Source of the DNA: Hippasteria phrygiana
Lineage: Eukaryota; Echinodermata; Asteroidea; Valvatida; Goniasteridae
Direction: 5' to 3'
Length of the DNA: 64,000 bases
Assembly (NCBI GenBank): GCA_037893225.1
Contig: JAZGUH010000357.1
Location: forward strand, 124,001-188,000
The notes under the pieces: model-generated
What the model was told of the DNA's origin: nothing
Seen by the model: only the letters and a program-made list of their open reading frames with translations
Database searches by the model: none
Part shown: one piece after another, positions 1 through 64,000 of the stretch
How positions within the stretch are numbered: position 1 is the stretch's first letter
Layout of the letters: each line of letters starts with the position of its first letter
Program-made: the position numbers and the translations under genes

Positions 1-1459
1 ACGTTGAATAGCATTGGGCTATTATTAAGACGGATGGTCGGAAGTGTTCAAAATGAAATTCGCAAAGTACTTTTTTTCGGTATGAAGCCGTAGGCGAATT
101 ACATAATGGAGAAATATTGATATCTTTCCGGGTCACAATTTTTTTTCGGGGTAACCTCTTTTTGAAAAATATTTGGAAACAAAATTGGTGAGCCCCGGAC
201 AAATATTAAGTGCGCCACTGAACAAAAAGAAGCAAAAAGAACTACATGGGGTATACGATTCGCTCCATGTGCATGGGTAATTGCATAGAAACAACTTCAC
301 GAGAACGCAACGGATATGTATGATAATTCTACGACCCCATTACAATAGGCTGCACTTTCACCGGAGGGTATAATAGGATGTTCTTTGACAGGCAGACAAG
401 GCAATCTTGGAAACTGATAGTTCTTTGGCCTTATACACAGCTTGATTACCGGTACATTTTTCTTAGAAAAAGGAGCACCATTCCCTAAACCCCGTCATAA
501 TCGGTTATGTCGGTGGAGTCTGCTCAGCTGTTGCTTTCGGTATGATAATTTTTTGTTTTCATTCTCATGTGTTTCTGCATGTTTTGATGACGTCTGTTAA
601 TGTGGGTTTACAGGGTCTTCCTCGAAAATATTGGGTGAAAAAGTAGAGTGAGTCACCCTTACGTACCCGAAGCGAAAACAGGGCGTGAAGTCTCATCGAA
701 ATATTAACCTTTTATCAAATACGACAACTATAATCACTGTGGGGAATTCCAACTTTCCGTATGATATGTTTGCGTCATTGTATGTTGTTTGTACTGATGT
801 CAGGCACGGCCTATCCCGGTATACCGCTTTGTCAAATTGTTCATTGTTTGTTTGAAGGCCAGCTTCAAATGTCAGATTTCAACCGTGTCTAATTCAAATA
901 ACCCCAACTATTTGAATGATAAAATGCCGATTGAGATGCCGGATTTTTGAATGGCCGACAGGCTTTGCCGACGAGTCCGGCGGAAGACCGGCACGGCTTC
1001 AAACGTCGAACTTCCGGCGTGTCTAATTCAATTCACTGTGGCCCGATACCGAATTGCTCCATGTTGGAGATCGAGACGAAAGCACATTTTTTTGCGCGGC
1101 CTGCCGATGCGATGGGCAATTTACACTGGGTTGGCCTTTCTCTTGTTATAATTTTCGCAGAATGATTTCTAACCGTAACCACCCCAAGAAATATTCACAC
1201 TGGAATTTTGCCTTGGGATTCTTTAAGTAAAAGTTGGGAAAAATACTTCACGATGGGTAAAAAACGAATTTTATTGACGACCTTTCACATCCTGTATTTT
1301 TGTTCCCAGTTCTCCTTGTTCGTTTACGCTCGTTTTCACATCGCGTACATTTGTGAGAACGAAACTTCAAATCGTATTTAGAACGAAACTTGCAAAGATT
1401 TACCTACCTACAGCCGATTGGTTCTAAATTAAGCCGGTCCGGCTTGAGTGTCTCGCTCA
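1..1459. other. Non-coding flank, no gene seen
   Basis: No reading frame here looks like a gene. Short overlapping frames at about 947-1165 are open in two registers and show no domain. Two imperfect copies of a ~45-bp stretch ending in CGTGTCTAATTCAA sit at about 857-900 and 990-1034, so the patch is probably an old local duplication or repeat remnant. Confidence 0.5.
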
Positions 1460-1768
1460 CTCTATACACTGGATTGGCAGCGCAGCAGTGATTGCCTATG
1501 CGTGAATTGAAGCCAGCGTGCGGGAATCTTGCTATATTCAAAACAATGACCGTTTTCCAAGCTCCAGGCTTCAACTTCGTCTCCAACTTCAGCCCATTCA
1601 CAAACTGCATGCATGAATGCAGTTTGTCAATGAGCTGAATTCGGAGACGGAGCTGAAGCCAGGGCTTGGAAAACGGCCATTGTTTTGAACTTATAGCAAG
1701 ATGGCCTCGCGGTGGCTTCAATTCACACATGGGCAATCACTGCCGCGCAGCCAATCCAGTGTATAGAG
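1460..1768. repeat. Large hairpin (foldback MITE-like), ~150-bp arms
   Basis: The left arm begins CTCTATACACTGG at 1460 and the right arm ends with its complement at 1768. The arms pair through most of their length, for example AAAACAATGACCGTTTTCCA against TGGAAAACGGCCATTGTTTT. They meet at a short centre rich in TGCATGCATGAATGCA. This is the layout of a non-autonomous foldback DNA element. Arm divergence of several percent suggests it is not recent. No clear target duplication was found. Confidence 0.7.
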
Positions 1769-2489
1769 ATCAGTGGTCTCGCTTCCTCACTCACCGTCCT
1801 TATCAGCGGTCACATGAGATGTTTTTCGAAAATGCTAATGCGTCCTGTACGTTTATTAAAAATATTTTAGCCATAAAAGAAATTGTATATCTTCTATTGC
1901 CACAGAATTATTTCATAAATTTTCATATTTGTACGACTACACTGAGTTTCACTAGTCCGTAGGCCCTTATGTATTTTAGATTTTTCGGAAGTGAGAGGTC
2001 AATTTTGGGCACGATATTTCTCTTTCACATCAGGCGATTTATGAGTTTCCATAAATTGTTGTGCTAGTAATAATTTTACAAAGGCCTTTTTCGGGGGTGA
2101 TTTTCTTAAGAAATACATGTACCAAAAATAATTGCCATTTTTTCTCCATTTTTTCACGTAAATTATTTATATTCAAGGTCTCCAGTCCAGATGCGCGCCA
2201 CCAGGGGTTCATGAACTTTCCGGCTTGTAGGTAGGTGTAGACAGTGAGCGACCTTTTGGTCCAGGCGGGGATGAATATCTCCGGGAAGCCGTCGATTGAC
2301 CGTACTTCAGGGCCGGGCTATACCTGCCGTTCCGGAGGTCATGGTGTAGCTAGCTCCACGCGGTCGGCTCGTTGTCCGCCGTACTCTCCCGGATGTACAT
2401 GTTGCTGTCGTCGTCATCACCGATCAGAATAATCGAGGGGAAACAATGGTGTATTTATGGTACCGGTAGTGTTGTAGTTGAGAACTGAA
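1769..2489 (-). other. Possible minus-strand coding remnant in GC-rich patch
   Basis: 1769-2040 shows nothing. From about 2435 down to 2180 the DNA becomes GC-rich. A minus-strand frame without a usable ATG is open from about 2320 to 2040 and reads naturally at first (…VRSIDGFPEIFIPAW…), then runs into AT-rich, lysine-rich sequence. A second minus frame nearer 2420 reads DDDSNMYIRESTADNEPTAW and stops. No family is recognised. It could be an exon remnant or chance openness in GC-rich DNA. Confidence 0.15.
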
Positions 2490-3046
2490 TGTACGAGACA
2501 AGACGAGACCTGGTTGTTCGCGACCGAGACTGAGACCGAGACCTGTTGATCCAAGACTGAGACCTGATTGTCTGAGTTGGGAGTGGGACCTTGTGGTCCA
2601 AGACCGAGACCTGATGGTCCGAGACCGAGACCTGATGATGCGAAACCGAGACCTGATAGATGATCCGAGACTGATAGATGACCCGAGACCGGGCCCTGAT
2701 AGATGATCCGAGACCGGGACCTGATGATCCGAGACCGAGACCTGATGATCCGAAAGCGAGATATGATGATCCGAAACCGAGACCTGATGATCCGAGACCG
2801 AGACCTGATGATCCGTGACCGAGACCTGATGATCCCAGACCGGGACCTGACAAGGGCGGATCCAGAACACAATTTTTTTTGGGGGGGCCAAAAAACAATT
2901 GCAATTTGTTTGGGAGGGGCAAAAATAATTTGGGCTGAGTTTTGTGGGTGGGTGTACGCAGTGGCTGCCTTTTTGCGACTGATGATCCGAGACCGGGACC
3001 TGATGATCCGAGTTGAGAGTGAGACCTGCTGAATCAAGACCGATAC
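2490..3046. repeat. 21-bp minisatellite (GATCCGAGACCGAGACCTGAT)n, interrupted
   Basis: About twenty degenerate copies of a ~21-bp unit built around GATCCGAGACCGAGACCTG run from 2490. The best-preserved tract is 2698-2850. Roughly 2851-2978 is a non-repeat insertion containing poly-T/poly-G (GTTTGGGAGGGGC), after which the unit resumes for two or three copies. The long overlapping reading frames on both strands (arginine/aspartate or histidine/glutamine repeats) arise only because 21 is divisible by three. Confidence 0.85.
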
Positions 3047-3478
3047 CTGGTATTTCCTTGTAAAATGAGAAAAAAAGTGTTGTTCAAAAGGATTTTCTAT
3101 TTGAAGATGTGTGACATATTAAACGCCTGGCAGGAAAACGGGGCATCAGTGGGAATTCAGCCAAGTTATTGTCGGGACTGTCCTGTAGGGACTGTCCCGT
3201 GTATAGGGAAAAAAGGAAAGTTGGTCACAATAAAGTGAGATTATGTTCTGTTTTACACGGATAGCAAATTGTATCACGTTTCATTACGCGTGACAGAGGA
3301 GTTTTTATCCGTCAATATTAGTTTTGCCAAAGTTTATTATACAGATTGTTCAATAGCGCCCCCAAACCAGTGAATTCCCTATAAATATAAACAAAATTGA
3401 TTTAAGGATGGGGCAACTGTTCCCATGTCGGAACTCTTTCCCCCTCTAGCACCCGGAATGTTTGTGTGTTGTGTTGTT

Positions 3479-3511
3479 TTTTGTTTGTTTGTTTGTTTGT
3501 TTTTGTTTTTA
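3479..3511. repeat. (TTTG)n microsatellite
   Basis: Short run of TTTG units (GTTTGTTTGTTTGTTTG) following a TGTGTTGTG tract. Simple sequence with no other function visible. Confidence 0.8.
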
Positions 3512-3545
3512 AAGAGTATGTAGTGGAGCTGACACCACGTCATTT

Positions 3546-3720
3546 CAGCAGCGTAGCCCGGGCTGTCTCCATAGGGGGGGAGGGGTGATGGATGTTACAG
3601 TGGGGGGGGGGGGGGGGCGCTCACATTATTTTTTCTTCATAATATTATTTTCTGCGTTTGCGAAATTTTTAGTGGGGAGAAGACAATTTTTATGGGGGGC
3701 GTGCGTCCTTTGTAGTGTGT
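3546..3720 (+). mobile_element. Truncated copy of CAGCGGCGTAGCC-type MITE
   Basis: Starts CAGCAGCGTAGCC. It shares GATGGATGTTACAGTGGGG, the ATAATATTATTTTCTGCGTTTG region and a GGGGCGTGCG tail with the complementary strand of the element at 11415-11620. It lacks a clear right terminus, so it is a decayed or truncated copy. A poly-G tract of 17 or so lies at about 3602. Confidence 0.55.
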
Positions 3721-3765
3721 TGATTATGCGTTTAGTTTAGGCTCAGGGGCCGTGCTGCAAAAACA

Positions 3766-3960
3766 GTGTTTAGCAATTAAACACTTTCCTAAACACTTTC
3801 TTGCTATCAGTTTGTAAACACGTTTACATACTGGACATGTTTAGCGTATTGACGGATAGTTTAGCCATTGAACATTGATGTTTAGGAATTGGACATGTAA
3901 TATTTAGCTTCTAAACCTGTTTACAAACTGATAGCAATATTGTGTTTAATTGCTAAACAC
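3766..3960. repeat. Hairpin MITE, GTGTTTAGCAATTAAACAC ends
   Basis: The left end (GTGTTTAGCAATTAAACAC, then TTGCTATCAGTTTGTAAAC) is mirrored by the right end (GTTTACAAACTGATAGCAA, then GTGTTTAATTGCTAAACAC). The middle repeats TTTAGNNNTTGGACATGT-like words. A compact foldback element of about 195 bp. Confidence 0.7.
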
Positions 3961-4261
3961 ACATTTTAGAGTGTGGGTACTGTACGTAAGTTTACTCTTA
4001 AGTCTTAAGCGCCCCGCTAACTTAAGTTGGGTGCTTAACTACCTATTCACAAAACATCTAATTAGTAGGCCTACCCCACTTTAGTGCCCCGCTTAAGTTT
4101 AAGGAAATAGCTCACTGAAAGTATCCATTTTGCTCATGCGCACAGACTATACGTCAACAATAGTTGCCACGATAACGCGCGCAATATTATTATCCACTTG
4201 TCCGATGTGTTAATTAATTGATTGTGAATAATGAAACATTTAATAAAAATACAAAGACATC

Positions 4262-4333
4262 AGGCCAATTTACACATACGCGACATAGTCGCGCGACAAA
4301 TTTCTAAATTCACGCAAATGTGTAAATTGGCCT
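4262..4333. repeat. Small hairpin, AGGCCAATTTACACAT ends
   Basis: AGGCCAATTTACACAT at the left is complementary to ATGTGTAAATTGGCCT at the right. The ~40-bp loop is rich in CGCGACA words. A MITE-like small palindrome, 40 bp upstream of the larger element at 4375. Confidence 0.65.
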
Positions 4334-4374
4334 TTAGAAAGCCAAATTTTTCCGAGAAAGGGAAATTACTTCTA

Positions 4375-5109
4375 ATGCCCCTTTCCCACTTACACGATTT
4401 TTGCTACGGTAGAGCACGATTTTTCAATTATTTACAATCGCAACGGCGTCGTGGCCATGTTCGTGGTCAATCGTGGTCCACCGTAGCGCACCGTAGTAGA
4501 TCTTGATGGCACCGTGGAGTAGCACGATTTTTTTGGAATGTTCAAAAAAATCGTGCTCTACCGTAGCGGTGGAAAAAATTCGTGGTCCACCGCAGCAGCA
4601 TCGTATTAGAGTCGTAACGTTGTCTTGACGTTGTCGTGGTATGTCGTGACGGCGTCTTGTTCATTCGTACTCATTCGTGGTGGCCGCAACAGCTACGGTA
4701 GGCCAAGACTTCGCTACGATGCTGATACGATGCCGCTACGATGGTGCTGCGACCTAGCAAGACTTAAACAAGACGCCAACAAGACGCCAGCAAGAACATG
4801 ATGTTTTTATCACGTGTCTCTTGCTGATCGTGCTGTGACGTCGTAGTACAATCTTGGCATTTCTTGGTACGCCGTGACAAATCTTGACGATGTCGTAACT
4901 CTACCGTAACACTGTCGTGGCACTATCGCACTACTTCCGTACCACATCTTGACGGCGTCTTGATAGCGTCTTGACAAGACGTAGAATTCGATTGACCTTG
5001 AACTTTTTGAGTGTGAATTACTACGGTAGAGCACGACTGAGCACGATTTTTCAACTTTGAAAAATCGTGCTCTACCGTAGCAAAAATCGTGTAAGTGGGA
5101 AAGGGGCAT
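4375..5109. mobile_element. 735-bp non-autonomous DNA transposon, ~54-bp TIRs, TA flanks
   Basis: The left end starts ATGCCCCTTTCCCACTTACA and continues CGATTTTTGCTACGGTAGAG. The right end is the near-perfect reverse complement, finishing GTGGGAAAGGGGCAT. Both sides are flanked by TA (4373-4374 and 5110-5111), as for TA-targeting elements. The interior is made of short recurring words (CCGTAGC, AGCACGATTTTT, AAGACGCC, CGTCTTG), with no transposase frame. Superfamily not assigned: TA flanks fit Tc1/mariner, but other families are possible. Confidence 0.8.
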
Positions 5110-5111
5110 TA

Positions 5112-5807
5112 GTGGGAGAAACGCCAGGGTATTCTGAAACCGCGATTCTCATCTAAGATAACATCCCAGGCAAAACACAACGCCTGACAGGAAATCGCAG
5201 ACTCGTTGAAAGCCCAGTTTACGTTAAGATGTATCTGATCTACAAAAGAAGTGGCAAAACATGAACAGTAAGATGAAAGAGGAGGCATCCAGACATCGCA
5301 CGGATTCATTGAAGACGGGTATGGGATTCATCTTTATTGACGTCAAGCATCGTTTTAATACCAGTCTTAATTATCGCACACATGACACTGTAATGTTTCT
5401 GCAGCTCAAGTAAATTAACTTTCGATCCCTCCCACCCTCCCGGCCAGCAAGTCTAACTTGTTATCGAGACTCTTAATTCTGATTAATAATAAACTGTGTG
5501 ACAAATTTCAATTGACAGGCTAACCGGTAAAAGTCTTTGAATTGCTTTTTTTTCTCGCATAATACGTTCTTTATATGCCGCAATGTATGCCGTTAATGTA
5601 TTGTATACAATAATTTGACATTAATAAGGGAAATTGTCAACATTGGACTTGGATTATTCAAGTCTAGGCCTATAGCCTACCAACACCCCTTTGGTGAAAT
5701 TTTTACTGCAGTTGTTAGTCTGATTTGAGGTGATATTTTGCTCATATTGAATAAAGACAATTGCATGGTGTAATGTCAACCTGTTATTTTCTCTCTTTTA
5801 TTTCAAG
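5112..5807. other. No gene recognised; possible intron 5' of 5808
   Basis: A 66-aa minus frame at 5109-5309 has ordinary-looking composition but no motif and begins at the transposon edge. The rest is AT-rich. From about 5780 a pyrimidine-rich tract leads to TTTCAAG at 5801-5807, a plausible 3' splice site for the coding-like block that follows. Confidence 0.35.
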
Positions 5808-5972
5808 GGGGAGGACCCGGACGACCTGATTTGTCTCCAGTGGACCAGCACTGATTACACTGGCAGGGGGAGAATTCGGTCGATTCACAACTCAGTGCGC
5901 CGCCAGCGGCAAGCCGGGAAAGGCCAATTTCCCACTTTCGGGGTCGACGTCGCGTCTATCGGGTTGTATTAG
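5808..5972 (+). CDS. Possible terminal exon, unknown product
   Basis: Just after a pyrimidine tract and AAG acceptor the frame GEDPDDLICLQWTSTDYTGR… stays open for 54 codons to TAG at 5970-5972. It has balanced amino-acid composition (late part QFPTFGVDVASIGLY) and higher GC than its surroundings. No family is recognised and no upstream exon was found. It could be the last exon of a plus-strand gene, a transposon-derived fragment, or chance. It lies just ahead of two further coding-like frames in other registers. Confidence 0.25.
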   Translation, partial: GEDPDDLICLQWTSTDYTGRGRIRSIHNSVRRQRQAGKGQFPTFGVDVASIGLY

Positions 5973-6007
5973 ATGGTGGACAGTACCATTGTATTAATTT
6001 CGCGCGA

Positions 6008-6172
6008 ATGCAAGTGGATGAGTTAAAGCAATTTTTAACTAATCGGGGAATACCTTATGCGGGAAAGAAGAGAGAGGAGTTGATAGATTTAGCGGAGAAG
6101 GAGTGTAAGAAGTACGGTCGATGCATTAGCGATACCCACTTCCGGTTTTGCGAAGTCGACTTTTTCCCATGA
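6008..6172 (+). CDS. SAP-domain-like small ORF (54 aa)
   Basis: The frame opens at ATG 6008 (MQVDELKQFLTNRGIPYAGK…) and stops at TGA 6170. Residues 1-36 fit the SAP motif, a helix-turn-helix DNA-binding module. V-x-E-L-K starts the first helix, then L-x-x-R-G-I, a G-K-K turn, and E-E-L-I-D-L-A in the second helix. SAP domains of this look often sit at the N terminus of transposon-derived or nuclear proteins in invertebrates. After residue 38 (CISDTHFRFCEVDFFP) there is no recognised domain. It may be the first exon of a longer gene or a relic. The ATG is preceded by GCGA, giving a purine at -3. Confidence 0.45.
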   Translation: MQVDELKQFLTNRGIPYAGKKREELIDLAEKECKKYGRCISDTHFRFCEVDFFP

Positions 6173-6185
6173 TGCACTGCGTTAT

Positions 6186-6467
6186 TTGGCCTCTCCCCGC
6201 TCTGCCAAAATGTCTTCTATTGATGACAATTCGTACATATTTCTGAGTTGGAATACGTTTCCAGGTAATGTAAAAAGTCGGACTCAACCGAGACGGAGGC
6301 CAATTTATTGGAATTCGTTACTGATTCAAACCAGTGCAATGTACCCTGTATATTTGGACATATCCGATGATGAATTAATTGCTACTTGCGAAGCGGCAGA
6401 ATCAGAGGCGAAGAAACGTCATATACTCTCTGATTTGCAAGGCCCCAGCCGATATGGACCCCCGTAA
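6186..6467 (+). CDS. Hypothetical 93-aa ORF, acidic segment
   Basis: Open from ATG 6186 to 6467. An internal ATG at 6210 (MSSIDDNSYIF…) is an alternative start. The latter half reads PVYLDISDDELIATCEAAES, which looks like a real acidic helix. CCAG/GTAATG near 6263-6270 could be a splice donor, so the true gene structure may differ. No family recognised. With the SAP-like frame just upstream it probably derives from the same gene or element. Confidence 0.3.
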   Translation: MASPRSAKMSSIDDNSYIFLSWNTFPGNVKSRTQPRRRPIYWNSLLIQTSAMYPVYLDISDDELIATCEAAESEAKKRHILSDLQGPSRYGPP

Positions 6468-6472
6468 CAGAT

Positions 6473-7149
6473 AAGAAATGGTGGGAAAAAAGCAAGAAAA
6501 GGTAACAAGAATTTTTGTTTAAAATATTTGGCGTAGTAATTTTGCTCTCAGTAACTCATTTTGGCTTATTTTTAGACTGTCAACACACAGCTCTTACTAG
6601 TGTTAATATCAACTATTAGAATGTCCAGCCAGATTGAATTTTTGCCATTGATTTTTCGCCATGCATGGAGTTGTAATATAAAAATTAAAATTTCTGTGTC
6701 GATTGAGTCGTGTTTTTCTGTGTCTATTTTTTTTGAACAATGTACAGTTAACTGTACATTCTTTAAAATAATCGACACTTTTCTGAATAGCGTGACGTCA
6801 CAAGAGTAGTTTAACTATAGTACACACTAACCCATAAGCATACGTGTGAGGACACCTTCCGGACAAAATAAATACTCAGAAAAGATGGTATACTGTCCTC
6901 ACTAGAATATTCTCTTTTTTATGCAAATCGCCCATAACAAAGCCAAAGGCCACTGGAGGTGTAAGCTACAGAAGAAAGTGTGGAAGAACCAGCCCCTCAC
7001 ACTGAAAACAAGACAAGATAATCAGAATGATTCATTCTGATCTCTTCACAGTATGAATATGGTTGGGATGAGTAGTCCACTGCAAGGCATTAATAATGCC
7101 TCTACCCATTAAGCGTAGAAGTGCTATAGCCCTCGACTGGGCTCTAATA
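6473..7149. other. AT-rich non-coding, no feature recognised
   Basis: Short mirrored frames at 6572-6809 overlap on opposite strands and carry no motif; ACAGTTAACTGT at 6745 is a small palindrome. TGACGTCA occurs once at about 6792. Nothing else supported. Confidence 0.4.
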
Positions 7150-8122
7150 CCCCATTTACACAGGATGGCGACCTTTGGGCCTCCCTTGTGCGACCATAAA
7201 ACTGGCCAGGTCGCCGTTGGAGGCTCAAAGGAGGCCGAATGGTTGCCTAGGTCGTTCAAAGGTGGTACACAGGATGTTCAGACATCGCCATGGACGCCAT
7301 GGTCGCCGTAAATTTTTGAACATGTTCAAAACAGTCGCAAAAAGGTCGCCGAGGAGGTTGGTTGCTCAAAGGTGGCTCAAATGAGGCAGAAGGGAGGCAC
7401 AAGCATTGCCGTGGTTGCAGAATGGATGCACAATGGTCGGCCAATGGTCGCCACGTAATAGATGCGTTCTGTTGCAAATTTTACCGTCAATCTAGGCGAT
7501 GCTTTCTGCCTCCCTTGTGCCTCCTTTGGCCGACCAATAGCGTGTATTGAACGATGACTGTGGCGACTGCTGTGCCTGCATTCGGCGACCACGGCAACCC
7601 TTGAGCCACCATGGCAATGCTTCTGCCTCCCTTCTGCCTCCTAGGATGAAACTGATGGAAAAGCGCCAGAATCAGGGCATATACCCAGGCACTCCAGGTT
7701 GCCCAGCAGTCGCCAGGGGTCGCCCAAACAATGCTCAAGGGTCGCCTAGGAGGCAGAAGCATGGCTGAATGGTCGACCAGTGATTGCCGTTGGTCGCCGA
7801 TGATGGCACAGAGGAGGCTCAATGGTTGCCCAAACATTGATCGGGGGTCGCCTATGTTGCCTATAATCGCGTTGGTTGCCGTAGGTTGCACAGGGGAAGC
7901 ACAGGGGAGGCAGGCAAGTGGCTCAGTGGACGCACAGGTCGCTCGTAGCTCGACATGAAAATGCCCGAAAATTGCAGTTTTGGTGGTTCAAGGGAGGCAC
8001 AAGGATCGCTGGAGCAGTTACATAGAAACAGGATTTTCTGGGTTTAGGCGACCATTGAGCGTCCTGGCCATTTTTTGGTCGCTCATAGGTGGTACAAAGG
8101 TCGCAGCCCTGTGTAAAGGGGG
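7150..8122. mobile_element. ~970-bp element with CCCCNTTTACACAGG ends, GGTCGCC/GGAGGC-rich interior
   Basis: The left end CCCCATTTACACAGG…GGCGACCTTTG is mirrored by the right end CAAAGGTCGC…CCTGTGTAAAGGGGG. The interior repeats GGTCGCC, TCAAAGGTGG, GGAGGCAGAAG and GGCACAAGG on both strands many times, which opens long false frames in all registers. CCYTTTACAC-type ends are typical of non-autonomous DNA transposons. No transposase and no clear target duplication seen. Confidence 0.6.
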
Positions 8123-8166
8123 CTTAACTCACAACTTGCAGAATTACCCGTAGACAATGAATGCAG

Positions 8167-8301
8167 TTAGCCTTTTAGAGGTATGGCGGACACAATAGGA
8201 GAGCGCTATTTGATTTGGGTAAACCTTTTGTATGGCACAAAAGGTTTACCCAAATCAAATAGCGCCCCCTATTGTGTATCGCCATACCTCTAAAAGGCTA
8301 A
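8167..8301. mobile_element. Palindromic MITE, copy 1 (TTAGCCTTTTAGAGG ends)
   Basis: A nearly perfect palindrome: TTAGCCTTTTAGAGGTATGG … CACAATAGGAG … ATTTGATTTGGG at left and its complement at right, with only a few bases between arms. TA lies just outside GCCTTTTAGAGG on both sides, consistent with a TA target. A longer copy of the same family is at 17337-17584. Confidence 0.85.
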
Positions 8302-9540
8302 TGCTCCAAACCACAATGGCCACGGAACTTCGACGCACTTCCACATCATTAACAATACAGGTTTCCAGTCAGGCCACTTTGCATGACAAGTTCAAACCTG
8401 AACTATTTCCCCAAGGCCAAAACTGACTGAATTCTGCGCGCATGCACCCACTTTCATGAATGCAGGAATGGTAAACGTGAATTGCCAGCAAAATATGCAT
8501 GTAGTATTATGCTTCGCTTACAATAAAAAGGCTATTTGTAGACTCATTGAACTTGTGTTTACTTGAGGCGCATAAATACGAACCAGCGGCGTATTACCTT
8601 TCTGCTTCGATTGGGCGAGACTGCTCTAAAATAGACATCGCTCCGGAAACGAAATTGTTTTACGAAATTGTTTTACAGTTAAGGTAGGTGTTTTTTTCTT
8701 TATTAGCAATCAGATTTGTATAATGATTTAGCGCGGAGTACATATTTCCGTAAAGGTGCAAGGTCACTGACAAAAACCAAAACATTAATGCCAAATATTG
8801 ACGCCCTTAACCCTAACCTTCCCTAACCTGCCAAAATCAAACACCCCATTTGTGTTGAATTTTGTGTGATTGGGTACTGTAGAGCCTTGGCACCATCACT
8901 TTGCATGGGACTTGACAAAGTACAAAGAATGTGCCATTGGTTTACTACACAGTGTTGGAGTTTGTGTGGTTAGGGAAGGATTCTAGTAAAAAGCCTTGGG
9001 CTGTTAGGGTTAATTAAGGGAGTCATTCCATGATTTCAAACGCATGTCATACTGCAAAACTGTGGTGCTTAATTAACACCATTGGTGTCTATATTGAATC
9101 ATTCGCCCAATATAGGTAAACTCACAAAAGAGAAAGCATGGTGCTACCGCACAGTTTTAACCGCATACTTAAATGACCCTTAAACCACCACTGCCTTTAA
9201 GATCGGTCCATTTAAAGGTCCTTTCCTGAGGATTATTTATTAAACATTGTATACTTAAAGGTTGGTCCTATCATTCTCCTTAAAGATTTGTATTTAGACC
9301 TCTCCATTAAGATTTGCTTTTTAACCTTTTCCATTTAACTTTGTAACCGGTTCCCGTTAAAAATCTATAGGCTACTCCTCAATTGGTCTACGATGGCTTT
9401 GTATATAGTTTTGTTGACGTGTCGTTGACTTGTATTGGAGTCGGCCCGAGTTAAATTTTATTTACTTGCAACATTTTAATTTGAAAACGAAAAATAACTT
9501 GGCCCGAGCCTTAAATTTAAGGACTGGTGACTTCAGGTCA

Positions 9541-9541
<1 letters not shown>
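8302..9541. other. Non-coding with degraded repeats
   Basis: No gene seen. About 8798-9025 contains an inverted pair of CCTTAACCCTAACCTTCCCT-like words, probably a decayed foldback. About 9047-9170 resembles the CACTGCAAA…CTGTGGT MITE at 11979-12090. 9185-9360 repeats CCTTTAAGATT/CCATTTAAG-like words about every 30 bp, a decayed tandem repeat. Confidence 0.4.

Positions 9542-9571
<30 letters not shown>
9542..9571. repeat. Poly-A tract (~30 A)
   Basis: Run of A starting right after TCATGT, 20 bp before the GGCTY microsatellite. It could be the tail of a retroposed sequence or simple repeat growth; no retroelement body is recognised upstream. Confidence 0.9.
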
Positions 9572-9572
<1 letters not shown>

Positions 9573-9589
9573 CACAATTATAATTATTT

Positions 9590-9856
9590 GGCTTCGGCTT
9601 GGCTTTGGCTTCGGCTTTGGCTTCGGCTTGGCTTCGGCTTGGCTTTGGCTTGGCTTTGGCTTGGCTTCGTTTTGGCTTGGCTTTGGCTTCGGCTCGGCTC
9701 GGCTCGGCTCGGCTCGGCTCGGCTCGGCTCGGCTCGGCTCGGCTCGGCTCGGCTCGGCTCGGCTCGGCTCGGCTCGGCTCGGCTCGGCTCGGCTCGGCTC
9801 GGCTCGGCTCGGCTCGGCTCGGCTCGGCTCGGCTCGGCTCGGCTTGGCTTGGCTTT
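9590..9856. repeat. GGCTY microsatellite with 30 perfect GGCTC units
   Basis: 9590-9690 mixes GGCTT, GGCTTC and GGCTTT units. 9691-9840 is a perfect (GGCTC)30 tract of 150 bp, followed by three GGCTT units. The long overlapping frames on both strands (GSARL repeats, AEPSR repeats) are consequences of the 5-bp period and not genes. Perfect homogeneity suggests recent expansion. Confidence 0.95.
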
Positions 9857-10490
9857 AATATTATGCATGCCAATAAGAAAACACGAAATTAAAGTCGCTG
9901 AGGAGCATGGGACAGCTTTCTTTCCATGTTACTAAGAATTTCACTTCATTTGTAGCAATATAGGGAGTCATTTCAGCATGTGGGTTTTTATGCTATAGTT
10001 CCCTCCTTGTCCTATCTGCAAATAAATATAGAACGTTATAAGCAAAACATTGTTTGGGATTACAGCATATGATACGCGCTTCCGATCTAGTTATTTATTC
10101 TTCTGATATTGTGTATTGATGATAATCATTTGCTTATTCAAGCAAAGCGTGCTGCGCGTGCGCACGTCGTTTAATCTGGCCCATACAATACACATGAACG
10201 ATGATCAATCCATGGCGTCCACATGTGAGGAATTTGTTTACGATTCACTCTGGTCACGTGGGTGAAAAGGGTCAATACATACCATCTGTAATGATCATTG
10301 CAAATTAAAGATTGACTTTCGTCGAGGCGGTTATTCAATATCAGTGATGAGTTTAATATCCGTTTAGAATATACATCGGTGTGTTTGGTTTTCATTTTAT
10401 GTCTCGGGTGTCAATTCGTAAAGTGCAATCAAGGTTGAGGTCTTACAACTGGCGCACTTTGACAAGTATGTAAAATTCAGCTATCACCCT
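9857..10490. other. Non-coding, no feature recognised
   Basis: A 74-aa minus frame at 10171-10395 has no recognisable motif. Nothing else supported. Confidence 0.35.
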
Positions 10491-10744
10491 CATGGGCGTC
10501 GCAAGGTTTTTTTCTAGAGGGGGCAAAGCACTCACCAGAAAGCAGCAAAGGAAGAAATCACCGGCCGTGGAAAAATCGAAAGGGGAGGGGGTGCTGGACG
10601 TCATTTGACGCTTTGTTAAAGACCGCAATACCTAGGCCTATTGTATACAGCCGTATTAGGCCCCCATCAGCAGGCTAATACATTCAATTGAGTACGACAT
10701 TGATTTCGACCCCACCCCCCCCCCCCCCCCCCGTGACGCCCATG
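10491..10744. mobile_element. Possible MITE, CATGGGCGTC ends
   Basis: CATGGGCGTC at the left edge and GACGCCCATG at the right edge form a 10-bp terminal inverted repeat around 254 bp. A G-rich tract lies near the left end and a ~20-nt poly-C near the right, like the other GGCGT-ended elements here. No target duplication found. Confidence 0.35.
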
Positions 10745-11414
10745 CCCCGGTGTTTGGACAGAAGCTGTACACATCATCACAAGACGTGGCAGTAAAGGAA
10801 ACGTCTGATTAGTTTAACACCACAGTTACTTTAATCGAGCATGGCATTGGCGTGACTCTAAAGACGAGCCGATTATACGTCAAGTGTTTTCCCACACACT
10901 CACAGCAATGGCAAATTGAGTTGATGCAGTGGGTAGCGTTTTGTTGACGAGCAACTGTTTAGACCAAGTTTGATTTTTTCGGAAATCGTGGATGATTCCT
11001 ACGTGGCCTGGCCAATTCCCGATGGCAACTCTCGCCGCCCCCCCCCCCCCCCCCCCGGCCCAATCGAAGACCCGTTGTGAGGTTTCATATACGGTTATGC
11101 CCCAAATTATTCATACCCATGCCAAATTCAAGCAAGGTATTGTGAATCATAAATGATTTATTATTTCTACTTTTATGCTAATAATGTGAAACCAAAATAT
11201 ATGTAGATTTGTACATGCCAACTAAAAGTCATTAAGTAAAGCCCAAGTTCCGCCAATCCAGCTTTTTTTTTTTTTAAAGAAACGTAAACTACCAGATTTT
11301 TCATAGGGTATGAATAATTTGAGGCGTAACTGTAGCTCTCGTGTTTACAAATTTGCTTTTGCTATGTGCTCGCCATCTCCTATACGGCTGTGCACCAAAC
11401 CAGGCTTAGTGTAG
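10745..11414. other. Non-coding, no gene seen
   Basis: Contains a poly-C run at about 11037-11056 and a poly-T at about 11264. No coding sequence or structured repeat is supported. Confidence 0.35.
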
Positions 11415-11620
11415 CAGCGGCGTAGGTGGGGCGTGGGGCGTGGGGTGGCGCACGCCCCATAACTTGAAATCCTCCCCCCCCCCCAGTCGCCCCCACTGTA
11501 AATTTCGCAAACGTAGAAAATAATAGTATTATTATTCAGCAAAATATTGTGAACGCCCTCCCCACTGTAACATCCATCCCTTACACGCCCCCTATGGAGA
11601 GGGGCCTGGCTACGCCGCTG
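11415..11620 (-). mobile_element. CAGCGGCGTAG-ended MITE (~206 bp)
   Basis: Left end CAGCGGCGTAGG, right end CCTGGCTACGCCGCTG. The body matches the complement of the truncated copy at 3546-3720 (for example CCCACTGTAACATCCATCCC). The terminal sequence is close to that of the small hAT-type element at 13556-13639. No perfect 8-bp duplication was found, so this copy is older. Confidence 0.6.
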
Positions 11621-11978
11621 TACTAACATCGTATACCGCAGTAAGTCCAAATTTGTTTTTTCAAGCAAATACGGAGTCACTGCGTTCTCTTAAATAAGCA
11701 TTCCACTCCACAAAACTCTAGTCTTTAACCAACTCTAAAACTTGTATTTCGCGCGCAATATAGGTAACATTATCTGGTACGTACTTTGAGCTAATTGTTT
11801 AACATTTCCAGTGCCCCATGTACCGGTTCACTTACCTATTGCGCACGAAAGTGCGAAACCGACCAAAAAAGTGTGACTCTTCTGAACGATGTTATCGATG
11901 TTTGCATTGCCTGTGTAAATCTATTATCAATCTATGTAAACACTAGAAGATATACGAATAAATAATTCGAACCTCATA

Positions 11979-12090
11979 CACTGCAAAGCTGTGGTGTTAA
12001 AATAACACCATGTTATATCTATACTGAACCACTCGTCCAATATAGATACCGGTACCGCATTGTGTTAATCTGACCACAATTTTTCCAGTG
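11979..12090. mobile_element. Small MITE with CACTG…CAGTG ends, TA flanks
   Basis: CACTGCAAAGCTGTGGT at left mirrors ACCACAATTTTTCCAGTG at right, with TA on both outer sides (11977-11978 and 12091-12092). About 112 bp. A degraded relative may lie near 9047-9170. Confidence 0.6.
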
Positions 12091-12301
12091 TAGCTATGTG
12101 AACAAAGCTTGTGAGTAGTCCCCTACCTGACGTTTCGCCGTTTGTGTGTTAACCACGCCCCTTCGACAGACCCATGGTATTTCGTGCAGTCATTTTCTAT
12201 TGTCGCAGATTTTGCACAAGGCGCGTCGAATTCACAGCTGCGTTCAAGTCGCTAAGCGTGGATCTATCAATGTAAGAGTTTGAAATTGTCCTTATTTTCA
12301 G

Positions 12302-12357
12302 CGTTTGTTTCAACGTTTGTTGTAAAAGAACAAAGAAATATTGATCGACGACCAGTA
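12302..12357 (+). other. 5' UTR portion of SLC1A-like exon
   Basis: A pyrimidine-rich acceptor, TTGTCCTTATTTTCAG, ends at 12301. The likely mRNA sequence therefore starts at 12302, with the first ATG of the transporter 56 nt downstream. The upstream non-coding exon and promoter were not identified; 12091-12301 shows no clear TATA box. Confidence 0.5.
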
Positions 12358-12738
12358 ATGAATAACAGCGTACACGAAATGAAGGGCGTCGAGGCCGCTA
12401 CGGCCGACCTGGTGGAGGCGCAGCCGGCCGAGTCCGAAACGTCCTCGGACCGTCGACGACGCGTCACCTCCTGGCGCGCCTGCTGCTCAGGCTTCCTGCG
12501 CCGTAACCTCCTCGTTGTCCTTCTGTTGCTCTCTCTGCTGCTGGGGATTGGCGTGGGCTTCTTCATCAAGTTCGGCACGGATCTGAGCTTCACGGCTAAG
12601 CAGCTGGGTTATATCGCCTTTCCCGGCACGCTGTTCCTGAACATGCTGAAGATGGTCATCGTGCCGCTGATCGTGTCCAGCCTGGTGGCCGGAATGTCGT
12701 CGCTGGACAAGCGCGTGTCCGGAGTCTTAGGTCTCAAG
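12358..12738 (+). CDS. SLC1A: Excitatory amino acid transporter (SLC1A/EAAT-like), coding exon 1
   Basis: First 127 codons of a sodium-coupled glutamate/aspartate transporter of the plasma membrane. Start ATG 12358 (MNNSVHEMKG…, G at -3); an in-frame ATG at 12379 is an alternative. Residues 1-45 are a polar cytosolic tail with an RRRR patch. Residues ~48-72 form TM1 (RRNLLVVLLLLSLLLGIGVG). Residues ~85-115 form TM2 with the family signature FPG, then N-MLKM-V-VPLIVSSLVAG. The exon ends …SGVLGLK in phase 0 before GTATGG. The family works as trimers that move glutamate with 3 Na+ and H+ against K+. EAAT rather than ASCT type is favoured by later exons. The whole gene spans 12358 to beyond 20051 on the plus strand, and the last exon(s) are missing. 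Confidence 0.9.
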
Positions 12739-13170
12739 GTATGGGGTTTCCAGGAATGTTGAAGCTGGTTTTTTTTTTTCGCGTAGCATTTCCATTCTGT
12801 TTATATTATAAGAAATTTAAATGTGCCGTCACTGATTCTTCCAAGGGGTTTTGTAGTGGGTAAAAGCCAAAAAGTTTTCATTTCCTGCCAGATTCCGTAG
12901 GTTTTCTTCCCACTAAAACTAAACATTTCTTCGTCGTCTTTCTACAGGTTTTTTCAGGCTTTCAAGCTACATTGCGATGTGCGCTTTTGAGAAATCATTG
13001 GTTTCGTTACCAGAAAGAATTACAATGAACAAAATATAAAAAAAATAAAGGGAAAAAACAAATAAATGTTTCATGAATAAATACGGCATTTATACCTCAA
13101 TCCTTTCCAACCACTACACAATCTTTAATTATATTCTCAACCATCGGACTTTGGGTATTTGAATATGCAG

Positions 13171-13331
13171 GCTCTGCTGTACTACTTCAGTACAACCTTT
13201 CTGGCAGTAGCCCTCGGCATCCTCATGGTGTTATCCATACAGCCAGGGAATCGCCAGCAATCCATCACCATCGATAGATCCGGCAGCACCGAGTATGTCA
13301 ACACAGCGGACGCTATTCTGGATCTGTTGAG
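13171..13331 (+). CDS. SLC1A: SLC1A/EAAT-like, coding exon 2 (TM3), defective donor
   Basis: The acceptor TATGCAG ends at 13170. The exon reads ALLYYFSTTFLAVALGILMV (TM3, strongly conserved in EAATs), then a loop with LSIQPG and TADAILDLLR. Exon 3 needs a phase-2 junction, which places the end at …TTG AG (13331). The next bases are ATATGC instead of GTATGC, a one-base change of the expected donor. A weak in-phase GT lies 6 nt upstream (GTTGAG at 13326) and would delete two residues (L-R). Reading on past the exon gives a stop at 13420-13422. The intron to exon 3 is about 3.6 kb and hosts several transposable elements. Confidence 0.85.
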
Positions 13332-13555
13332 ATATGCGATAGAAAATGCGTCCGTCATAAAATCACTATGGTCGGAAAGAGAATTAAAAAACAGAACATT
13401 AATGCAGACGGCCATCCCTTGAAACTACGCCGTTTTCCCGAAAACACGGAGGTTTGGTTCAGAAAAGTCAGACCGTTGGAAATCAGACAGTACTCGTATA
13501 GTTGTTTGTCAATGATTCTATTTAGACACACGGCGCACTTTCAAGGGATAGTCAT

Positions 13556-13639
13556 CAGTGGCGTAGCCAAGGGGAGGGGGAAATAGCCACCCCCCCCCCC
13601 CGATCCCCCCCTCACAGGAAGAGCCTGGCTACGCCACTG
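13556..13639. mobile_element. 84-bp hAT-type MITE with intact 8-bp target duplication
   Basis: Ends CAGTGGCGTAGCCAAG and CTGGCTACGCCACTG form the terminal inverted repeat. The identical 8 bp ATAGTCAT flank it at 13548-13555 and 13640-13647. An 8-bp duplication with CAGNGGCGTAG ends is the mark of a hAT-family non-autonomous element. Interior is a poly-G/poly-C stretch. Lies in intron 2 of the transporter gene. Confidence 0.85.
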
Positions 13640-13647
13640 ATAGTCAT

Positions 13648-14175
13648 GCGCAGTTATTCTACTTTATAATGATCTCTCGAACCACAGCAATTTTAGGACG
13701 AATGTTTTTTCTGCTTCCATGGCAATGCGTTCCTGATCCTTTAAGCTAATGGTCATATTCTTCTTCTTCAGTCGTATCTTTACTGAAAACTTCGCAGAGG
13801 TCAAAATAAATTATTCTGAAACAGTGATGATTATGTCATGAGAACTAAAGATTTTGATGCATTTTTGTGGTATCGCGACTCCGGACAGAAGCATCATTAG
13901 GCGCGCCTCCGCCGACAAAAATACCCATTTTTGGCTGTGACGTCATGAAGGTAAAAAACACTGCATGCCATGCAATTGATATTCAGAGCCGTATACAGCT
14001 ACAGGAATGCGCCGACGCCATTTTTACAGTGGTGCTGCGCTCGCGTGTTGATTAGGCGCGTTCTTTAATTTCAGTCGCGCGCGCATTTTGGCAAGTTGTA
14101 AACACCCTGTTGGTCGAAGTTGCGTCGAGCGCGTGCGTCTAACACGCACGCGAGCGCCTCGCCACCGCAGTAAAT
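13648..14175. other. Intron 2 sequence, CpG-rich stretch, no exon seen
   Basis: From about 13890 the DNA is rich in GCGCG words with ATTAGGCGCG appearing near both 13897 and 14052, probably another degraded inverted-repeat element. No conserved coding sequence of the transporter falls here. Confidence 0.35.
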
Positions 14176-14406
14176 GCTTCTAATTTTGGTCGCCGGATTA
14201 GTCTATAGACTAATTGACGAACAAAATTAGAAGCCATCTTTGGGTACCCAATCGGGCGGTACTGCGCTCGCGCGCGCGTCATACGCGTGCTTACGTTTGA
14301 GGCGCGTGTTTACTTTGGCAATCCTATTGGTCAAAGGCCTACTGAGTGCGCGCGTACAACGAGCGCGCGTTTATGGTACCACTCGATTGGGTACCCAAAG
14401 ATGGCA
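14176..14406. repeat. Compound hairpins (GCTTCTAATTTTG and GGGTACCCAA arms)
   Basis: 14176-14234 is a tight palindrome, GCTTCTAATTTTGGTCG… around ATTAGTCTATAGACTAAT. It runs into a second inverted repeat whose arms are CCATCTTTGGGTACCCAATC (about 14233-14265) and its complement (about 14375-14404). Half of the first palindrome plus part of the second arm recurs at about 15837-15893. This is a MITE family with rearranged copies inside intron 2. Confidence 0.6.
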
Positions 14407-14700
14407 ACCTCGTTCCCATAGCTTACGTTATTTTCAACCTCGTTTCCAATAGTAAGCCCTGGGATGGGAACTTCTTACTCGTGCCCTGATTGGATAGTGA
14501 AAATGCAGCATTAGCTTATTAGCATATTATAGAAATTAAAACCGTACAGTTGGTGATTCCACTGTATTTCTTGATGGAAGTTTGCCGGCGCTTTTCTGTA
14601 GTATATTTTCTCTGAATGTCTGCAATGGCGACGCCCTGGTGAGAGTGCTCCAGCTGCGAAACGACGGTTTTTGGTCCTGTCAATACCAACAGCAACGCCG
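14407..14700. other. Intron 2 sequence left of the Mutator-like element
   Basis: Overlapping short frames on both strands are open through here (plus 14582 onward, minus 14511-14708) because the sequence is GC-rich. None has a recognisable motif. The last bases plus the 9-bp duplication continue seamlessly on the other side of the inserted element at 15396. Confidence 0.3.
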
Positions 14701-14709
14701 CCCGCCATG

Positions 14710-15386
14710 TAGTCTTGGTTCCAAGACGTCCTTAGCGGTGCGACGTATAGCGCGCACGGCCGGCCGACAGCGCCCTCTCGCTACACACACACATGCCACG
14801 GCTAAATCGCTAAGACCGTCTTGGGAATTTCGCAAGTTCTGCTCGCAAAATCGCGAGCAGAACTGTGTGGCATTTGCATGCGCGTGTGACGTAGCTGCAT
14901 TATTGCATGTAAATAGCCAACACTCACTAGTCTAGTTTCTGTACCCCAGTCGTGTTTACGTGTACGTACGTATGAACGTGCAGCGCAGTACCAAGCCATT
15001 CGTTGTTTGTTTGAAAAAATGTCTGACCGCGTGGACCAAACGATCGATTTTACAGCAAACAAACTGGGCTTTGGAAAGGTAAAAAGTCATCAGATCAGTT
15101 CCATTCATCAATTTGTACGTCGTGGCCATGATTTGTTTGTTAATTTACCAACGGGATTTGGCAAGAGTGTAATTTTTCAAGCTGCTCCATTGGTCTTAGA
15201 TTTCTTGAACGAAGCATGGAGGTGTTTCCTACCTCCATGAACGAAGTAACCGAATGAAAACAGGAGAAAGCGCTGATTATTGTCGTCGTGCACCCGTTTA
15301 CATGACTGTGTGTGTGTGTAGCTAGAGGGCGCTGCCGTGCGCGCTGTACGTCGCACAGCGCTAAGGACGTCTTGGAACCAAGACTA
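14710..15386. mobile_element. Mutator-like non-autonomous element, ~90-bp TIRs, 9-bp TSD
   Basis: Left end TAGTCTTGGTTCCAAGACGT and right end ACGTCTTGGAACCAAGACTA begin inverted repeats that can be followed for about 90 bp with small indels (14710-14806 against 15297-15386, through the CAGCGCCCTCT and TGTGTGTGTGTAG words). The identical 9 bp CCCGCCATG sit directly outside both ends (14701-14709 and 15387-15395). Long TIRs and a 9-bp duplication are the hallmark of Mutator-like elements. There is no transposase; the interior carries a helicase gene fragment (15019-15240). Sits in intron 2 of the transporter. Confidence 0.8.
15019..15240 (+). pseudogene. RecQ/DEAD-type helicase N-terminal fragment inside the element
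   Basis: From ATG 15019 the frame reads MSDRVDQTIDFTANKLGFGK…, then a segment typical of superfamily-2 helicases. QISSIHQFV is the Q-motif-like lead-in, then DLFVNLPTGFGKSVIFQAAP is motif I (Walker A, GFGKS), as in RecQ-like proteins of invertebrates. It stops at 15238 after LDFLNEAWRCFLPP. The homology ends where a small palindrome (CATGGAGG…CCTCCATG) begins. Only about 60 residues of a several-hundred-residue helicase domain are present, so it is a captured or decayed first exon with no ATPase motif II. A TTG 12 nt upstream is in frame but is an unlikely start. Confidence 0.65.
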
Positions 15387-15395
15387 CCCGCCATG

Positions 15396-16280
15396 CCGCA
15401 GTCCGAGGCCTGTTGGCCTGAAAGTCTTTCCTTAGGCTTTATCAAAAGGAAGTCCGAAGCCTAATTTGCCGGCGAGTGTGTGCCACGTACGAAAACACCA
15501 CAAGAAAAACTGTATCACAAGGGTATGTAAATTTGTTTTTTGTTCTTTTCATTTTGAGATAAATGACGCTTTGTTGATGCTCAACCATGTCAACCATTCT
15601 GAGAACCGATGAACTGCACGTATAATTTGCGGCCTTTTTGCACGATTTTACAATCGAGCTAATCAATCTAGTACCAAAGAACCTATATGCTGCCATCAGA
15701 CTACTACGTGCCCAGAATACATCGTTCAAAGGGAGCCTAATTTGCATGCGTGTCAACAAATCTTGGACATTTAAATGATCCCATACCAGGGTGAGAGAGC
15801 AGCTGTGGTGTCGGTGAGGGCGCTGCTCGACACCATGGGAACGAGGTTGCCAAAGATGGCTTCTAATTTTGTTGGTCGGATTAGTCTGTACAAAACCCAC
15901 GTGGTATGTGTCGGTAGGAGCAGCGCAAGCAATGCTTTACCACCAATTGCACCCATTTTTCGCAAAAACATTGAACAACTTGTTACTGTTTTCCAACAGA
16001 AAATGCGATTTCCATTAAAGCAGGTAAAGAATTTAGTGACGTGTGACTCATTTTTAGAGATTTTTCTTCAAAATGGTAGCACAGATGGGATCAATTCGCT
16101 GGGTGTTTGGTCTAATCACTTGTTCATTTGGCCAGTTAAAATTTTGGATAGCTGTATCATTGTTGTAACACATTGTCCATGGACTAAATCTGAGGGCTAT
16201 GTCATTGTTGTAAACTTTGTCCATGAAGTCAAATTAACATAATGCAAATTATGAGAGACATTTTCTCGGCGTAGTGTATG
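15396..16280. other. Intron 2 sequence between elements, no exon seen
   Basis: A plus-strand frame at 15775-16242 is open for 155 codons but shows no domain. It starts inside a rearranged MITE copy (15837-15893), and nothing in it matches the transporter. I regard it as chance. TTAGGCTT/AAGCCTAA near 15432-15463 is another small inverted repeat. Confidence 0.35.
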
Positions 16281-16282
16281 TA

Positions 16283-16541
16283 TGCTCAGTGCCTTCCGAG
16301 AGCCACTGGGAAAAATTCACAGGCTCTCTTATAATTTACATCACCCCCGACGCTATAATTCCAAGTACAGACTGATTACGCGGTATCCGCTGCTAGATTG
16401 GATTCGAATCGACCAGCCGACCTTGCAAGTTCGGTCGTCGAGTAGTCAAGATGTCTGCACTTAAAGCAAGAGGTCGTGGGTTCGAGGCCCACCCAAGTAA
16501 GCTTGTGAATTATTCCCCCAGGCTCTCGGAAGCACTGAGCA
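16283..16541. mobile_element. ~260-bp element: ~40-bp TIRs enclosing a tRNA-like sequence
   Basis: The left end TGCTCAGTGCCTTCCGAGAG continues CCACTGGGAAAAATTCAC and is mirrored at the right by GTGAATTATTCCCCCAGGCT then CTCGGAAGCACTGAGCA. TA flanks both sides (16281-16282, 16542-16543). Between the arms, about 16434-16499 looks like a tRNA 3' half. This mixed MITE plus tRNA-like layout is unusual. Confidence 0.65.
16434..16499 (+). other. tRNA-like sequence (not a functional tRNA)
   Basis: GTGGG-TTCGAGG-CCCAC (16476-16492) is a perfect T arm containing the RNA polymerase III B box GGTTCGAGGCC. Upstream TCGAGTAGTCAAGATG resembles a D arm/A box, and GC ACTTAAA GCAAG a weak anticodon arm. The 7 nt after the T arm find no partner upstream, so there is no acceptor stem, and the anticodon would be TTA, complementary to the UAA stop codon. 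Best read as a tRNA-derived (SINE-like) promoter relic. Confidence 0.5.
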
Positions 16542-16938
16542 TACAGTGCTTAATACACCCACATCGGAAAGGGCGAGAACAATTGACCTGTTCACCTAAT
16601 TCAAATTTAGACCTATCTCCATCGGTTCTTTCCCCTGTAGTCACAAAGCGTAGTTCTGTATACACGATCTCCTTGAAAGTTACGAATATGCAAACACCCG
16701 TACGCGTGTGTCTGTTGTTCGCAAATCCGGTCCAAGCAAACAAACCCCATTCAATAAACACCTGAGCGGCTTTACCACGCTTTACCACGCAGTGCTCGCC
16801 GCTATTGTCAAGATTACAAATCACCATTAAATTTTATTTTTTTAATATAGGGAAAATGCATTAGTCCTGAACTGTACACTATGGTTAAGGAGGATATAAC
16901 AGTCCACTGTTTTATGTCATTTTTCCACTTTATTTCAG

Positions 16939-16981
16939 GAACATGTTTCCACCCAATATTGTAGAGGCCTGCTTCCGCTCA
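16939..16981 (+). CDS. SLC1A: SLC1A/EAAT-like, coding exon 3 (43-nt micro-exon)
   Basis: Between the acceptor TTTATTTCAG (ending 16938) and donor GTGAGT (16982) lie 43 nt reading (R)NMFPPNIVEACFRS. This matches the invariant EAAT segment that follows DLIR in vertebrate transporters (N-M-F-P-x-N-x-V-x-A-C-F). It starts with the third base of a codon and ends in phase 0, so exon 2 must end with AG at 13331. Too short to be found by ORF calling. Confidence 0.88.
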
Positions 16982-17336
16982 GTGAGTTGCATTTCCTTGT
17001 TTGTTCACGTAGATATCAAATTTCCTTTCCCAGAAAAGTGCCAAGATGTGTGGGGACCATCTGAGTTCACATTGGATGCACTCAACGATAATTGCTCTGT
17101 GATTTAACACAAAATGCATGTTTTTCCCCTTGTCTTTTAATGCACTTTGTTGCTTAATAATGCATATAGCCGGAAGAAAATCAAGGCAGACCTTGATTCA
17201 TGTTTAGAACTCAACCTTATTTTGTCAATATTTGATTTTGTAGTGCTTAAATAGTAGGCCTACTAGTCAAACATAGGTCTGTGTTTTGTATGCTCCACCG
17301 TTAATGTTATGCGGGGTTACAATACAAAACAGTCCA

Positions 17337-17584
17337 TTAGCCTTTTAGAGGTATGGCGGACACAATAGGAGAGGGCGCTATTTGATTTGGGTATACCTTT
17401 TGTGAAACCACAGGAAATTTCAAAGGTGAAGATTAGGCATGATCTATGGATTGTACTATGGATTGTACTTTAACTCAAAACAATATCTGATTCTGACTTT
17501 CACTGGAATTTGTGGTTTCACAAAATGTTTACCCAAATCAAATAGCGCCCTCCTATTGTGTCCGCCATACCTCTAAAAGGCTAA
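17337..17584. mobile_element. Palindromic MITE, copy 2 (TTAGCCTTTTAGAGG ends)
   Basis: Same ends as the 8167-8301 element, with TA outside GCCTTTTAGAGG on each side. Here the arms are longer, extended by a GTGAAACCACAG / CTGTGGTTTCACAAA pair. They enclose a ~100-bp loop, so this 248-bp copy is closer to the full-length form and copy 1 is an internal deletion. Lies in intron 3 of the transporter gene. Confidence 0.85.
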
Positions 17585-18172
17585 TTGGAGCAACGTCGGT
17601 CAAGGAAGGCATGAAAAGCCTCGGGTTAATAATTTTTTTGATCAAATCCACCCCTAAAACTGACATCACATCATTCCCTCCGAACGATATTTAGAGCAGC
17701 GGAGGAGGGCTAGGTGGGAACTTTACACAATTTGAAGTAAATAAAGCAAATTGAAAATTATATTTACTGTTTTCTATTAATAACTTGCTTTCCCTTAAAA
17801 ATATTTCGTTCCTCTAAAGTAGAATAATTTGTTCACTAGAAATGATGCGTCGTTCCTTCCAAGTGATACTTTGTATATTACGACGGAATGAAGTGTATCT
17901 CAAGGGCCAGGGATCACACAAAATATTTCGAAAAAACAAGATTCAATTTTGAGGAAGCGAAATATATTCCGGGGAACAAACAAATATTTAGAGAAGACGA
18001 AACGAAACGAGAGAGCTCCATTTTATGTCCATCAACTTCCATCAATACACTCACTACAAATCATAATTTGAATCATAATTATTAAGTGCCTTCAATAAAA
18101 GAAATATAAGTACATCTTTCACGTGAAATCGACAATATATTTTTTGTAAATTTGTGGTCATGCTTGCATCAG
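17585..18172. other. Rest of intron 3
   Basis: AT-rich intron sequence, repeating AAATATTT-like words. It ends at the acceptor TGCATCAG before exon 4. No further exon seen. Confidence 0.5.
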
Positions 18173-18467
18173 TACAAAACCGTGCAAACTCCAGTGACGA
18201 CGACGACCGACGAGAAGTCAGAAACCATGGGTACGATGACCATAACGACCATAGGGGGATCCACCATCGGTAGTACGCCAGAGCCCGAGGTCGTGCTAGT
18301 GTCCAAGGGCGGGTACCAAGACCGCAGCAACGCGTGTTGGGGCTGGTGGTGTTCTCCTGCGTCGTGGGTATCGTGCTGGGCCGCATGGGGCCGGAGGGGG
18401 AGTCGCTCAAGTCTTTCGCCAACTCATTGATGGAGACCATCATGCGACTGGTCCGGGTTATCATCTG
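18173..18467 (+). CDS. SLC1A: SLC1A/EAAT-like, coding exon 4, with 2-bp frameshift
   Basis: After the acceptor GCATCAG the frame reads YKTVQTPVTTTTDEKSETMG and on through a threonine-rich extracellular loop (the variable TM4b-4c loop of EAATs) to VLVSKGGYQDRSN. The next conserved residues VLGLVVFSCVVGIVLGRMG, then ETIMRLVRVIIW (TM4c-TM5), are in a different frame beginning GTG 18334. CGCG at 18331-18334, where one CG would keep frame, is a 2-bp duplication. The exon is 295 nt, while flanking phases (0 in, 2 out) require a length of 3n+2, agreeing with two extra bases. Without correction the frame ends at 18430. Donor is GTAAGG at 18468. Confidence 0.85.
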
Positions 18468-18772
18468 GTAAGGAAACTAACCCCCTTCTCGGACGCTTGT
18501 TGGCAGAAGACTCATTGATATTTGAAGCGTCGTCTGCACGCAATTATTACAGACCAAGTTCAAGCATAAAAGTGCATTAGATGCGCCAAACAACCATAAA
18601 TAAAGGTCTTTTTTCTGTAGGGCTGCAGGCGCCTAAAATAGAAAAAGTTGTTTTGTCGTTAACATATAGTAGAAGAAACATCTTGTTAAAACGCACAGAC
18701 AGTATATCTTTAAATTACATATAAATTGTAAGATATAATTTTGGGGTACCTAAAAACAAAAACCAACAACAC

Positions 18773-18808
18773 AACACAAAACAAAACAAAACAAAACAAA
18801 ACAAAACA
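18773..18808. repeat. (AAAAC)n microsatellite
   Basis: AACAC units pass into seven AAAAC units within intron 4, 80 bp before the exon 5 acceptor. Confidence 0.85.
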
Positions 18809-18890
18809 GACACACCAATACCGAAACTGATACCGCCTGTTGGATTCTGAAACAGTCCCTTTCAAAAACTGTTTTCTTCTGATTTGCCAG

Positions 18891-19124
18891 GATTTCTCCC
18901 ATCGGCATCTTCTTCCTGATTCTCGGCAAGATCTTGGCCATGGATGACTGGGTCACCGTCTTCAGTCAGATCGGCCTGTACTCTGCCACCGTCATCTCGG
19001 GTCTTCTCATCCACGGCCTCCTCGTGTTGCCTCTACTCTTCTTCGCCTTTACCCGGAAGAATCCAGTCACCTTCTTCAAGGGAGTATCGCCTGCTCTCAT
19101 GACGGCCTTCGCTACTGCCTCAAG
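18891..19124 (+). CDS. SLC1A: SLC1A/EAAT-like, coding exon 5 (TM5-HP1 start)
   Basis: Acceptor GATTTGCCAG, donor GTGAGA. The exon begins with the last base of the split Trp codon and reads ISPIGIFFLILGKILAMDDW, then a TM6 segment GLLIHGLLVLPLLFFAFTRK with the family motif TRKNP, then the start of hairpin HP1 (PALMTAFATAS). It ends two bases into a serine codon that joins exon 6. Alignment with known EAATs (W-YSPIGI-FLIAGKI, LP-F-TRKNP) is continuous and unbroken. Confidence 0.92.
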
Positions 19125-19335
19125 GTGAGAATCCATTTTGTTCATTTTAACTGCCCTATTTTTTCATGGGTCGCATTGTTTTTATAGGCCTAAAGTTACT
19201 CGTGGTTTTACATAAATCTCTTATTTGGGGCAAAACGGGGCTTCATAGTCGATTTCCAGCCACGATTGTGTTTTTTCCCCTTAAAAATAGCCTAAACTGC
19301 AAACAGTATAACTGACTTTCAACAAATAAACGTGC
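19125..19335. other. Start of intron 5
   Basis: Ordinary AT-rich intron sequence between the GTGAGA donor and the foldback element; nothing else seen. Confidence 0.5.
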
Positions 19336-19697
19336 TTTTTTTCTTGTTGACGGGTTTTCCCATCAAAATCGCGAAACTTGACCATGTTTTAATCTCGTCT
19401 GCCCTGTGTTTTCCTTGTCCCACTTTAGTGGCCCTCACCTTTCGTCCCAATCCAATTCTTCATTGGAACGCTCCAAATCGTCCGTATAGTCTAGGTCTGG
19501 TCTGGTCTGGTCTGGTCTGGTCTGGTCGTGTCGTCAAATAGACTATACGGACGATTTGGAGCGTTCCAATGATGAATTGGATTGGGACGAAAGGTGAGGG
19601 CCACTAAAGTGGGACAAGGAAAACACAGGGCAGACGAGATTAAAACATGGTCAAGTTTCGCGATTTTGATGGGAAAACCCGCCAACAAGAAAAAAAA
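19336..19697. repeat. Foldback with ~157-bp arms and (GTCTG)n loop
   Basis: Left arm 19336-19492 (TTTTTTTCTTGTTGACGGGT … TCCGTATAGTCT) and right arm 19541-19697 are nearly perfect complements, with about one mismatch per 50 bp. The loop is a (GGTCT) pentamer run, 19494-19527, and the complementary CCAGA pentamers recur outside the right arm (19697-19713). The RNA would fold into a ~157-bp duplex within intron 5. The mirrored frames in both arms are not genes. Confidence 0.9.
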
Positions 19698-19856
19698 CCA
19701 GACCAGACCAGACCATATGTGCCCCAAGATATGTCAATTTCAACAAGGTGACACAAAATAGGTGACAAGTATTCTGGTCAAAGAGAAATAAAGGGAGTAA
19801 ATTAAACAAATACAGCAGTAACCTTTCCTTTCCAGTTTGATCATTCTTTTTTTCAG

Positions 19857-20051
19857 CTCGGCCACCTTGCCTCTGACCATCAACTGTCTGGAGCAGAACA
19901 ACCGCATCGACAAGCGTGTAACACGATTTATGCTGCCCATTGGGGCCACAATTAACATGGACGGCACCGCCCTCTACGAAGCAGTGGCCGCCATCTTCAT
20001 CGCGCAGGTCAACAATATCGAGATGGACGTAGCTACCGTTATAACAATCAG
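19857..20051 (+). CDS. SLC1A: SLC1A/EAAT-like, coding exon 6 (HP1-TM7, NMDGT motif)
   Basis: Acceptor TTTTTTTCAG, donor GTAAAG. Completing the split serine, the junction gives [10 protein letters not shown], the serine-rich tip of HP1. Then come [20 protein letters not shown] and [25 protein letters not shown] is the substrate/Na+-site motif of TM7, and TALYEA (rather than the ASCT form) supports an EAAT glutamate transporter. Ends …VITI plus two bases of the next codon. The following exon(s), which should encode HP2 (AAGIPQAG-like) and TM8 (D-x-x-RT-x-N-x-GD), are absent from 20052-64000. Confidence 0.93.
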
Positions 20052-21155
20052 GTAAAGTGACTTATTAGGGATATGAAGGCAGACTATATTAATATGGCCA
20101 TCACAGAAAATAAGCCTTTTCGGAAATTCAACTGCGCGAGCGCACATTAGGTTAAACGATTTGGTCTCGGGAGATAAACAAAGCAGATAATTGCACACCA
20201 GTCTATGAGGAACGTAGTAACCGAATCCGCATTATTCAATTGTTCATCTAATCAAACAAGATGGAAAATTTTGTTCGCTGAAAAGTTGGAGCATCAAAAC
20301 ATCTTGGACCGTGATGCCGTAAAAGAAAAATCAACATTTTGCATTTACTTCAAAACAAAGAACTTTTATTTTTGATTTCGTTGTTAACCCGCTATGATTT
20401 TGCACGCGTGTCATGGCGAACTATGTATTTCTCGAAACTCAATCGTGAAAGATGATATGCGCATGCAAAGTTGGAGCTCCGAAGAGGCTTATGTGAGCTG
20501 CATAACAATTTTATTACGTAGTGGTGCTATACCGTATACCAGTACATGACTCGCCCCCGGCCGCCATTAGCCTCTGTCAATGATCCACAACAACCCAAAG
20601 ATGAAGGCACATTTCACGGGAAATTGTCAGTACATGTATGGCAGATTGACGCAATACAAACAGCAGCAGACTTTCTGGATCCATAATGCATTACTGTGTA
20701 TTGAACAGCCCTTTTTAAAACTGTAAGGCCCACTCCATGTTGCTGAATTTAGTATGTGTGGTCACGAGGTCACGCTGATGTTTTTAAGGTACGTTAGCAT
20801 CCTTTGTAAGTGTTTACAAAGATCACAATGTAACGTACCGTACGCGACATCGTGTACGGATTCGTATGTGTTTTTTTTATGTATATGCTATCATGGGCAC
20901 GGCGGCGAATTCAGAGTAGGGTGTGACATGTACCACCCAAATATTATTCCAAAAAAAAAAAAAAAACTTGTACTCTCATTGACTGTGTGCAAAAATAGTA
21001 GTGCATTCCCATATCCCCACGAGAACCCTACATTCCTGGCTGTCGTAATGATTCCTATAGACAAACGGGATCAGGGGGATTACTTATTTTATTAACAAGT
21101 TATGGTTCGGTGTCTGTAGTCTGGTATCAGAGTAACGATTACAGGATACAATTAA
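20052..21155. other. Intron 6 start, no exon seen
   Basis: I searched all frames by eye for the HP2/TM8 coding sequence and found none. The sequence is unique and moderately AT-rich. It contains a poly-A tract at about 20951 and short chance frames (20754-21095). It runs directly into the repeat array at 21156. Confidence 0.5.
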
Positions 21156-21157
21156 TT

Positions 21158-21698
21158 GGCTGTTTTGGAAACTTTTCCAAAACAGCCCTTGTTTTCGTTA
21201 AGATTTTTTTTTTTTTCTTTTTTTTTTTTTGGCTGTTTTGGAAACTTTTCCAAAACAGCCCTTGTTTTCGTTAAGATTTTTTTTTTTTTCTTTTTTTTTT
21301 TTTGGCTGTTTCGGAAGTTTTCCGAAACAGCCTTTGTTTTCGTTAAGATTTTTTTTTTTGGCTGTTTTGGAAACTTTTCCAAAACAGCCCTTGTTTTCGT
21401 TAAGATTTTTTGGCTGTTTTGGAAACTTTTCCAAAACAGCCCTTGTTTTCGTTAAGATTTTTTTTTTTTTCTTTTTTTTTTTTTTTGGCTGTTTTGGAAA
21501 CTTTTCCAAAACAGCCCTTGTTTTCGTTAAGATTTTTTGGCTGTTTTGGAAACTTTTCCAAAACAGCCCTTGTTTTCGTTAAGATTTTTTTTTTGGCTGT
21601 TTTGGAAACTTTTCCAAAACAGCCCTTGTTTTCGTTAAGATTTTTTTTTTTGGCTGTTTTGGAAACTTTTCCAAAACAGCCCTTGTTTTCGTTAAGAT

Positions 21699-21760
<62 letters not shown>

Positions 21761-22884
21761 CCTTTTCAGACTTTTTGCCCATAGCATTTGTGCACGTTTT
21801 CTTTCTTACCGGCCCTTTGGCTACTTTGGTACACCCGATTGCCTCTAAACTTGGCAGACACTTAGACCAACTGCTCAGAATGTATGCCGAACATTTACGT
21901 CATGATGACGTCATCACGTGATTTTTTATGAATTTTTGAAATTTGAAAATCGTAATATTCTATTTAATATATCTAGCGAACAAAACAAGATATTTTCAAA
22001 ATTCCTTTTGTTATAGCTTTGGTATGTCTCAAAGATATGCACTAAAAGAAAAAAAAATGTGTGATGTCATGATGACGTCATCAAAAATGTGCTTTTTTAA
22101 AACACATATAAGGATAGGTCCGATCGTCATGAAAATTGGTGGGTAGGTAGATACTGGCACTAGGATGCAAAATCCAAAATGACGTCATGATGACGTCATC
22201 ACGTGATTTGTTATGAATTTTTGAAATTTTGAAAATCGTAACATTCTTTTAAATATATCTGGCAAACAAAACAAGATATTTTCAAAATTCTTTTTGTTAT
22301 AGCTTTGGTAGGTCTCAAAGATATGCCCTAAAAAGGAAAAAAATGTGTGACGTCATGATGACATCATCAAAAATGTCCTTTTTTAAAACACATATAAGGA
22401 TAGGTCCGATCGTCATGAAAATTGGTGGGTAGGTAGATACTGCCACCAGCATGCAGAAGCCGAAGTGACGTCATGATGACGTCATCACGTGATTTTTTAT
22501 GAATTTTTGAAATTTTGAAATCGTAAAAGTCTTTTAAATATATCTGGCAAACAAAACAAGATATTTTCAAAATTATTTTTGTTATAGCTTTGGTAGGTCT
22601 CAAAGATATGCCCTAAAAAGGAAAAAAATGTGTGACGTCATGATGACATCATCAAAAATGTGCTTTTTTTAAACACATATAAGGATAGGTCCAATCGTCA
22701 TGAAAATTGGTGGGTAGGTAGATACTGTCACTAGCATGCAAAATCTGAAATGATGTCATGATGACGTCATCGGGAATTTTTTTTATGATTTTTGAAATTT
22801 TTGAAATTTCATTTTAATCACAATTTTACACAAAAAAACAAAACAGCCCTGTGTTTGTCCACAAACACTGTACCAGATGTCTAG
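21158..22884 (+). mobile_element. Array unit 1 (A-type), nine stacked 5' termini
   Basis: Opens with nine tandem 5' palindromes starting at 21158, 21231, 21304, 21360, 21412, 21487, 21539, 21595 and 21652. Each is followed by CCTTGTTTTCGTTAAGA and a T tract. Then a ~50-nt poly-T, head at 21765, three A monomers (~286 bp) and the 3' end with CTAG at 22881-22884. The preceding unique sequence ends AATTAATT, so this is the array's left edge. Confidence 0.65.
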
Positions 22885-22933
22885 TTGGCTGTTTCGGAAA
22901 CTTTTCCGAAACAGCCCTTGTTTTCGTTAAGAT

Positions 22934-22965
<32 letters not shown>

Positions 22966-24317
22966 TTTTTTTCTTTTTTTTTTTCTTTTTCAGCCAAATG
23001 CCCATAGCATTACACGTTTTCTTTCTTACTGGCACTTTGGCTACTTTTATGATGCCGATTGGCTTTAAACTTGGCAGACACTTAGACTAACTGCTCAGAA
23101 TGTATGCCGAACATTTACGTCATGATGACGTCATCACGTGATTTTTTATGAATTTTTGAAATTTCAAAATCGTAAAATTCTTTTCAATATATCTAGCGAA
23201 CAAAACAAGATATTTTCGAAATTCTTTTTGTTATAGCTTTGGTATGTCTCAAAGATATGCCCTAAAAAGCGAAAATTGTGTGACGTCATGATGACGTCAT
23301 CAAAAATGTGTTTTTTTTTTAACGCATGTAAGGGTCAATCCGATTACAAAAATGTATACATTGAATTTTTCTGTACGTAATTCCAAAATTTCATGATCGT
23401 GGCTCACTCAAGTAAGAAATAACAGCCATTTGAAAATTTAGACCAAATTCAATATAACACAAAGGAATTCTGGGAAGGGCAGATAACCATGGCTTAAATG
23501 TGCATCCTGTTTATAAAAAGGTTGATTTGTAGTCTTTGTTCAAGTCGCTGAATTTTAAAATTGTGTAAATCGTAACATTCTTTTCAATATATCTAGCGAA
23601 CAAAACAAGATATTTTCAAAATTATTTTTGTTATAGCTTTGGTATGTCTCAAAGATATGCCCTAAAATGCGAAAATTGTGTGACGTCATGATGACGTCAT
23701 CAAAAAATTCTTTTTTTCAAGTCGCTAGAATATTGCCCATAGCATTTGTAAACGTTTTCTTTCTTACCGGCCACTTTGGCTAATTTTAAACTTGGCAGAC
23801 ACTTACCCCAACTGCTCACAATGTGTGCCGAACTTTTACGTCATAATGACGTCATCACATGTCACGTGACGTCATCTTAAAGGGGCATTTTTCGAAGCCA
23901 TATATCTACAAAAGTACAAGTTCGATTAAGTTAAAATGTAATATCTAGGTATCCCAGTAGGTTTATAAATGAAAATTGACATGACGTTATGATGACGTCA
24001 TCTCATGTGACGTCATCTTAAAGGGGCAGATTTTGAAGGCGCATATCTACAGAAGTACAAGTCCGATTAAGTTTAAAAGTAATATCTAGGTAGCCCAGTA
24101 GGTTTATAGATGAAAATTTATGTGACGTTATGATGACGTCATCACATGTTACTACTACAAACAACTTTAATTAATTTCAAAATTACCAAAGAAAACTGGC
24201 AGCAGCGCGATTCTTTGACAAACTTAAATTATTGTATTCACATTTCACATCCAAACTAAAAAAACAAAAACGAAACAGCCCTGTGTTTGTCCACAAACAC
24301 CAACCTCATGCCTCTAG
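22885..24317 (+). mobile_element. Array unit 2 (A plus C monomers)
   Basis: Starts TT then a CGG-variant palindrome at 22887, directly abutting CTAG of unit 1. Head near 22991, A segment, bridge box about 23323-23530, second partial head about 23728, C monomers 23865-24150. CTAG at 24314-24317. Confidence 0.6.
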
Positions 24318-25504
24318 TTTTTTTTTTTTTTCTTTTTCAGCCAAATGCCCATAGCATTTGTACACGTTTTCTTTCTTACCGGCACTTTGGCTACTTTTAT
24401 GCTGCCGATTGGCTTTAAACTTGGCAGACACTTAGACTAACTACTCAGAATGTATGCCGAACATTTACGTCATGATGACGTCATCACGTGATTTTTTATG
24501 AATTTTTGAAATTTGAAAATCGTAAAATTCTTTTCAATATATCTGGCGAACAAAACAAGATATTTTCAAAATTCTTTTTGGTATAGCTTTGGTACGTCTC
24601 AGAGATATCCCCTAAAAGGGAGAAAATGTGTGACGTCATGATGACATCATCAAAAATGTGCTTTTTTAAAACACATATAAGGATAGGTCCGATCGTCATG
24701 AAAATTGGTGGGTAGGTAGATAGTGCCACTAGCATGGAAAATCCAAAGTGACGTCATGATGACGTCATCGGCTGATTTTCTATGAATTTTTAGTTCTATC
24801 CCAAATCCCATAGACTTTGTACACGAATTTTGTAAGAGCCACTTTGGTCACCAAACAACCTCAGATCTTAATCAGGTTTAACTCAAACAGAGACCCTAAG
24901 CTGAAAATGTATGCCGAAGAGTGACGTCATGATGACGTCATCACTTGTCATGTGACGTCATCTTAAAGGTGCATTTTTCAAGGGCACATATCTAGAGAAC
25001 CGTAGGTCCGATTGCATTCAAACCTGCTATGGTGGTAGACAAGTACGTGTTATAGATGGAAATTGAGGTGACGTCATGATGACCTCATCATACGATTTTA
25101 TAGTAATTTTAAAGTTTTTTAACCTTAAAGTTTCTTAAACCCATATCTCTTTAACAGAACATGCTAAATTCAAAATTCTTTTTGTAATAGCTTTGTTAGC
25201 TCCTATACTTTTTCACATAAATGGGAAAATGTGTGACGTCATCATGACGTCATCAAAAATATGCTTTTTTGAAACACATATAAGGGTAGGTCCGATCGTC
25301 ATAAAAATTGGTGGGTATGTAGATAGTGCCACCAGCATGCAGAAGCCGAAGTGACGTCATGATGACCTCATCGGCTAATTTTCTATAATTTTTTTAATTT
25401 TTGAAATTTTATTGAAATTTTTGAAATTTCATTTTAATCACCAAATTTTACACACAAAAAACCGAAACAGCCCTGTGTTTGTCCACAAACACTATTGGCT
25501 CTAG
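24318..25504 (+). mobile_element. Array unit 3, A-B-A hybrid
   Basis: Poly-T and an A head (24340), one A monomer, then a switch at about 24790 to B-type sequence (TCCCAAATCCCATAGACTTT…) until about 25380, then an A-type 3' end with CTAG at 25501-25504. Evidence of recombination between the two lineages. Confidence 0.6.
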
Positions 25505-27285
25505 TTTTTTTTTTTTTTTTTTCCTTTTCAGACTTTTTGCCCATAGCATTTGTGCACGTTTTCTTTCTTACCGGCACTTTGGCTACTTTGGTACACCCGA
25601 TTGCCTCTAAACTTGGCAGACACTTAGACCAACTGCTCAGAATGTATGCCGAACATTTACGTCATGATGACGTCATCACGTGATTTTTTATGAATTTTTG
25701 AAATTTCAAAATCGTAAAATTCTTTTCAATATATCTAGCGAACAAAACAAGATATTTTCAAAATTCTTTTTGTTATAGCTTTGGTATGTCTCAAAGATAT
25801 GCCCTAAAAGGGAGAAAATGTGTGACGTCATGATGACATCATCAAAAATGTGCTTTTTTAAAACACATATAAGGATAGGTCCGATCGTCATGAAAATTGG
25901 TGGGTAGGTAGATACTGGTACTAGGATGCAAAATCCAAAATGACGTCATGATGACGTCATCACGTGATTTTTTATGAATTTTTGAAATTTGAAAATCGTA
26001 ACATTCTTTTCAATATATCTAGCGAACAAAACAAGATATTTTCAAAATTCTTTTTGTTACAGCTTTGGTAGGTCTCAAAGATATGCCCTAAAAAGGAAAA
26101 AAGTGTGTGACGTCATGATGACATCATCAAAAATGTGCTTTTTTAAAACACATATAAGAATAGGTCCGATCGTCATGAAAATTGGTGGGTAGGTAGATAC
26201 TGGCACTAGGATGCAAAATCCAAAGTGACGTCATGATGACGTCATCACGTGATTTGTTATGAATTTTTGAAATTTTGAAAATCGTAACATTCTTTTAAAT
26301 ATATCTGGCAAACAAAACAAGATATTTTCAAAATTCTTTTTGTTATAGCTTTGGTAGGTCTCAAAGATATGCCCTAAAAAGGAAAAAAATGTGTGACGTC
26401 ATGATGACATCATCAAAAATGTGCTTTTTTAAAACACATATAAGGATAGGTCCGATCGTCATGAAAATTGGTGGGTAGGTAGATACTGGTACTAGGATGC
26501 AAAATCCAAAGTGACGTCATGATGACGTCATCACGTGATTTGTTATGAATTTTTGAAATTTTGAAATCGTAACATTCTTTTAAATATATCTCGCAAACAA
26601 AACAAGAGATTTTCAAAATTCTTTTTGATACAGCTTTTGGTATGTCTCAAAGATATGCCCTAAAAGGCGAAAATTGTGTGACGTCATAATGACGTCATCA
26701 ATTTTTTTTTTAACGCATGTAAGGGTCGGTCCGATTAAAAATTTATACATTGAATTTTTCTCTACCTAATTCAACAATTTCGTGATCGTGGCTCACTCAA
26801 GTATTAAGAAATAACAGGCATCTAAAAAATTGTGACCAAATTCAATATAACACAAAGGAATTCTGGGAAGGACAGAAACCATGGCTTTCATGTGGCATGC
26901 TGTCTATAAAGAGTTGATCTCTAGTCTTTTTTTCAAGTCGTTAGACAAGTCGTAGGCAGATACTTACACCAACTGCTCAGAATGTGCGCCGAACTTTTAG
27001 GTCATGATGACGTCATCACATGTCACGTGACGTCATCTTAAAGGGGCATTTTTGGAAACCATATATCTACAAAAGTACAAGTCACATTAAGTTAAAACGT
27101 GGTATTTAGTTATGCCAGCATGTGTTAGATGAAAATGTATGTGACGTCATGGTGACGTCATGATGACGTCATCGGCTAATTTTCTATGATTTTTTTCATT
27201 TTTGAAATTTCATTTAAATCACATAATTTTACACAAAAAAACAAAACAGCCCTGTGTTTGTCCACAAACACTGCACCAGATGTCT

Positions 27286-27287
<2 letters not shown>
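25505..27287 (+). mobile_element. Array unit 4 (A-type)
   Basis: Poly-T, head at about 25538, A monomers at ~285-bp spacing, bridge box 26702-26950, one C monomer, TGACGTCATGGTGACGTCA near 27130, 3' end CTAG 27284-27287. Confidence 0.6.
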
Positions 27288-27328
<41 letters not shown>

Positions 27329-28808
27329 CCTTTTCAGACTTTTTCCCATAGCATTTGTGCACGTTTTCTTTCTTACCGGCACTTTGGCTACTTTGGTGCA
27401 CCCGATTGCCTTTAAACTTGGCAGACACTTAGACAAACTGCTCAGAATGTGTGCCGAACTTTTTGGTCATGATGACGTCATCACGTGATTTTTTATGAAT
27501 TTTTGAAATTTTAAAATCGTAAAATTCTTTTCAATATATCTAGCGAACAAAACAAGATATTTTCAAAATTCTTTTTGTTACAGCTTTGGTAGGTCTCAAA
27601 GATATGCCCTAAAAAGGAAAAAGTGTGTGACGTCATGATGACATCATCAAAAATGTGCTTTTTTAAAACACATATAAGAATAGGTCCGTTCGTCATGAAA
27701 ATTGGTGGGTAGGTAGATACTGGCACTAGGATGCAAAATCCAAAGTGACGTCATGATGACGTCATCACGTGATTTGTTATGAATTTTTGAAATTTTGAAA
27801 ATCGTAACATTCTTTTCAATATATCTGGCAAACAAAACAAGATATTTTCAAAATTCTTTTTGTTATAGCTTTGGTAGGTCTCAAACATATGCCCTAAAAA
27901 GGAAAAAAATGTGTGACGTCATGATGACATCATCAAAAATGTGCTTTTTTAAAACACATATAAGGATAGGTCCGATCGTCATGAAAATTGGTGGGTAGGT
28001 AGATACTGGTATTAGGATGCAAAATCCAAAGTGACGTCATGATGACGTCATCACGTGATTTGTTATGAATTTTTGAAATTTTGAAATCGTAACATTCTTT
28101 TCAATATATCTCGCAAACAAAACAAGAGATTTTCAAAATTCTTTTTGATACAGCTTTTGGTATGTCTCAAAGATATGCCCTAAAAGGCGAAAATTGTGTG
28201 ACGTCATAATGACGTCATCAATTTTTTTTTTTAACGCATGTAAGGGTCGGTCCGATTAAAAATTTATACATTGAATTTTTCTCTACCTAATTCAACAATT
28301 TCGTGATCGTGGCTCACTCAAGTATTAAGAAATAACAGGCATCTAACAAATTGTGACCAAATTCAATATAACACAAAGGAATTCTGGGAAGGACAGAAAC
28401 CATGGCTTTCATGTGGCATGCTGTCTATAAAGAGTTGATCTCTAGTCTTTTTTTCAAGTCGTTAGACAAGTCGTAGGCAGATACTTACACCAACTGCTCA
28501 GAATGTGCGCCGAACTTTTAGGTCATGATGACGTCATCACATGTCACGTGACGTCATCTTAAAGGGGCATTTTTGGAAACCATATATCTACAAAAGTACA
28601 AGTCACATTAAGTTAAAACGTGGTATTTAGTTATGCCAGCATGTGTTAGATGAAGATGTATGTGACGTCATGGTGACGTCATGATGACGTCATCGGCTAA
28701 TTTTCTATGATTTTTTTCATTTTTGAAATTTCATTTAAATCACATAATTTTACACAAAAAAACAAAACAGCCCTGTGTTTGTCCACAAACACTGCACCAG
28801 ATGTCTAG
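27288..28808 (+). mobile_element. Array unit 5 (A-type; copy A of 8.45-kb block)
   Basis: Forty-nucleotide poly-T, head, two A monomers, bridge 28225-28460, C monomer, CTAG 28805-28808. Near-identical to unit 10. Confidence 0.6.
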
Positions 28809-28812
28809 TTTT

Positions 28813-28845
<33 letters not shown>

Positions 28846-30972
28846 GCTGTTTCGGAAGTTTTCCGAAACAGCCTTTGTTTTCGTTAAGATTTTTTTTTTT
28901 GGCTGTTTTGGAAACTTTTCCAAAACAGCCCTTGTTTTCGTTAAGATTTTTTTTTTTTTCTTTTTTTTTTTTTCTTTTTTTTTTTTTTGTGCTTCTTTTT
29001 CAGACAAATGCCCATAGCATTTGTACACGTTTTCTTTCTTACTGGCACTTTGGCTACTTTTATGCTGCCGATTGGCTTTAAACTTGGCAGACACTTAGAC
29101 TAACTGCTCAGAATGTATGCCGTACATTTACGTCATGATGACGTCATCACGTGATTTTTTATGAATTTTTGAAATTTTGAAATCGTAATTTTTTTTTTAA
29201 TATATCTAGCGAACAAAACAAGATATTTTCAAAATTCTATTTGTTATAGCTTTGGTATGTCTCAAAGATATGCCCTAAAAAGGAAAAAAATGTGTGACGT
29301 CATGATGACATCATCAAAAATGTGCTTTTTTAAAACACATATAAGGATAGGTCCGATCGTCATGAAAATTGGTGGGTAGGTAGATACTGCCACCAGCATG
29401 CAAAATCTGAAATGACGTCATGATGACGTCATCACGTGATTTGTTATGAATTTTTGAAATTTTGAAATCGTAAAATTCTTTTAAATATATCTGGCAAACA
29501 AAACAAGATATTTTTAAAATTATTTTTGTTATAGCTTTGGTAGGTCTTAAAGATATGCCCTAAAAAGGAAAAAAATGTGTGACGTCATGATGACATCATC
29601 AGAAATGTGCTTTTGTAAAACACATATAAGGATAGGTCCGATCGTCATGAAAATTGGTGGGAAGGTAGATACTGTCACTAGGATGCAAAATCCAAAGTGA
29701 CGTCATGATGGCGTCATCACGTGATTTGTTATGAATTTTTGAAATTTTGAAATCGTAACATTCTTTTAAATATATCTCGCAAACAAAACAAGATAGTTTC
29801 AAAATTCTTTTTGTTATAGCTTTGGTAGGTCTCAAAGATATGCCCTAAAAGGGAAAAAAATGTGTGACGTCATGATGACGTCATCAAAAATGTTTTTTTT
29901 TTAAACACATATAAGGATAGGTCCGATCGTCATGAAAAGTAGTGGGTAGGTAGATACTGTCACTAGCATGCAAAATCTGAAATGACGTCATGATGACGTC
30001 ATCACGTGATTTGTTATGAATTTTTGAAATTTTGAAATCGTAATTTTTTTAAAAATATATCTAGCGAACAAAACAAGATATTTTCAAAATTCTTTTTGTT
30101 ATAGCTTTGGTATGTCTCAAAGATATGCCCTAAAAAGGAAAAAAATGTGTGACGTCATGATGACATCATCAAAAATGTGCTTTTTTAAAACACATATAAG
30201 GATAGGTCCGATCGTCATGAAAATTGGTGGGTAGGTAGATACTGCCACCAGCATGCAAAATCTGAAATGACGTCATGATGACGTCATCACGTGATTTGTT
30301 ATGAATTTTTGAAATTTTGAAATCGTAAAATTCTTTTAAATATATCTGGCAAACAAAACAAGATATTTTTAAAATTATTTTTGTTATAGCTTTGGTAGGT
30401 CTTAAAGATATGCCCTAAAAAGGAAAAAAATGTGTGACGTCATGATGACATCATCAGAAATGTGCTTTTGTAAAACACATATAAGGATAGGTCCGATCGT
30501 CATGAAAATTGGTGGGAAGGTAGATACTGTCACTAGGATGCACAATCCAAAGTGACGTCATGATGGCGTCATCACGTGATTTGTTATGAATTTTTGAAAT
30601 TTTGAAATCGTAACATTCTTTTAAATATATCTCGCAAACAAAACAAGATAGTTTCAAAATTCTTTTTGTTATAGCTTTGGTAGGTCTCAAAGATATGCCC
30701 TAAAAGGGAAAAAAATGTGTGACGTCATGATGACGTCATCAAAAATGTGTTTTTTTTAAACACATATAAGGATAGGTCCGATCGTCATGAAAAGTAGTGG
30801 GTAGGTAGATACTGTCACTAGCATGCAAAATCTGAAATGATGTCATGATGACGTCATCGTCAATTTTTTTTAATGATTTTTGAAATTTTTGAAATTTCAT
30901 TTTAATCACAATTTTACACAAAAAAACAAAACAGCCCTGTGTTTGTCCACAAACACTGTACCAGATGTCTAG
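28809..30972 (+). mobile_element. Array unit 6 (A-type, two 5' palindromes, 855-bp internal duplication)
   Basis: 5' palindromes at about 28845 (CGG variant) and 28901 (TGG variant), head at 29009, then six A monomers, of which three (about 29150-30005) are duplicated as a block (about 30005-30860). No bridge box. CTAG 30969-30972. Near-identical to unit 11. Confidence 0.6.
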
Positions 30973-32434
30973 TTTTCTTTTTTTTTTCTTTTTCTCTTTC
31001 AGACTATTGCCCATAGCATTTGTACACGTTTTCCTTTTTACCGGCACTTTGGCTACTTGTATGCAGCCGATTGTCTTTAAACTTAGCAAACACTTAAAGC
31101 AACTGCTCAGAATGTGTGCCGAACTTTTACGTCATGATGACGTCATCACGTGATTTTTTATGAATTTTTGAATTTTGAAAATCGTAACATTTGTTTCAAT
31201 ATATCTAGCGAACAAAACAAGATATTTTCAAAATTCTTTTTGTTATAGCTTTGGTATGTCTCAAAGATATGCCCTAAAAGGCGAAAATTGTGTGACGTCA
31301 TGATGACGTCATCAAAAATGTTTTTTTTTTAACGCATGTAAGGGTCAATCCGATTACAAAAATATATATATTGAATTTTCCTCTCCCTAATTCCAAAATG
31401 TCATGATCGTGGCTCACTCAAGTAAGAAATAACAGCCATTTCAAAATTTAGACCAAATTCAATATAACACAAAGGAATTCTGGGAAGGGCAGATAACCAT
31501 GGCTCAAATGTGCATGCTGTTTATAAAAAGGGTTGATTTGTAGTCTTTTTTCAAGTCGCTAGACTATTGCCCATAGCATTTGTAAACGTTTCCTTTCTTA
31601 CCGGCCACTTTGGCTACTTTTAAACTTGACAGACACTTACCCCAACTGCTCACAATGTGTGCCGAATTTTACGTCATGATGACGTCATCACATGTCACGT
31701 GACGTCATCTTAAAGGGGCATTTTTTGAAGCCATATATCTACAAAAGTACAAGTCCGATTAAGTTGGAACGTGATATCTAGGTATGCCACCGGGTGTTAT
31801 AGATGAAAATTGACATGCCGTTATGATTAAGTCAAAACATGTCACGTGACGTCATCTTAAAGGGGCAGTTTTTGAAGCCATTTATCTGCAAAAGTACAAA
31901 TTCGATTAAGTTGAAAACAAATATCCAGGTAGCCCAGTAGGTTTATAAATAAAAATTGACATGACGTTATGATGACGTCATCACATGTTACGTGACGTCA
32001 TCTTAAAGGGGCAGTTTTTGAAGCCACATATAAACAAAAGTACAAGTTCGATTAAGTTGAAATGTAATATCCAGGCAGGTCTGCAGGTTCATAGATGAAA
32101 ATTGACATGACATTATGACTTCATCACATGTCACGTGACGTCATCTTAAAGGGGCAGTTTTTGAAGCCATATATATACAAAAGTACAAGTCCGATTAAGT
32201 TGAAAAGGTAGGTCAGCAAGTTTATAGATGAAAATTTATGTGACTTTATGATGACGTCATCACATGTCACTATTACAAACAACTTTAATTAATTTCAAAA
32301 TTAACAAAGAAAATTGGCAGTAGTGCGATTGTTTGACAAACTTTAATTGTTGTATTCACATTTCACATCCAAACTAAAAAAAAAAAACGAAACAGCCCTG
32401 TGTTTGTCCACAAACACCAACCTCATGCCTCTAG
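30973..32434 (+). mobile_element. Array unit 7 (A head, C-rich body)
   Basis: Starts TTTTC then TTTTTCTCTTTCAG and head at 31009. Bridge 31330-31560, second partial head 31568, four C monomers 31680-32270, pre-terminal TAATTAATTTCAAAATTAAC, CTAG 32431-32434. Near-identical to unit 12. Confidence 0.6.
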
Positions 32435-33931
32435 TTTTTTTTTTTTTTGCTTCCTTTTCAGACTTTTTCCCATAGCATTTGTACACGTTTTCTTTCTTAC
32501 TGGCACTTTGGCTACTTTGGTGCACCCGATTGCCTTTAAACTTGGCAGACACTTAGACAAACTGCTCAGAATGTGTCCCGAACTTTTTGGTCATGATGAC
32601 GTCATCACGTGATTTTTTATGAATTTTTGAATTTTGAAAATCTTAACATTCTTTTCAATATATCTAGCGAACAAAACAAGATATTTTCAAAATTCTTTTT
32701 GCTATAGCTTTGGGATGTCTCAAAGATATGCCCTAAAAAGTAAAAATTGTGTGACGTCATGATGACGTCATCAAAAATGTGCTTTTTTAAAACACATATA
32801 AGGATAGGTCCGATCGTCATGAAAATTGGTGGGTAGGTAGATACTGGTACTAGGATGCAAAATCCAAAGTGACGTCATGATGACGTCATCACGTAATTTG
32901 TTATGAATTTTTGAAATTTTGAAAATCGTAACATTCTTTTCAATATATCTGGCAAACAAAACAAGATATTTTCAAAATTCTTTTTGTTATAGCTTTGGTA
33001 GGTCTCAAAGATATGCCCTAAAAAGGAAAAAAATGTGTGACGTCATGATGACATCATCAAAAATGTGCTTTTTTAAAACACATATAAGGATAGGTCCGAT
33101 CGTCATGAAAATTGGTGGGTAGGTAGATACTGGTACTAGGATGCAAAATCCAAAGTGACGTCATAATGACGTCATCATGTGATTTGTTATGAATTTTTGA
33201 AATTTTGAAATCGTAACATTCTTTTAAATATATCTCGCAAACAAAACAAGAGATTTTCAAAATTCTTTTTGATACAGCTTTTGGTATGTCTCAAAGATAT
33301 GCTCTAAAAGGCGAAAATTGTGTGACGTCATAATGACGTCATCAATTTTTTTTTTTTAACGCATGTAAGGGTCGTTCCGATTAAAAATTTATACATTGAA
33401 TTTTTCTCTACCTAATTCAACAATTTCGTGATCGTGGCTCACTCAAGTATTAAGAAATAACAGGCATCTAAAAAATTGTGACCAAATTCAATATAACACA
33501 AAGGAATTCTGGGAAGGACAGAAACCATGGCTTTCATGTGGCATGCTGTCTATAAAGAGTTGATCTCTAGTCTTTTTTTCAAGTCGTTAGACAAGTCGTA
33601 GGCAGATACTTACACCAACTGCTCAGAATGTGCGCCGAACTTTTAGGTCATGATGACGTCATCACATGTCACGTGACCTCATCTTAAAGGGGCATTTTTG
33701 GAAACCATATATCTACAAAAGTACAAGTCACATTAAGTTAAAACGTGGTATTTAGTTATGCCAGCATGTGTTAGATGAAAATGTATGTGACGTCATGGTG
33801 ACGTCATGATGACGTCATCGGCTAATTTTCTATGATTTTTTTCATTTTAGAAATTTCATTTAAATCACATAATTTTACACAAAAAAACAAAACAGCCCTG
33901 TGTTTGTCCACAAACACTGCACCAGATGTCT

Positions 33932-33933
<2 letters not shown>
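32435..33933 (+). mobile_element. Array unit 8 (A-type)
   Basis: Short poly-T, GCTTCCTTTTCAG, head, A monomers, bridge 33358-33580, C monomer, CTAG 33930-33933. Near-identical to unit 13. Confidence 0.6.
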
Positions 33934-33965
<32 letters not shown>

Positions 33966-35728
33966 TGCTTCCTTTTCAGACTTTTTCCCCATAGCATTTG
34001 TGCACGTTTTCTTTCTTACCGGCACTTTGGCTACTTTGGTGCACCCGATTGCCTTTAAACTTGGCAGACACTTAGACAAACTGCTCAGAATGTGTCCCGA
34101 ACTTTTTGGTCATGATGACGTCATCACGTGATTTTTTATGAATTTTTGAAATTTGAAAATCGTAAAATTCTTTTCAATATATCTAGCGAACAAAACAAGA
34201 TATTTTCAAAATTCTTTTTGTTATAGCTTTGGTATGTCTCAAAGATATGCCCTAAAAGGGAAAAAAATGTGTGACGTCATGATGACATCATCAAAAATGT
34301 GCTTTTTAAAAACACATATAAGGATAGGTCCGATCGTTATGAAAATTGGTGGGTAGGTAGATACTGTCACTAGGATGCTGAATCCAAAGTGACGTCATGA
34401 TGACGTCATCACGTGATTTTTTATGAATTTTTGAAAATTTTAAAATCGTAACATTCTTTTCAATATATCTAGCGAACAAAACAAGATATTTTCAAAATTC
34501 TTTTTGTTATAGCTTTGGTATGTCTCAAAGATATGCCCTAAAAACGAAAAAAATGTGTGACGTCATGATGACGTCATCAAAAATGTGCTTTTTTAAAACA
34601 CATATAAGGATAGGTCCGATCGTCATTAAAATTGGTGGGTAGGTAGATACTGCCACCAGCATGCCAAATCTGAAATGACGTCATGATGACGTCATCACGT
34701 GATTTGTTATGAATTTTTGAAATTTTGAAATCGTAACATTCTTTTAAATATATCTCGCAAACAAAACAAGATAGTTTCAAAATTCTTTTTGTTATAGCTT
34801 TGGTAGGTCTCAAAGATATGCCCTAAAAAGGAAAAAAATGTGTGACGTCATGATGACATCATCAAAAATGTGCTTTTTAAAAACACATATAAGGATAGGT
34901 CCGATCGTCATGAAAATTGGTGGGTAGGTAGATACTGGCACTAGGATGCAAAATCCAAAGTGACGTCATGATGACGTCATCACATGATTTGTTATGAATT
35001 TTTGAAATTTTGAAATCGTAACATTCTTTTAAATATATCTCGCAAACAAAACAAGATATTTTCAAAATTCTTTTTGATACAGCTTTTGGTATGTCTCAAA
35101 GATATGCCCTAAAAGGCGAAAATTGTGTGACGTCATAATGACGTCATCAATTTTTTTCTTTTTACGCATGTAAGGGTCGGTCCGATTAAAAAAATGTATA
35201 CATTGAATTTTTCTCCACCTAATTCAACAATTTCGTGATCGTGGCTCACTCAAGTATTAAGAAATAACAGGCATCAGAAAATTGTGACCAAATTCAATAT
35301 AACACAAAGGAATTCTGGGAAGGACAGAAACCATGGCTTTCATGTGGCATGCTGTCTATAAAGAGTTGATCTCTAGTCTTTTTTTCAAGTCGTTAGACAA
35401 GTCGTAGGCAGACACTTACACCAACTGCTCAGAATGTGCGCCGAACTTTTACGTCATGATGACGTCATCACATGTCATGTGACGTCATCTTAAAGGTGCA
35501 TTTTTTGAAGCCATATATCTACAAAAGTACAAGTCAGATTAAGTTAAAACGTGGTATTTAGTTATGCCAGCATGTGTTAGATGAAAATTTATGTGACGTC
35601 ACGATGACGTGATCGGCTAATTTTCTATAATTTTTTTCATTTTTGAAATTTCATTTAAATCACATAATTTTACACAAAAAAACAAAACAGCCCTGTGTTT
35701 GTCCACAAACACTGCACCAGATGTCTAG
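33934..35728 (+). mobile_element. Array unit 9 (A-type)
   Basis: Poly-T, GTGCTTCCTTTTCAG, head, three A monomers, bridge 35160-35390, C monomer with a GACGTGATCGG variant, CTAG 35725-35728. Near-identical to unit 14; last unit of copy A. Confidence 0.6.
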
Positions 35729-35731
35729 TTT

Positions 35732-35776
<45 letters not shown>

Positions 35777-37256
35777 CCTTTTCAGACTTTTTCCCATAGC
35801 ATTTGTGCACGTTTTCTTTCTTACCGGCACTTTGGCTACTTTGGTGCACCCGATTGCCTTTAAACTTGGCAGACACTTAGACAAACTGCTCAGAATGTGT
35901 GCCGAACTTTTTGGTCATGATGACGTCATCACGTGATTTTTTATGAATTTTTGAAATTTTAAAATCGTAAAATTCTTTTCAATATATCTAGCGAACAAAA
36001 CAAGATATTTTCAAAATTCTTTTTGTTACAGCTTTGGTAGGTCTCAAAGATATGCCCTAAAAAGGAAAAAGTGTGTGACGTCATGATGACATCATCAAAA
36101 ATGTGCTTTTTTAAAACACATATAAGAATAGGTCCGTTCGTCATGAAAATTGGTGGGTAGGTAGATACTGGCACTAGGATGCAAAATCCAAAGTGACGTC
36201 ATGATGACGTCATCACGTGATTTGTTATGAATTTTTGAAATTTTGAAAATCGTAACATTCTTTTCAATATATCTGGCAAACAAAACAAGATATTTTCAAA
36301 ATTCTTTTTGTTATAGCTTTGGTAGGTCTCAAACATATGCCCTAAAAAGGAAAAAAATGTGTGACGTCATGATGACATCATCAAAAATGTGCTTTTTTAA
36401 AACACATATAAGGATAGGTCCGATCGTCATGAAAATTGGTGGGTAGGTAGATACTGGTATTAGGATGCAAAATCCAAAGTGACGTCATGATGACGTCATC
36501 ACGTGATTTGTTATGAATTTTTGAAATTTTGAAATCGTAACATTCTTTTCAATATATCTCGCAAACAAAACAAGAGATTTTCAAAATTCTTTTTGATACA
36601 GCTTTTGGTATGTCTCAAAGATATGCCCTAAAAGGCGAAAATTGTGTGACGTCATAATGACGTCATCAATTTTTTTTTTTAACGCATGTAAGGGTCGGTC
36701 CGATTAAAAATTTATACATTGAATTTTTCTCTACCTAATTCAACAATTTCGTGATCGTGGCTCACTCAAGTATTAAGAAATAACAGGCATCTAACAAATT
36801 GTGACCAAATTCAATATAACACAAAGGAATTCTGGGAAGGACAGAAACCATGGCTTTCATGTGGCATGCTGTCTATAAAGAGTTGATCTCTAGTCTTTTT
36901 TTCAAGTCGTTAGACAAGTCGTAGGCAGATACTTACACCAACTGCTCAGAATGTGCGCCGAACTTTTAGGTCATGATGACGTCATCACATGTCACGTGAC
37001 GTCATCTTAAAGGGGCATTTTTGGAAACCATATATCTACAAAAGTACAAGTCACATTAAGTTAAAACGTGGTATTTAGTTATGCCAGCATGTGTTAGATG
37101 AAGATGTATGTGACGTCATGGTGACGTCATGATGACGTCATCGGCTAATTTTCTATGATTTTTTTCATTTTTGAAATTTCATTTAAATCACATAATTTTA
37201 CACAAAAAAACAAAACAGCCCTGTGTTTGTCCACAAACACTGCACCAGATGTCTAG
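35729..37256 (+). mobile_element. Array unit 10 (copy B of unit 5)
   Basis: Same as unit 5 apart from poly-T length (TTTTC then Ts). CTAG 37253-37256. Confidence 0.6.
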
Positions 37257-37260
37257 TTTT

Positions 37261-37293
<33 letters not shown>

Positions 37294-39420
37294 GCTGTTT
37301 CGGAAGTTTTCCGAAACAGCCTTTGTTTTCGTTAAGATTTTTTTTTTTGGCTGTTTTGGAAACTTTTCCAAAACAGCCCTTGTTTTCGTTAAGATTTTTT
37401 TTTTTTTCTTTTTTTTTTTTTCTTTTTTTTTTTTTTGTGCTTCTTTTTCAGACAAATGCCCATAGCATTTGTACACGTTTTCTTTCTTACTGGCACTTTG
37501 GCTACTTTTATGCTGCCGATTGGCTTTAAACTTGGCAGACACTTAGACTAACTGCTCAGAATGTATGCCGTACATTTACGTCATGATGACGTCATCACGT
37601 GATTTTTTATGAATTTTTGAAATTTTGAAATCGTAATTTTTTTTTTAATATATCTAGCGAACAAAACAAGATATTTTCAAAATTCTATTTGTTATAGCTT
37701 TGGTATGTCTCAAAGATATGCCCTAAAAAGGAAAAAAATGTGTGACGTCATGATGACATCATCAAAAATGTGCTTTTTTAAAACACATATAAGGATAGGT
37801 CCGATCGTCATGAAAATTGGTGGGTAGGTAGATACTGCCACCAGCATGCAAAATCTGAAATGACGTCATGATGACGTCATCACGTGATTTGTTATGAATT
37901 TTTGAAATTTTGAAATCGTAAAATTCTTTTAAATATATCTGGCAAACAAAACAAGATATTTTTAAAATTATTTTTGTTATAGCTTTGGTAGGTCTTAAAG
38001 ATATGCCCTAAAAAGGAAAAAAATGTGTGACGTCATGATGACATCATCAGAAATGTGCTTTTGTAAAACACATATAAGGATAGGTCCGATCGTCATGAAA
38101 ATTGGTGGGAAGGTAGATACTGTCACTAGGATGCAAAATCCAAAGTGACGTCATGATGGCGTCATCACGTGATTTGTTATGAATTTTTGAAATTTTGAAA
38201 TCGTAACATTCTTTTAAATATATCTCGCAAACAAAACAAGATAGTTTCAAAATTCTTTTTGTTATAGCTTTGGTAGGTCTCAAAGATATGCCCTAAAAGG
38301 GAAAAAAATGTGTGACGTCATGATGACGTCATCAAAAATGTTTTTTTTTTAAACACATATAAGGATAGGTCCGATCGTCATGAAAAGTAGTGGGTAGGTA
38401 GATACTGTCACTAGCATGCAAAATCTGAAATGACGTCATGATGACGTCATCACGTGATTTGTTATGAATTTTTGAAATTTTGAAATCGTAATTTTTTTAA
38501 AAATATATCTAGCGAACAAAACAAGATATTTTCAAAATTCTTTTTGTTATAGCTTTGGTATGTCTCAAAGATATGCCCTAAAAAGGAAAAAAATGTGTGA
38601 CGTCATGATGACATCATCAAAAATGTGCTTTTTTAAAACACATATAAGGATAGGTCCGATCGTCATGAAAATTGGTGGGTAGGTAGATACTGCCACCAGC
38701 ATGCAAAATCTGAAATGACGTCATGATGACGTCATCACGTGATTTGTTATGAATTTTTGAAATTTTGAAATCGTAAAATTCTTTTAAATATATCTGGCAA
38801 ACAAAACAAGATATTTTTAAAATTATTTTTGTTATAGCTTTGGTAGGTCTTAAAGATATGCCCTAAAAAGGAAAAAAATGTGTGACGTCATGATGACATC
38901 ATCAGAAATGTGCTTTTGTAAAACACATATAAGGATAGGTCCGATCGTCATGAAAATTGGTGGGAAGGTAGATACTGTCACTAGGATGCACAATCCAAAG
39001 TGACGTCATGATGGCGTCATCACGTGATTTGTTATGAATTTTTGAAATTTTGAAATCGTAACATTCTTTTAAATATATCTCGCAAACAAAACAAGATAGT
39101 TTCAAAATTCTTTTTGTTATAGCTTTGGTAGGTCTCAAAGATATGCCCTAAAAGGGAAAAAAATGTGTGACGTCATGATGACGTCATCAAAAATGTGTTT
39201 TTTTTAAACACATATAAGGATAGGTCCGATCGTCATGAAAAGTAGTGGGTAGGTAGATACTGTCACTAGCATGCAAAATCTGAAATGATGTCATGATGAC
39301 GTCATCGTCAATTTTTTTTAATGATTTTTGAAATTTTTGAAATTTCATTTTAATCACAATTTTACACAAAAAAACAAAACAGCCCTGTGTTTGTCCACAA
39401 ACACTGTACCAGATGTCTAG
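37257..39420 (+). mobile_element. Array unit 11 (copy B of unit 6)
   Basis: Same length (2164 bp) and content as unit 6, including both 5' palindromes and the 855-bp internal duplication. CTAG 39417-39420. Confidence 0.6.
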
Positions 39421-40882
39421 TTTTCTTTTTTTTTTCTTTTTCTCTTTCAGACTATTGCCCATAGCATTTGTACACGTTTTCCTTTTTACCGGCACTTTGG
39501 CTACTTGTATGCAGCCGATTGTCTTTAAACTTAGCAAACACTTAAAGCAACTGCTCAGAATGTGTGCCGAACTTTTACGTCATGATGACGTCATCACGTG
39601 ATTTTTTATGAATTTTTGAATTTTGAAAATCGTAACATTTGTTTCAATATATCTAGCGAACAAAACAAGATATTTTCAAAATTCTTTTTGTTATAGCTTT
39701 GGTATGTCTCAAAGATATGCCCTAAAAGGCGAAAATTGTGTGACGTCATGATGACGTCATCAAAAATGTTTTTTTTTTAACGCATGTAAGGGTCAATCCG
39801 ATTACAAAAATATATATATTGAATTTTCCTCTCCCTAATTCCAAAATGTCATGATCGTGGCTCACTCAAGTAAGAAATAACAGCCATTTCAAAATTTAGA
39901 CCAAATTCAATATAACACAAAGGAATTCTGGGAAGGGCAGATAACCATGGCTCAAATGTGCATGCTGTTTATAAAAAGGGTTGATTTGTAGTCTTTTTTC
40001 AAGTCGCTAGACTATTGCCCATAGCATTTGTAAACGTTTCCTTTCTTACCGGCCACTTTGGCTACTTTTAAACTTGACAGACACTTACCCCAACTGCTCA
40101 CAATGTGTGCCGAATTTTACGTCATGATGACGTCATCACATGTCACGTGACGTCATCTTAAAGGGGCATTTTTTGAAGCCATATATCTACAAAAGTACAA
40201 GTCCGATTAAGTTGGAACGTGATATCTAGGTATGCCACCGGGTGTTATAGATGAAAATTGACATGCCGTTATGATTAAGTCAAAACATGTCACGTGACGT
40301 CATCTTAAAGGGGCAGTTTTTGAAGCCATTTATCTGCAAAAGTACAAATTCGATTAAGTTGAAAACAAATATCCAGGTAGCCCAGTAGGTTTATAAATAA
40401 AAATTGACATGACGTTATGATGACGTCATCACATGTTACGTGACGTCATCTTAAAGGGGCAGTTTTTGAAGCCACATATAAACAAAAGTACAAGTTCGAT
40501 TAAGTTGAAATGTAATATCCAGGCAGGTCTGCAGGTTCATAGATGAAAATTGACATGACATTATGACTTCATCACATGTCACGTGACGTCATCTTAAAGG
40601 GGCAGTTTTTGAAGCCATATATATACAAAAGTACAAGTCCGATTAAGTTGAAAAGGTAGGTCAGCAAGTTTATAGATGAAAATTTATGTGACTTTATGAT
40701 GACGTCATCACATGTCACTATTACAAACAACTTTAATTAATTTCAAAATTAACAAAGAAAATTGGCAGTAGTGCGATTGTTTGACAAACTTTAATTGTTG
40801 TATTCACATTTCACATCCAAACTAAAAAAAAAAAACGAAACAGCCCTGTGTTTGTCCACAAACACCAACCTCATGCCTCTAG
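39421..40882 (+). mobile_element. Array unit 12 (copy B of unit 7)
   Basis: Same length (1462 bp) and content as unit 7. CTAG 40879-40882. Confidence 0.6.
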
Positions 40883-42381
40883 TTTTTTTTTTTTTTGCTT
40901 CCTTTTCAGACTTTTTCCCATAGCATTTGTACACGTTTTCTTTCTTACTGGCACTTTGGCTACTTTGGTGCACCCGATTGCCTTTAAACTTGGCAGACAC
41001 TTAGACAAACTGCTCAGAATGTGTCCCGAACTTTTTGGTCATGATGACGTCATCACGTGATTTTTTATGAATTTTTGAATTTTGAAAATCTTAACATTCT
41101 TTTCAATATATCTAGCGAACAAAACAAGATATTTTCAAAATTCTTTTTGCTATAGCTTTGGGATGTCTCAAAGATATGCCCTAAAAAGTAAAAATTGTGT
41201 GACGTCATGATGACGTCATCAAAAATGTGCTTTTTTAAAACACATATAAGGATAGGTCCGATCGTCATGAAAATTGGTGGGTAGGTAGATACTGGCACTA
41301 GGATGCAAAATCCAAAGTGACGTCATGATGACGTCATCACGTAATTTGTTATGAATTTTTGAAATTTTGAAAATCGTAACATTCTTTTCAATATATCTGG
41401 CAAACAAAACAAGATATTTTCAAAATTCTTTTTGTTATAGCTTTGGTAGGTCTCAAAGATATGCCCTAAAAAGGAAAAAAATGTGTGACGTCATGATGAC
41501 ATCATCAAAAATGTGCTTTTTTAAAACACATATAAGGATAGGTCCGATCGTCATGAAAATTGGTGGGTAGGTAGATACTGGTACTAGGATGCAAAATCCA
41601 AAGTGACGTCATAATGACGTCATCATGTGATTTGTTATGAATTTTTGAAATTTTGAAATCGTAACATTCTTTTAAATATATCTCGCAAACAAAACAAGAG
41701 ATTTTCAAAATTCTTTTTGATACAGCTTTTGGTATGTCTCAAAGATATGCTCTAAAAGGCGAAAATTGTGTGACGTCATAATGACGTCATCAATTTTTTT
41801 TTTTTAACGCATGTAAGGGTCGTTCCGATTAAAAATTTATACATTGAATTTTTCTCTACCTAATTCAACAATTTCGTGATCGTGGCTCACTCAAGTATTA
41901 AGAAATAACAGGCATCTAAAAAATTGTGACCAAATTCAATATAACACAAAGGAATTCTGGGAAGGACAGAAACCATGGCTTTCATGTGGCATGCTGTCTA
42001 TAAAGAGTTGATCTCTAGTCTTTTTTTCAAGTCGTTAGACAAGTCGTAGGCAGATACTTACACCAACTGCTCAGAATGTGCGCCGAACTTTTAGGTCATG
42101 ATGACGTCATCACATGTCACGTGACCTCATCTTAAAGGGGCATTTTTGGAAACCATATATCTACAAAAGTACAAGTCACATTAAGTTAAAACGTGGTATT
42201 TAGTTATGCCAGCATGTGTTAGATGAAAATGTATGTGACGTCATGGTGACGTCATGATGACGTCATCGGCTAATTTTCTATGATTTTTTTCATTTTAGAA
42301 ATTTCATTTAAATCACATAATTTTACACAAAAAAACAAAACAGCCCTGTGTTTGTCCACAAACACTGCACCAGATGTCTAG
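40883..42381 (+). mobile_element. Array unit 13 (copy B of unit 8)
   Basis: Same length (1499 bp) as unit 8 with at least one substitution (GGCACTAGG here, GGTACTAGG there, near 41295). CTAG 42378-42381. Confidence 0.6.
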
Positions 42382-44177
42382 TTTTTTTTTCTTTTTTTTT
42401 TTTTTTTTTTTTTGTGCTTCCTTTTCAGACTTTTTCCCCATAGCATTTGTGCACGTTTTCTTTCTTACCGGCACTTTGGCTACTTTGGTGCACCCGATTG
42501 CCTTTAAACTTGGCAGACACTTAGACAAACTGCTCAGAATGTGTCCCGAACTTTTTGGTCATGATGACGTCATCACGTGATTTTTTATGAATTTTTGAAA
42601 TTTGAAAATCGTAAAATTCTTTTCAATATATCTAGCGAACAAAACAAGATATTTTCAAAATTCTTTTTGTTATAGCTTTGGTATGTCTCAAAGATATGCC
42701 CTAAAAGGGAAAAAAATGTGTGACGTCATGATGACATCATCAAAAATGTGCTTTTTAAAAACACATATAAGGATAGGTCCGATCGTTATGAAAATTGGTG
42801 GGTAGGTAGATACTGTCACTAGGATGCTGAATCCAAAGTGACGTCATGATGACGTCATCACGTGATTTTTTATGAATTTTTGAAAATTTTAAAATCGTAA
42901 CATTCTTTTCAATATATCTAGCGAACAAAACAAGATATTTTCAAAATTCTTTTTGTTATAGCTTTGGTATGTCTCAAAGATATGCCCTAAAAACGAAAAA
43001 AATGTGTGACGTCATGATGACGTCATCAAAAATGTGCTTTTTTAAAACACATATAAGGATAGGTCCGATCGTCATTAAAATTGGTGGGTAGGTAGATACT
43101 GCCACCAGCATGCCAAATCTGAAATGACGTCATGATGACGTCATCACGTGATTTGTTATGAATTTTTGAAATTTTGAAATCGTAACATTCTTTTAAATAT
43201 ATCTCGCAAACAAAACAAGATAGTTTCAAAATTCTTTTTGTTATAGCTTTGGTAGGTCTCAAAGATATGCCCTAAAAAGGAAAAAAATGTGTGACGTCAT
43301 GATGACATCATCAAAAATGTGCTTTTTAAAAACACATATAAGGATAGGTCCGATCGTCATGAAAATTGGTGGGTAGGTAGATACTGGCACTAGGATGCAA
43401 AATCCAAAGTGACGTCATGATGACGTCATCACATGATTTGTTATGAATTTTTGAAATTTTGAAATCGTAACATTCTTTTAAATATATCTCGCAAACAAAA
43501 CAAGATATTTTCAAAATTCTTTTTGATACAGCTTTTGGTATGTCTCAAAGATATGCCCTAAAAGGCGAAAATTGTGTGACGTCATAATGACGTCATCAAT
43601 TTTTTTCTTTTTACGCATGTAAGGGTCGGTCCGATTAAAAAAATGTATACATTGAATTTTTCTCCACCTAATTCAACAATTTCGTGATCGTGGCTCACTC
43701 AAGTATTAAGAAATAACAGGCATCAGAAAATTGTGACCAAATTCAATATAACACAAAGGAATTCTGGGAAGGACAGAAACCATGGCTTTCATGTGGCATG
43801 CTGTCTATAAAGAGTTGATCTCTAGTCTTTTTTTCAAGTCGTTAGACAAGTCGTAGGCAGACACTTACACCAACTGCTCAGAATGTGCGCCGAACTTTTA
43901 CGTCATGATGACGTCATCACATGTCATGTGACGTCATCTTAAAGGTGCATTTTTTGAAGCCATATATCTACAAAAGTACAAGTCAGATTAAGTTAAAACG
44001 TGGTATTTAGTTATGCCAGCATGTGTTAGATGAAAATTTATGTGACGTCACGATGACGTGATCGGCTAATTTTCTATAATTTTTTTCATTTTTGAAATTT
44101 CATTTAAATCACATAATTTTACACAAAAAAACAAAACAGCCCTGTGTTTGTCCACAAACACTGCACCAGATGTCTAG
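42382..44177 (+). mobile_element. Array unit 14 (copy B of unit 9)
   Basis: Same as unit 9 except for the T tract. Retains the diagnostic GACGTGATCGG variant near 44055. CTAG 44174-44177. Confidence 0.6.
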
Positions 44178-45379
44178 TTTTTTTTTTGCTTCCTTTTCAG
44201 ACTTTTTGCCCATAGCATTTGTACACGTTTTCTTTCTTACCGGCACTTTGGCTACTTTGGTGCACCCGATTGACTTTAAACTTGGCAGACACTTAGACAA
44301 ACTGCTCAGAATGTGTCCGGAACTTTTTGGTCATGATGACGTCATCACGTGATTTTTTATGAATTTTTGAAATTTTGAAAATCGTAACATTCTTTTAAAT
44401 ATATCTGGCAAACAAAACAAGATATTTTCAAAATTCTTTTTGTTATAGCTTTGGTAGGTCTCAAAGATATGCCCTAAAAAGGAAAAAAATGTGTGACGTC
44501 ATGATGACATCATCAAAAATGTGCTTTTTTAAAACACATATAAGGATAGGTCCGATCGTCATGAAAATTGGTGGGTAGGTAGATACTGGCACTAGCGTGC
44601 AAAATCCAAAGTGACGTCATGATGACGTCATCACGTGATTTGTTATGAATTTTTGAAATGTTGAAATCGTAACATTCTTTTAAATATATCTCGCAAACAA
44701 AACAAGATATTTTCAAAATTCTTTTTGATACAGCTTTTGGTATGTCTCAAAGATATGCCCTAAAAGGCGAAAATTGTGTGACGTCATAATGACGTCATCA
44801 ATTTTTTTTTTTTTTACGCATGTAAGGGTCGGTCCGATTAAAAAAATGTATACATTGAATTTTTCTCTACCTAATTCAACAATTTCGTGATCGTGGCTCA
44901 CTCAAGTATTAAGAAATAACAGGCATCTGAAAATTGTGACCAAATTCAATATAACACAAAGGAATTCTGGGAAGGACAGAAACCATGGCTTTCATGTGGC
45001 ATGCTGTCCATAAAGAGTTGATCTCTAGTCTTTTTTTCAAGTCGTTAGACAAGTCGTAGGCAGACACTTACACAACTGCTCAGAATGTGCGCCGAACTTT
45101 TACGTCATGATGACGTCATCACATGTCATGTGACGTCATCTTAAATGTGCATTTTTTGAAGCCATATATCTACAAAAGTACAAGTCAGATTAAGTTAAAA
45201 CGTGGTATTTAGTTATGCCAGCATGTGTTAGATGAAAATTTATGTGACGTCACGATGACGTCATCGGCTAATTTTCTATAATTTTTTTCATTTTTGAAAT
45301 TTCATTTAAATCACATAATTTTACACAAAAAAACAAAACAGCCCTGTGTTTGTCCACAAACACTGCACCAGATGTCTAG
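44178..45379 (+). mobile_element. Array unit 15 (A-type)
   Basis: Very short T tract (TTTTTTTTTGCTTCC), head, about one and a half A monomers, bridge 44817-45050, C monomer, CTAG 45376-45379. Confidence 0.6.
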
Positions 45380-45447
45380 TTTTTCTTTTTTTTTTTTTTT
45401 GGCTGTTTTGGAAACTTTTCCAAAACAGCCCTTGTTTTCGTTAAGAT

Positions 45448-45479
<32 letters not shown>

Positions 45480-46949
45480 CCTTTTCAGACTTTTTGCCCA
45501 TAGCATTTGTACACGATTTCTTTCTTACCGGCACTTTGGCTACTTTGGTGCACCCGATTGGCTTTAAACTTGGCAGACACTTAGACTAGCTGCTCAGAAT
45601 GTGTGCCGAACTTTTTGGTCATGATGACGTCATCACGTGATTTTTTATGATTTTTTGAAATTTGAAAATCGTAAAATTCTTTTCAATATATCTAGCGAAC
45701 AAAACAATATATTTTCAAAATTCTTTTTGTTATAGCTTTGGTATGTCTCAAAGATATGCCCTAAAAGAAAAATAATGTGTGACGTCATGATGACATCATC
45801 AAAAATGTGCTTTTTTAAAACACATATAAGGATAGGTCCGATCGTCATGAAAATTGGTGGGTAGGTAGATACTGTCACTAGGATGCTGAATCCGAAGTGA
45901 CGTCATGATGACATCATCACGTGATTTTTTATGAATTTTTCAAAATTTGAAAATCGTAACATTCTTTTCAATATATCTGGCGAACAAAACAAGATATTTT
46001 CAAAATTCTTTTTGTTATAGCTTTGGTATGTCTCAAAGATATGCCCTAAAAAGGAAAAAAATGTGTGACGTCATGATGACGTCATCAAAAATGTGCTTTT
46101 TTAAAACACATATAAGGATAGATCCGATCGTCATGAAAATTGGTGGGTAGGTAGATACTGGCACTGGGATGCAAAATCTGAAATGACGTCATGATGACGT
46201 CATCACGTGATTTGTTATGAATTTTTGAAATTTTGAAATCGTAACATTCTTTTAAATATATCTCGCAAACAAAACAAGAGATTTTCAAAATTCTTTTTGA
46301 TACAGCTTTTGGTATGTCTCAAAGATATGCCCTAAAAGGCGAAAATTGTGTGACGTCATAATGACGTCATCAATTTTTTTTTTTTACGCATGTAAGGGTC
46401 GGTCCGATTAAAAAAATTTATACATTGAATTTTTCTCTACCTAATTCAACAATTTCGTGATCGTGGCTCACTCAAGTATTAAGAAATAACAGGCATCTGA
46501 AAATTGTGACCAAATTCAATATAACACAAAGGAATTCTGGGAAGGACAGAAACCATGGCTTTCATGTGGCATGCTGTCTATAAAGAGTTGATCTCTAGTC
46601 TTTTTTTCAAGTCGTTAGACAAGTCGTAGGTAGACACTTACACCAACTGCTCAGAATGTGCGCCGAACTTTTACGTCATGATGACGTCATCACATGTCAC
46701 GTGACGTCATCTTAAAGGGGCATTTTTGGAAACCATATATCTACAAAAGTACAAGTCAGATTAAGTTAAAACGTGGTATTTAGTTATGCCAGCATGTGTT
46801 AGATGAAAATTTATGTGACGTCATGATGACGTCATCGGCTACTTTTCTATAATATTTTCATTTTTGAAAGTTCATTTAAATCACATAATTTTACACAAAA
46901 AAACAAAACAGCCCTGTGTTTGTCCACAAACACTGCACCATACATCTAG
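45380..46949 (+). mobile_element. Array unit 16 (A-type, one 5' palindrome)
   Basis: 5' palindrome at about 45401 after TTTTC and T tract, head, A monomers, bridge 46386-46610, C monomer; its 3' tail reads ACCATACAT before CTAG 46946-46949 rather than ACCAGATGT. Confidence 0.6.
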
Positions 46950-48164
46950 TTTTTTTTTTTTTTTGTGCTTCCTTTTCAGACTTTTTTCCCATAGCATTTG
47001 TACACGTTTTCTTTCTTACCGGCACTTTGGCTACTTTGGTGCACCCGATTGACTTTAAACTTGGCAGATACTTAGACAAACTGCTCAGAATGTGTCCCGA
47101 ACTTTTTGGTCATGATGACGTCATCACGTGATTTTTTATGAATTTTCGAAATTTGAAAATCGTAACATTCTTTTCAATATATCTAGCGAACAAAACAAGA
47201 TATTTTCAAAATTCTTTTTGTTATAGCTTTGGTAGGTCTCAAAGATATGCCCTAAAAAGGAAAAAGTGTGTGACGTCATGATGACATCATCAAAAATGTG
47301 CTTTTTTAAAACACATATAACAATAGGTCCGTTCGTCATGAAAATTGGTGGGTAGGTAGATACTGGTACTAGGATGCAAAATCCAAAGTGACGTCATGAT
47401 GACGTCATCACGTGATTTGTTATGAATTTTTGAAATTTTGAAATCGTAACATTCTTTTCAATATATCTCGCAAACAAAACAAGAGATTTTCAAAATTCTT
47501 TTTGATACAGCTTTTGGTATGTCTCAAAGATATGCCCTAAAAGGCGAAAATTGTGGACGTCATAATGACGTCATCAATTTTTTTTTTTAACGCATGTAAG
47601 GGTCGGTCCGATTAAAAATGTATACATTGAATTTTTCTCTACCTAATTCAACAATTTCGTGATCGTGGCTCACTCAAGTATTAAGAAATAACAGGCATCT
47701 AACAAATTGTGACCAAATTCAATATAACACAAAGGAATTCTGGGAAGGACAGAAACCATGGCTTTCATGTGGCATGCTGTCTATAAAGAGTAGATCTCTA
47801 GTCTTTTTTTCAAGTCGTTAGACAAGTCGTAGGCAGATACTTACACCAACTGCTCAGAATGTGCGCCGAACTTTTAGGTCATGATGACGTCATCACATGT
47901 CACGTGACGTCATCTTAAAGGGGCATTTTTGGAAACCATATATCTACAAAAGTACAAGTCACATTCAGTTAAAACGTGGTATTTAGTTATGCCAGCATGT
48001 GTTAGATGAAAATGTATGTGACGTCATGGTGACGTCATGATGACGTCATCGGCTAATTTTCTCTGATTTTTTTCATTTTTGAAATTTCATTTAAATCACA
48101 TAATTTTACACAAAAAAACAAAACAGCCCTGTGTTTGTCCACAAACACTGCACCAGATGTCTAG
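46950..48164 (+). mobile_element. Array unit 17 (A-type)
   Basis: T tract, GTGCTTCCTTTTCAG, head, A monomer, bridge 47590-47815, C monomer, CTAG 48161-48164. Confidence 0.6.
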
Positions 48165-50572
48165 TTTTTTTTTCTTTTTTTTTGGCTGTTTCGGAAGTTT
48201 TCCGAAACAGCCTTTGTTTTCGTTAAGATTTTTTTTTTTTGGCTGTTTCGAAAGTTTTTCGAAACAGCCCTTGTTTTCGTTAAGATTTTTTTTTTTTTCT
48301 TTTTTCTTTTTCTTTTTCAGACTTTTTGCCCATAGCATTTGTACACGTTTTCTTTCTGACCGGCACTTTGGCTACTTTTAAGCAACCGATTGCATTTAAA
48401 CTTAGCAGACACTTAGACCAACTGCTCAGAATGCATGCCGAACTTTTACGTCATGATGACGTCATCACGTGATTTTTTATGAATTTTTGAAATTTGAAAA
48501 TCGTAACATTCATTAAATTATATCTAGCGAACAAAACAAGATATTTTCAAAATTCTTTTTCTTATAGCTTTGGTATGTCTCAAAGATATGCCCTAAATTG
48601 CGAAAATTGTGTGACGTCATGATGACGTCATCAAAAATGTGTTTTTTTGTTAACGCATGTAAGGGTCAATCCGATTACAAAAATGTATATATTGAATTTT
48701 CCTGTACCTAATTCCAAAATTTCATGATCGTGGCTCACTCAAGTAAGAAATAACAGCCATTTCAAAATTTAGACCAAATTCAATATAACACAAAGGAATT
48801 CTGGGACGGGCTGATAACCATGGCTATTATGAGCCTGCTGTTTATAAAAGGGTTGATTTCTAGTCTTTTTTCAAGTCGCTGAATTTTTGAAGTTTTAAAA
48901 TCGTAACATTCTTTTCAATATATCTAGCGAACAAAACAAGATATTTTCAAAATTATTTTTGTTATAGCTTTGGTATGTCTCAAAGATATGCCCTAAAAAG
49001 CGAAAATTGTGTGACGTCATGATGACGTCATAAAAAAATTCTTTTTTCAAGTCGATAGAATATTGCCCATAGCATTTGTAAACGTTTACTTTCTTACCGG
49101 CCACATTGGCTACTTTTAAACTTGGCAGACACTTACCCCAACTGCTCACAATGTGTGCCGAACTTTTACGTCCTGATGACGTCATCACATGTCACGTGAC
49201 GTCATCTTAAAGGGGCATTTTTCGAAGCCATATATCTACAAAAGTACAAGTCCGATTCAGTTGGAACGTAAGGTATGCCACCTGGTGTTATAGATGAAAA
49301 TTGACATGACGTTATGATCAAGTCATAACATGTCACGTGGTGTCATCTTAAAGGGGCACTCGCTAGATTATTGCCTATAGCATTTGTACACGTTTTCTTT
49401 CTTACCGGCACTTTGGGTACTTTTAAACTTGGCAGACACTTAGACTAACTGCTCACAATGTGTGCCGAACTTTTACCTCTTGATGACGTCATGACATGCC
49501 ACGTGACGTCATCTTAAAGGGGCAGTTTTTGAAGCCATATATCTACAAAAGTACAAATTCGATTAAGTTGAAAGTAATATCTAGGTAGCCCAGTAGGTTT
49601 ATAGCTGAAAATTGACATGACATTATCATCATTGATGTCATCACATGTCACGTGACGTCATCTTAAAGGGGCAGTTTTTGAAGCCATATATAAACAAAAT
49701 TACAAGTTCGATTAAGTTGAAAAGTAATATCTAGGTAGCCCAGTAGGTTTATAGCTGAAAATTGACATGACATTATCATGATGTCATCACATGTCACGTG
49801 ACGTCATCTTAAAGGGGCAGTTTTTGAAGCCATATCTACAAAAGTACAAGCTCGATTAAGTTGAAATGTAATATCTAAGTAGGCCAGCAGGTTTATAGAT
49901 GAAAATTGACATGACGTTATGATGACTTCATCACATGTCACCTGACGTCATCTTAAAGGGGCAGTTTTTGAAGCCACATATAAACAAAAGTACAAGTTCG
50001 ATTAAGTTGAAATGTAATATCTAGGTACGTCTGCAAGTTTATAGATGAAAATTGACATGACATTATGATGATGTCATCACATGTCACGTGACGTCATCTT
50101 AAAGGTGGATTCTTCGAAGCCATATATCTACAGAATTACAAGTCCAATGAAATTGAAACGTGATATGTAGGTATGCTAGCAGGCGTTATTGACAAAAATT
50201 ACATGACGTCATGATGACATCATTATACGATTTTCTAGTAATTTTTAAGTTTTTAAACCCCAAAGCCATATCTCATCAAACCTACATGCTAATTTCAAAA
50301 AACAATTTGTAATACATTTGTTAGGTGATAGGTACTTACATATGAATGTGCAAAATGTGTGACATCACAATGACATCATCATGGTCACAAACTGCAAGTA
50401 TGCTCACATTTCCAAAACAATTATGATTAACGATACGTAATTGCTTGAATGTAAAACAAGATTTTGTTTCATCTACCATTGATATCTTATCAAGAATTAG
50501 AATCATACTACCACAAAAAAAACAAAAACACCCGAAACAGCCCTGTGTTTGTACACAAACACCAGTTTCTAG
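48165..50572 (+). mobile_element. Array unit 18 (two 5' palindromes, C-rich)
   Basis: 5' palindromes at about 48184 (CGG) and 48241 (CGA variant), head, A segment, bridge 48652-48880, partial heads at about 49061 and 49372, at least six C monomers to 50190, a B-like piece to 50370, and 3' end CTAG 50569-50572. Confidence 0.6.
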
Positions 50573-51129
50573 TTTCTTTTTTTTTTCTTTTTCTCTTTCA
50601 GACTATTGCCCATAGCATTTGTACACGTTTTCCTTTTTACCGGCACTTTGGCTACTTGTATGAAGCCGATTGTCTTTAAACTTAGCAAACACTTAAAGCA
50701 ACTGCTCAGAATGTGTGCCGAACTTTTACGTCATGATGACGTCATCACGTGATTTTTTATGAATTTTTGAATTTTGAAAATCGTAACATTTGTTTCAATA
50801 TATCTAGCGAACAAAACAAGATATTTTCAAAATTCTTTTTGTGATAGCTTTGGTATGTCTCAAAGATATGCCCTAAAAGGCGAAAATTGTGTGACGTCAT
50901 GATGACGTCATCAAAAATGTTTTTTTTTTAACGCATGTAAGGGTCAATCCGATTACAAAAATATATATATTGAATTTTCCTCTCCCTAATTCCAAAATGT
51001 CATGATCGTGGCTCACTCAAGTAAGAAATAACAGCCATTTCAAAATTTAGACCACATTCAATATAACACATTTCAAAATTAACAAAGAAAATTGGCAGTA
51101 GTGCGATTGTTTGACAAACTTTAATTTTT
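50573..51129 (+). mobile_element. Array unit 19, internally deleted and cut by a B element
   Basis: Begins like unit 7. At about 51067 the bridge box jumps directly to the pre-terminal sequence seen at 32293 in unit 7, an internal deletion of roughly 0.8 kb. It stops at TTTAATT where the B-type 5' end begins; its own hairpin/CTAG is missing. Confidence 0.6.
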
Positions 51130-54100
51130 GGCTTTTCCGAAATCCTTCGGAAAAGGCTTTGTTTTTGTTCTGATTTTTTTTTTTTTTCTTCTTCTTCTTC
51201 TTCTTTTAGTTCTGACCAAAAGCCCATAGACTTTGTACACGAATTTTCTCCGCGGCACTTTAGGTCTTAAAAAACTTCAGATCTTAACCAAACTTACCTC
51301 AAACATAGACCCTAAGCTGAAATAGTATGTCGAAGAGTGACGTCATGATGACGTCATCACGTGTCACGTGACGTCATCTTAAATGTGCGTTTTTCAAGGG
51401 CCCATATCTAGAGAACGGTAGGTCCGATTTCCTTCAAACCTGATATGTTGGTAGGCTAGCTCGTGTTATAGATGAAATTTGAGGTGACGTCAAGATGACG
51501 TCATCATACGATTTTATAGTAATTTTTAAGTTTTTGAAATTCAAAGTTTCTTAAAGCCATATCTCATCAACAGAACATGCTAAATTCAAAATTCTTTTTG
51601 TAATAGCTTTGTTAGCTCCTATATTCTTTCACATAAATGTGAAAAATGTGTGACGTCATCATGACGTCATCAAAAATGTGCATTTCTGAAACACACATAA
51701 GGGTACGTCCGATCGTCATAAAAATTAGTGGGTAGGTAGATAGTGCTACTAGCATGTAAAATCCGAGGTGACGTCATGATGACGTCATCGGCTGATTTTC
51801 TGTGCATTTTTTAGTTCTATCCCAAATCCCATAGACTTTGTACACGAATTTTGTAAGTGGCACTTTGGTCACTAAACAACCTCGGATCTTAATCAGACTT
51901 AACACAAACATAGACCCTCAGCTGAAAATGTAAGCCGAAACGTGACGTCATGATGACGTCATCACGTGTCATGTGACGTCATCTTAAATGTGCATTTTTC
52001 AAGGGCCTATATCTAGAGAACGGTAGGTCCGATTGCCTTCAAACCTGGTATGTTATGGGAGCTCGTGTTATAGATGAAAATTAAGGTGACGTCATGATGA
52101 CGTCATCATACGATTTTACAGTAATATTAAAGTTTTTCAACTTCAAAGTTTCTTAAAGCCATATCTCACCAACAGAACATGCTAAATTCAAAATTCTTTT
52201 TGTAATAGCTTTGTTAGCTCCTATATTCTTTCACATACATTTGAAAAATGTGTGACGTCATCATGACGTCATCAAAAATGTGCATTTCTGAAACACACAT
52301 AAGGGTACGTCCGATCGTCATAAAAATTAGTGGGTAGGTAGATAGTGCTAATAGCATGTAAAATCCGAGGTGACGTCATGATGACGTCATCGGCTGATTT
52401 TCTGTGAATTTTTTAGTTCTATCCCAAATCCCATGGACTTTGTACACGAATTTTGTAAGTGGCACTTTGGTCACTAAACAACCTCGGATCTTAATCAGAC
52501 TTAACACAAACATAGACCCTAAGCTGAAAATGTAAGCCGAAACGTGACGTCATGATGACGTCATCACGTGTCATGTGACGTCATCTTAAATGTGCATTTT
52601 TCAAGAGCCTATATCTAGAGAACGGTAGGTCCGATTGCCTTCAAACCTGGTATGTTGGTATGGTAGCTCGTGTTATAGATGAAAATTAAGGTGACGTCAT
52701 GATGACGTCATCATACGATTTTACAGTAGTATTAAATTTTTTGAACTTCAAAGTTTCTTAAAGCCATATCTCACCAACAGAACATGTTAAATTCAAAATT
52801 CTTTTTGTAATACCTTTGTTAGCTCCTATATTCTTTCACATACATTTGAAAAATGTGTGACGTCATCATGACGTCATCAAAAATGTGCTTTTTTGAAACA
52901 CATATAAGGGTACGTCCGATTGTCATACAAATTAGGGGGGGTAGGTAGATAGTGCTACTAGCATGTAAAATCCGAGGTGGCGTCATGATGACGTCATCGG
53001 CTGATTTTCTGTGAATTTTTTAGTTCTATCCCAAATCCCATAGACTTTGTACACGAATTTTGTAAGTGGCACTTTGGTCACTAAACAACCTCGGATCTTA
53101 ATCAGACTTAACACAAACATAGACCCTAAGCTGAAAATGTAAGCCGAAACGTGACGTCATGATGACGTCATCACGTGTCATGTGACGTCATCTTAAATGT
53201 GCATTTTTCAAGAGCCTATATCTAGAGAACGGTAGGTCCGATTGCCTTCAAACCTGGTATGTTGGTATGGTAGCTCGTGTTATAGATGAAAATTAAGGTG
53301 ACGTCATGATGACGTCATCATACAGTTTTACAGTAATATTAAAGTTTTTGAACTTCAAAGTTTCCTAAAGCCATATCTCATCAACAGAACACGCTAAATT
53401 CAAAATTCTTTTTGTAATAGCTTTGTTAGCTCCTATATTCTTTCACATAAATGTGAAAAATGTGTAACGTCATCATGACGTCATCAAAAATATGCTTTTT
53501 TGAAACACATATAAGGGTAGGGACGATCGTCATAAAAATTAGTGTGCAGGTAGATAATGCTACTAGGATGTTAAATCCGAGGTGACGTCATGATGACGTC
53601 ATCGGCTGATTTTCTATGAATTTTTAGTTCTATCCCAAATCCCATAGACTTTGTACACGAATTTTGTACGGGACACTTTGGTCACTAAACAACATCAGAT
53701 CTTAATCAAACTTAACACAAACAGGGACCCTAAGCTGAAAATGTATGCCAAAACGTGACGTCATGATGACGTCATCACGTGTCATGTGACGTCATCTTAA
53801 AGGTGCATTTTGGAAGGGCCCATATCTAGAGAACGGTACGTCCGATTGCCTTCAAACCAGGTATGTTGGTATGGTAGCTCGTGTTATAGATGAAAATTGA
53901 GGTAACGTCATGATGACGTCATCATACGATTTTACAGTAATATTAAAGTTTTTGAACTTCAAAGTTTCTTAAAGCCATATCTCATCAACAGAACATGCTA
54001 AATTCAAAATTCTTTTTGTAATAGCTTTGTTAGCTCCTATATTCTTTCACATAAATGTGAAAAATGTGTGACGTCATCATGACGACATCAAAAATATGCT

Positions 54101-54551
54101 TTTTTGAAACACATATAAGGGTAGGGACGATCGTCATAAAAATTAGTGTGTAGGTAGATAGTGCTACTAGCATGTTAAATCCGAGGTGACGTCATGATGA
54201 CGTCATCGGCTGATTTTCTATGATTATTTTAGTTATATCCCAAATCCCATAGACTTTGTACACGAATTTTGTACGGGACACTTTGGTCACTAAACAACAT
54301 CAGATCTTAATCAGGCTTAACACAAACAGAGACCCTAAGCTGAAAATGTATGCCGAAACGTGACGTCATGATGACGTCATCACCTGTCATGTAACATGAA
54401 CTTAAAGGTCAAGTATGGAGTACGAAATGTGAATCATAAAATAATCTCAGATCTTAAACATAGCAAAGACATAGACCTTCTGATAATTTATGTTAAAGAA
54501 AAAACTAAAACGGAAAAGCCATGCGTATGTTTACAACAGACGCAAAATTTT
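51130..54551 (+). mobile_element. B-type element 1a, five ~604-bp monomers
   Basis: 5' end GGCTTTTCCGAAATCC…GGAAAAGGC, then GTTTTTGTTCTGA, T tract, (CTT)n TTAG, and head GCCCATAGACTTTGTACACG. The phrase ATCCGAGG recurs at 51761, 52363, 52970, 53575 and 54179 (602-607 bp apart). It ends in a degraded 3' terminus around 54510-54551 (CGGAAAAGCC then a weak GCGT…ACGC hairpin). Confidence 0.6.
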
Positions 54552-55626
54552 CGGCTTTTCCCCTACAGCAGCAAAGCCTTGGTTTTTGTTCTGTTCGCGC
54601 GATTGTGTAGTTTAGTACACTTTCGCCCAGGCATGAACACAATCTACTTGAAAATTGTTCGTTTTGCCACATTCAGAACAAAGGGCCACGTCCAAGAACA
54701 TCTCCAGGTTTTTTTTTTAATGAAATCGTTAGCTCAGAGGTCAAAAACACATGATTGCACAATACCCAGCTTCACACGGATATATAACTGGTGGGAGAGT
54801 AGGAGCTGGTTCGAAATTGACCGAGCCAAAACATGACACAACGGGTGGAAAATCATATTTTCCGCCTTAAAAAACCTTTCCAAATCACAAAAGCACGTGT
54901 CATTGGGATTCAGAGAAGTCTACTTTAGTGACAAAAAAGGCTTTTGGAATAATCAAATACTCCAGGAGCTAACATGAACACAATTAATACACAAATCCTA
55001 AACTACACAATACCCACTTTTTTGGTTTCTTCTTAAACACGAATTTTGTCTACGGCACTTTAGTCACTAAACAACATCAGATCTTATTCAAACTTAATAC
55101 AAACATAGACCCTAATCTGAAATTGTGTGCCGAAAAGTGACATCATGATGACGTCATTATGTGTCACGTGATGTCATCTTAAAGGCGCATTTTTCAAGAC
55201 CCATATCAAGAGAACCGTAAGTCCAATTGCATTCAAACCTGGTATGTTGCTAGACAAGTACGTTATAAATAAAAATTGAGGTGACGTCATAATGACGTCA
55301 TCATATGATTTTTATAGTAATTTCAAAGTTTTAACATTAAAGATTCTTAAAACCATATCTCATCAACAGAACATATGTTAAATTCAAAATTCTTTTTGTA
55401 ATAGCTTTGTTAGCTCGTACATTCTTTTATATAAATGCGAAAAATTTCTGAGGTCATAATGACGTCATCAAAGGCATGATTTCTTGAAAGACATATAAGG
55501 GTAGACCATGTCTAATCGTCATGAAACTTGGTGGTTAGGTAGATTTGTCACTAGTTTACAAAATTCGAAATAACATCATAAAATCATATGGAAAAGCCCT
55601 ATGTTCTTAAAAACATAGACCTCTAG
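54552..55626 (+). mobile_element. B-type element 1b, degraded
   Basis: Starts CGGCTTTTCCCC…GCAAAGCCTTGGTTTTTGTTCTG, a decayed B 5' end. About 54600-55050 is sequence not seen elsewhere in the window, followed by B-like monomer. 3' end GGAAAAGCC, hairpin CTATGTTcttaaaAACATAG, CTAG 55623-55626. A 146-codon frame at 54396-54836 crosses the 1a/1b junction and is not a gene. Confidence 0.55.
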
Positions 55627-57413
55627 TTTTTTTTTTTTGTGCTTCCTTTTCAGACTTTTTCCCCATAGCATTTGTACACGTTTTCTTTCTTACTGGCACT
55701 TTGGCTACTTTGGTGCACCCGATTGCCTTTAAACTTGGCAGACACTTAGACAAACTGCTCAGAATGTGTCCCGAACTTTTTGGTCATGATGACGTCATCA
55801 CGTGATTTTTTATGAATTTTTGAATTTTGAAAATCGTAACATTCTTTTCAATATATCTAGCAAACAAAACAAGATATTTTCAAAATTCTTTTTGTTATAG
55901 CTTTGGTATGTCTCAAAGATATGCCCTAAAAGGGAGAAAATGTGTGACGTCATGATGACATCATCAAAAATGTGCTTTTTTAAAACACATATAAGGATAG
56001 GTCCGATCGTCATGAAAATTGGTGGGTAGGTAGATACTGTCACTAGGATGCTGAATCCAAAGTGACGTCATGATGACGTCATCACGTGATTTGTTATGAA
56101 TTTTTGAAAATTTGAAAATCGTAACATTCTTTTAAATATATCTGGCAAACAAAACAAGATATTTTCAAAATTCTTTTTGTTATAGCTTTGGTAGGTCTCA
56201 AAGATATGCCCTAAAAAGGAAAAAAATGTGTGACGTCATGATGACATCATCAAAAATGTGCTTTTTTAAAACACATATAAGGATAGGTCCGATCGTCATG
56301 AAAATTGGTGGGTAGGTAGATACTGGCACTAGGATGCAAAATCCAAAGTGACGTCATGATGACGTCATCACGTGATTTTTTATGAATTTTTGAAATTTTG
56401 AAAATCGTAACATTCTTTTAAATATATCTGGCAAACAAAACAAGATATTTTCAAAATTCTTTTTGTTATAGCTTTGGTAGGTCTCAAAGATATGCCCTAA
56501 AAAGGAAAAAAATGTGTGACGTCATGATGACATCATCAAAAATGTGCTTTTTTAAAACACATATAAGGATAGGTCCGATCGTCATGAAAATTGGTGGGTA
56601 GGTAGATACTGGCACTAGCATGCAAAATCCAAAGTGACGTCATGATGACGTCATCACGTGATTTGTTATGAATTTTTGAAATTTTGAAATCGTAACATTC
56701 TTTTAAATATATCTCGCAAACAAAACAAGATATTTTCAAAATTCTTTTTGATACAGCTTTTGGTATGTCTCAAAGATATGCCCTAAAAGGCAGAAATTGT
56801 GTGACGTCATAATGACGTCATAATGACGTCATCAATTTTTTTTTTTTTACGCATGTAAGGGTCGGTCCGATTAAAAAAATTTATACATTGAATTTTTCTC
56901 TACCTAATTCAACAATTTCGTGATCGTGGCTCACTCAAGTATTAAGAAATAACAGGCATCTGAAAATTGTGACCAAATTCAATATAACACAAAGGAATTC
57001 TGGGAAGGACAGAAACCATGGCTTTCATGTGGCATGCTGTCTATAAAGAGTTGATCTCTAGTCTTTTTTTCAAGTCGTTAGACAAGTCGTAGGCAGACAC
57101 TTACACCAACTGCTCAGAATGTGCGCCGAACTTTTACGTCATGATGACGTCATCACATGTCATGTGACGTCATCTTAAAGGTGCATTTTTTGAAGCCATA
57201 TATCTACAAAAGTACAAGTCAGATTAAGTTAAAACGTGGTATTTAGTTATGCCAGCATGTGTTAGATGAAAATTTATGTGACGTCACGATGACGTCATCG
57301 GCTAATTTTCTATAATTTTTTTCATTTTTGAAATTTCATTTAAATCACATCATTTTACACAAAAAAACAAAACAGCCCTGTGTTTGTCCACAAACACTGC
57401 ACCATACATCTAG
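55627..57413 (+). mobile_element. Array unit 20 (A-type)
   Basis: T tract, GTGCTTCCTTTTCAG, head, three A monomers, a tripled CRE (TGACGTCATAATGACGTCA repeated) near 56810, bridge 56848-57075, C monomer, ACCATACAT tail, CTAG 57410-57413. Confidence 0.6.
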
Positions 57414-60400
57414 TTTTCTTTTTTTTTTCTTTTTCTCTTTCAGACTATTGCCCATAGCATTTGTACACGTTTTCCTTTTTACCGGCACTTTGGCTACTTG
57501 TATGCAGCCGATTGTCTTTAAACTTAGCAAACACTTAAAGCAACTGCTCAGAATGTGTGCCGAACTTTTACGTCATGATGACGTCATCACGTGATTTTTT
57601 ATGAATTTTTGAATTTTGAAAATCGTAACATTTGTTTCAATATATCTAGCGAACAAAACAAGATATTTTCAAAATTCTTTTTGTGATAGCTTTGGTATGT
57701 CTCAAAGATATGCCCTAAAAGGCGAAAATTGTGTGACGTCATGATGACGTCATCAAAAATGTTTTTTTTTTAACGCATGTAAGGGTCAATCCGATTACAA
57801 AAATATATATATTGAATTTTCCTCTCCCTAATTCCAAAATGTCATGATCGTGGCTCACTCAAGTAAGAAATAACAGCCATTTCAAAATTTAGACCAAATT
57901 CAATATAACACAAAGGAATTCTGGGAAGGGCAGATAACCATGGCTCAAATGTGCATGCTGTTTATAAAAAGGGTTGATTTGTAGTCTTTTTTTCAAGTCG
58001 CTAGACTATTGCCCATAGCATTTGTAAACGTTTCCTTTCTTACCGGCCACTTTGGCTACTTTTAAACTTGACAGACACTTACCCCAACTGCTCACAATGT
58101 GTGCCGAATTTTACGTCATGATGACGTCGTCACATGTCACGTGACGTCATCTTAAAGGGGCATTTTTCGAAGCCATATATCTACAAAAGTACAAGTCCGA
58201 TTAAGTTGGAACGTGATATCTAGGTATGCCACCGGGTGTTATAGATGAAAATTGACATGCCGTTATGATTAAGTCAAAACATGTCACGTGACGTCATCTT
58301 AAAGGGGCAGTTTTTGAAGCCATTTATCTACAAAAGTACAAATTCGATTAAGTTGAAAAAAAATATCCAGGTAGCCCAGTAGGTTTATAAATAAAAATTG
58401 ACATGACGTTATGATGACGTCATCACATGTCACGTGACGTCATCTTAAAGGGGCAGTTTTTGAAGGTCCATATCTACAGAAGTACAAGTCCAATTAAGTT
58501 ATAAAGTAATATCTAGGTAGCCCAGTAGGTTTATAGATGAAAATTGACTTGACATTATGATGACGTCATCACATGTCACGTGACGTCATCTTAAAGGGGC
58601 AGTTTTTAAAGCCATATATAAACAAAAGTACAAGTCCGATTAAGTTGAAAAGTAATATCTAGGTAGCCCAGTAGGTTTATAGTTGAAAATTGACATGACA
58701 TTATCATGATGTCATCACATGTTACGTGACGTCATCTTAAAGGGGCAGTTTTTGAAGCCACATATAAACAAAAGTACAAGTTCGATTAAGTTGAAATGTA
58801 ATTTCTTTTTTTTTTCTTTTTCTCTTTCAGACTATTGCCCATAGCATTTGTACACGTTTTCCTTTTTACCGGCACTTTGGCTACTTGTATGCAGCCGATT
58901 GTCTTTAAACTTAGCAAACACTTAAAGCAACTGCTCAGAATGTGTGCCGAACTTTTACGTCATGATGACGTCATCACGTGATTTTTTATGAATTTTTGAA
59001 TTTTGAAAATCGTAACATTTGTTTCAATATATCTAGCGAACAAAACAAGATATTTTCAAAATTCTTTTTGTGATAGCTTTGGTATGTCTCAAAGATATGC
59101 CCTAAAAGGCGAAAATTGTGTGACGTCATGATGACGTCATCAAAAATGTTTTTTTTTAACGCATGTAAGGGTCAATCCGATTACAAAAATATATATATTG
59201 AATTTTCCTCTCCCTAATTCCAAAATGTCATGATCGTGGCTCACTCAAGTAAGAAATAACAGCCATTTCAAAATTTAGACCAAATTCAATATAACACAAA
59301 GGAATTCTGGGAAGGGCAGATAACCATGGCTCAAATGTGCATGCTGTTTATAAAAAGGGTTGATTTGTAGTCTTTTTTTCAAGTCGCTAGACTATTGCCC
59401 ATAGCATTTGTAAACGTTTCCTTTCTTACCGGCCACTTTGGCTACTTTTAAACTTGACAGACACTTACCCCAACTGCTCACAATGTGTGCCGAATTTTAC
59501 GTCATGATGACGTCATCACATGTCACGTGACGTCATCTTAAAGGGGCATTTTTCGAAGCCATATATCTACAAAAGTACAAGTCCGATTCAGTTGGAACGT
59601 GATATCTAGGTATGCCACCGGGTGTTATAGATGAAAATTGACATGCCGTTATGATTAAGTCAAAACATGTCACGTGACGTCATCTTAAAGGGGCAGTTTT
59701 TGAAGCCATTTATCTACAAAAGTACAAATTCGATTAAGTTGAAAAAAAATATCCAGGTAGCCCAGTAGGTTTATAAATAAAAATTGACATGACGTTATGA
59801 TGACGTCATCACATGTCACGTGACGTCATCTTAAAGGGGCAGTTTTTGAAGGTCCATATCTACAGAAGTACAAGTCCAATTAAGTTATAAAGTAATATCT
59901 AGGTAGCCCAGTAGGTTTATAGATGAAAATTGACTTGACATTATGATGACGTCATCACATGTCACGTGACGTCATCTTAAAGGGGCAGTTTTTAAAGCCA
60001 TATATAAACAAAAGTACAAGTCCGATTAAGTTGAAAAGTAATATCTAGGTAGCCCAGTAGGTTTATAGTTGAAAATTGACATGACATTATCATGATGTCA
60101 TCACATGTTACGTGACGTCATCTTAAAGGGGCAGTTTTTGAAGCCACATATAAACAAAAGTACAAGTTCGATTAAGTTGAAATGTAATATCCAGGCAGGT
60201 CTGCAGGTTCATAGATGAAAATTGACATGACATTATGACTTCATCACATGTCACGTGACGTCATCTTAAAGGGGCAGTTTTTGAAGCCATATATATACAA
60301 AAGTACAAGTCCGATTAAGTTGAAAAGGTAGGTCAGCAAGTTTATAGATGAAAATTTATGTGACTTTATGATGACGTCATCACATGTCACTATTACAAAC

Positions 60401-60555
60401 AACTTTAATTAATTTCAAAATTAACAAAGAAAATTGGCAGTAGTGCGATTGTTTGACAAACTTTAATTGTTGTATTCACATTTCACATCCAAACTAAAAA
60501 AAACAAAACGAAACAGCCCTGTGTTTGTCCACAAACACCAACCTCATGCCTCTAG
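57414..60555 (+). mobile_element. Array unit 21, with 1387-bp internal tandem duplication
   Basis: Unit-7-like. 57415-58801 is repeated as 58802-60187 (TCTTTCAG at 57443 and 58830, 1387 apart), with only scattered substitutions such as GACGTCGTCAC against GACGTCATCAC. The second copy begins in mid C monomer (AATGTA/ATTTCTTT), without its own CTAG, so this is unequal exchange and not a unit junction. CTAG 60552-60555. Confidence 0.65.
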
Positions 60556-62038
60556 TTTTTTTTTGCTTCCTTTTCAGACTTTTTCCCATAGCATTTGTAC
60601 ACGTTTTCTTTCTTACTGGCACTTTGGCTACTTTGGTGCACCCGATTGCCTTTAAACTTGGCAGACACTTAGACAAACTGCTCAGAATGTGTCCCGAACT
60701 TTTTGGTCATGATGACGTCATCACGTGATTTTTTATGAATTTTTGAATTTTGAAAATCGTAACATTCTTTTCAATATATCTAGCGAACAAAATAAGATAT
60801 TTTCAAAATTCTTTTTGCTATAGCTTTGGGATGTCTCAAAGATATGCCCTAAAAAGTAAAAATTGTGTGACGGCATGATGACGTCATCAAAAATGTGCTT
60901 TTTTAAAACACATATAAGGATATGTCCGATCGTCATGACAATTGGTGGGTAGGTAGATACTGGCACTAGGATGCAAAATCCAAAGTGACGTCATGATGAC
61001 GTCATCACGTGATTTGTTATGAATTTTTGAAATTTTGAAAATCGTAACATTCTTTTCAATATATCTGGCAAACAAAACAAGATATTTTCAAAATTCTTTT
61101 TGTTATAGCTTTGGTAGGTCTCAAAGATATGCCCTAAAAAGGAAAAAAATGTGTGACGTCATGATGACATCATCAAAAATGTGCTTTTTTAAAACACATA
61201 TAAGGATAGGTCCGATCGTCATGAAAATTGGTGGGTAGGTAGATACTGGCACTAGGATGCAAAATCCAAAGTGACGTCATGATGACGTCATCACGTGATT
61301 TGTTATGAATTTTTGAAATTTTGAAATCGTAACATTCTTTTAAATATATCTCGCAAACAAAACAAGAGATTTTCAAAATTCTTTTTGATACAGCTTTTGG
61401 TATGTCTCAAAGATATGCCCTAAAAGGCGAAAATTGTGTGACGTCATAATGACATCATCAATTTTTTTCTTTTTACGCATGTAAGGGTCGGTCCGATTAA
61501 AAAAATGTATACATTGAATTTTTCTCTACCTAATTCAACAATTTCGTGATCGTGGCTCACTCAAGTATTAAGAAATAACAGGCATCTGAAAATTGTGACC
61601 AAATTCAATATAACACAAAGGAATTCTGGGAAGGACAGAAACCATGGCTTTCATGTGGCATGCTGTCTATAAAGAGTTGATCTCTAGTCTTTTTTTCAAG
61701 TCGTTAGACAAGTCGTAGGCAGATATTTACACCAACTGCTCAGAATGTGCGCCGAACTTTTAGGTCATGATGACGTCATCACATGTCACGTGACGTCATC
61801 TTAAAGGGGCATTTTTGGAAACCATATATCTACAAAAGTACAAGTCACATTAAGTTAAAACGTGGTATTTAGTTATGCCAGCATGTGTTAGATGAAAATG
61901 TATGTGACGTCATGATGACGTCATCGGCTAATTTTCTATGATTTTTTCATTTTTGAAATTTCATTTAAATCACATAATTTTACACAAAAAAACAAAACAG
62001 CCCTGTGTTTGTCCACAAACACTGCACCATACATCTAG
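60556..62038 (+). mobile_element. Array unit 22 (A-type)
   Basis: Short T tract, GCTTCCTTTTCAG, head, A monomers, bridge 61470-61700, C monomer, ACCATACAT tail, CTAG 62035-62038. Resembles unit 8. Confidence 0.6.
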
Positions 62039-64000
62039 TTTCTTTTTTTTGGCTTTTCCGACACTCCGTCGGAAAAGGCCTTGTTTTTGTTCTGATTTTT
62101 TTTTTGGCTTTTCCGAAATCCTTCGGAAAAGGCTTTGTTTTTGTTCTGATTTTTGGCTTTTCCGACACTCCGTCGGAAAAGGCCTTGTTTTTGTTCTGAT
62201 TTTTTTTTTTTTTCTTCTTCTTCTTCTTCTTTTAGTTCTGACCAAAAGCCCATAGACTTTGTACACGAATTTTCTCCGCGGCACTTTAGGTCTTAAAAAA
62301 CCTCAGATCTTAACCAAACTTACCTCAAACATAGACCCTAAACTGAAATGGTATGTCGAAGAGTGACGTCATGATGACGTCATCACGTGTCACGTGACGT
62401 CATCTTAAAGGTGCGTTTTTCAAGGGCCCATATCTAGAGAACGGTAGGTCCGATTTCCTTTAAACCTGATATGTTGGTAGGCTACCTCGTGTTATAGATG
62501 AAATTTGAGGTGACGTCAAGATGACGTCATCATACGATTTTATAGTAATTTTTCAGTTTTTGAATTTCAAAGTTTCTTAAAGCCATATCTCACCAACAGA
62601 ACATGCTAAATTCAAAATTCTTTTTGCAATAGCTTTGTTAGCTCCTATATTCTTTCACATAAATGTGAAAAATGTGTGACGTCATCATGACGTCATCAAA
62701 AATATGCATTTCTGAAACACATATAAGGGTAGGGACGATCGTCATAAAAATTGGTGGGTAGGTAGATAATGCTACTAGCATGTAAAATCCGAGGTGACGT
62801 CATGATGACGTCATCGGCTGATTTTCTATGAATTTTTAGTTCTATCCCAAATCCCATAGACTTTGTACACGAATTTTGTACGGGACACTTTGGTCACTAA
62901 ACAACATCAGATCTTAATCAAACTTAACACAAACAGGGACCCTAAGCTGAAAATGTATGCCAAAACGTGACGTCATGATGACGTCATCACGTGTCATGTG
63001 ACGTCATCTTAAAGGTGCATTTTGGAAGGGCCCATATCTAGAGAACGGTAGGTCCGATTGCCTTCAAACCAGGTATGTTGGTATGGTAGATCGTGTTATA
63101 GATGAAAATGATGTGACGTCATGATGACGTCATCATACGATTTTACAGTAATATTAAAGTTTTTGAACTTCAAAGTTTCTTAAAGCCATATCTCATCAAC
63201 AGAACATGCTAAATTCAAAATTCTTTTTGTAATAGCTTTGTTAGCTCCTATATTCTTTCACATAAATGTGAAAAATGTGTGACGTCATCATGACGTCATC
63301 AAAAATATGCTTTTTGAAACACATATAAGGGTAGGGACGATCGTTATAAAAATTAGTGTGCAGGTAGATAGTGCTACTAGCATGTTAAATCCGAGGTGAC
63401 GTCATGATGACGTCATCGGCTGATTTTCTATGATTATTTTAGTTCTATCCCAAATCCCATAGACTTTGTACACGAATTTTGTACGGGACACTTTGGTCAC
63501 TAAGCAACATCAGATCTTAATCAGGCTTAACACAAACAGAGACCCTAAGCTGAAAATGTATGCCGAAACGTGACGTCATGATGACGTCATCACGTGTCAT
63601 GTGACGTCATCTTAAAGGTGCATTTTTCAAGGGCCCATATCTAGAGAACGGTACGTCCGATTGCCTTCAAACCAGGTATGTTGGTATGGTAGCTCGTGTT
63701 ATAGATACAAATTGAGGTGACGTCATGATGACGTCATCATACAGTTTTACAGTAATATTAAAGTTTTTGAACTTCAAAGTTTCCTGAAGCCATATCTCAT
63801 CAACAGAACACGCTAAATTCAAAATTCTTTTTGTAATAGCTTTGTTAGCTCCTATATTCTTTCACATAAATGTGAAAAATGTGTGACGTCATCATGACGT
63901 CATCAAAAATATGCTTTTTTGAAACACATATAAGGGTAGGGACGATCGTCATACAAATTAGTGTGCAGGTAGATAGTGATACTAGCATGTTAAATCCGAG
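62039..64000 (+). mobile_element. B-type element 2, three stacked 5' termini, continues past window
   Basis: After TTTCTTTTTTTT come three B 5' palindromes at 62051, 62107 and 62155 in two variants (GACACTCCGTC and GAAATCCTTC cores). Then (CTT)nTTAG, B head and ~604-bp monomers (ATCCGAGG at 62787, 63389, 63993). No 3' end before 64000. Confidence 0.6.

Follow-up and report, generated by a model that had tools for sequence, protein, structure and literature searches.

Nested self-insertion into T-tracts as the probable main origin of a satellite-like array of Helentron-type elements in Hippasteria phrygiana

How does a transposable element turn into a satellite? This question is raised by the window, i.e. 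the whole 64,000-nt stretch of a Hippasteria phrygiana contig (C357; 944-Mb genome) analysed here, which contains a long array of Helitron-like units. In a preliminary description the array was taken for a run of 1.5-kb units that all end alike, built by rolling-circle products or by repeated insertion at the poly-T next to CTAG. Our analysis suggests that it was probably built mainly by nested self-insertion of non-autonomous Helentrons (HINEs) into their own T-tracts, followed by re-transposition of composites and segmental duplication.

Extent and composition of the array

The array is real: 21 3' ends consisting of a hairpin and CTAG lie at 21156-62038, all on the + strand; both the Helitron/Helentron-type ends and the satellite-like array in one orientation described earlier stand. 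In the window we found 21 sites of the hairpin GTGTTTGTCCACAAACAC, of which 20 are exact and one has a single mismatch (0.15 expected by chance); the search gave 42 rows, because every site matches on both strands. At 21/21 sites CTAG lies 10-17 nt downstream of GTGTTTGTCCACAAACAC and is followed by T. The A-family ends are 1187-2408 bp apart, with two exceptions (5054 and 3142 bp) that arise because B1 and a truncated unit lie inside (Table 1); a uniform unit of 1.5 kb can thus be abandoned. A common ending holds for the 21 A ends but not for "every unit": 50573-51126 and 57414-58802 are truncated, while 51127-55626 and the sequence from 62039 onward belong to a second family (B) with its own palindrome and its own hairpin. 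B units carry the array past the window's right edge to ~213.1 kb on C357, a total of ~68 kb; from 62051 to the array's right end there are 11 openings versus 5 ends. This B part is closer to the "many 5' ends" pattern of a concatemer.

Exons of SLC1/EAAT (excitatory amino acid transporter) form the 5' host context on the same strand, and the left edge of the array lies in host DNA reading ..ATACAATTAATT. The array likely sits in an EAAT intron; this location is only likely because a motif search for the last EAAT exons in stretches behind the array found none.

Table 1. Coordinates of the host exons and array units in the window
Feature	Position	Strand	Description
SLC1/EAAT exons	12256..20053	+	5' host context of the array
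U1	21156..22884	+	nine stacked 5' palindromes, T-tract, body, 3' end TGTACCAGATGTCTAG; left edge of the array
U1 palindromes	21158, 21231, 21304, 21360, 21412, 21487, 21539, 21595, 21652		types a,a,bS,a,a,a,a,a,a
U2	22885..24317	+	TT and palindrome bL (22887) right after U1 CTAG; body; 3' end CAACCTCATGCCTCTAG
U3	24318..25504	+	no palindrome; T14CT5CAG and body; 3' end TATTGGCTCTAG
U4	25505..27287	+	no palindrome; body; 3' end TGCACCAGATGTCTAG
U5	27288..28808	+	no palindrome; opens the duplicated 8.4-kb block
U6	28809..30972	+	palindromes bS (28845), a (28901); body; 3' end TGTACCAGATGTCTAG
U7	30973..32434	+	no palindrome; 3' end CAACCTCATGCCTCTAG; bracket partner of bS 28845, around U6
U8	32435..33933	+	no palindrome; 3' end TGCACCAGATGTCTAG
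U9	33934..35728	+	no palindrome; 3' end TGCACCAGATGTCTAG
U10-U14	35729..44177	+	second copy of 27288-35728; palindromes bS 37293, a 37349
U10-U14 ends	37256, 39420, 40882, 42381, 44177	+	
U15	44178..45379	+	no palindrome; 3' end TGCACCAGATGTCTAG
U16	45380..46949	+	palindrome a (45401); 3' end TGCACCATACATCTAG
U17	46950..48164	+	no palindrome; 3' end TGCACCAGATGTCTAG
U18	48165..50572	+	palindromes bS (48184), c (48241); 3' end CAGTTTCTAG
U19	50573..51126	+	A family; cut at ..CAAACTTTAATT by B1; right part not resumed past B1
B1	51127..55626	+	family B; palindrome GGCTTTTCCGAAATCCTTCGGAAAAGGC (51130); 3' end GGAAAAGCCCTATGTTCTTAAAAACATAGACCTCTAG
U20	55627..57413	+	no palindrome; 3' end TGCACCATACATCTAG
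U21	57414..58802	+	truncated A unit without the A-type 3' end
U22	58803..60555	+	no palindrome; 3' end CAACCTCATGCCTCTAG
U23	60556..62038	+	no palindrome; 3' end TGCACCATACATCTAG
B2	62039..64000	+	stack of three B palindromes (62051, 62106, 62155), then start of B body

The window contains 23 A-family units, 17 of which begin without a 5' palindrome, and its 17 A-palindromes are bunched (9, 1, 2, 2, 1, 2). This bunching and the palindrome-less units, overlooked in the preliminary description, are the key to the mechanism. Recent duplication of segments is beyond doubt for ~8.4 kb and 1.4 kb of the window: 27288-35728 and 35729-44177 are a recent tandem duplication (99.976% identity; 1 mismatch and 1 gap in 8442 bp), and 57415-58802 and 58802-60188 are tandem duplicates at 99.8%. 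The checks on copies and boundaries called for in the preliminary description turned out in its favour. A genome-wide search revealed many copies elsewhere, including at least 44 near-full U3-like places at 97-100% (U3 included; best 40 of 6,858 candidates scored). Single copies were found within other elements, and empty sites place the 3' boundary at CTAG.

Structure and class of the units

The units fit non-autonomous Helentrons, with TT and a palindromic subterminal repeat at the 5' end and a subterminal repeat, hairpin and CTAG at the 3' end. Their layout is 5'-TT, palindromic subterminal repeat, TTGTTTTCGTTAAGA, T/C tract, CAG and body, the last with internal 285/146-bp repeats, followed by the 3' subterminal repeat, hairpin and CTAG-3'. 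The palindromic repeat, GGCTGTTT[T/C]GG..., begins 2 nt past CTAG at CTAG-TT-GGCTG junctions, such as the one correctly described earlier at CTAG 22881-22884 and GGCTG 22887, and 2 extra nt past the empty-site base at locus C77; in HINEs this distance is 2-4 nt. At 21/21 window A ends the hairpin stops 10-17 nt before the end (8-35 nt in HINEs), and AACAGCC lies 30-37 nt from the end, versus 38-60 nt in HINEs. HINEs insert into T-rich or TT targets and leave the target site unmodified. Here the targets are clearly T-rich: TT precedes 94/94 palindromes and follows 111/113 CTAG, counts for which the search pattern itself required the adjacent T. In comparison with canonical Helitrons, the hairpin followed by CTAG agrees with their hairpin and CTRR (21/21 window A ends), but the 5' end is TT-GGCTG instead of TC, and insertion between A and T is seen at C77 (A^T) but not at C577 (G^T and T^T).

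This genome is rich in Rep genes with long open frames (150 Helitron_like_N matches scored). In pieces of three Helitron_like_N copies, none reaching the copy ends, we found OTU and PHD matches in one and endonuclease matches, below cut-off, in two. An autonomous Rep-helicase relative sharing both ends, proposed for search in the preliminary description, was looked for and not demonstrated among these sampled pieces, which stop short of the ends. This result would suit a transposon other than a Helentron that duplicates TT upon insertion, and so would the TT gained at C77 and C577, which can be read as a 2-bp target duplication or as a 5'-terminal part of the element (the C7 site is short by 6 nt). 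We regard such an element as highly improbable, given that asymmetric ends, a 3' hairpin, palindromic subterminal repeats and T-rich targets form the HINE pattern published in the cited sections of PMC4067079, and that Helitron_like_N genes are abundant, with OTU and endonuclease matches in the sampled pieces.

Insertions into T-tracts

At other loci of the same genome, nested insertions are accompanied by empty paralogues and empty host sites. At C7, the flanks of two copies are nearly identical (99.86% over 1,389 bp; 99.93% over 4,168 bp), and copy 1 has an extra 12,039 bp, exactly from GGCTGTTTTGG to ..TGTACCAGATGTCTAG, in the T-tract of a bL/TATTGG element. The tract is unbroken in copy 2; the filled site lacks 6 nt of T/C tract and has gained no TT. 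At C577, T17 has become T5+T14 through an insert of 2,722 bp that runs from palindrome a to ..TGCACCAGATGTCTAG (flank identity 99.69% and 99.98%), the tract again being unbroken in the paralogous copy, and a B resident is split within unique sequence (TTTGTTTTTG^TTCTGAT). Similarly, a resident at C171 is split in unique sequence of the body start (CAGACTTT..TTGCCCATAGC); the T count there varies with the resident variant taken as hit.

C401, with host DNA on both sides, comprises five palindromes (c,bL,bS,a,bL), then five ends (TATTGG,TGTACC,TATTGG,TATTGG,CACTTTC), and thus reads ((((())))): two openings lacked ends at the first cut edge, and the next 10 kb contained exactly two ends. Empty host sites were found for two nests. 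The C401 nest is missing from two 96% paralogues. For C77, which reads (()), the empty host site has four full-length 99% matches (three on C77, one on C451) and weaker ones; of the four empty sites read (two of 99%, one 98%, one 88%), the first three have A^TTTTTT, the filled copy having exactly two T's more, and the 88% site has T5C at that position.

These inserts bear on the idea of rolling-circle concatemers, in which a circular intermediate is copied over and over with no stop and the resulting head-to-tail molecule integrates in a single step. Perfect CTAG-TT-GGCTG junctions (window 22881-22887, C262 18397, C257 5286, C93 7990) and the concatemer-like Helitron arrays described in plants (Xiong 2016, via the cited sections of PMC12628747) speak for it, but occasional junctions of this kind are equally expected from insertion at CTAG^TT. 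Moreover, in a concatemer every junction should have a 5' end, or else many 5' ends should go with a single 3' end, and the A array shows neither (17/23 units start without a palindrome). Adjoining units are often of different families and unequal lengths, palindromes are stacked before several bodies, and single inserts lie within resident T-tracts at paralogous empty sites (C7, C577). Rolling-circle self-concatenation, one origin suggested earlier, is not supported as the main route and appears highly improbable.

Target bias and bracket order

We compared 16 loci, one on each of 16 contigs and the majority cut at the edges, in which openings (94) and ends (113) do not balance. Of 79 insertions into resident copies, 75 hit the T-tract that follows a 5' palindrome or the T-run that follows CTAG, versus a share of T-tracts of 6,306 in 215,933 bp and 14.8% of TT dinucleotides. 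Among 85 distinct palindrome contexts, 51 are a T-tract behind another palindrome, 25 a T-run behind CTAG and 9 elsewhere; one of the 25 (C171) is really in the body start. The main target is therefore the T-tract between the resident's 5' palindrome and its body, not only the T's beside CTAG, and repeated insertion at the poly-T, one of the two routes proposed earlier, is supported.

A satellite grown mainly by unequal exchange and segmental duplication, to which transposition gave only the first few copies, would explain the 8.4-kb block duplicated at 99.976%, the 1.39-kb duplicate at 99.8%, the many block similarities of 91-99%, the internal repeats of 285 and 146 bp, and the two A units truncated away from CTAG. 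On the other hand, most step boundaries coincide with palindrome and CTAG, like kinds of units occur in differing orders at the 16 loci, and T-tract insertion is seen directly (C7, C577). These processes certainly contributed, but are less likely to be the source of the order, and as the main origin of the array we consider them unlikely.

In agreement with nesting, typed bracket pairs match better last-in-first-out (53/67) than first-in-first-out (29/67); the typed non-crossing maximum is 62, versus a mean of 55.5 and a largest value of 60 in 400 shuffles. The matching is imperfect: among non-adjacent pairs only 22/35 are concordant in type (mean of within-locus permutations 16.5, P 0.029). 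Upstream extension of C262 and C171 gave no bL palindrome at the bracket matching the palindrome-less TATTGG unit, that of C7 gave one only if one palindrome was lost, and at C257 no opening was found for the two CAAAG ends within the upstream 10 kb. Slippage may have shaped the nine-palindrome stack of the window, which repeats with a period of 127 bp and has two bracket partners of a different type.

Stacks could also form without nesting, by slippage of palindrome plus T or through chimeric elements that combine several 5' ends with a single 3' end, an arrangement put forward for Fusarium FoHeli. The regular 73- and 127-bp spacings in the nine-fold stack, the B stacks (11 openings, 5 ends), and the multiple 5' termini of FoHeli with the model joining the leftmost 5' end to the first 3' end (cited sections of PMC5148889) are consistent with this. 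However, types are mixed within stacks (a,bS; bS,c; two B types), even A with B at C577, type-matched bodies follow in reverse order at C401, C577 copy 2, C82 and C257, and the FoHeli model, in those sections, itself presupposes nested self-insertion; we find stacking without nesting rather improbable.

Proposed mechanism and related systems

The 75/79 bias, the two paralogous pairs, C401 and the two empty host sites therefore indicate that arrays grow largely by nested self-insertion, and we infer that the window array was made mainly in this way. A newcomer would insert immediately 5' of TT. Because a resident is richest in T in the tract that follows its 5' palindrome and in the run that follows CTAG, newcomers would keep landing there in the same orientation. 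Insertion into the tract would leave the resident's palindrome to the left of the newcomer and the T-remnant, body and CTAG to the right; each further round would add a palindrome to the stack on the left and a palindrome-less body to the series on the right, in the manner of brackets ((( ))). Insertion at CTAG^TT would add a complete unit in tandem. Composites may then be mobilized anew, each move spanning the stretch between one 5' end and one of the CTAGs downstream of it, and whole blocks would be duplicated by recombination. The enzymes would be supplied in trans by an autonomous Helentron, presumably with rolling-circle chemistry.

The following comparisons refer to the cited sections of the sources. 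The units resemble HINE/DINE-1-like non-autonomous Helentrons (Thomas et al. 2014, PMC4067079) in the palindromic subterminal repeat ~2 nt from the 5' end, the related repeat near the 3' end, the 3' hairpin, internal tandem repeats, T-rich/TT targets with no longer target duplication, and Helentron-type genes in the same genome. They differ in the CTAG 3' end, the position of the 3' subterminal repeat (30-37 versus 38-60 nt), the long T/C tract behind the 5' palindrome as target, the arrays of nested copies, and the sharing of ends with an autonomous copy, not demonstrated here. The proto-Helentron of Phytophthora infestans (PMC4067079) also has 5' TT and 3' CTAG, but it is coding, measures 14 kb and has been described as structurally Helitron-like, whereas our units are short, non-coding and equipped with palindromic subterminal repeats. 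Cg_HINE of the Pacific oyster (PMC7492417) shares satellite-like tandem repeats, TT targets and empty sites, yet its satellite-like part consists of repeats inside single elements, while here whole elements of several families nest in one another. For the composite FoHeli Helitrons (PMC5148889), self-insertion, stacked 5' ends and composite re-transposition were proposed; one nested example and short 5' duplications are known there, in contrast to up to five matched levels per locus and paralogous empty sites here. Head-to-tail contact at CTAG is shared with a maize Helitron pair (PMC2267711), in which two different elements lie side by side through consecutive insertion, and with plant centromeric arrays (Xiong 2016, via PMC12628747), in which many 5' ends accompany a single 3' end, a pattern ascribed to rolling-circle amplification.

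Implications

The change from transposon to satellite is usually argued from finished arrays. Here the same genome offers the intermediates together: solitary copies, a nest of two, a nest of five with host DNA on either side, and the 68-kb array, several with empty sites. A unit of such an array that lacks a palindrome does not have to result from 5' truncation or from rolling-circle read-through, the bracket order offers a relative history of the insertions, and the nesting model is directly testable on any long-read assembly. More generally, and with about even chances of being right, a family in which the T-tract after the 5' palindrome serves as a built-in landing strip, so that every copy is the favoured target of the following one, would produce self-nesting arrays that record the order of insertion and mature into a satellite without concatemers, while composites running from any 5' end to any downstream CTAG would give rise to ever larger mobile units.

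The array and its host gene

The array, made up of A-family units U1-U23 and B-family units B1 and B2, extends beyond the window, which is C357:124001-188000 of an assembly of 944 Mb, on the same contig, keeping one orientation throughout. The preliminary description had presented it as a Helitron-like element concatenated with itself, each unit closing with a hairpin and CTAG; the one-directional array proved real and so did the unit ends (3' hairpin plus CTAG, 5' TT plus palindrome), while the statement that every unit bears the described end did not hold. To the left lie exons of a gene for an excitatory amino acid transporter (EAAT), and a 388-residue query derived from them found its best matches in the sea stars Asterias amurensis (69% identity), Acanthaster (68%) and Patiria (72%), on which ground we regard the host as an echinoderm. 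Of 23 window ORFs seven were compared with Pfam, giving one match (SDF) and six ORFs without a match, one of them within the array. The array likely occupies an intron of the EAAT gene; a motif search of the examined stretches behind it did not find the last EAAT exons. Between EAAT exons there is also an open stretch that, judged by eye, carries a RecQ-like helicase motif (LPTGFGKSVIFQ).

The motif TGACGTCA, the full CRE/ATF palindrome, occurs 365 times in 21156-64000 as against three times in the first 21 kb, and 115 copies of TGATGACGTCATCA were counted in the same part of the array. The TGACGTCA copies form a natural series of potential CREB/ATF sites adjoining a transporter gene. A bacterial and archaeal scan with the CRE-like repeat returned three single matches, and a scan of a viral collection of 2.9 million contigs with the 3' end motif likewise three, about the chance level by a rough estimate made without a control.

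Features in and around the window (window positions unless a contig is named)
Feature	Position	Strand	Remark
EAAT exons	~12256-20050	+	
Open stretch with RecQ-like motif	14917-15237		
Array	21156 to ~C357:213.1 kb		total ~68 kb
Unit U3	24318-25504		
Tandem block, first copy	27288-35728		8.4 kb
Tandem block, second copy	35729-44177		99.976% identical to first
Insertion at internal resident site	51110-51130		resident cut at 51126
Degenerate palindrome and 3'-end-like sequence	54506-55020		in B1
Repeated segment	57415-58802		99.8% identity
Insertion at the same internal site	C82 (L018) 4300-4317	minus	resident cut at 4317
Autonomous-looking Helentron (L040-L043)	C357:218-232 kb	opposite	37 kb right of window

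Anatomy of the units

An A unit opens with TT, the palindrome GGCTGTTT[T/C]GG..CC[A/G]AAACAGCC and CTTGTTTTCGTTAAGA, followed by a T/C tract of up to about 60 nt that terminates in CAG; next comes the body, rich in TGATGACGTCATCA and with internal repeats of 285 or 146 bp, and the unit closes with AAACAGCCCT, the hairpin GTGTTTGTCCACAAACAC, 10 to 17 nt and CTAG. The palindromes fall into types a (TTTTGG), bL/bS (TTTCGG) and c (TTTCGA), both arms being distinct between types. Where palindrome and end are direct neighbours, the 3' subterminal repeat tends to match the palindrome type: TATTGG ends adjoin bL in nine of nine cases and CAAAAC ends adjoin type a in nine of ten (the duplicated window block being counted twice in both). 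Family B is separate from A, with palindromes GGCTTTTCCGA and a hairpin of its own kind. Within B1 a degenerate palindrome and a 3'-end-like sequence (GGCTTTTCCCC..AAAGCC; GGAAAAGCCATGCGT), both judged by eye, may belong to a third, older family inserted into B.

By structure the units resemble HINEs, the non-autonomous Helentrons, whose published 3' subterminal repeat lies 38-60 nt from the end, whereas here it lies slightly nearer, at 30-37 nt. The 17 A-palindromes of the window are clustered (9, 1, 2, 2, 1, 2), and 17 of the 23 A units have none. This fits neither concatemers nor simple tandem insertion, since both would give each unit one 5' end; bunching is expected if new copies enter the T-tract between a resident's palindrome and its body.

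Empty sites

We compared the window with 20 stretches of the genome (three extensions of C357 and 17 around copies of U3) and later with five more of 10 kb, giving, with the window, 16 loci on 16 contigs, picked for carrying U3 and hence not a random sample. It is on the empty sites among them that the claim of nested insertion is based. On contig C7, two tandem paralogues are 99.86% identical along 1,389 bp on one side and 99.93% along 4,168 bp on the other, but one of them carries an additional 12,039 bp, bounded precisely by a palindrome at the start and CTAG at the end and placed in the T-tract of a TATTGG element. On C577 a 2,722-bp insert, likewise running from palindrome to CTAG, lies between flanks 99.69% and 99.98% identical, and T17 has become T5 and T14. 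Three places on C77 itself and one on C451 match the joined flanks of a two-fold nest on C77 at 99% over their full length; other places match at 88-98%. Four of these places were examined in sequence: two of the 99% matches and a 98% match read GGCTTA-TTTTTT, as against GGCTTA-TT-[element]-TTTTTT in the filled copy, and the one at 88% has T5C at the insertion point. A five-fold nest on C401, with its boundary inside a T-rich stretch, is missing from two 96% paralogues. Unique sequence was also split, in a B resident on C577 (TTTGTTTTTG^TTCTGAT) and at the body start of a resident on C171 (CAGACTTTTT / TTGCCCATAGC).

Exactly two T's were gained at C77 and at each of the two sites on C577, whereas the filled C7 site shows no such gain and its tract is 6 nt shorter; at C171 the gain is two if the resident had T5 and three if it had T4, both variants being found. 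Judging from these junctions, the gained TT can be either the 5' end of the element or a 2-bp target duplication, and the comparison with the T-rich/TT target of HINEs is ambiguous.

Among 85 distinct palindrome contexts (94 less two from the duplicated window block and seven exact repeats), 51 have as their site a tract preceded by another palindrome, 25 a T-run that follows a CTAG (one of these, on C171, being truly within the body start) and nine some other position. When six contexts in host or unclear sequence are left out, 75 of 79 insertions fall into tracts, which account for 6,306 of 215,933 bp and for 14.8% of all TT dinucleotides; insertions are linked by duplication and re-transposition and so are not independent, which makes the computed P value too favourable, and the direction of the bias is clear. 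Together with the C7 and C577 empty sites, this bears out the earlier proposal of poly-T as the place of insertion. Concatenation as the main route is at odds with the A units without a palindrome and with the C7 and C577 inserts lying inside T-tracts.

Order of nesting

Copies inserted inside residents should leave palindromes and ends ordered like brackets. Read from host to host, C401 has palindromes c, bL, bS, a and bL, then ends TATTGG, TGTACC, TATTGG, TATTGG and CACTTTC; two openings were unpaired where the first stretch breaks off, and the next contained exactly two ends and then host sequence. When all loci are taken together, counting the duplicated window block once and leaving out ends of families that have no neighbouring palindrome from which to learn the type, the types agree in 53 of 67 pairs under last-in-first-out and in 29 of 67 under first-in-first-out pairing, so the tandem order was rejected. 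Non-adjacent pairs agree in 22 of 35 cases, against 16.5 expected from permutation within loci (P 0.029, weak alone) and 11.5 from global permutation, where the observed value was reached in 0 of 20,000. At most 62 pairs can be joined by type without crossing; shuffling the outer ends 400 times yielded 55.5 on average and never more than 60.

As an exact rule, last-in-first-out was also rejected, being broken by lost palindromes, truncating transposition and duplications. One apparently lost palindrome shifts the order in C577 copy 1 and in C7, upstream extension of C262 and C171 did not reveal the predicted bL partner, the 10 kb upstream of C257 contain no opening for its CAAAG ends, and openings outnumber ends by 11 to five in the B part of C357.

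Composites and duplications

The junction T9CTTCTTCT5CAG, which joins TATTGG and TAAAG units, is found again at C77, at two places on C7 and on C296; this recurrence points to a composite having moved as one unit. The C577 insert contains one palindrome and two ends and the C7 insert four and five, a make-up that would result from transposition starting at one 5' end and running past an inner CTAG. Insertions in the window and on C82 occupy the same internal site of a resident (CAAACTTTAATT / GAACTTTAATT), and neither resident's right part is resumed within the stretch seen; this would fit transposition terminating at an inner CTAG, a model put forward for Fusarium FoHeli (PMC5148889). The two window duplicates are taken as recent segmental duplications; for the 8.4-kb tandem block this would be very recent, or else the block is an assembly artefact.

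Possible source of the enzyme

We scored 150 of 164 candidate matches to Helitron_like_N in the genome, and 88 of these 150 sit within open frames 3,000 codons or longer, among them the one 37 kb to the right of the window. The autonomous-looking Helentron on C357 has Rep, its pieces match PHD and an OTU-type protease, and a C-terminal endonuclease match falls below the Pfam cut-off, a make-up described for Helentrons (PMC4067079). An autonomous Helentron sharing the unit ends was not demonstrated in a comparison of two 99.7% identical copies (L044+L053 and L045+L054), which reached neither end; their similarity holds over 4.8 kb, nearly all beyond the coding part. In both copies the endonuclease part is followed by tandem repeats of 1.55 kb.

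Relation to known arrays

Head-to-tail Helitrons (PMC2267711) and multiple 5' ends with self-insertion (PMC5148889) have already been published. The literature searched yielded no case in which an array is attributed to copies nesting within the T-tract of their own kind and is backed by matching brackets and by empty sites.
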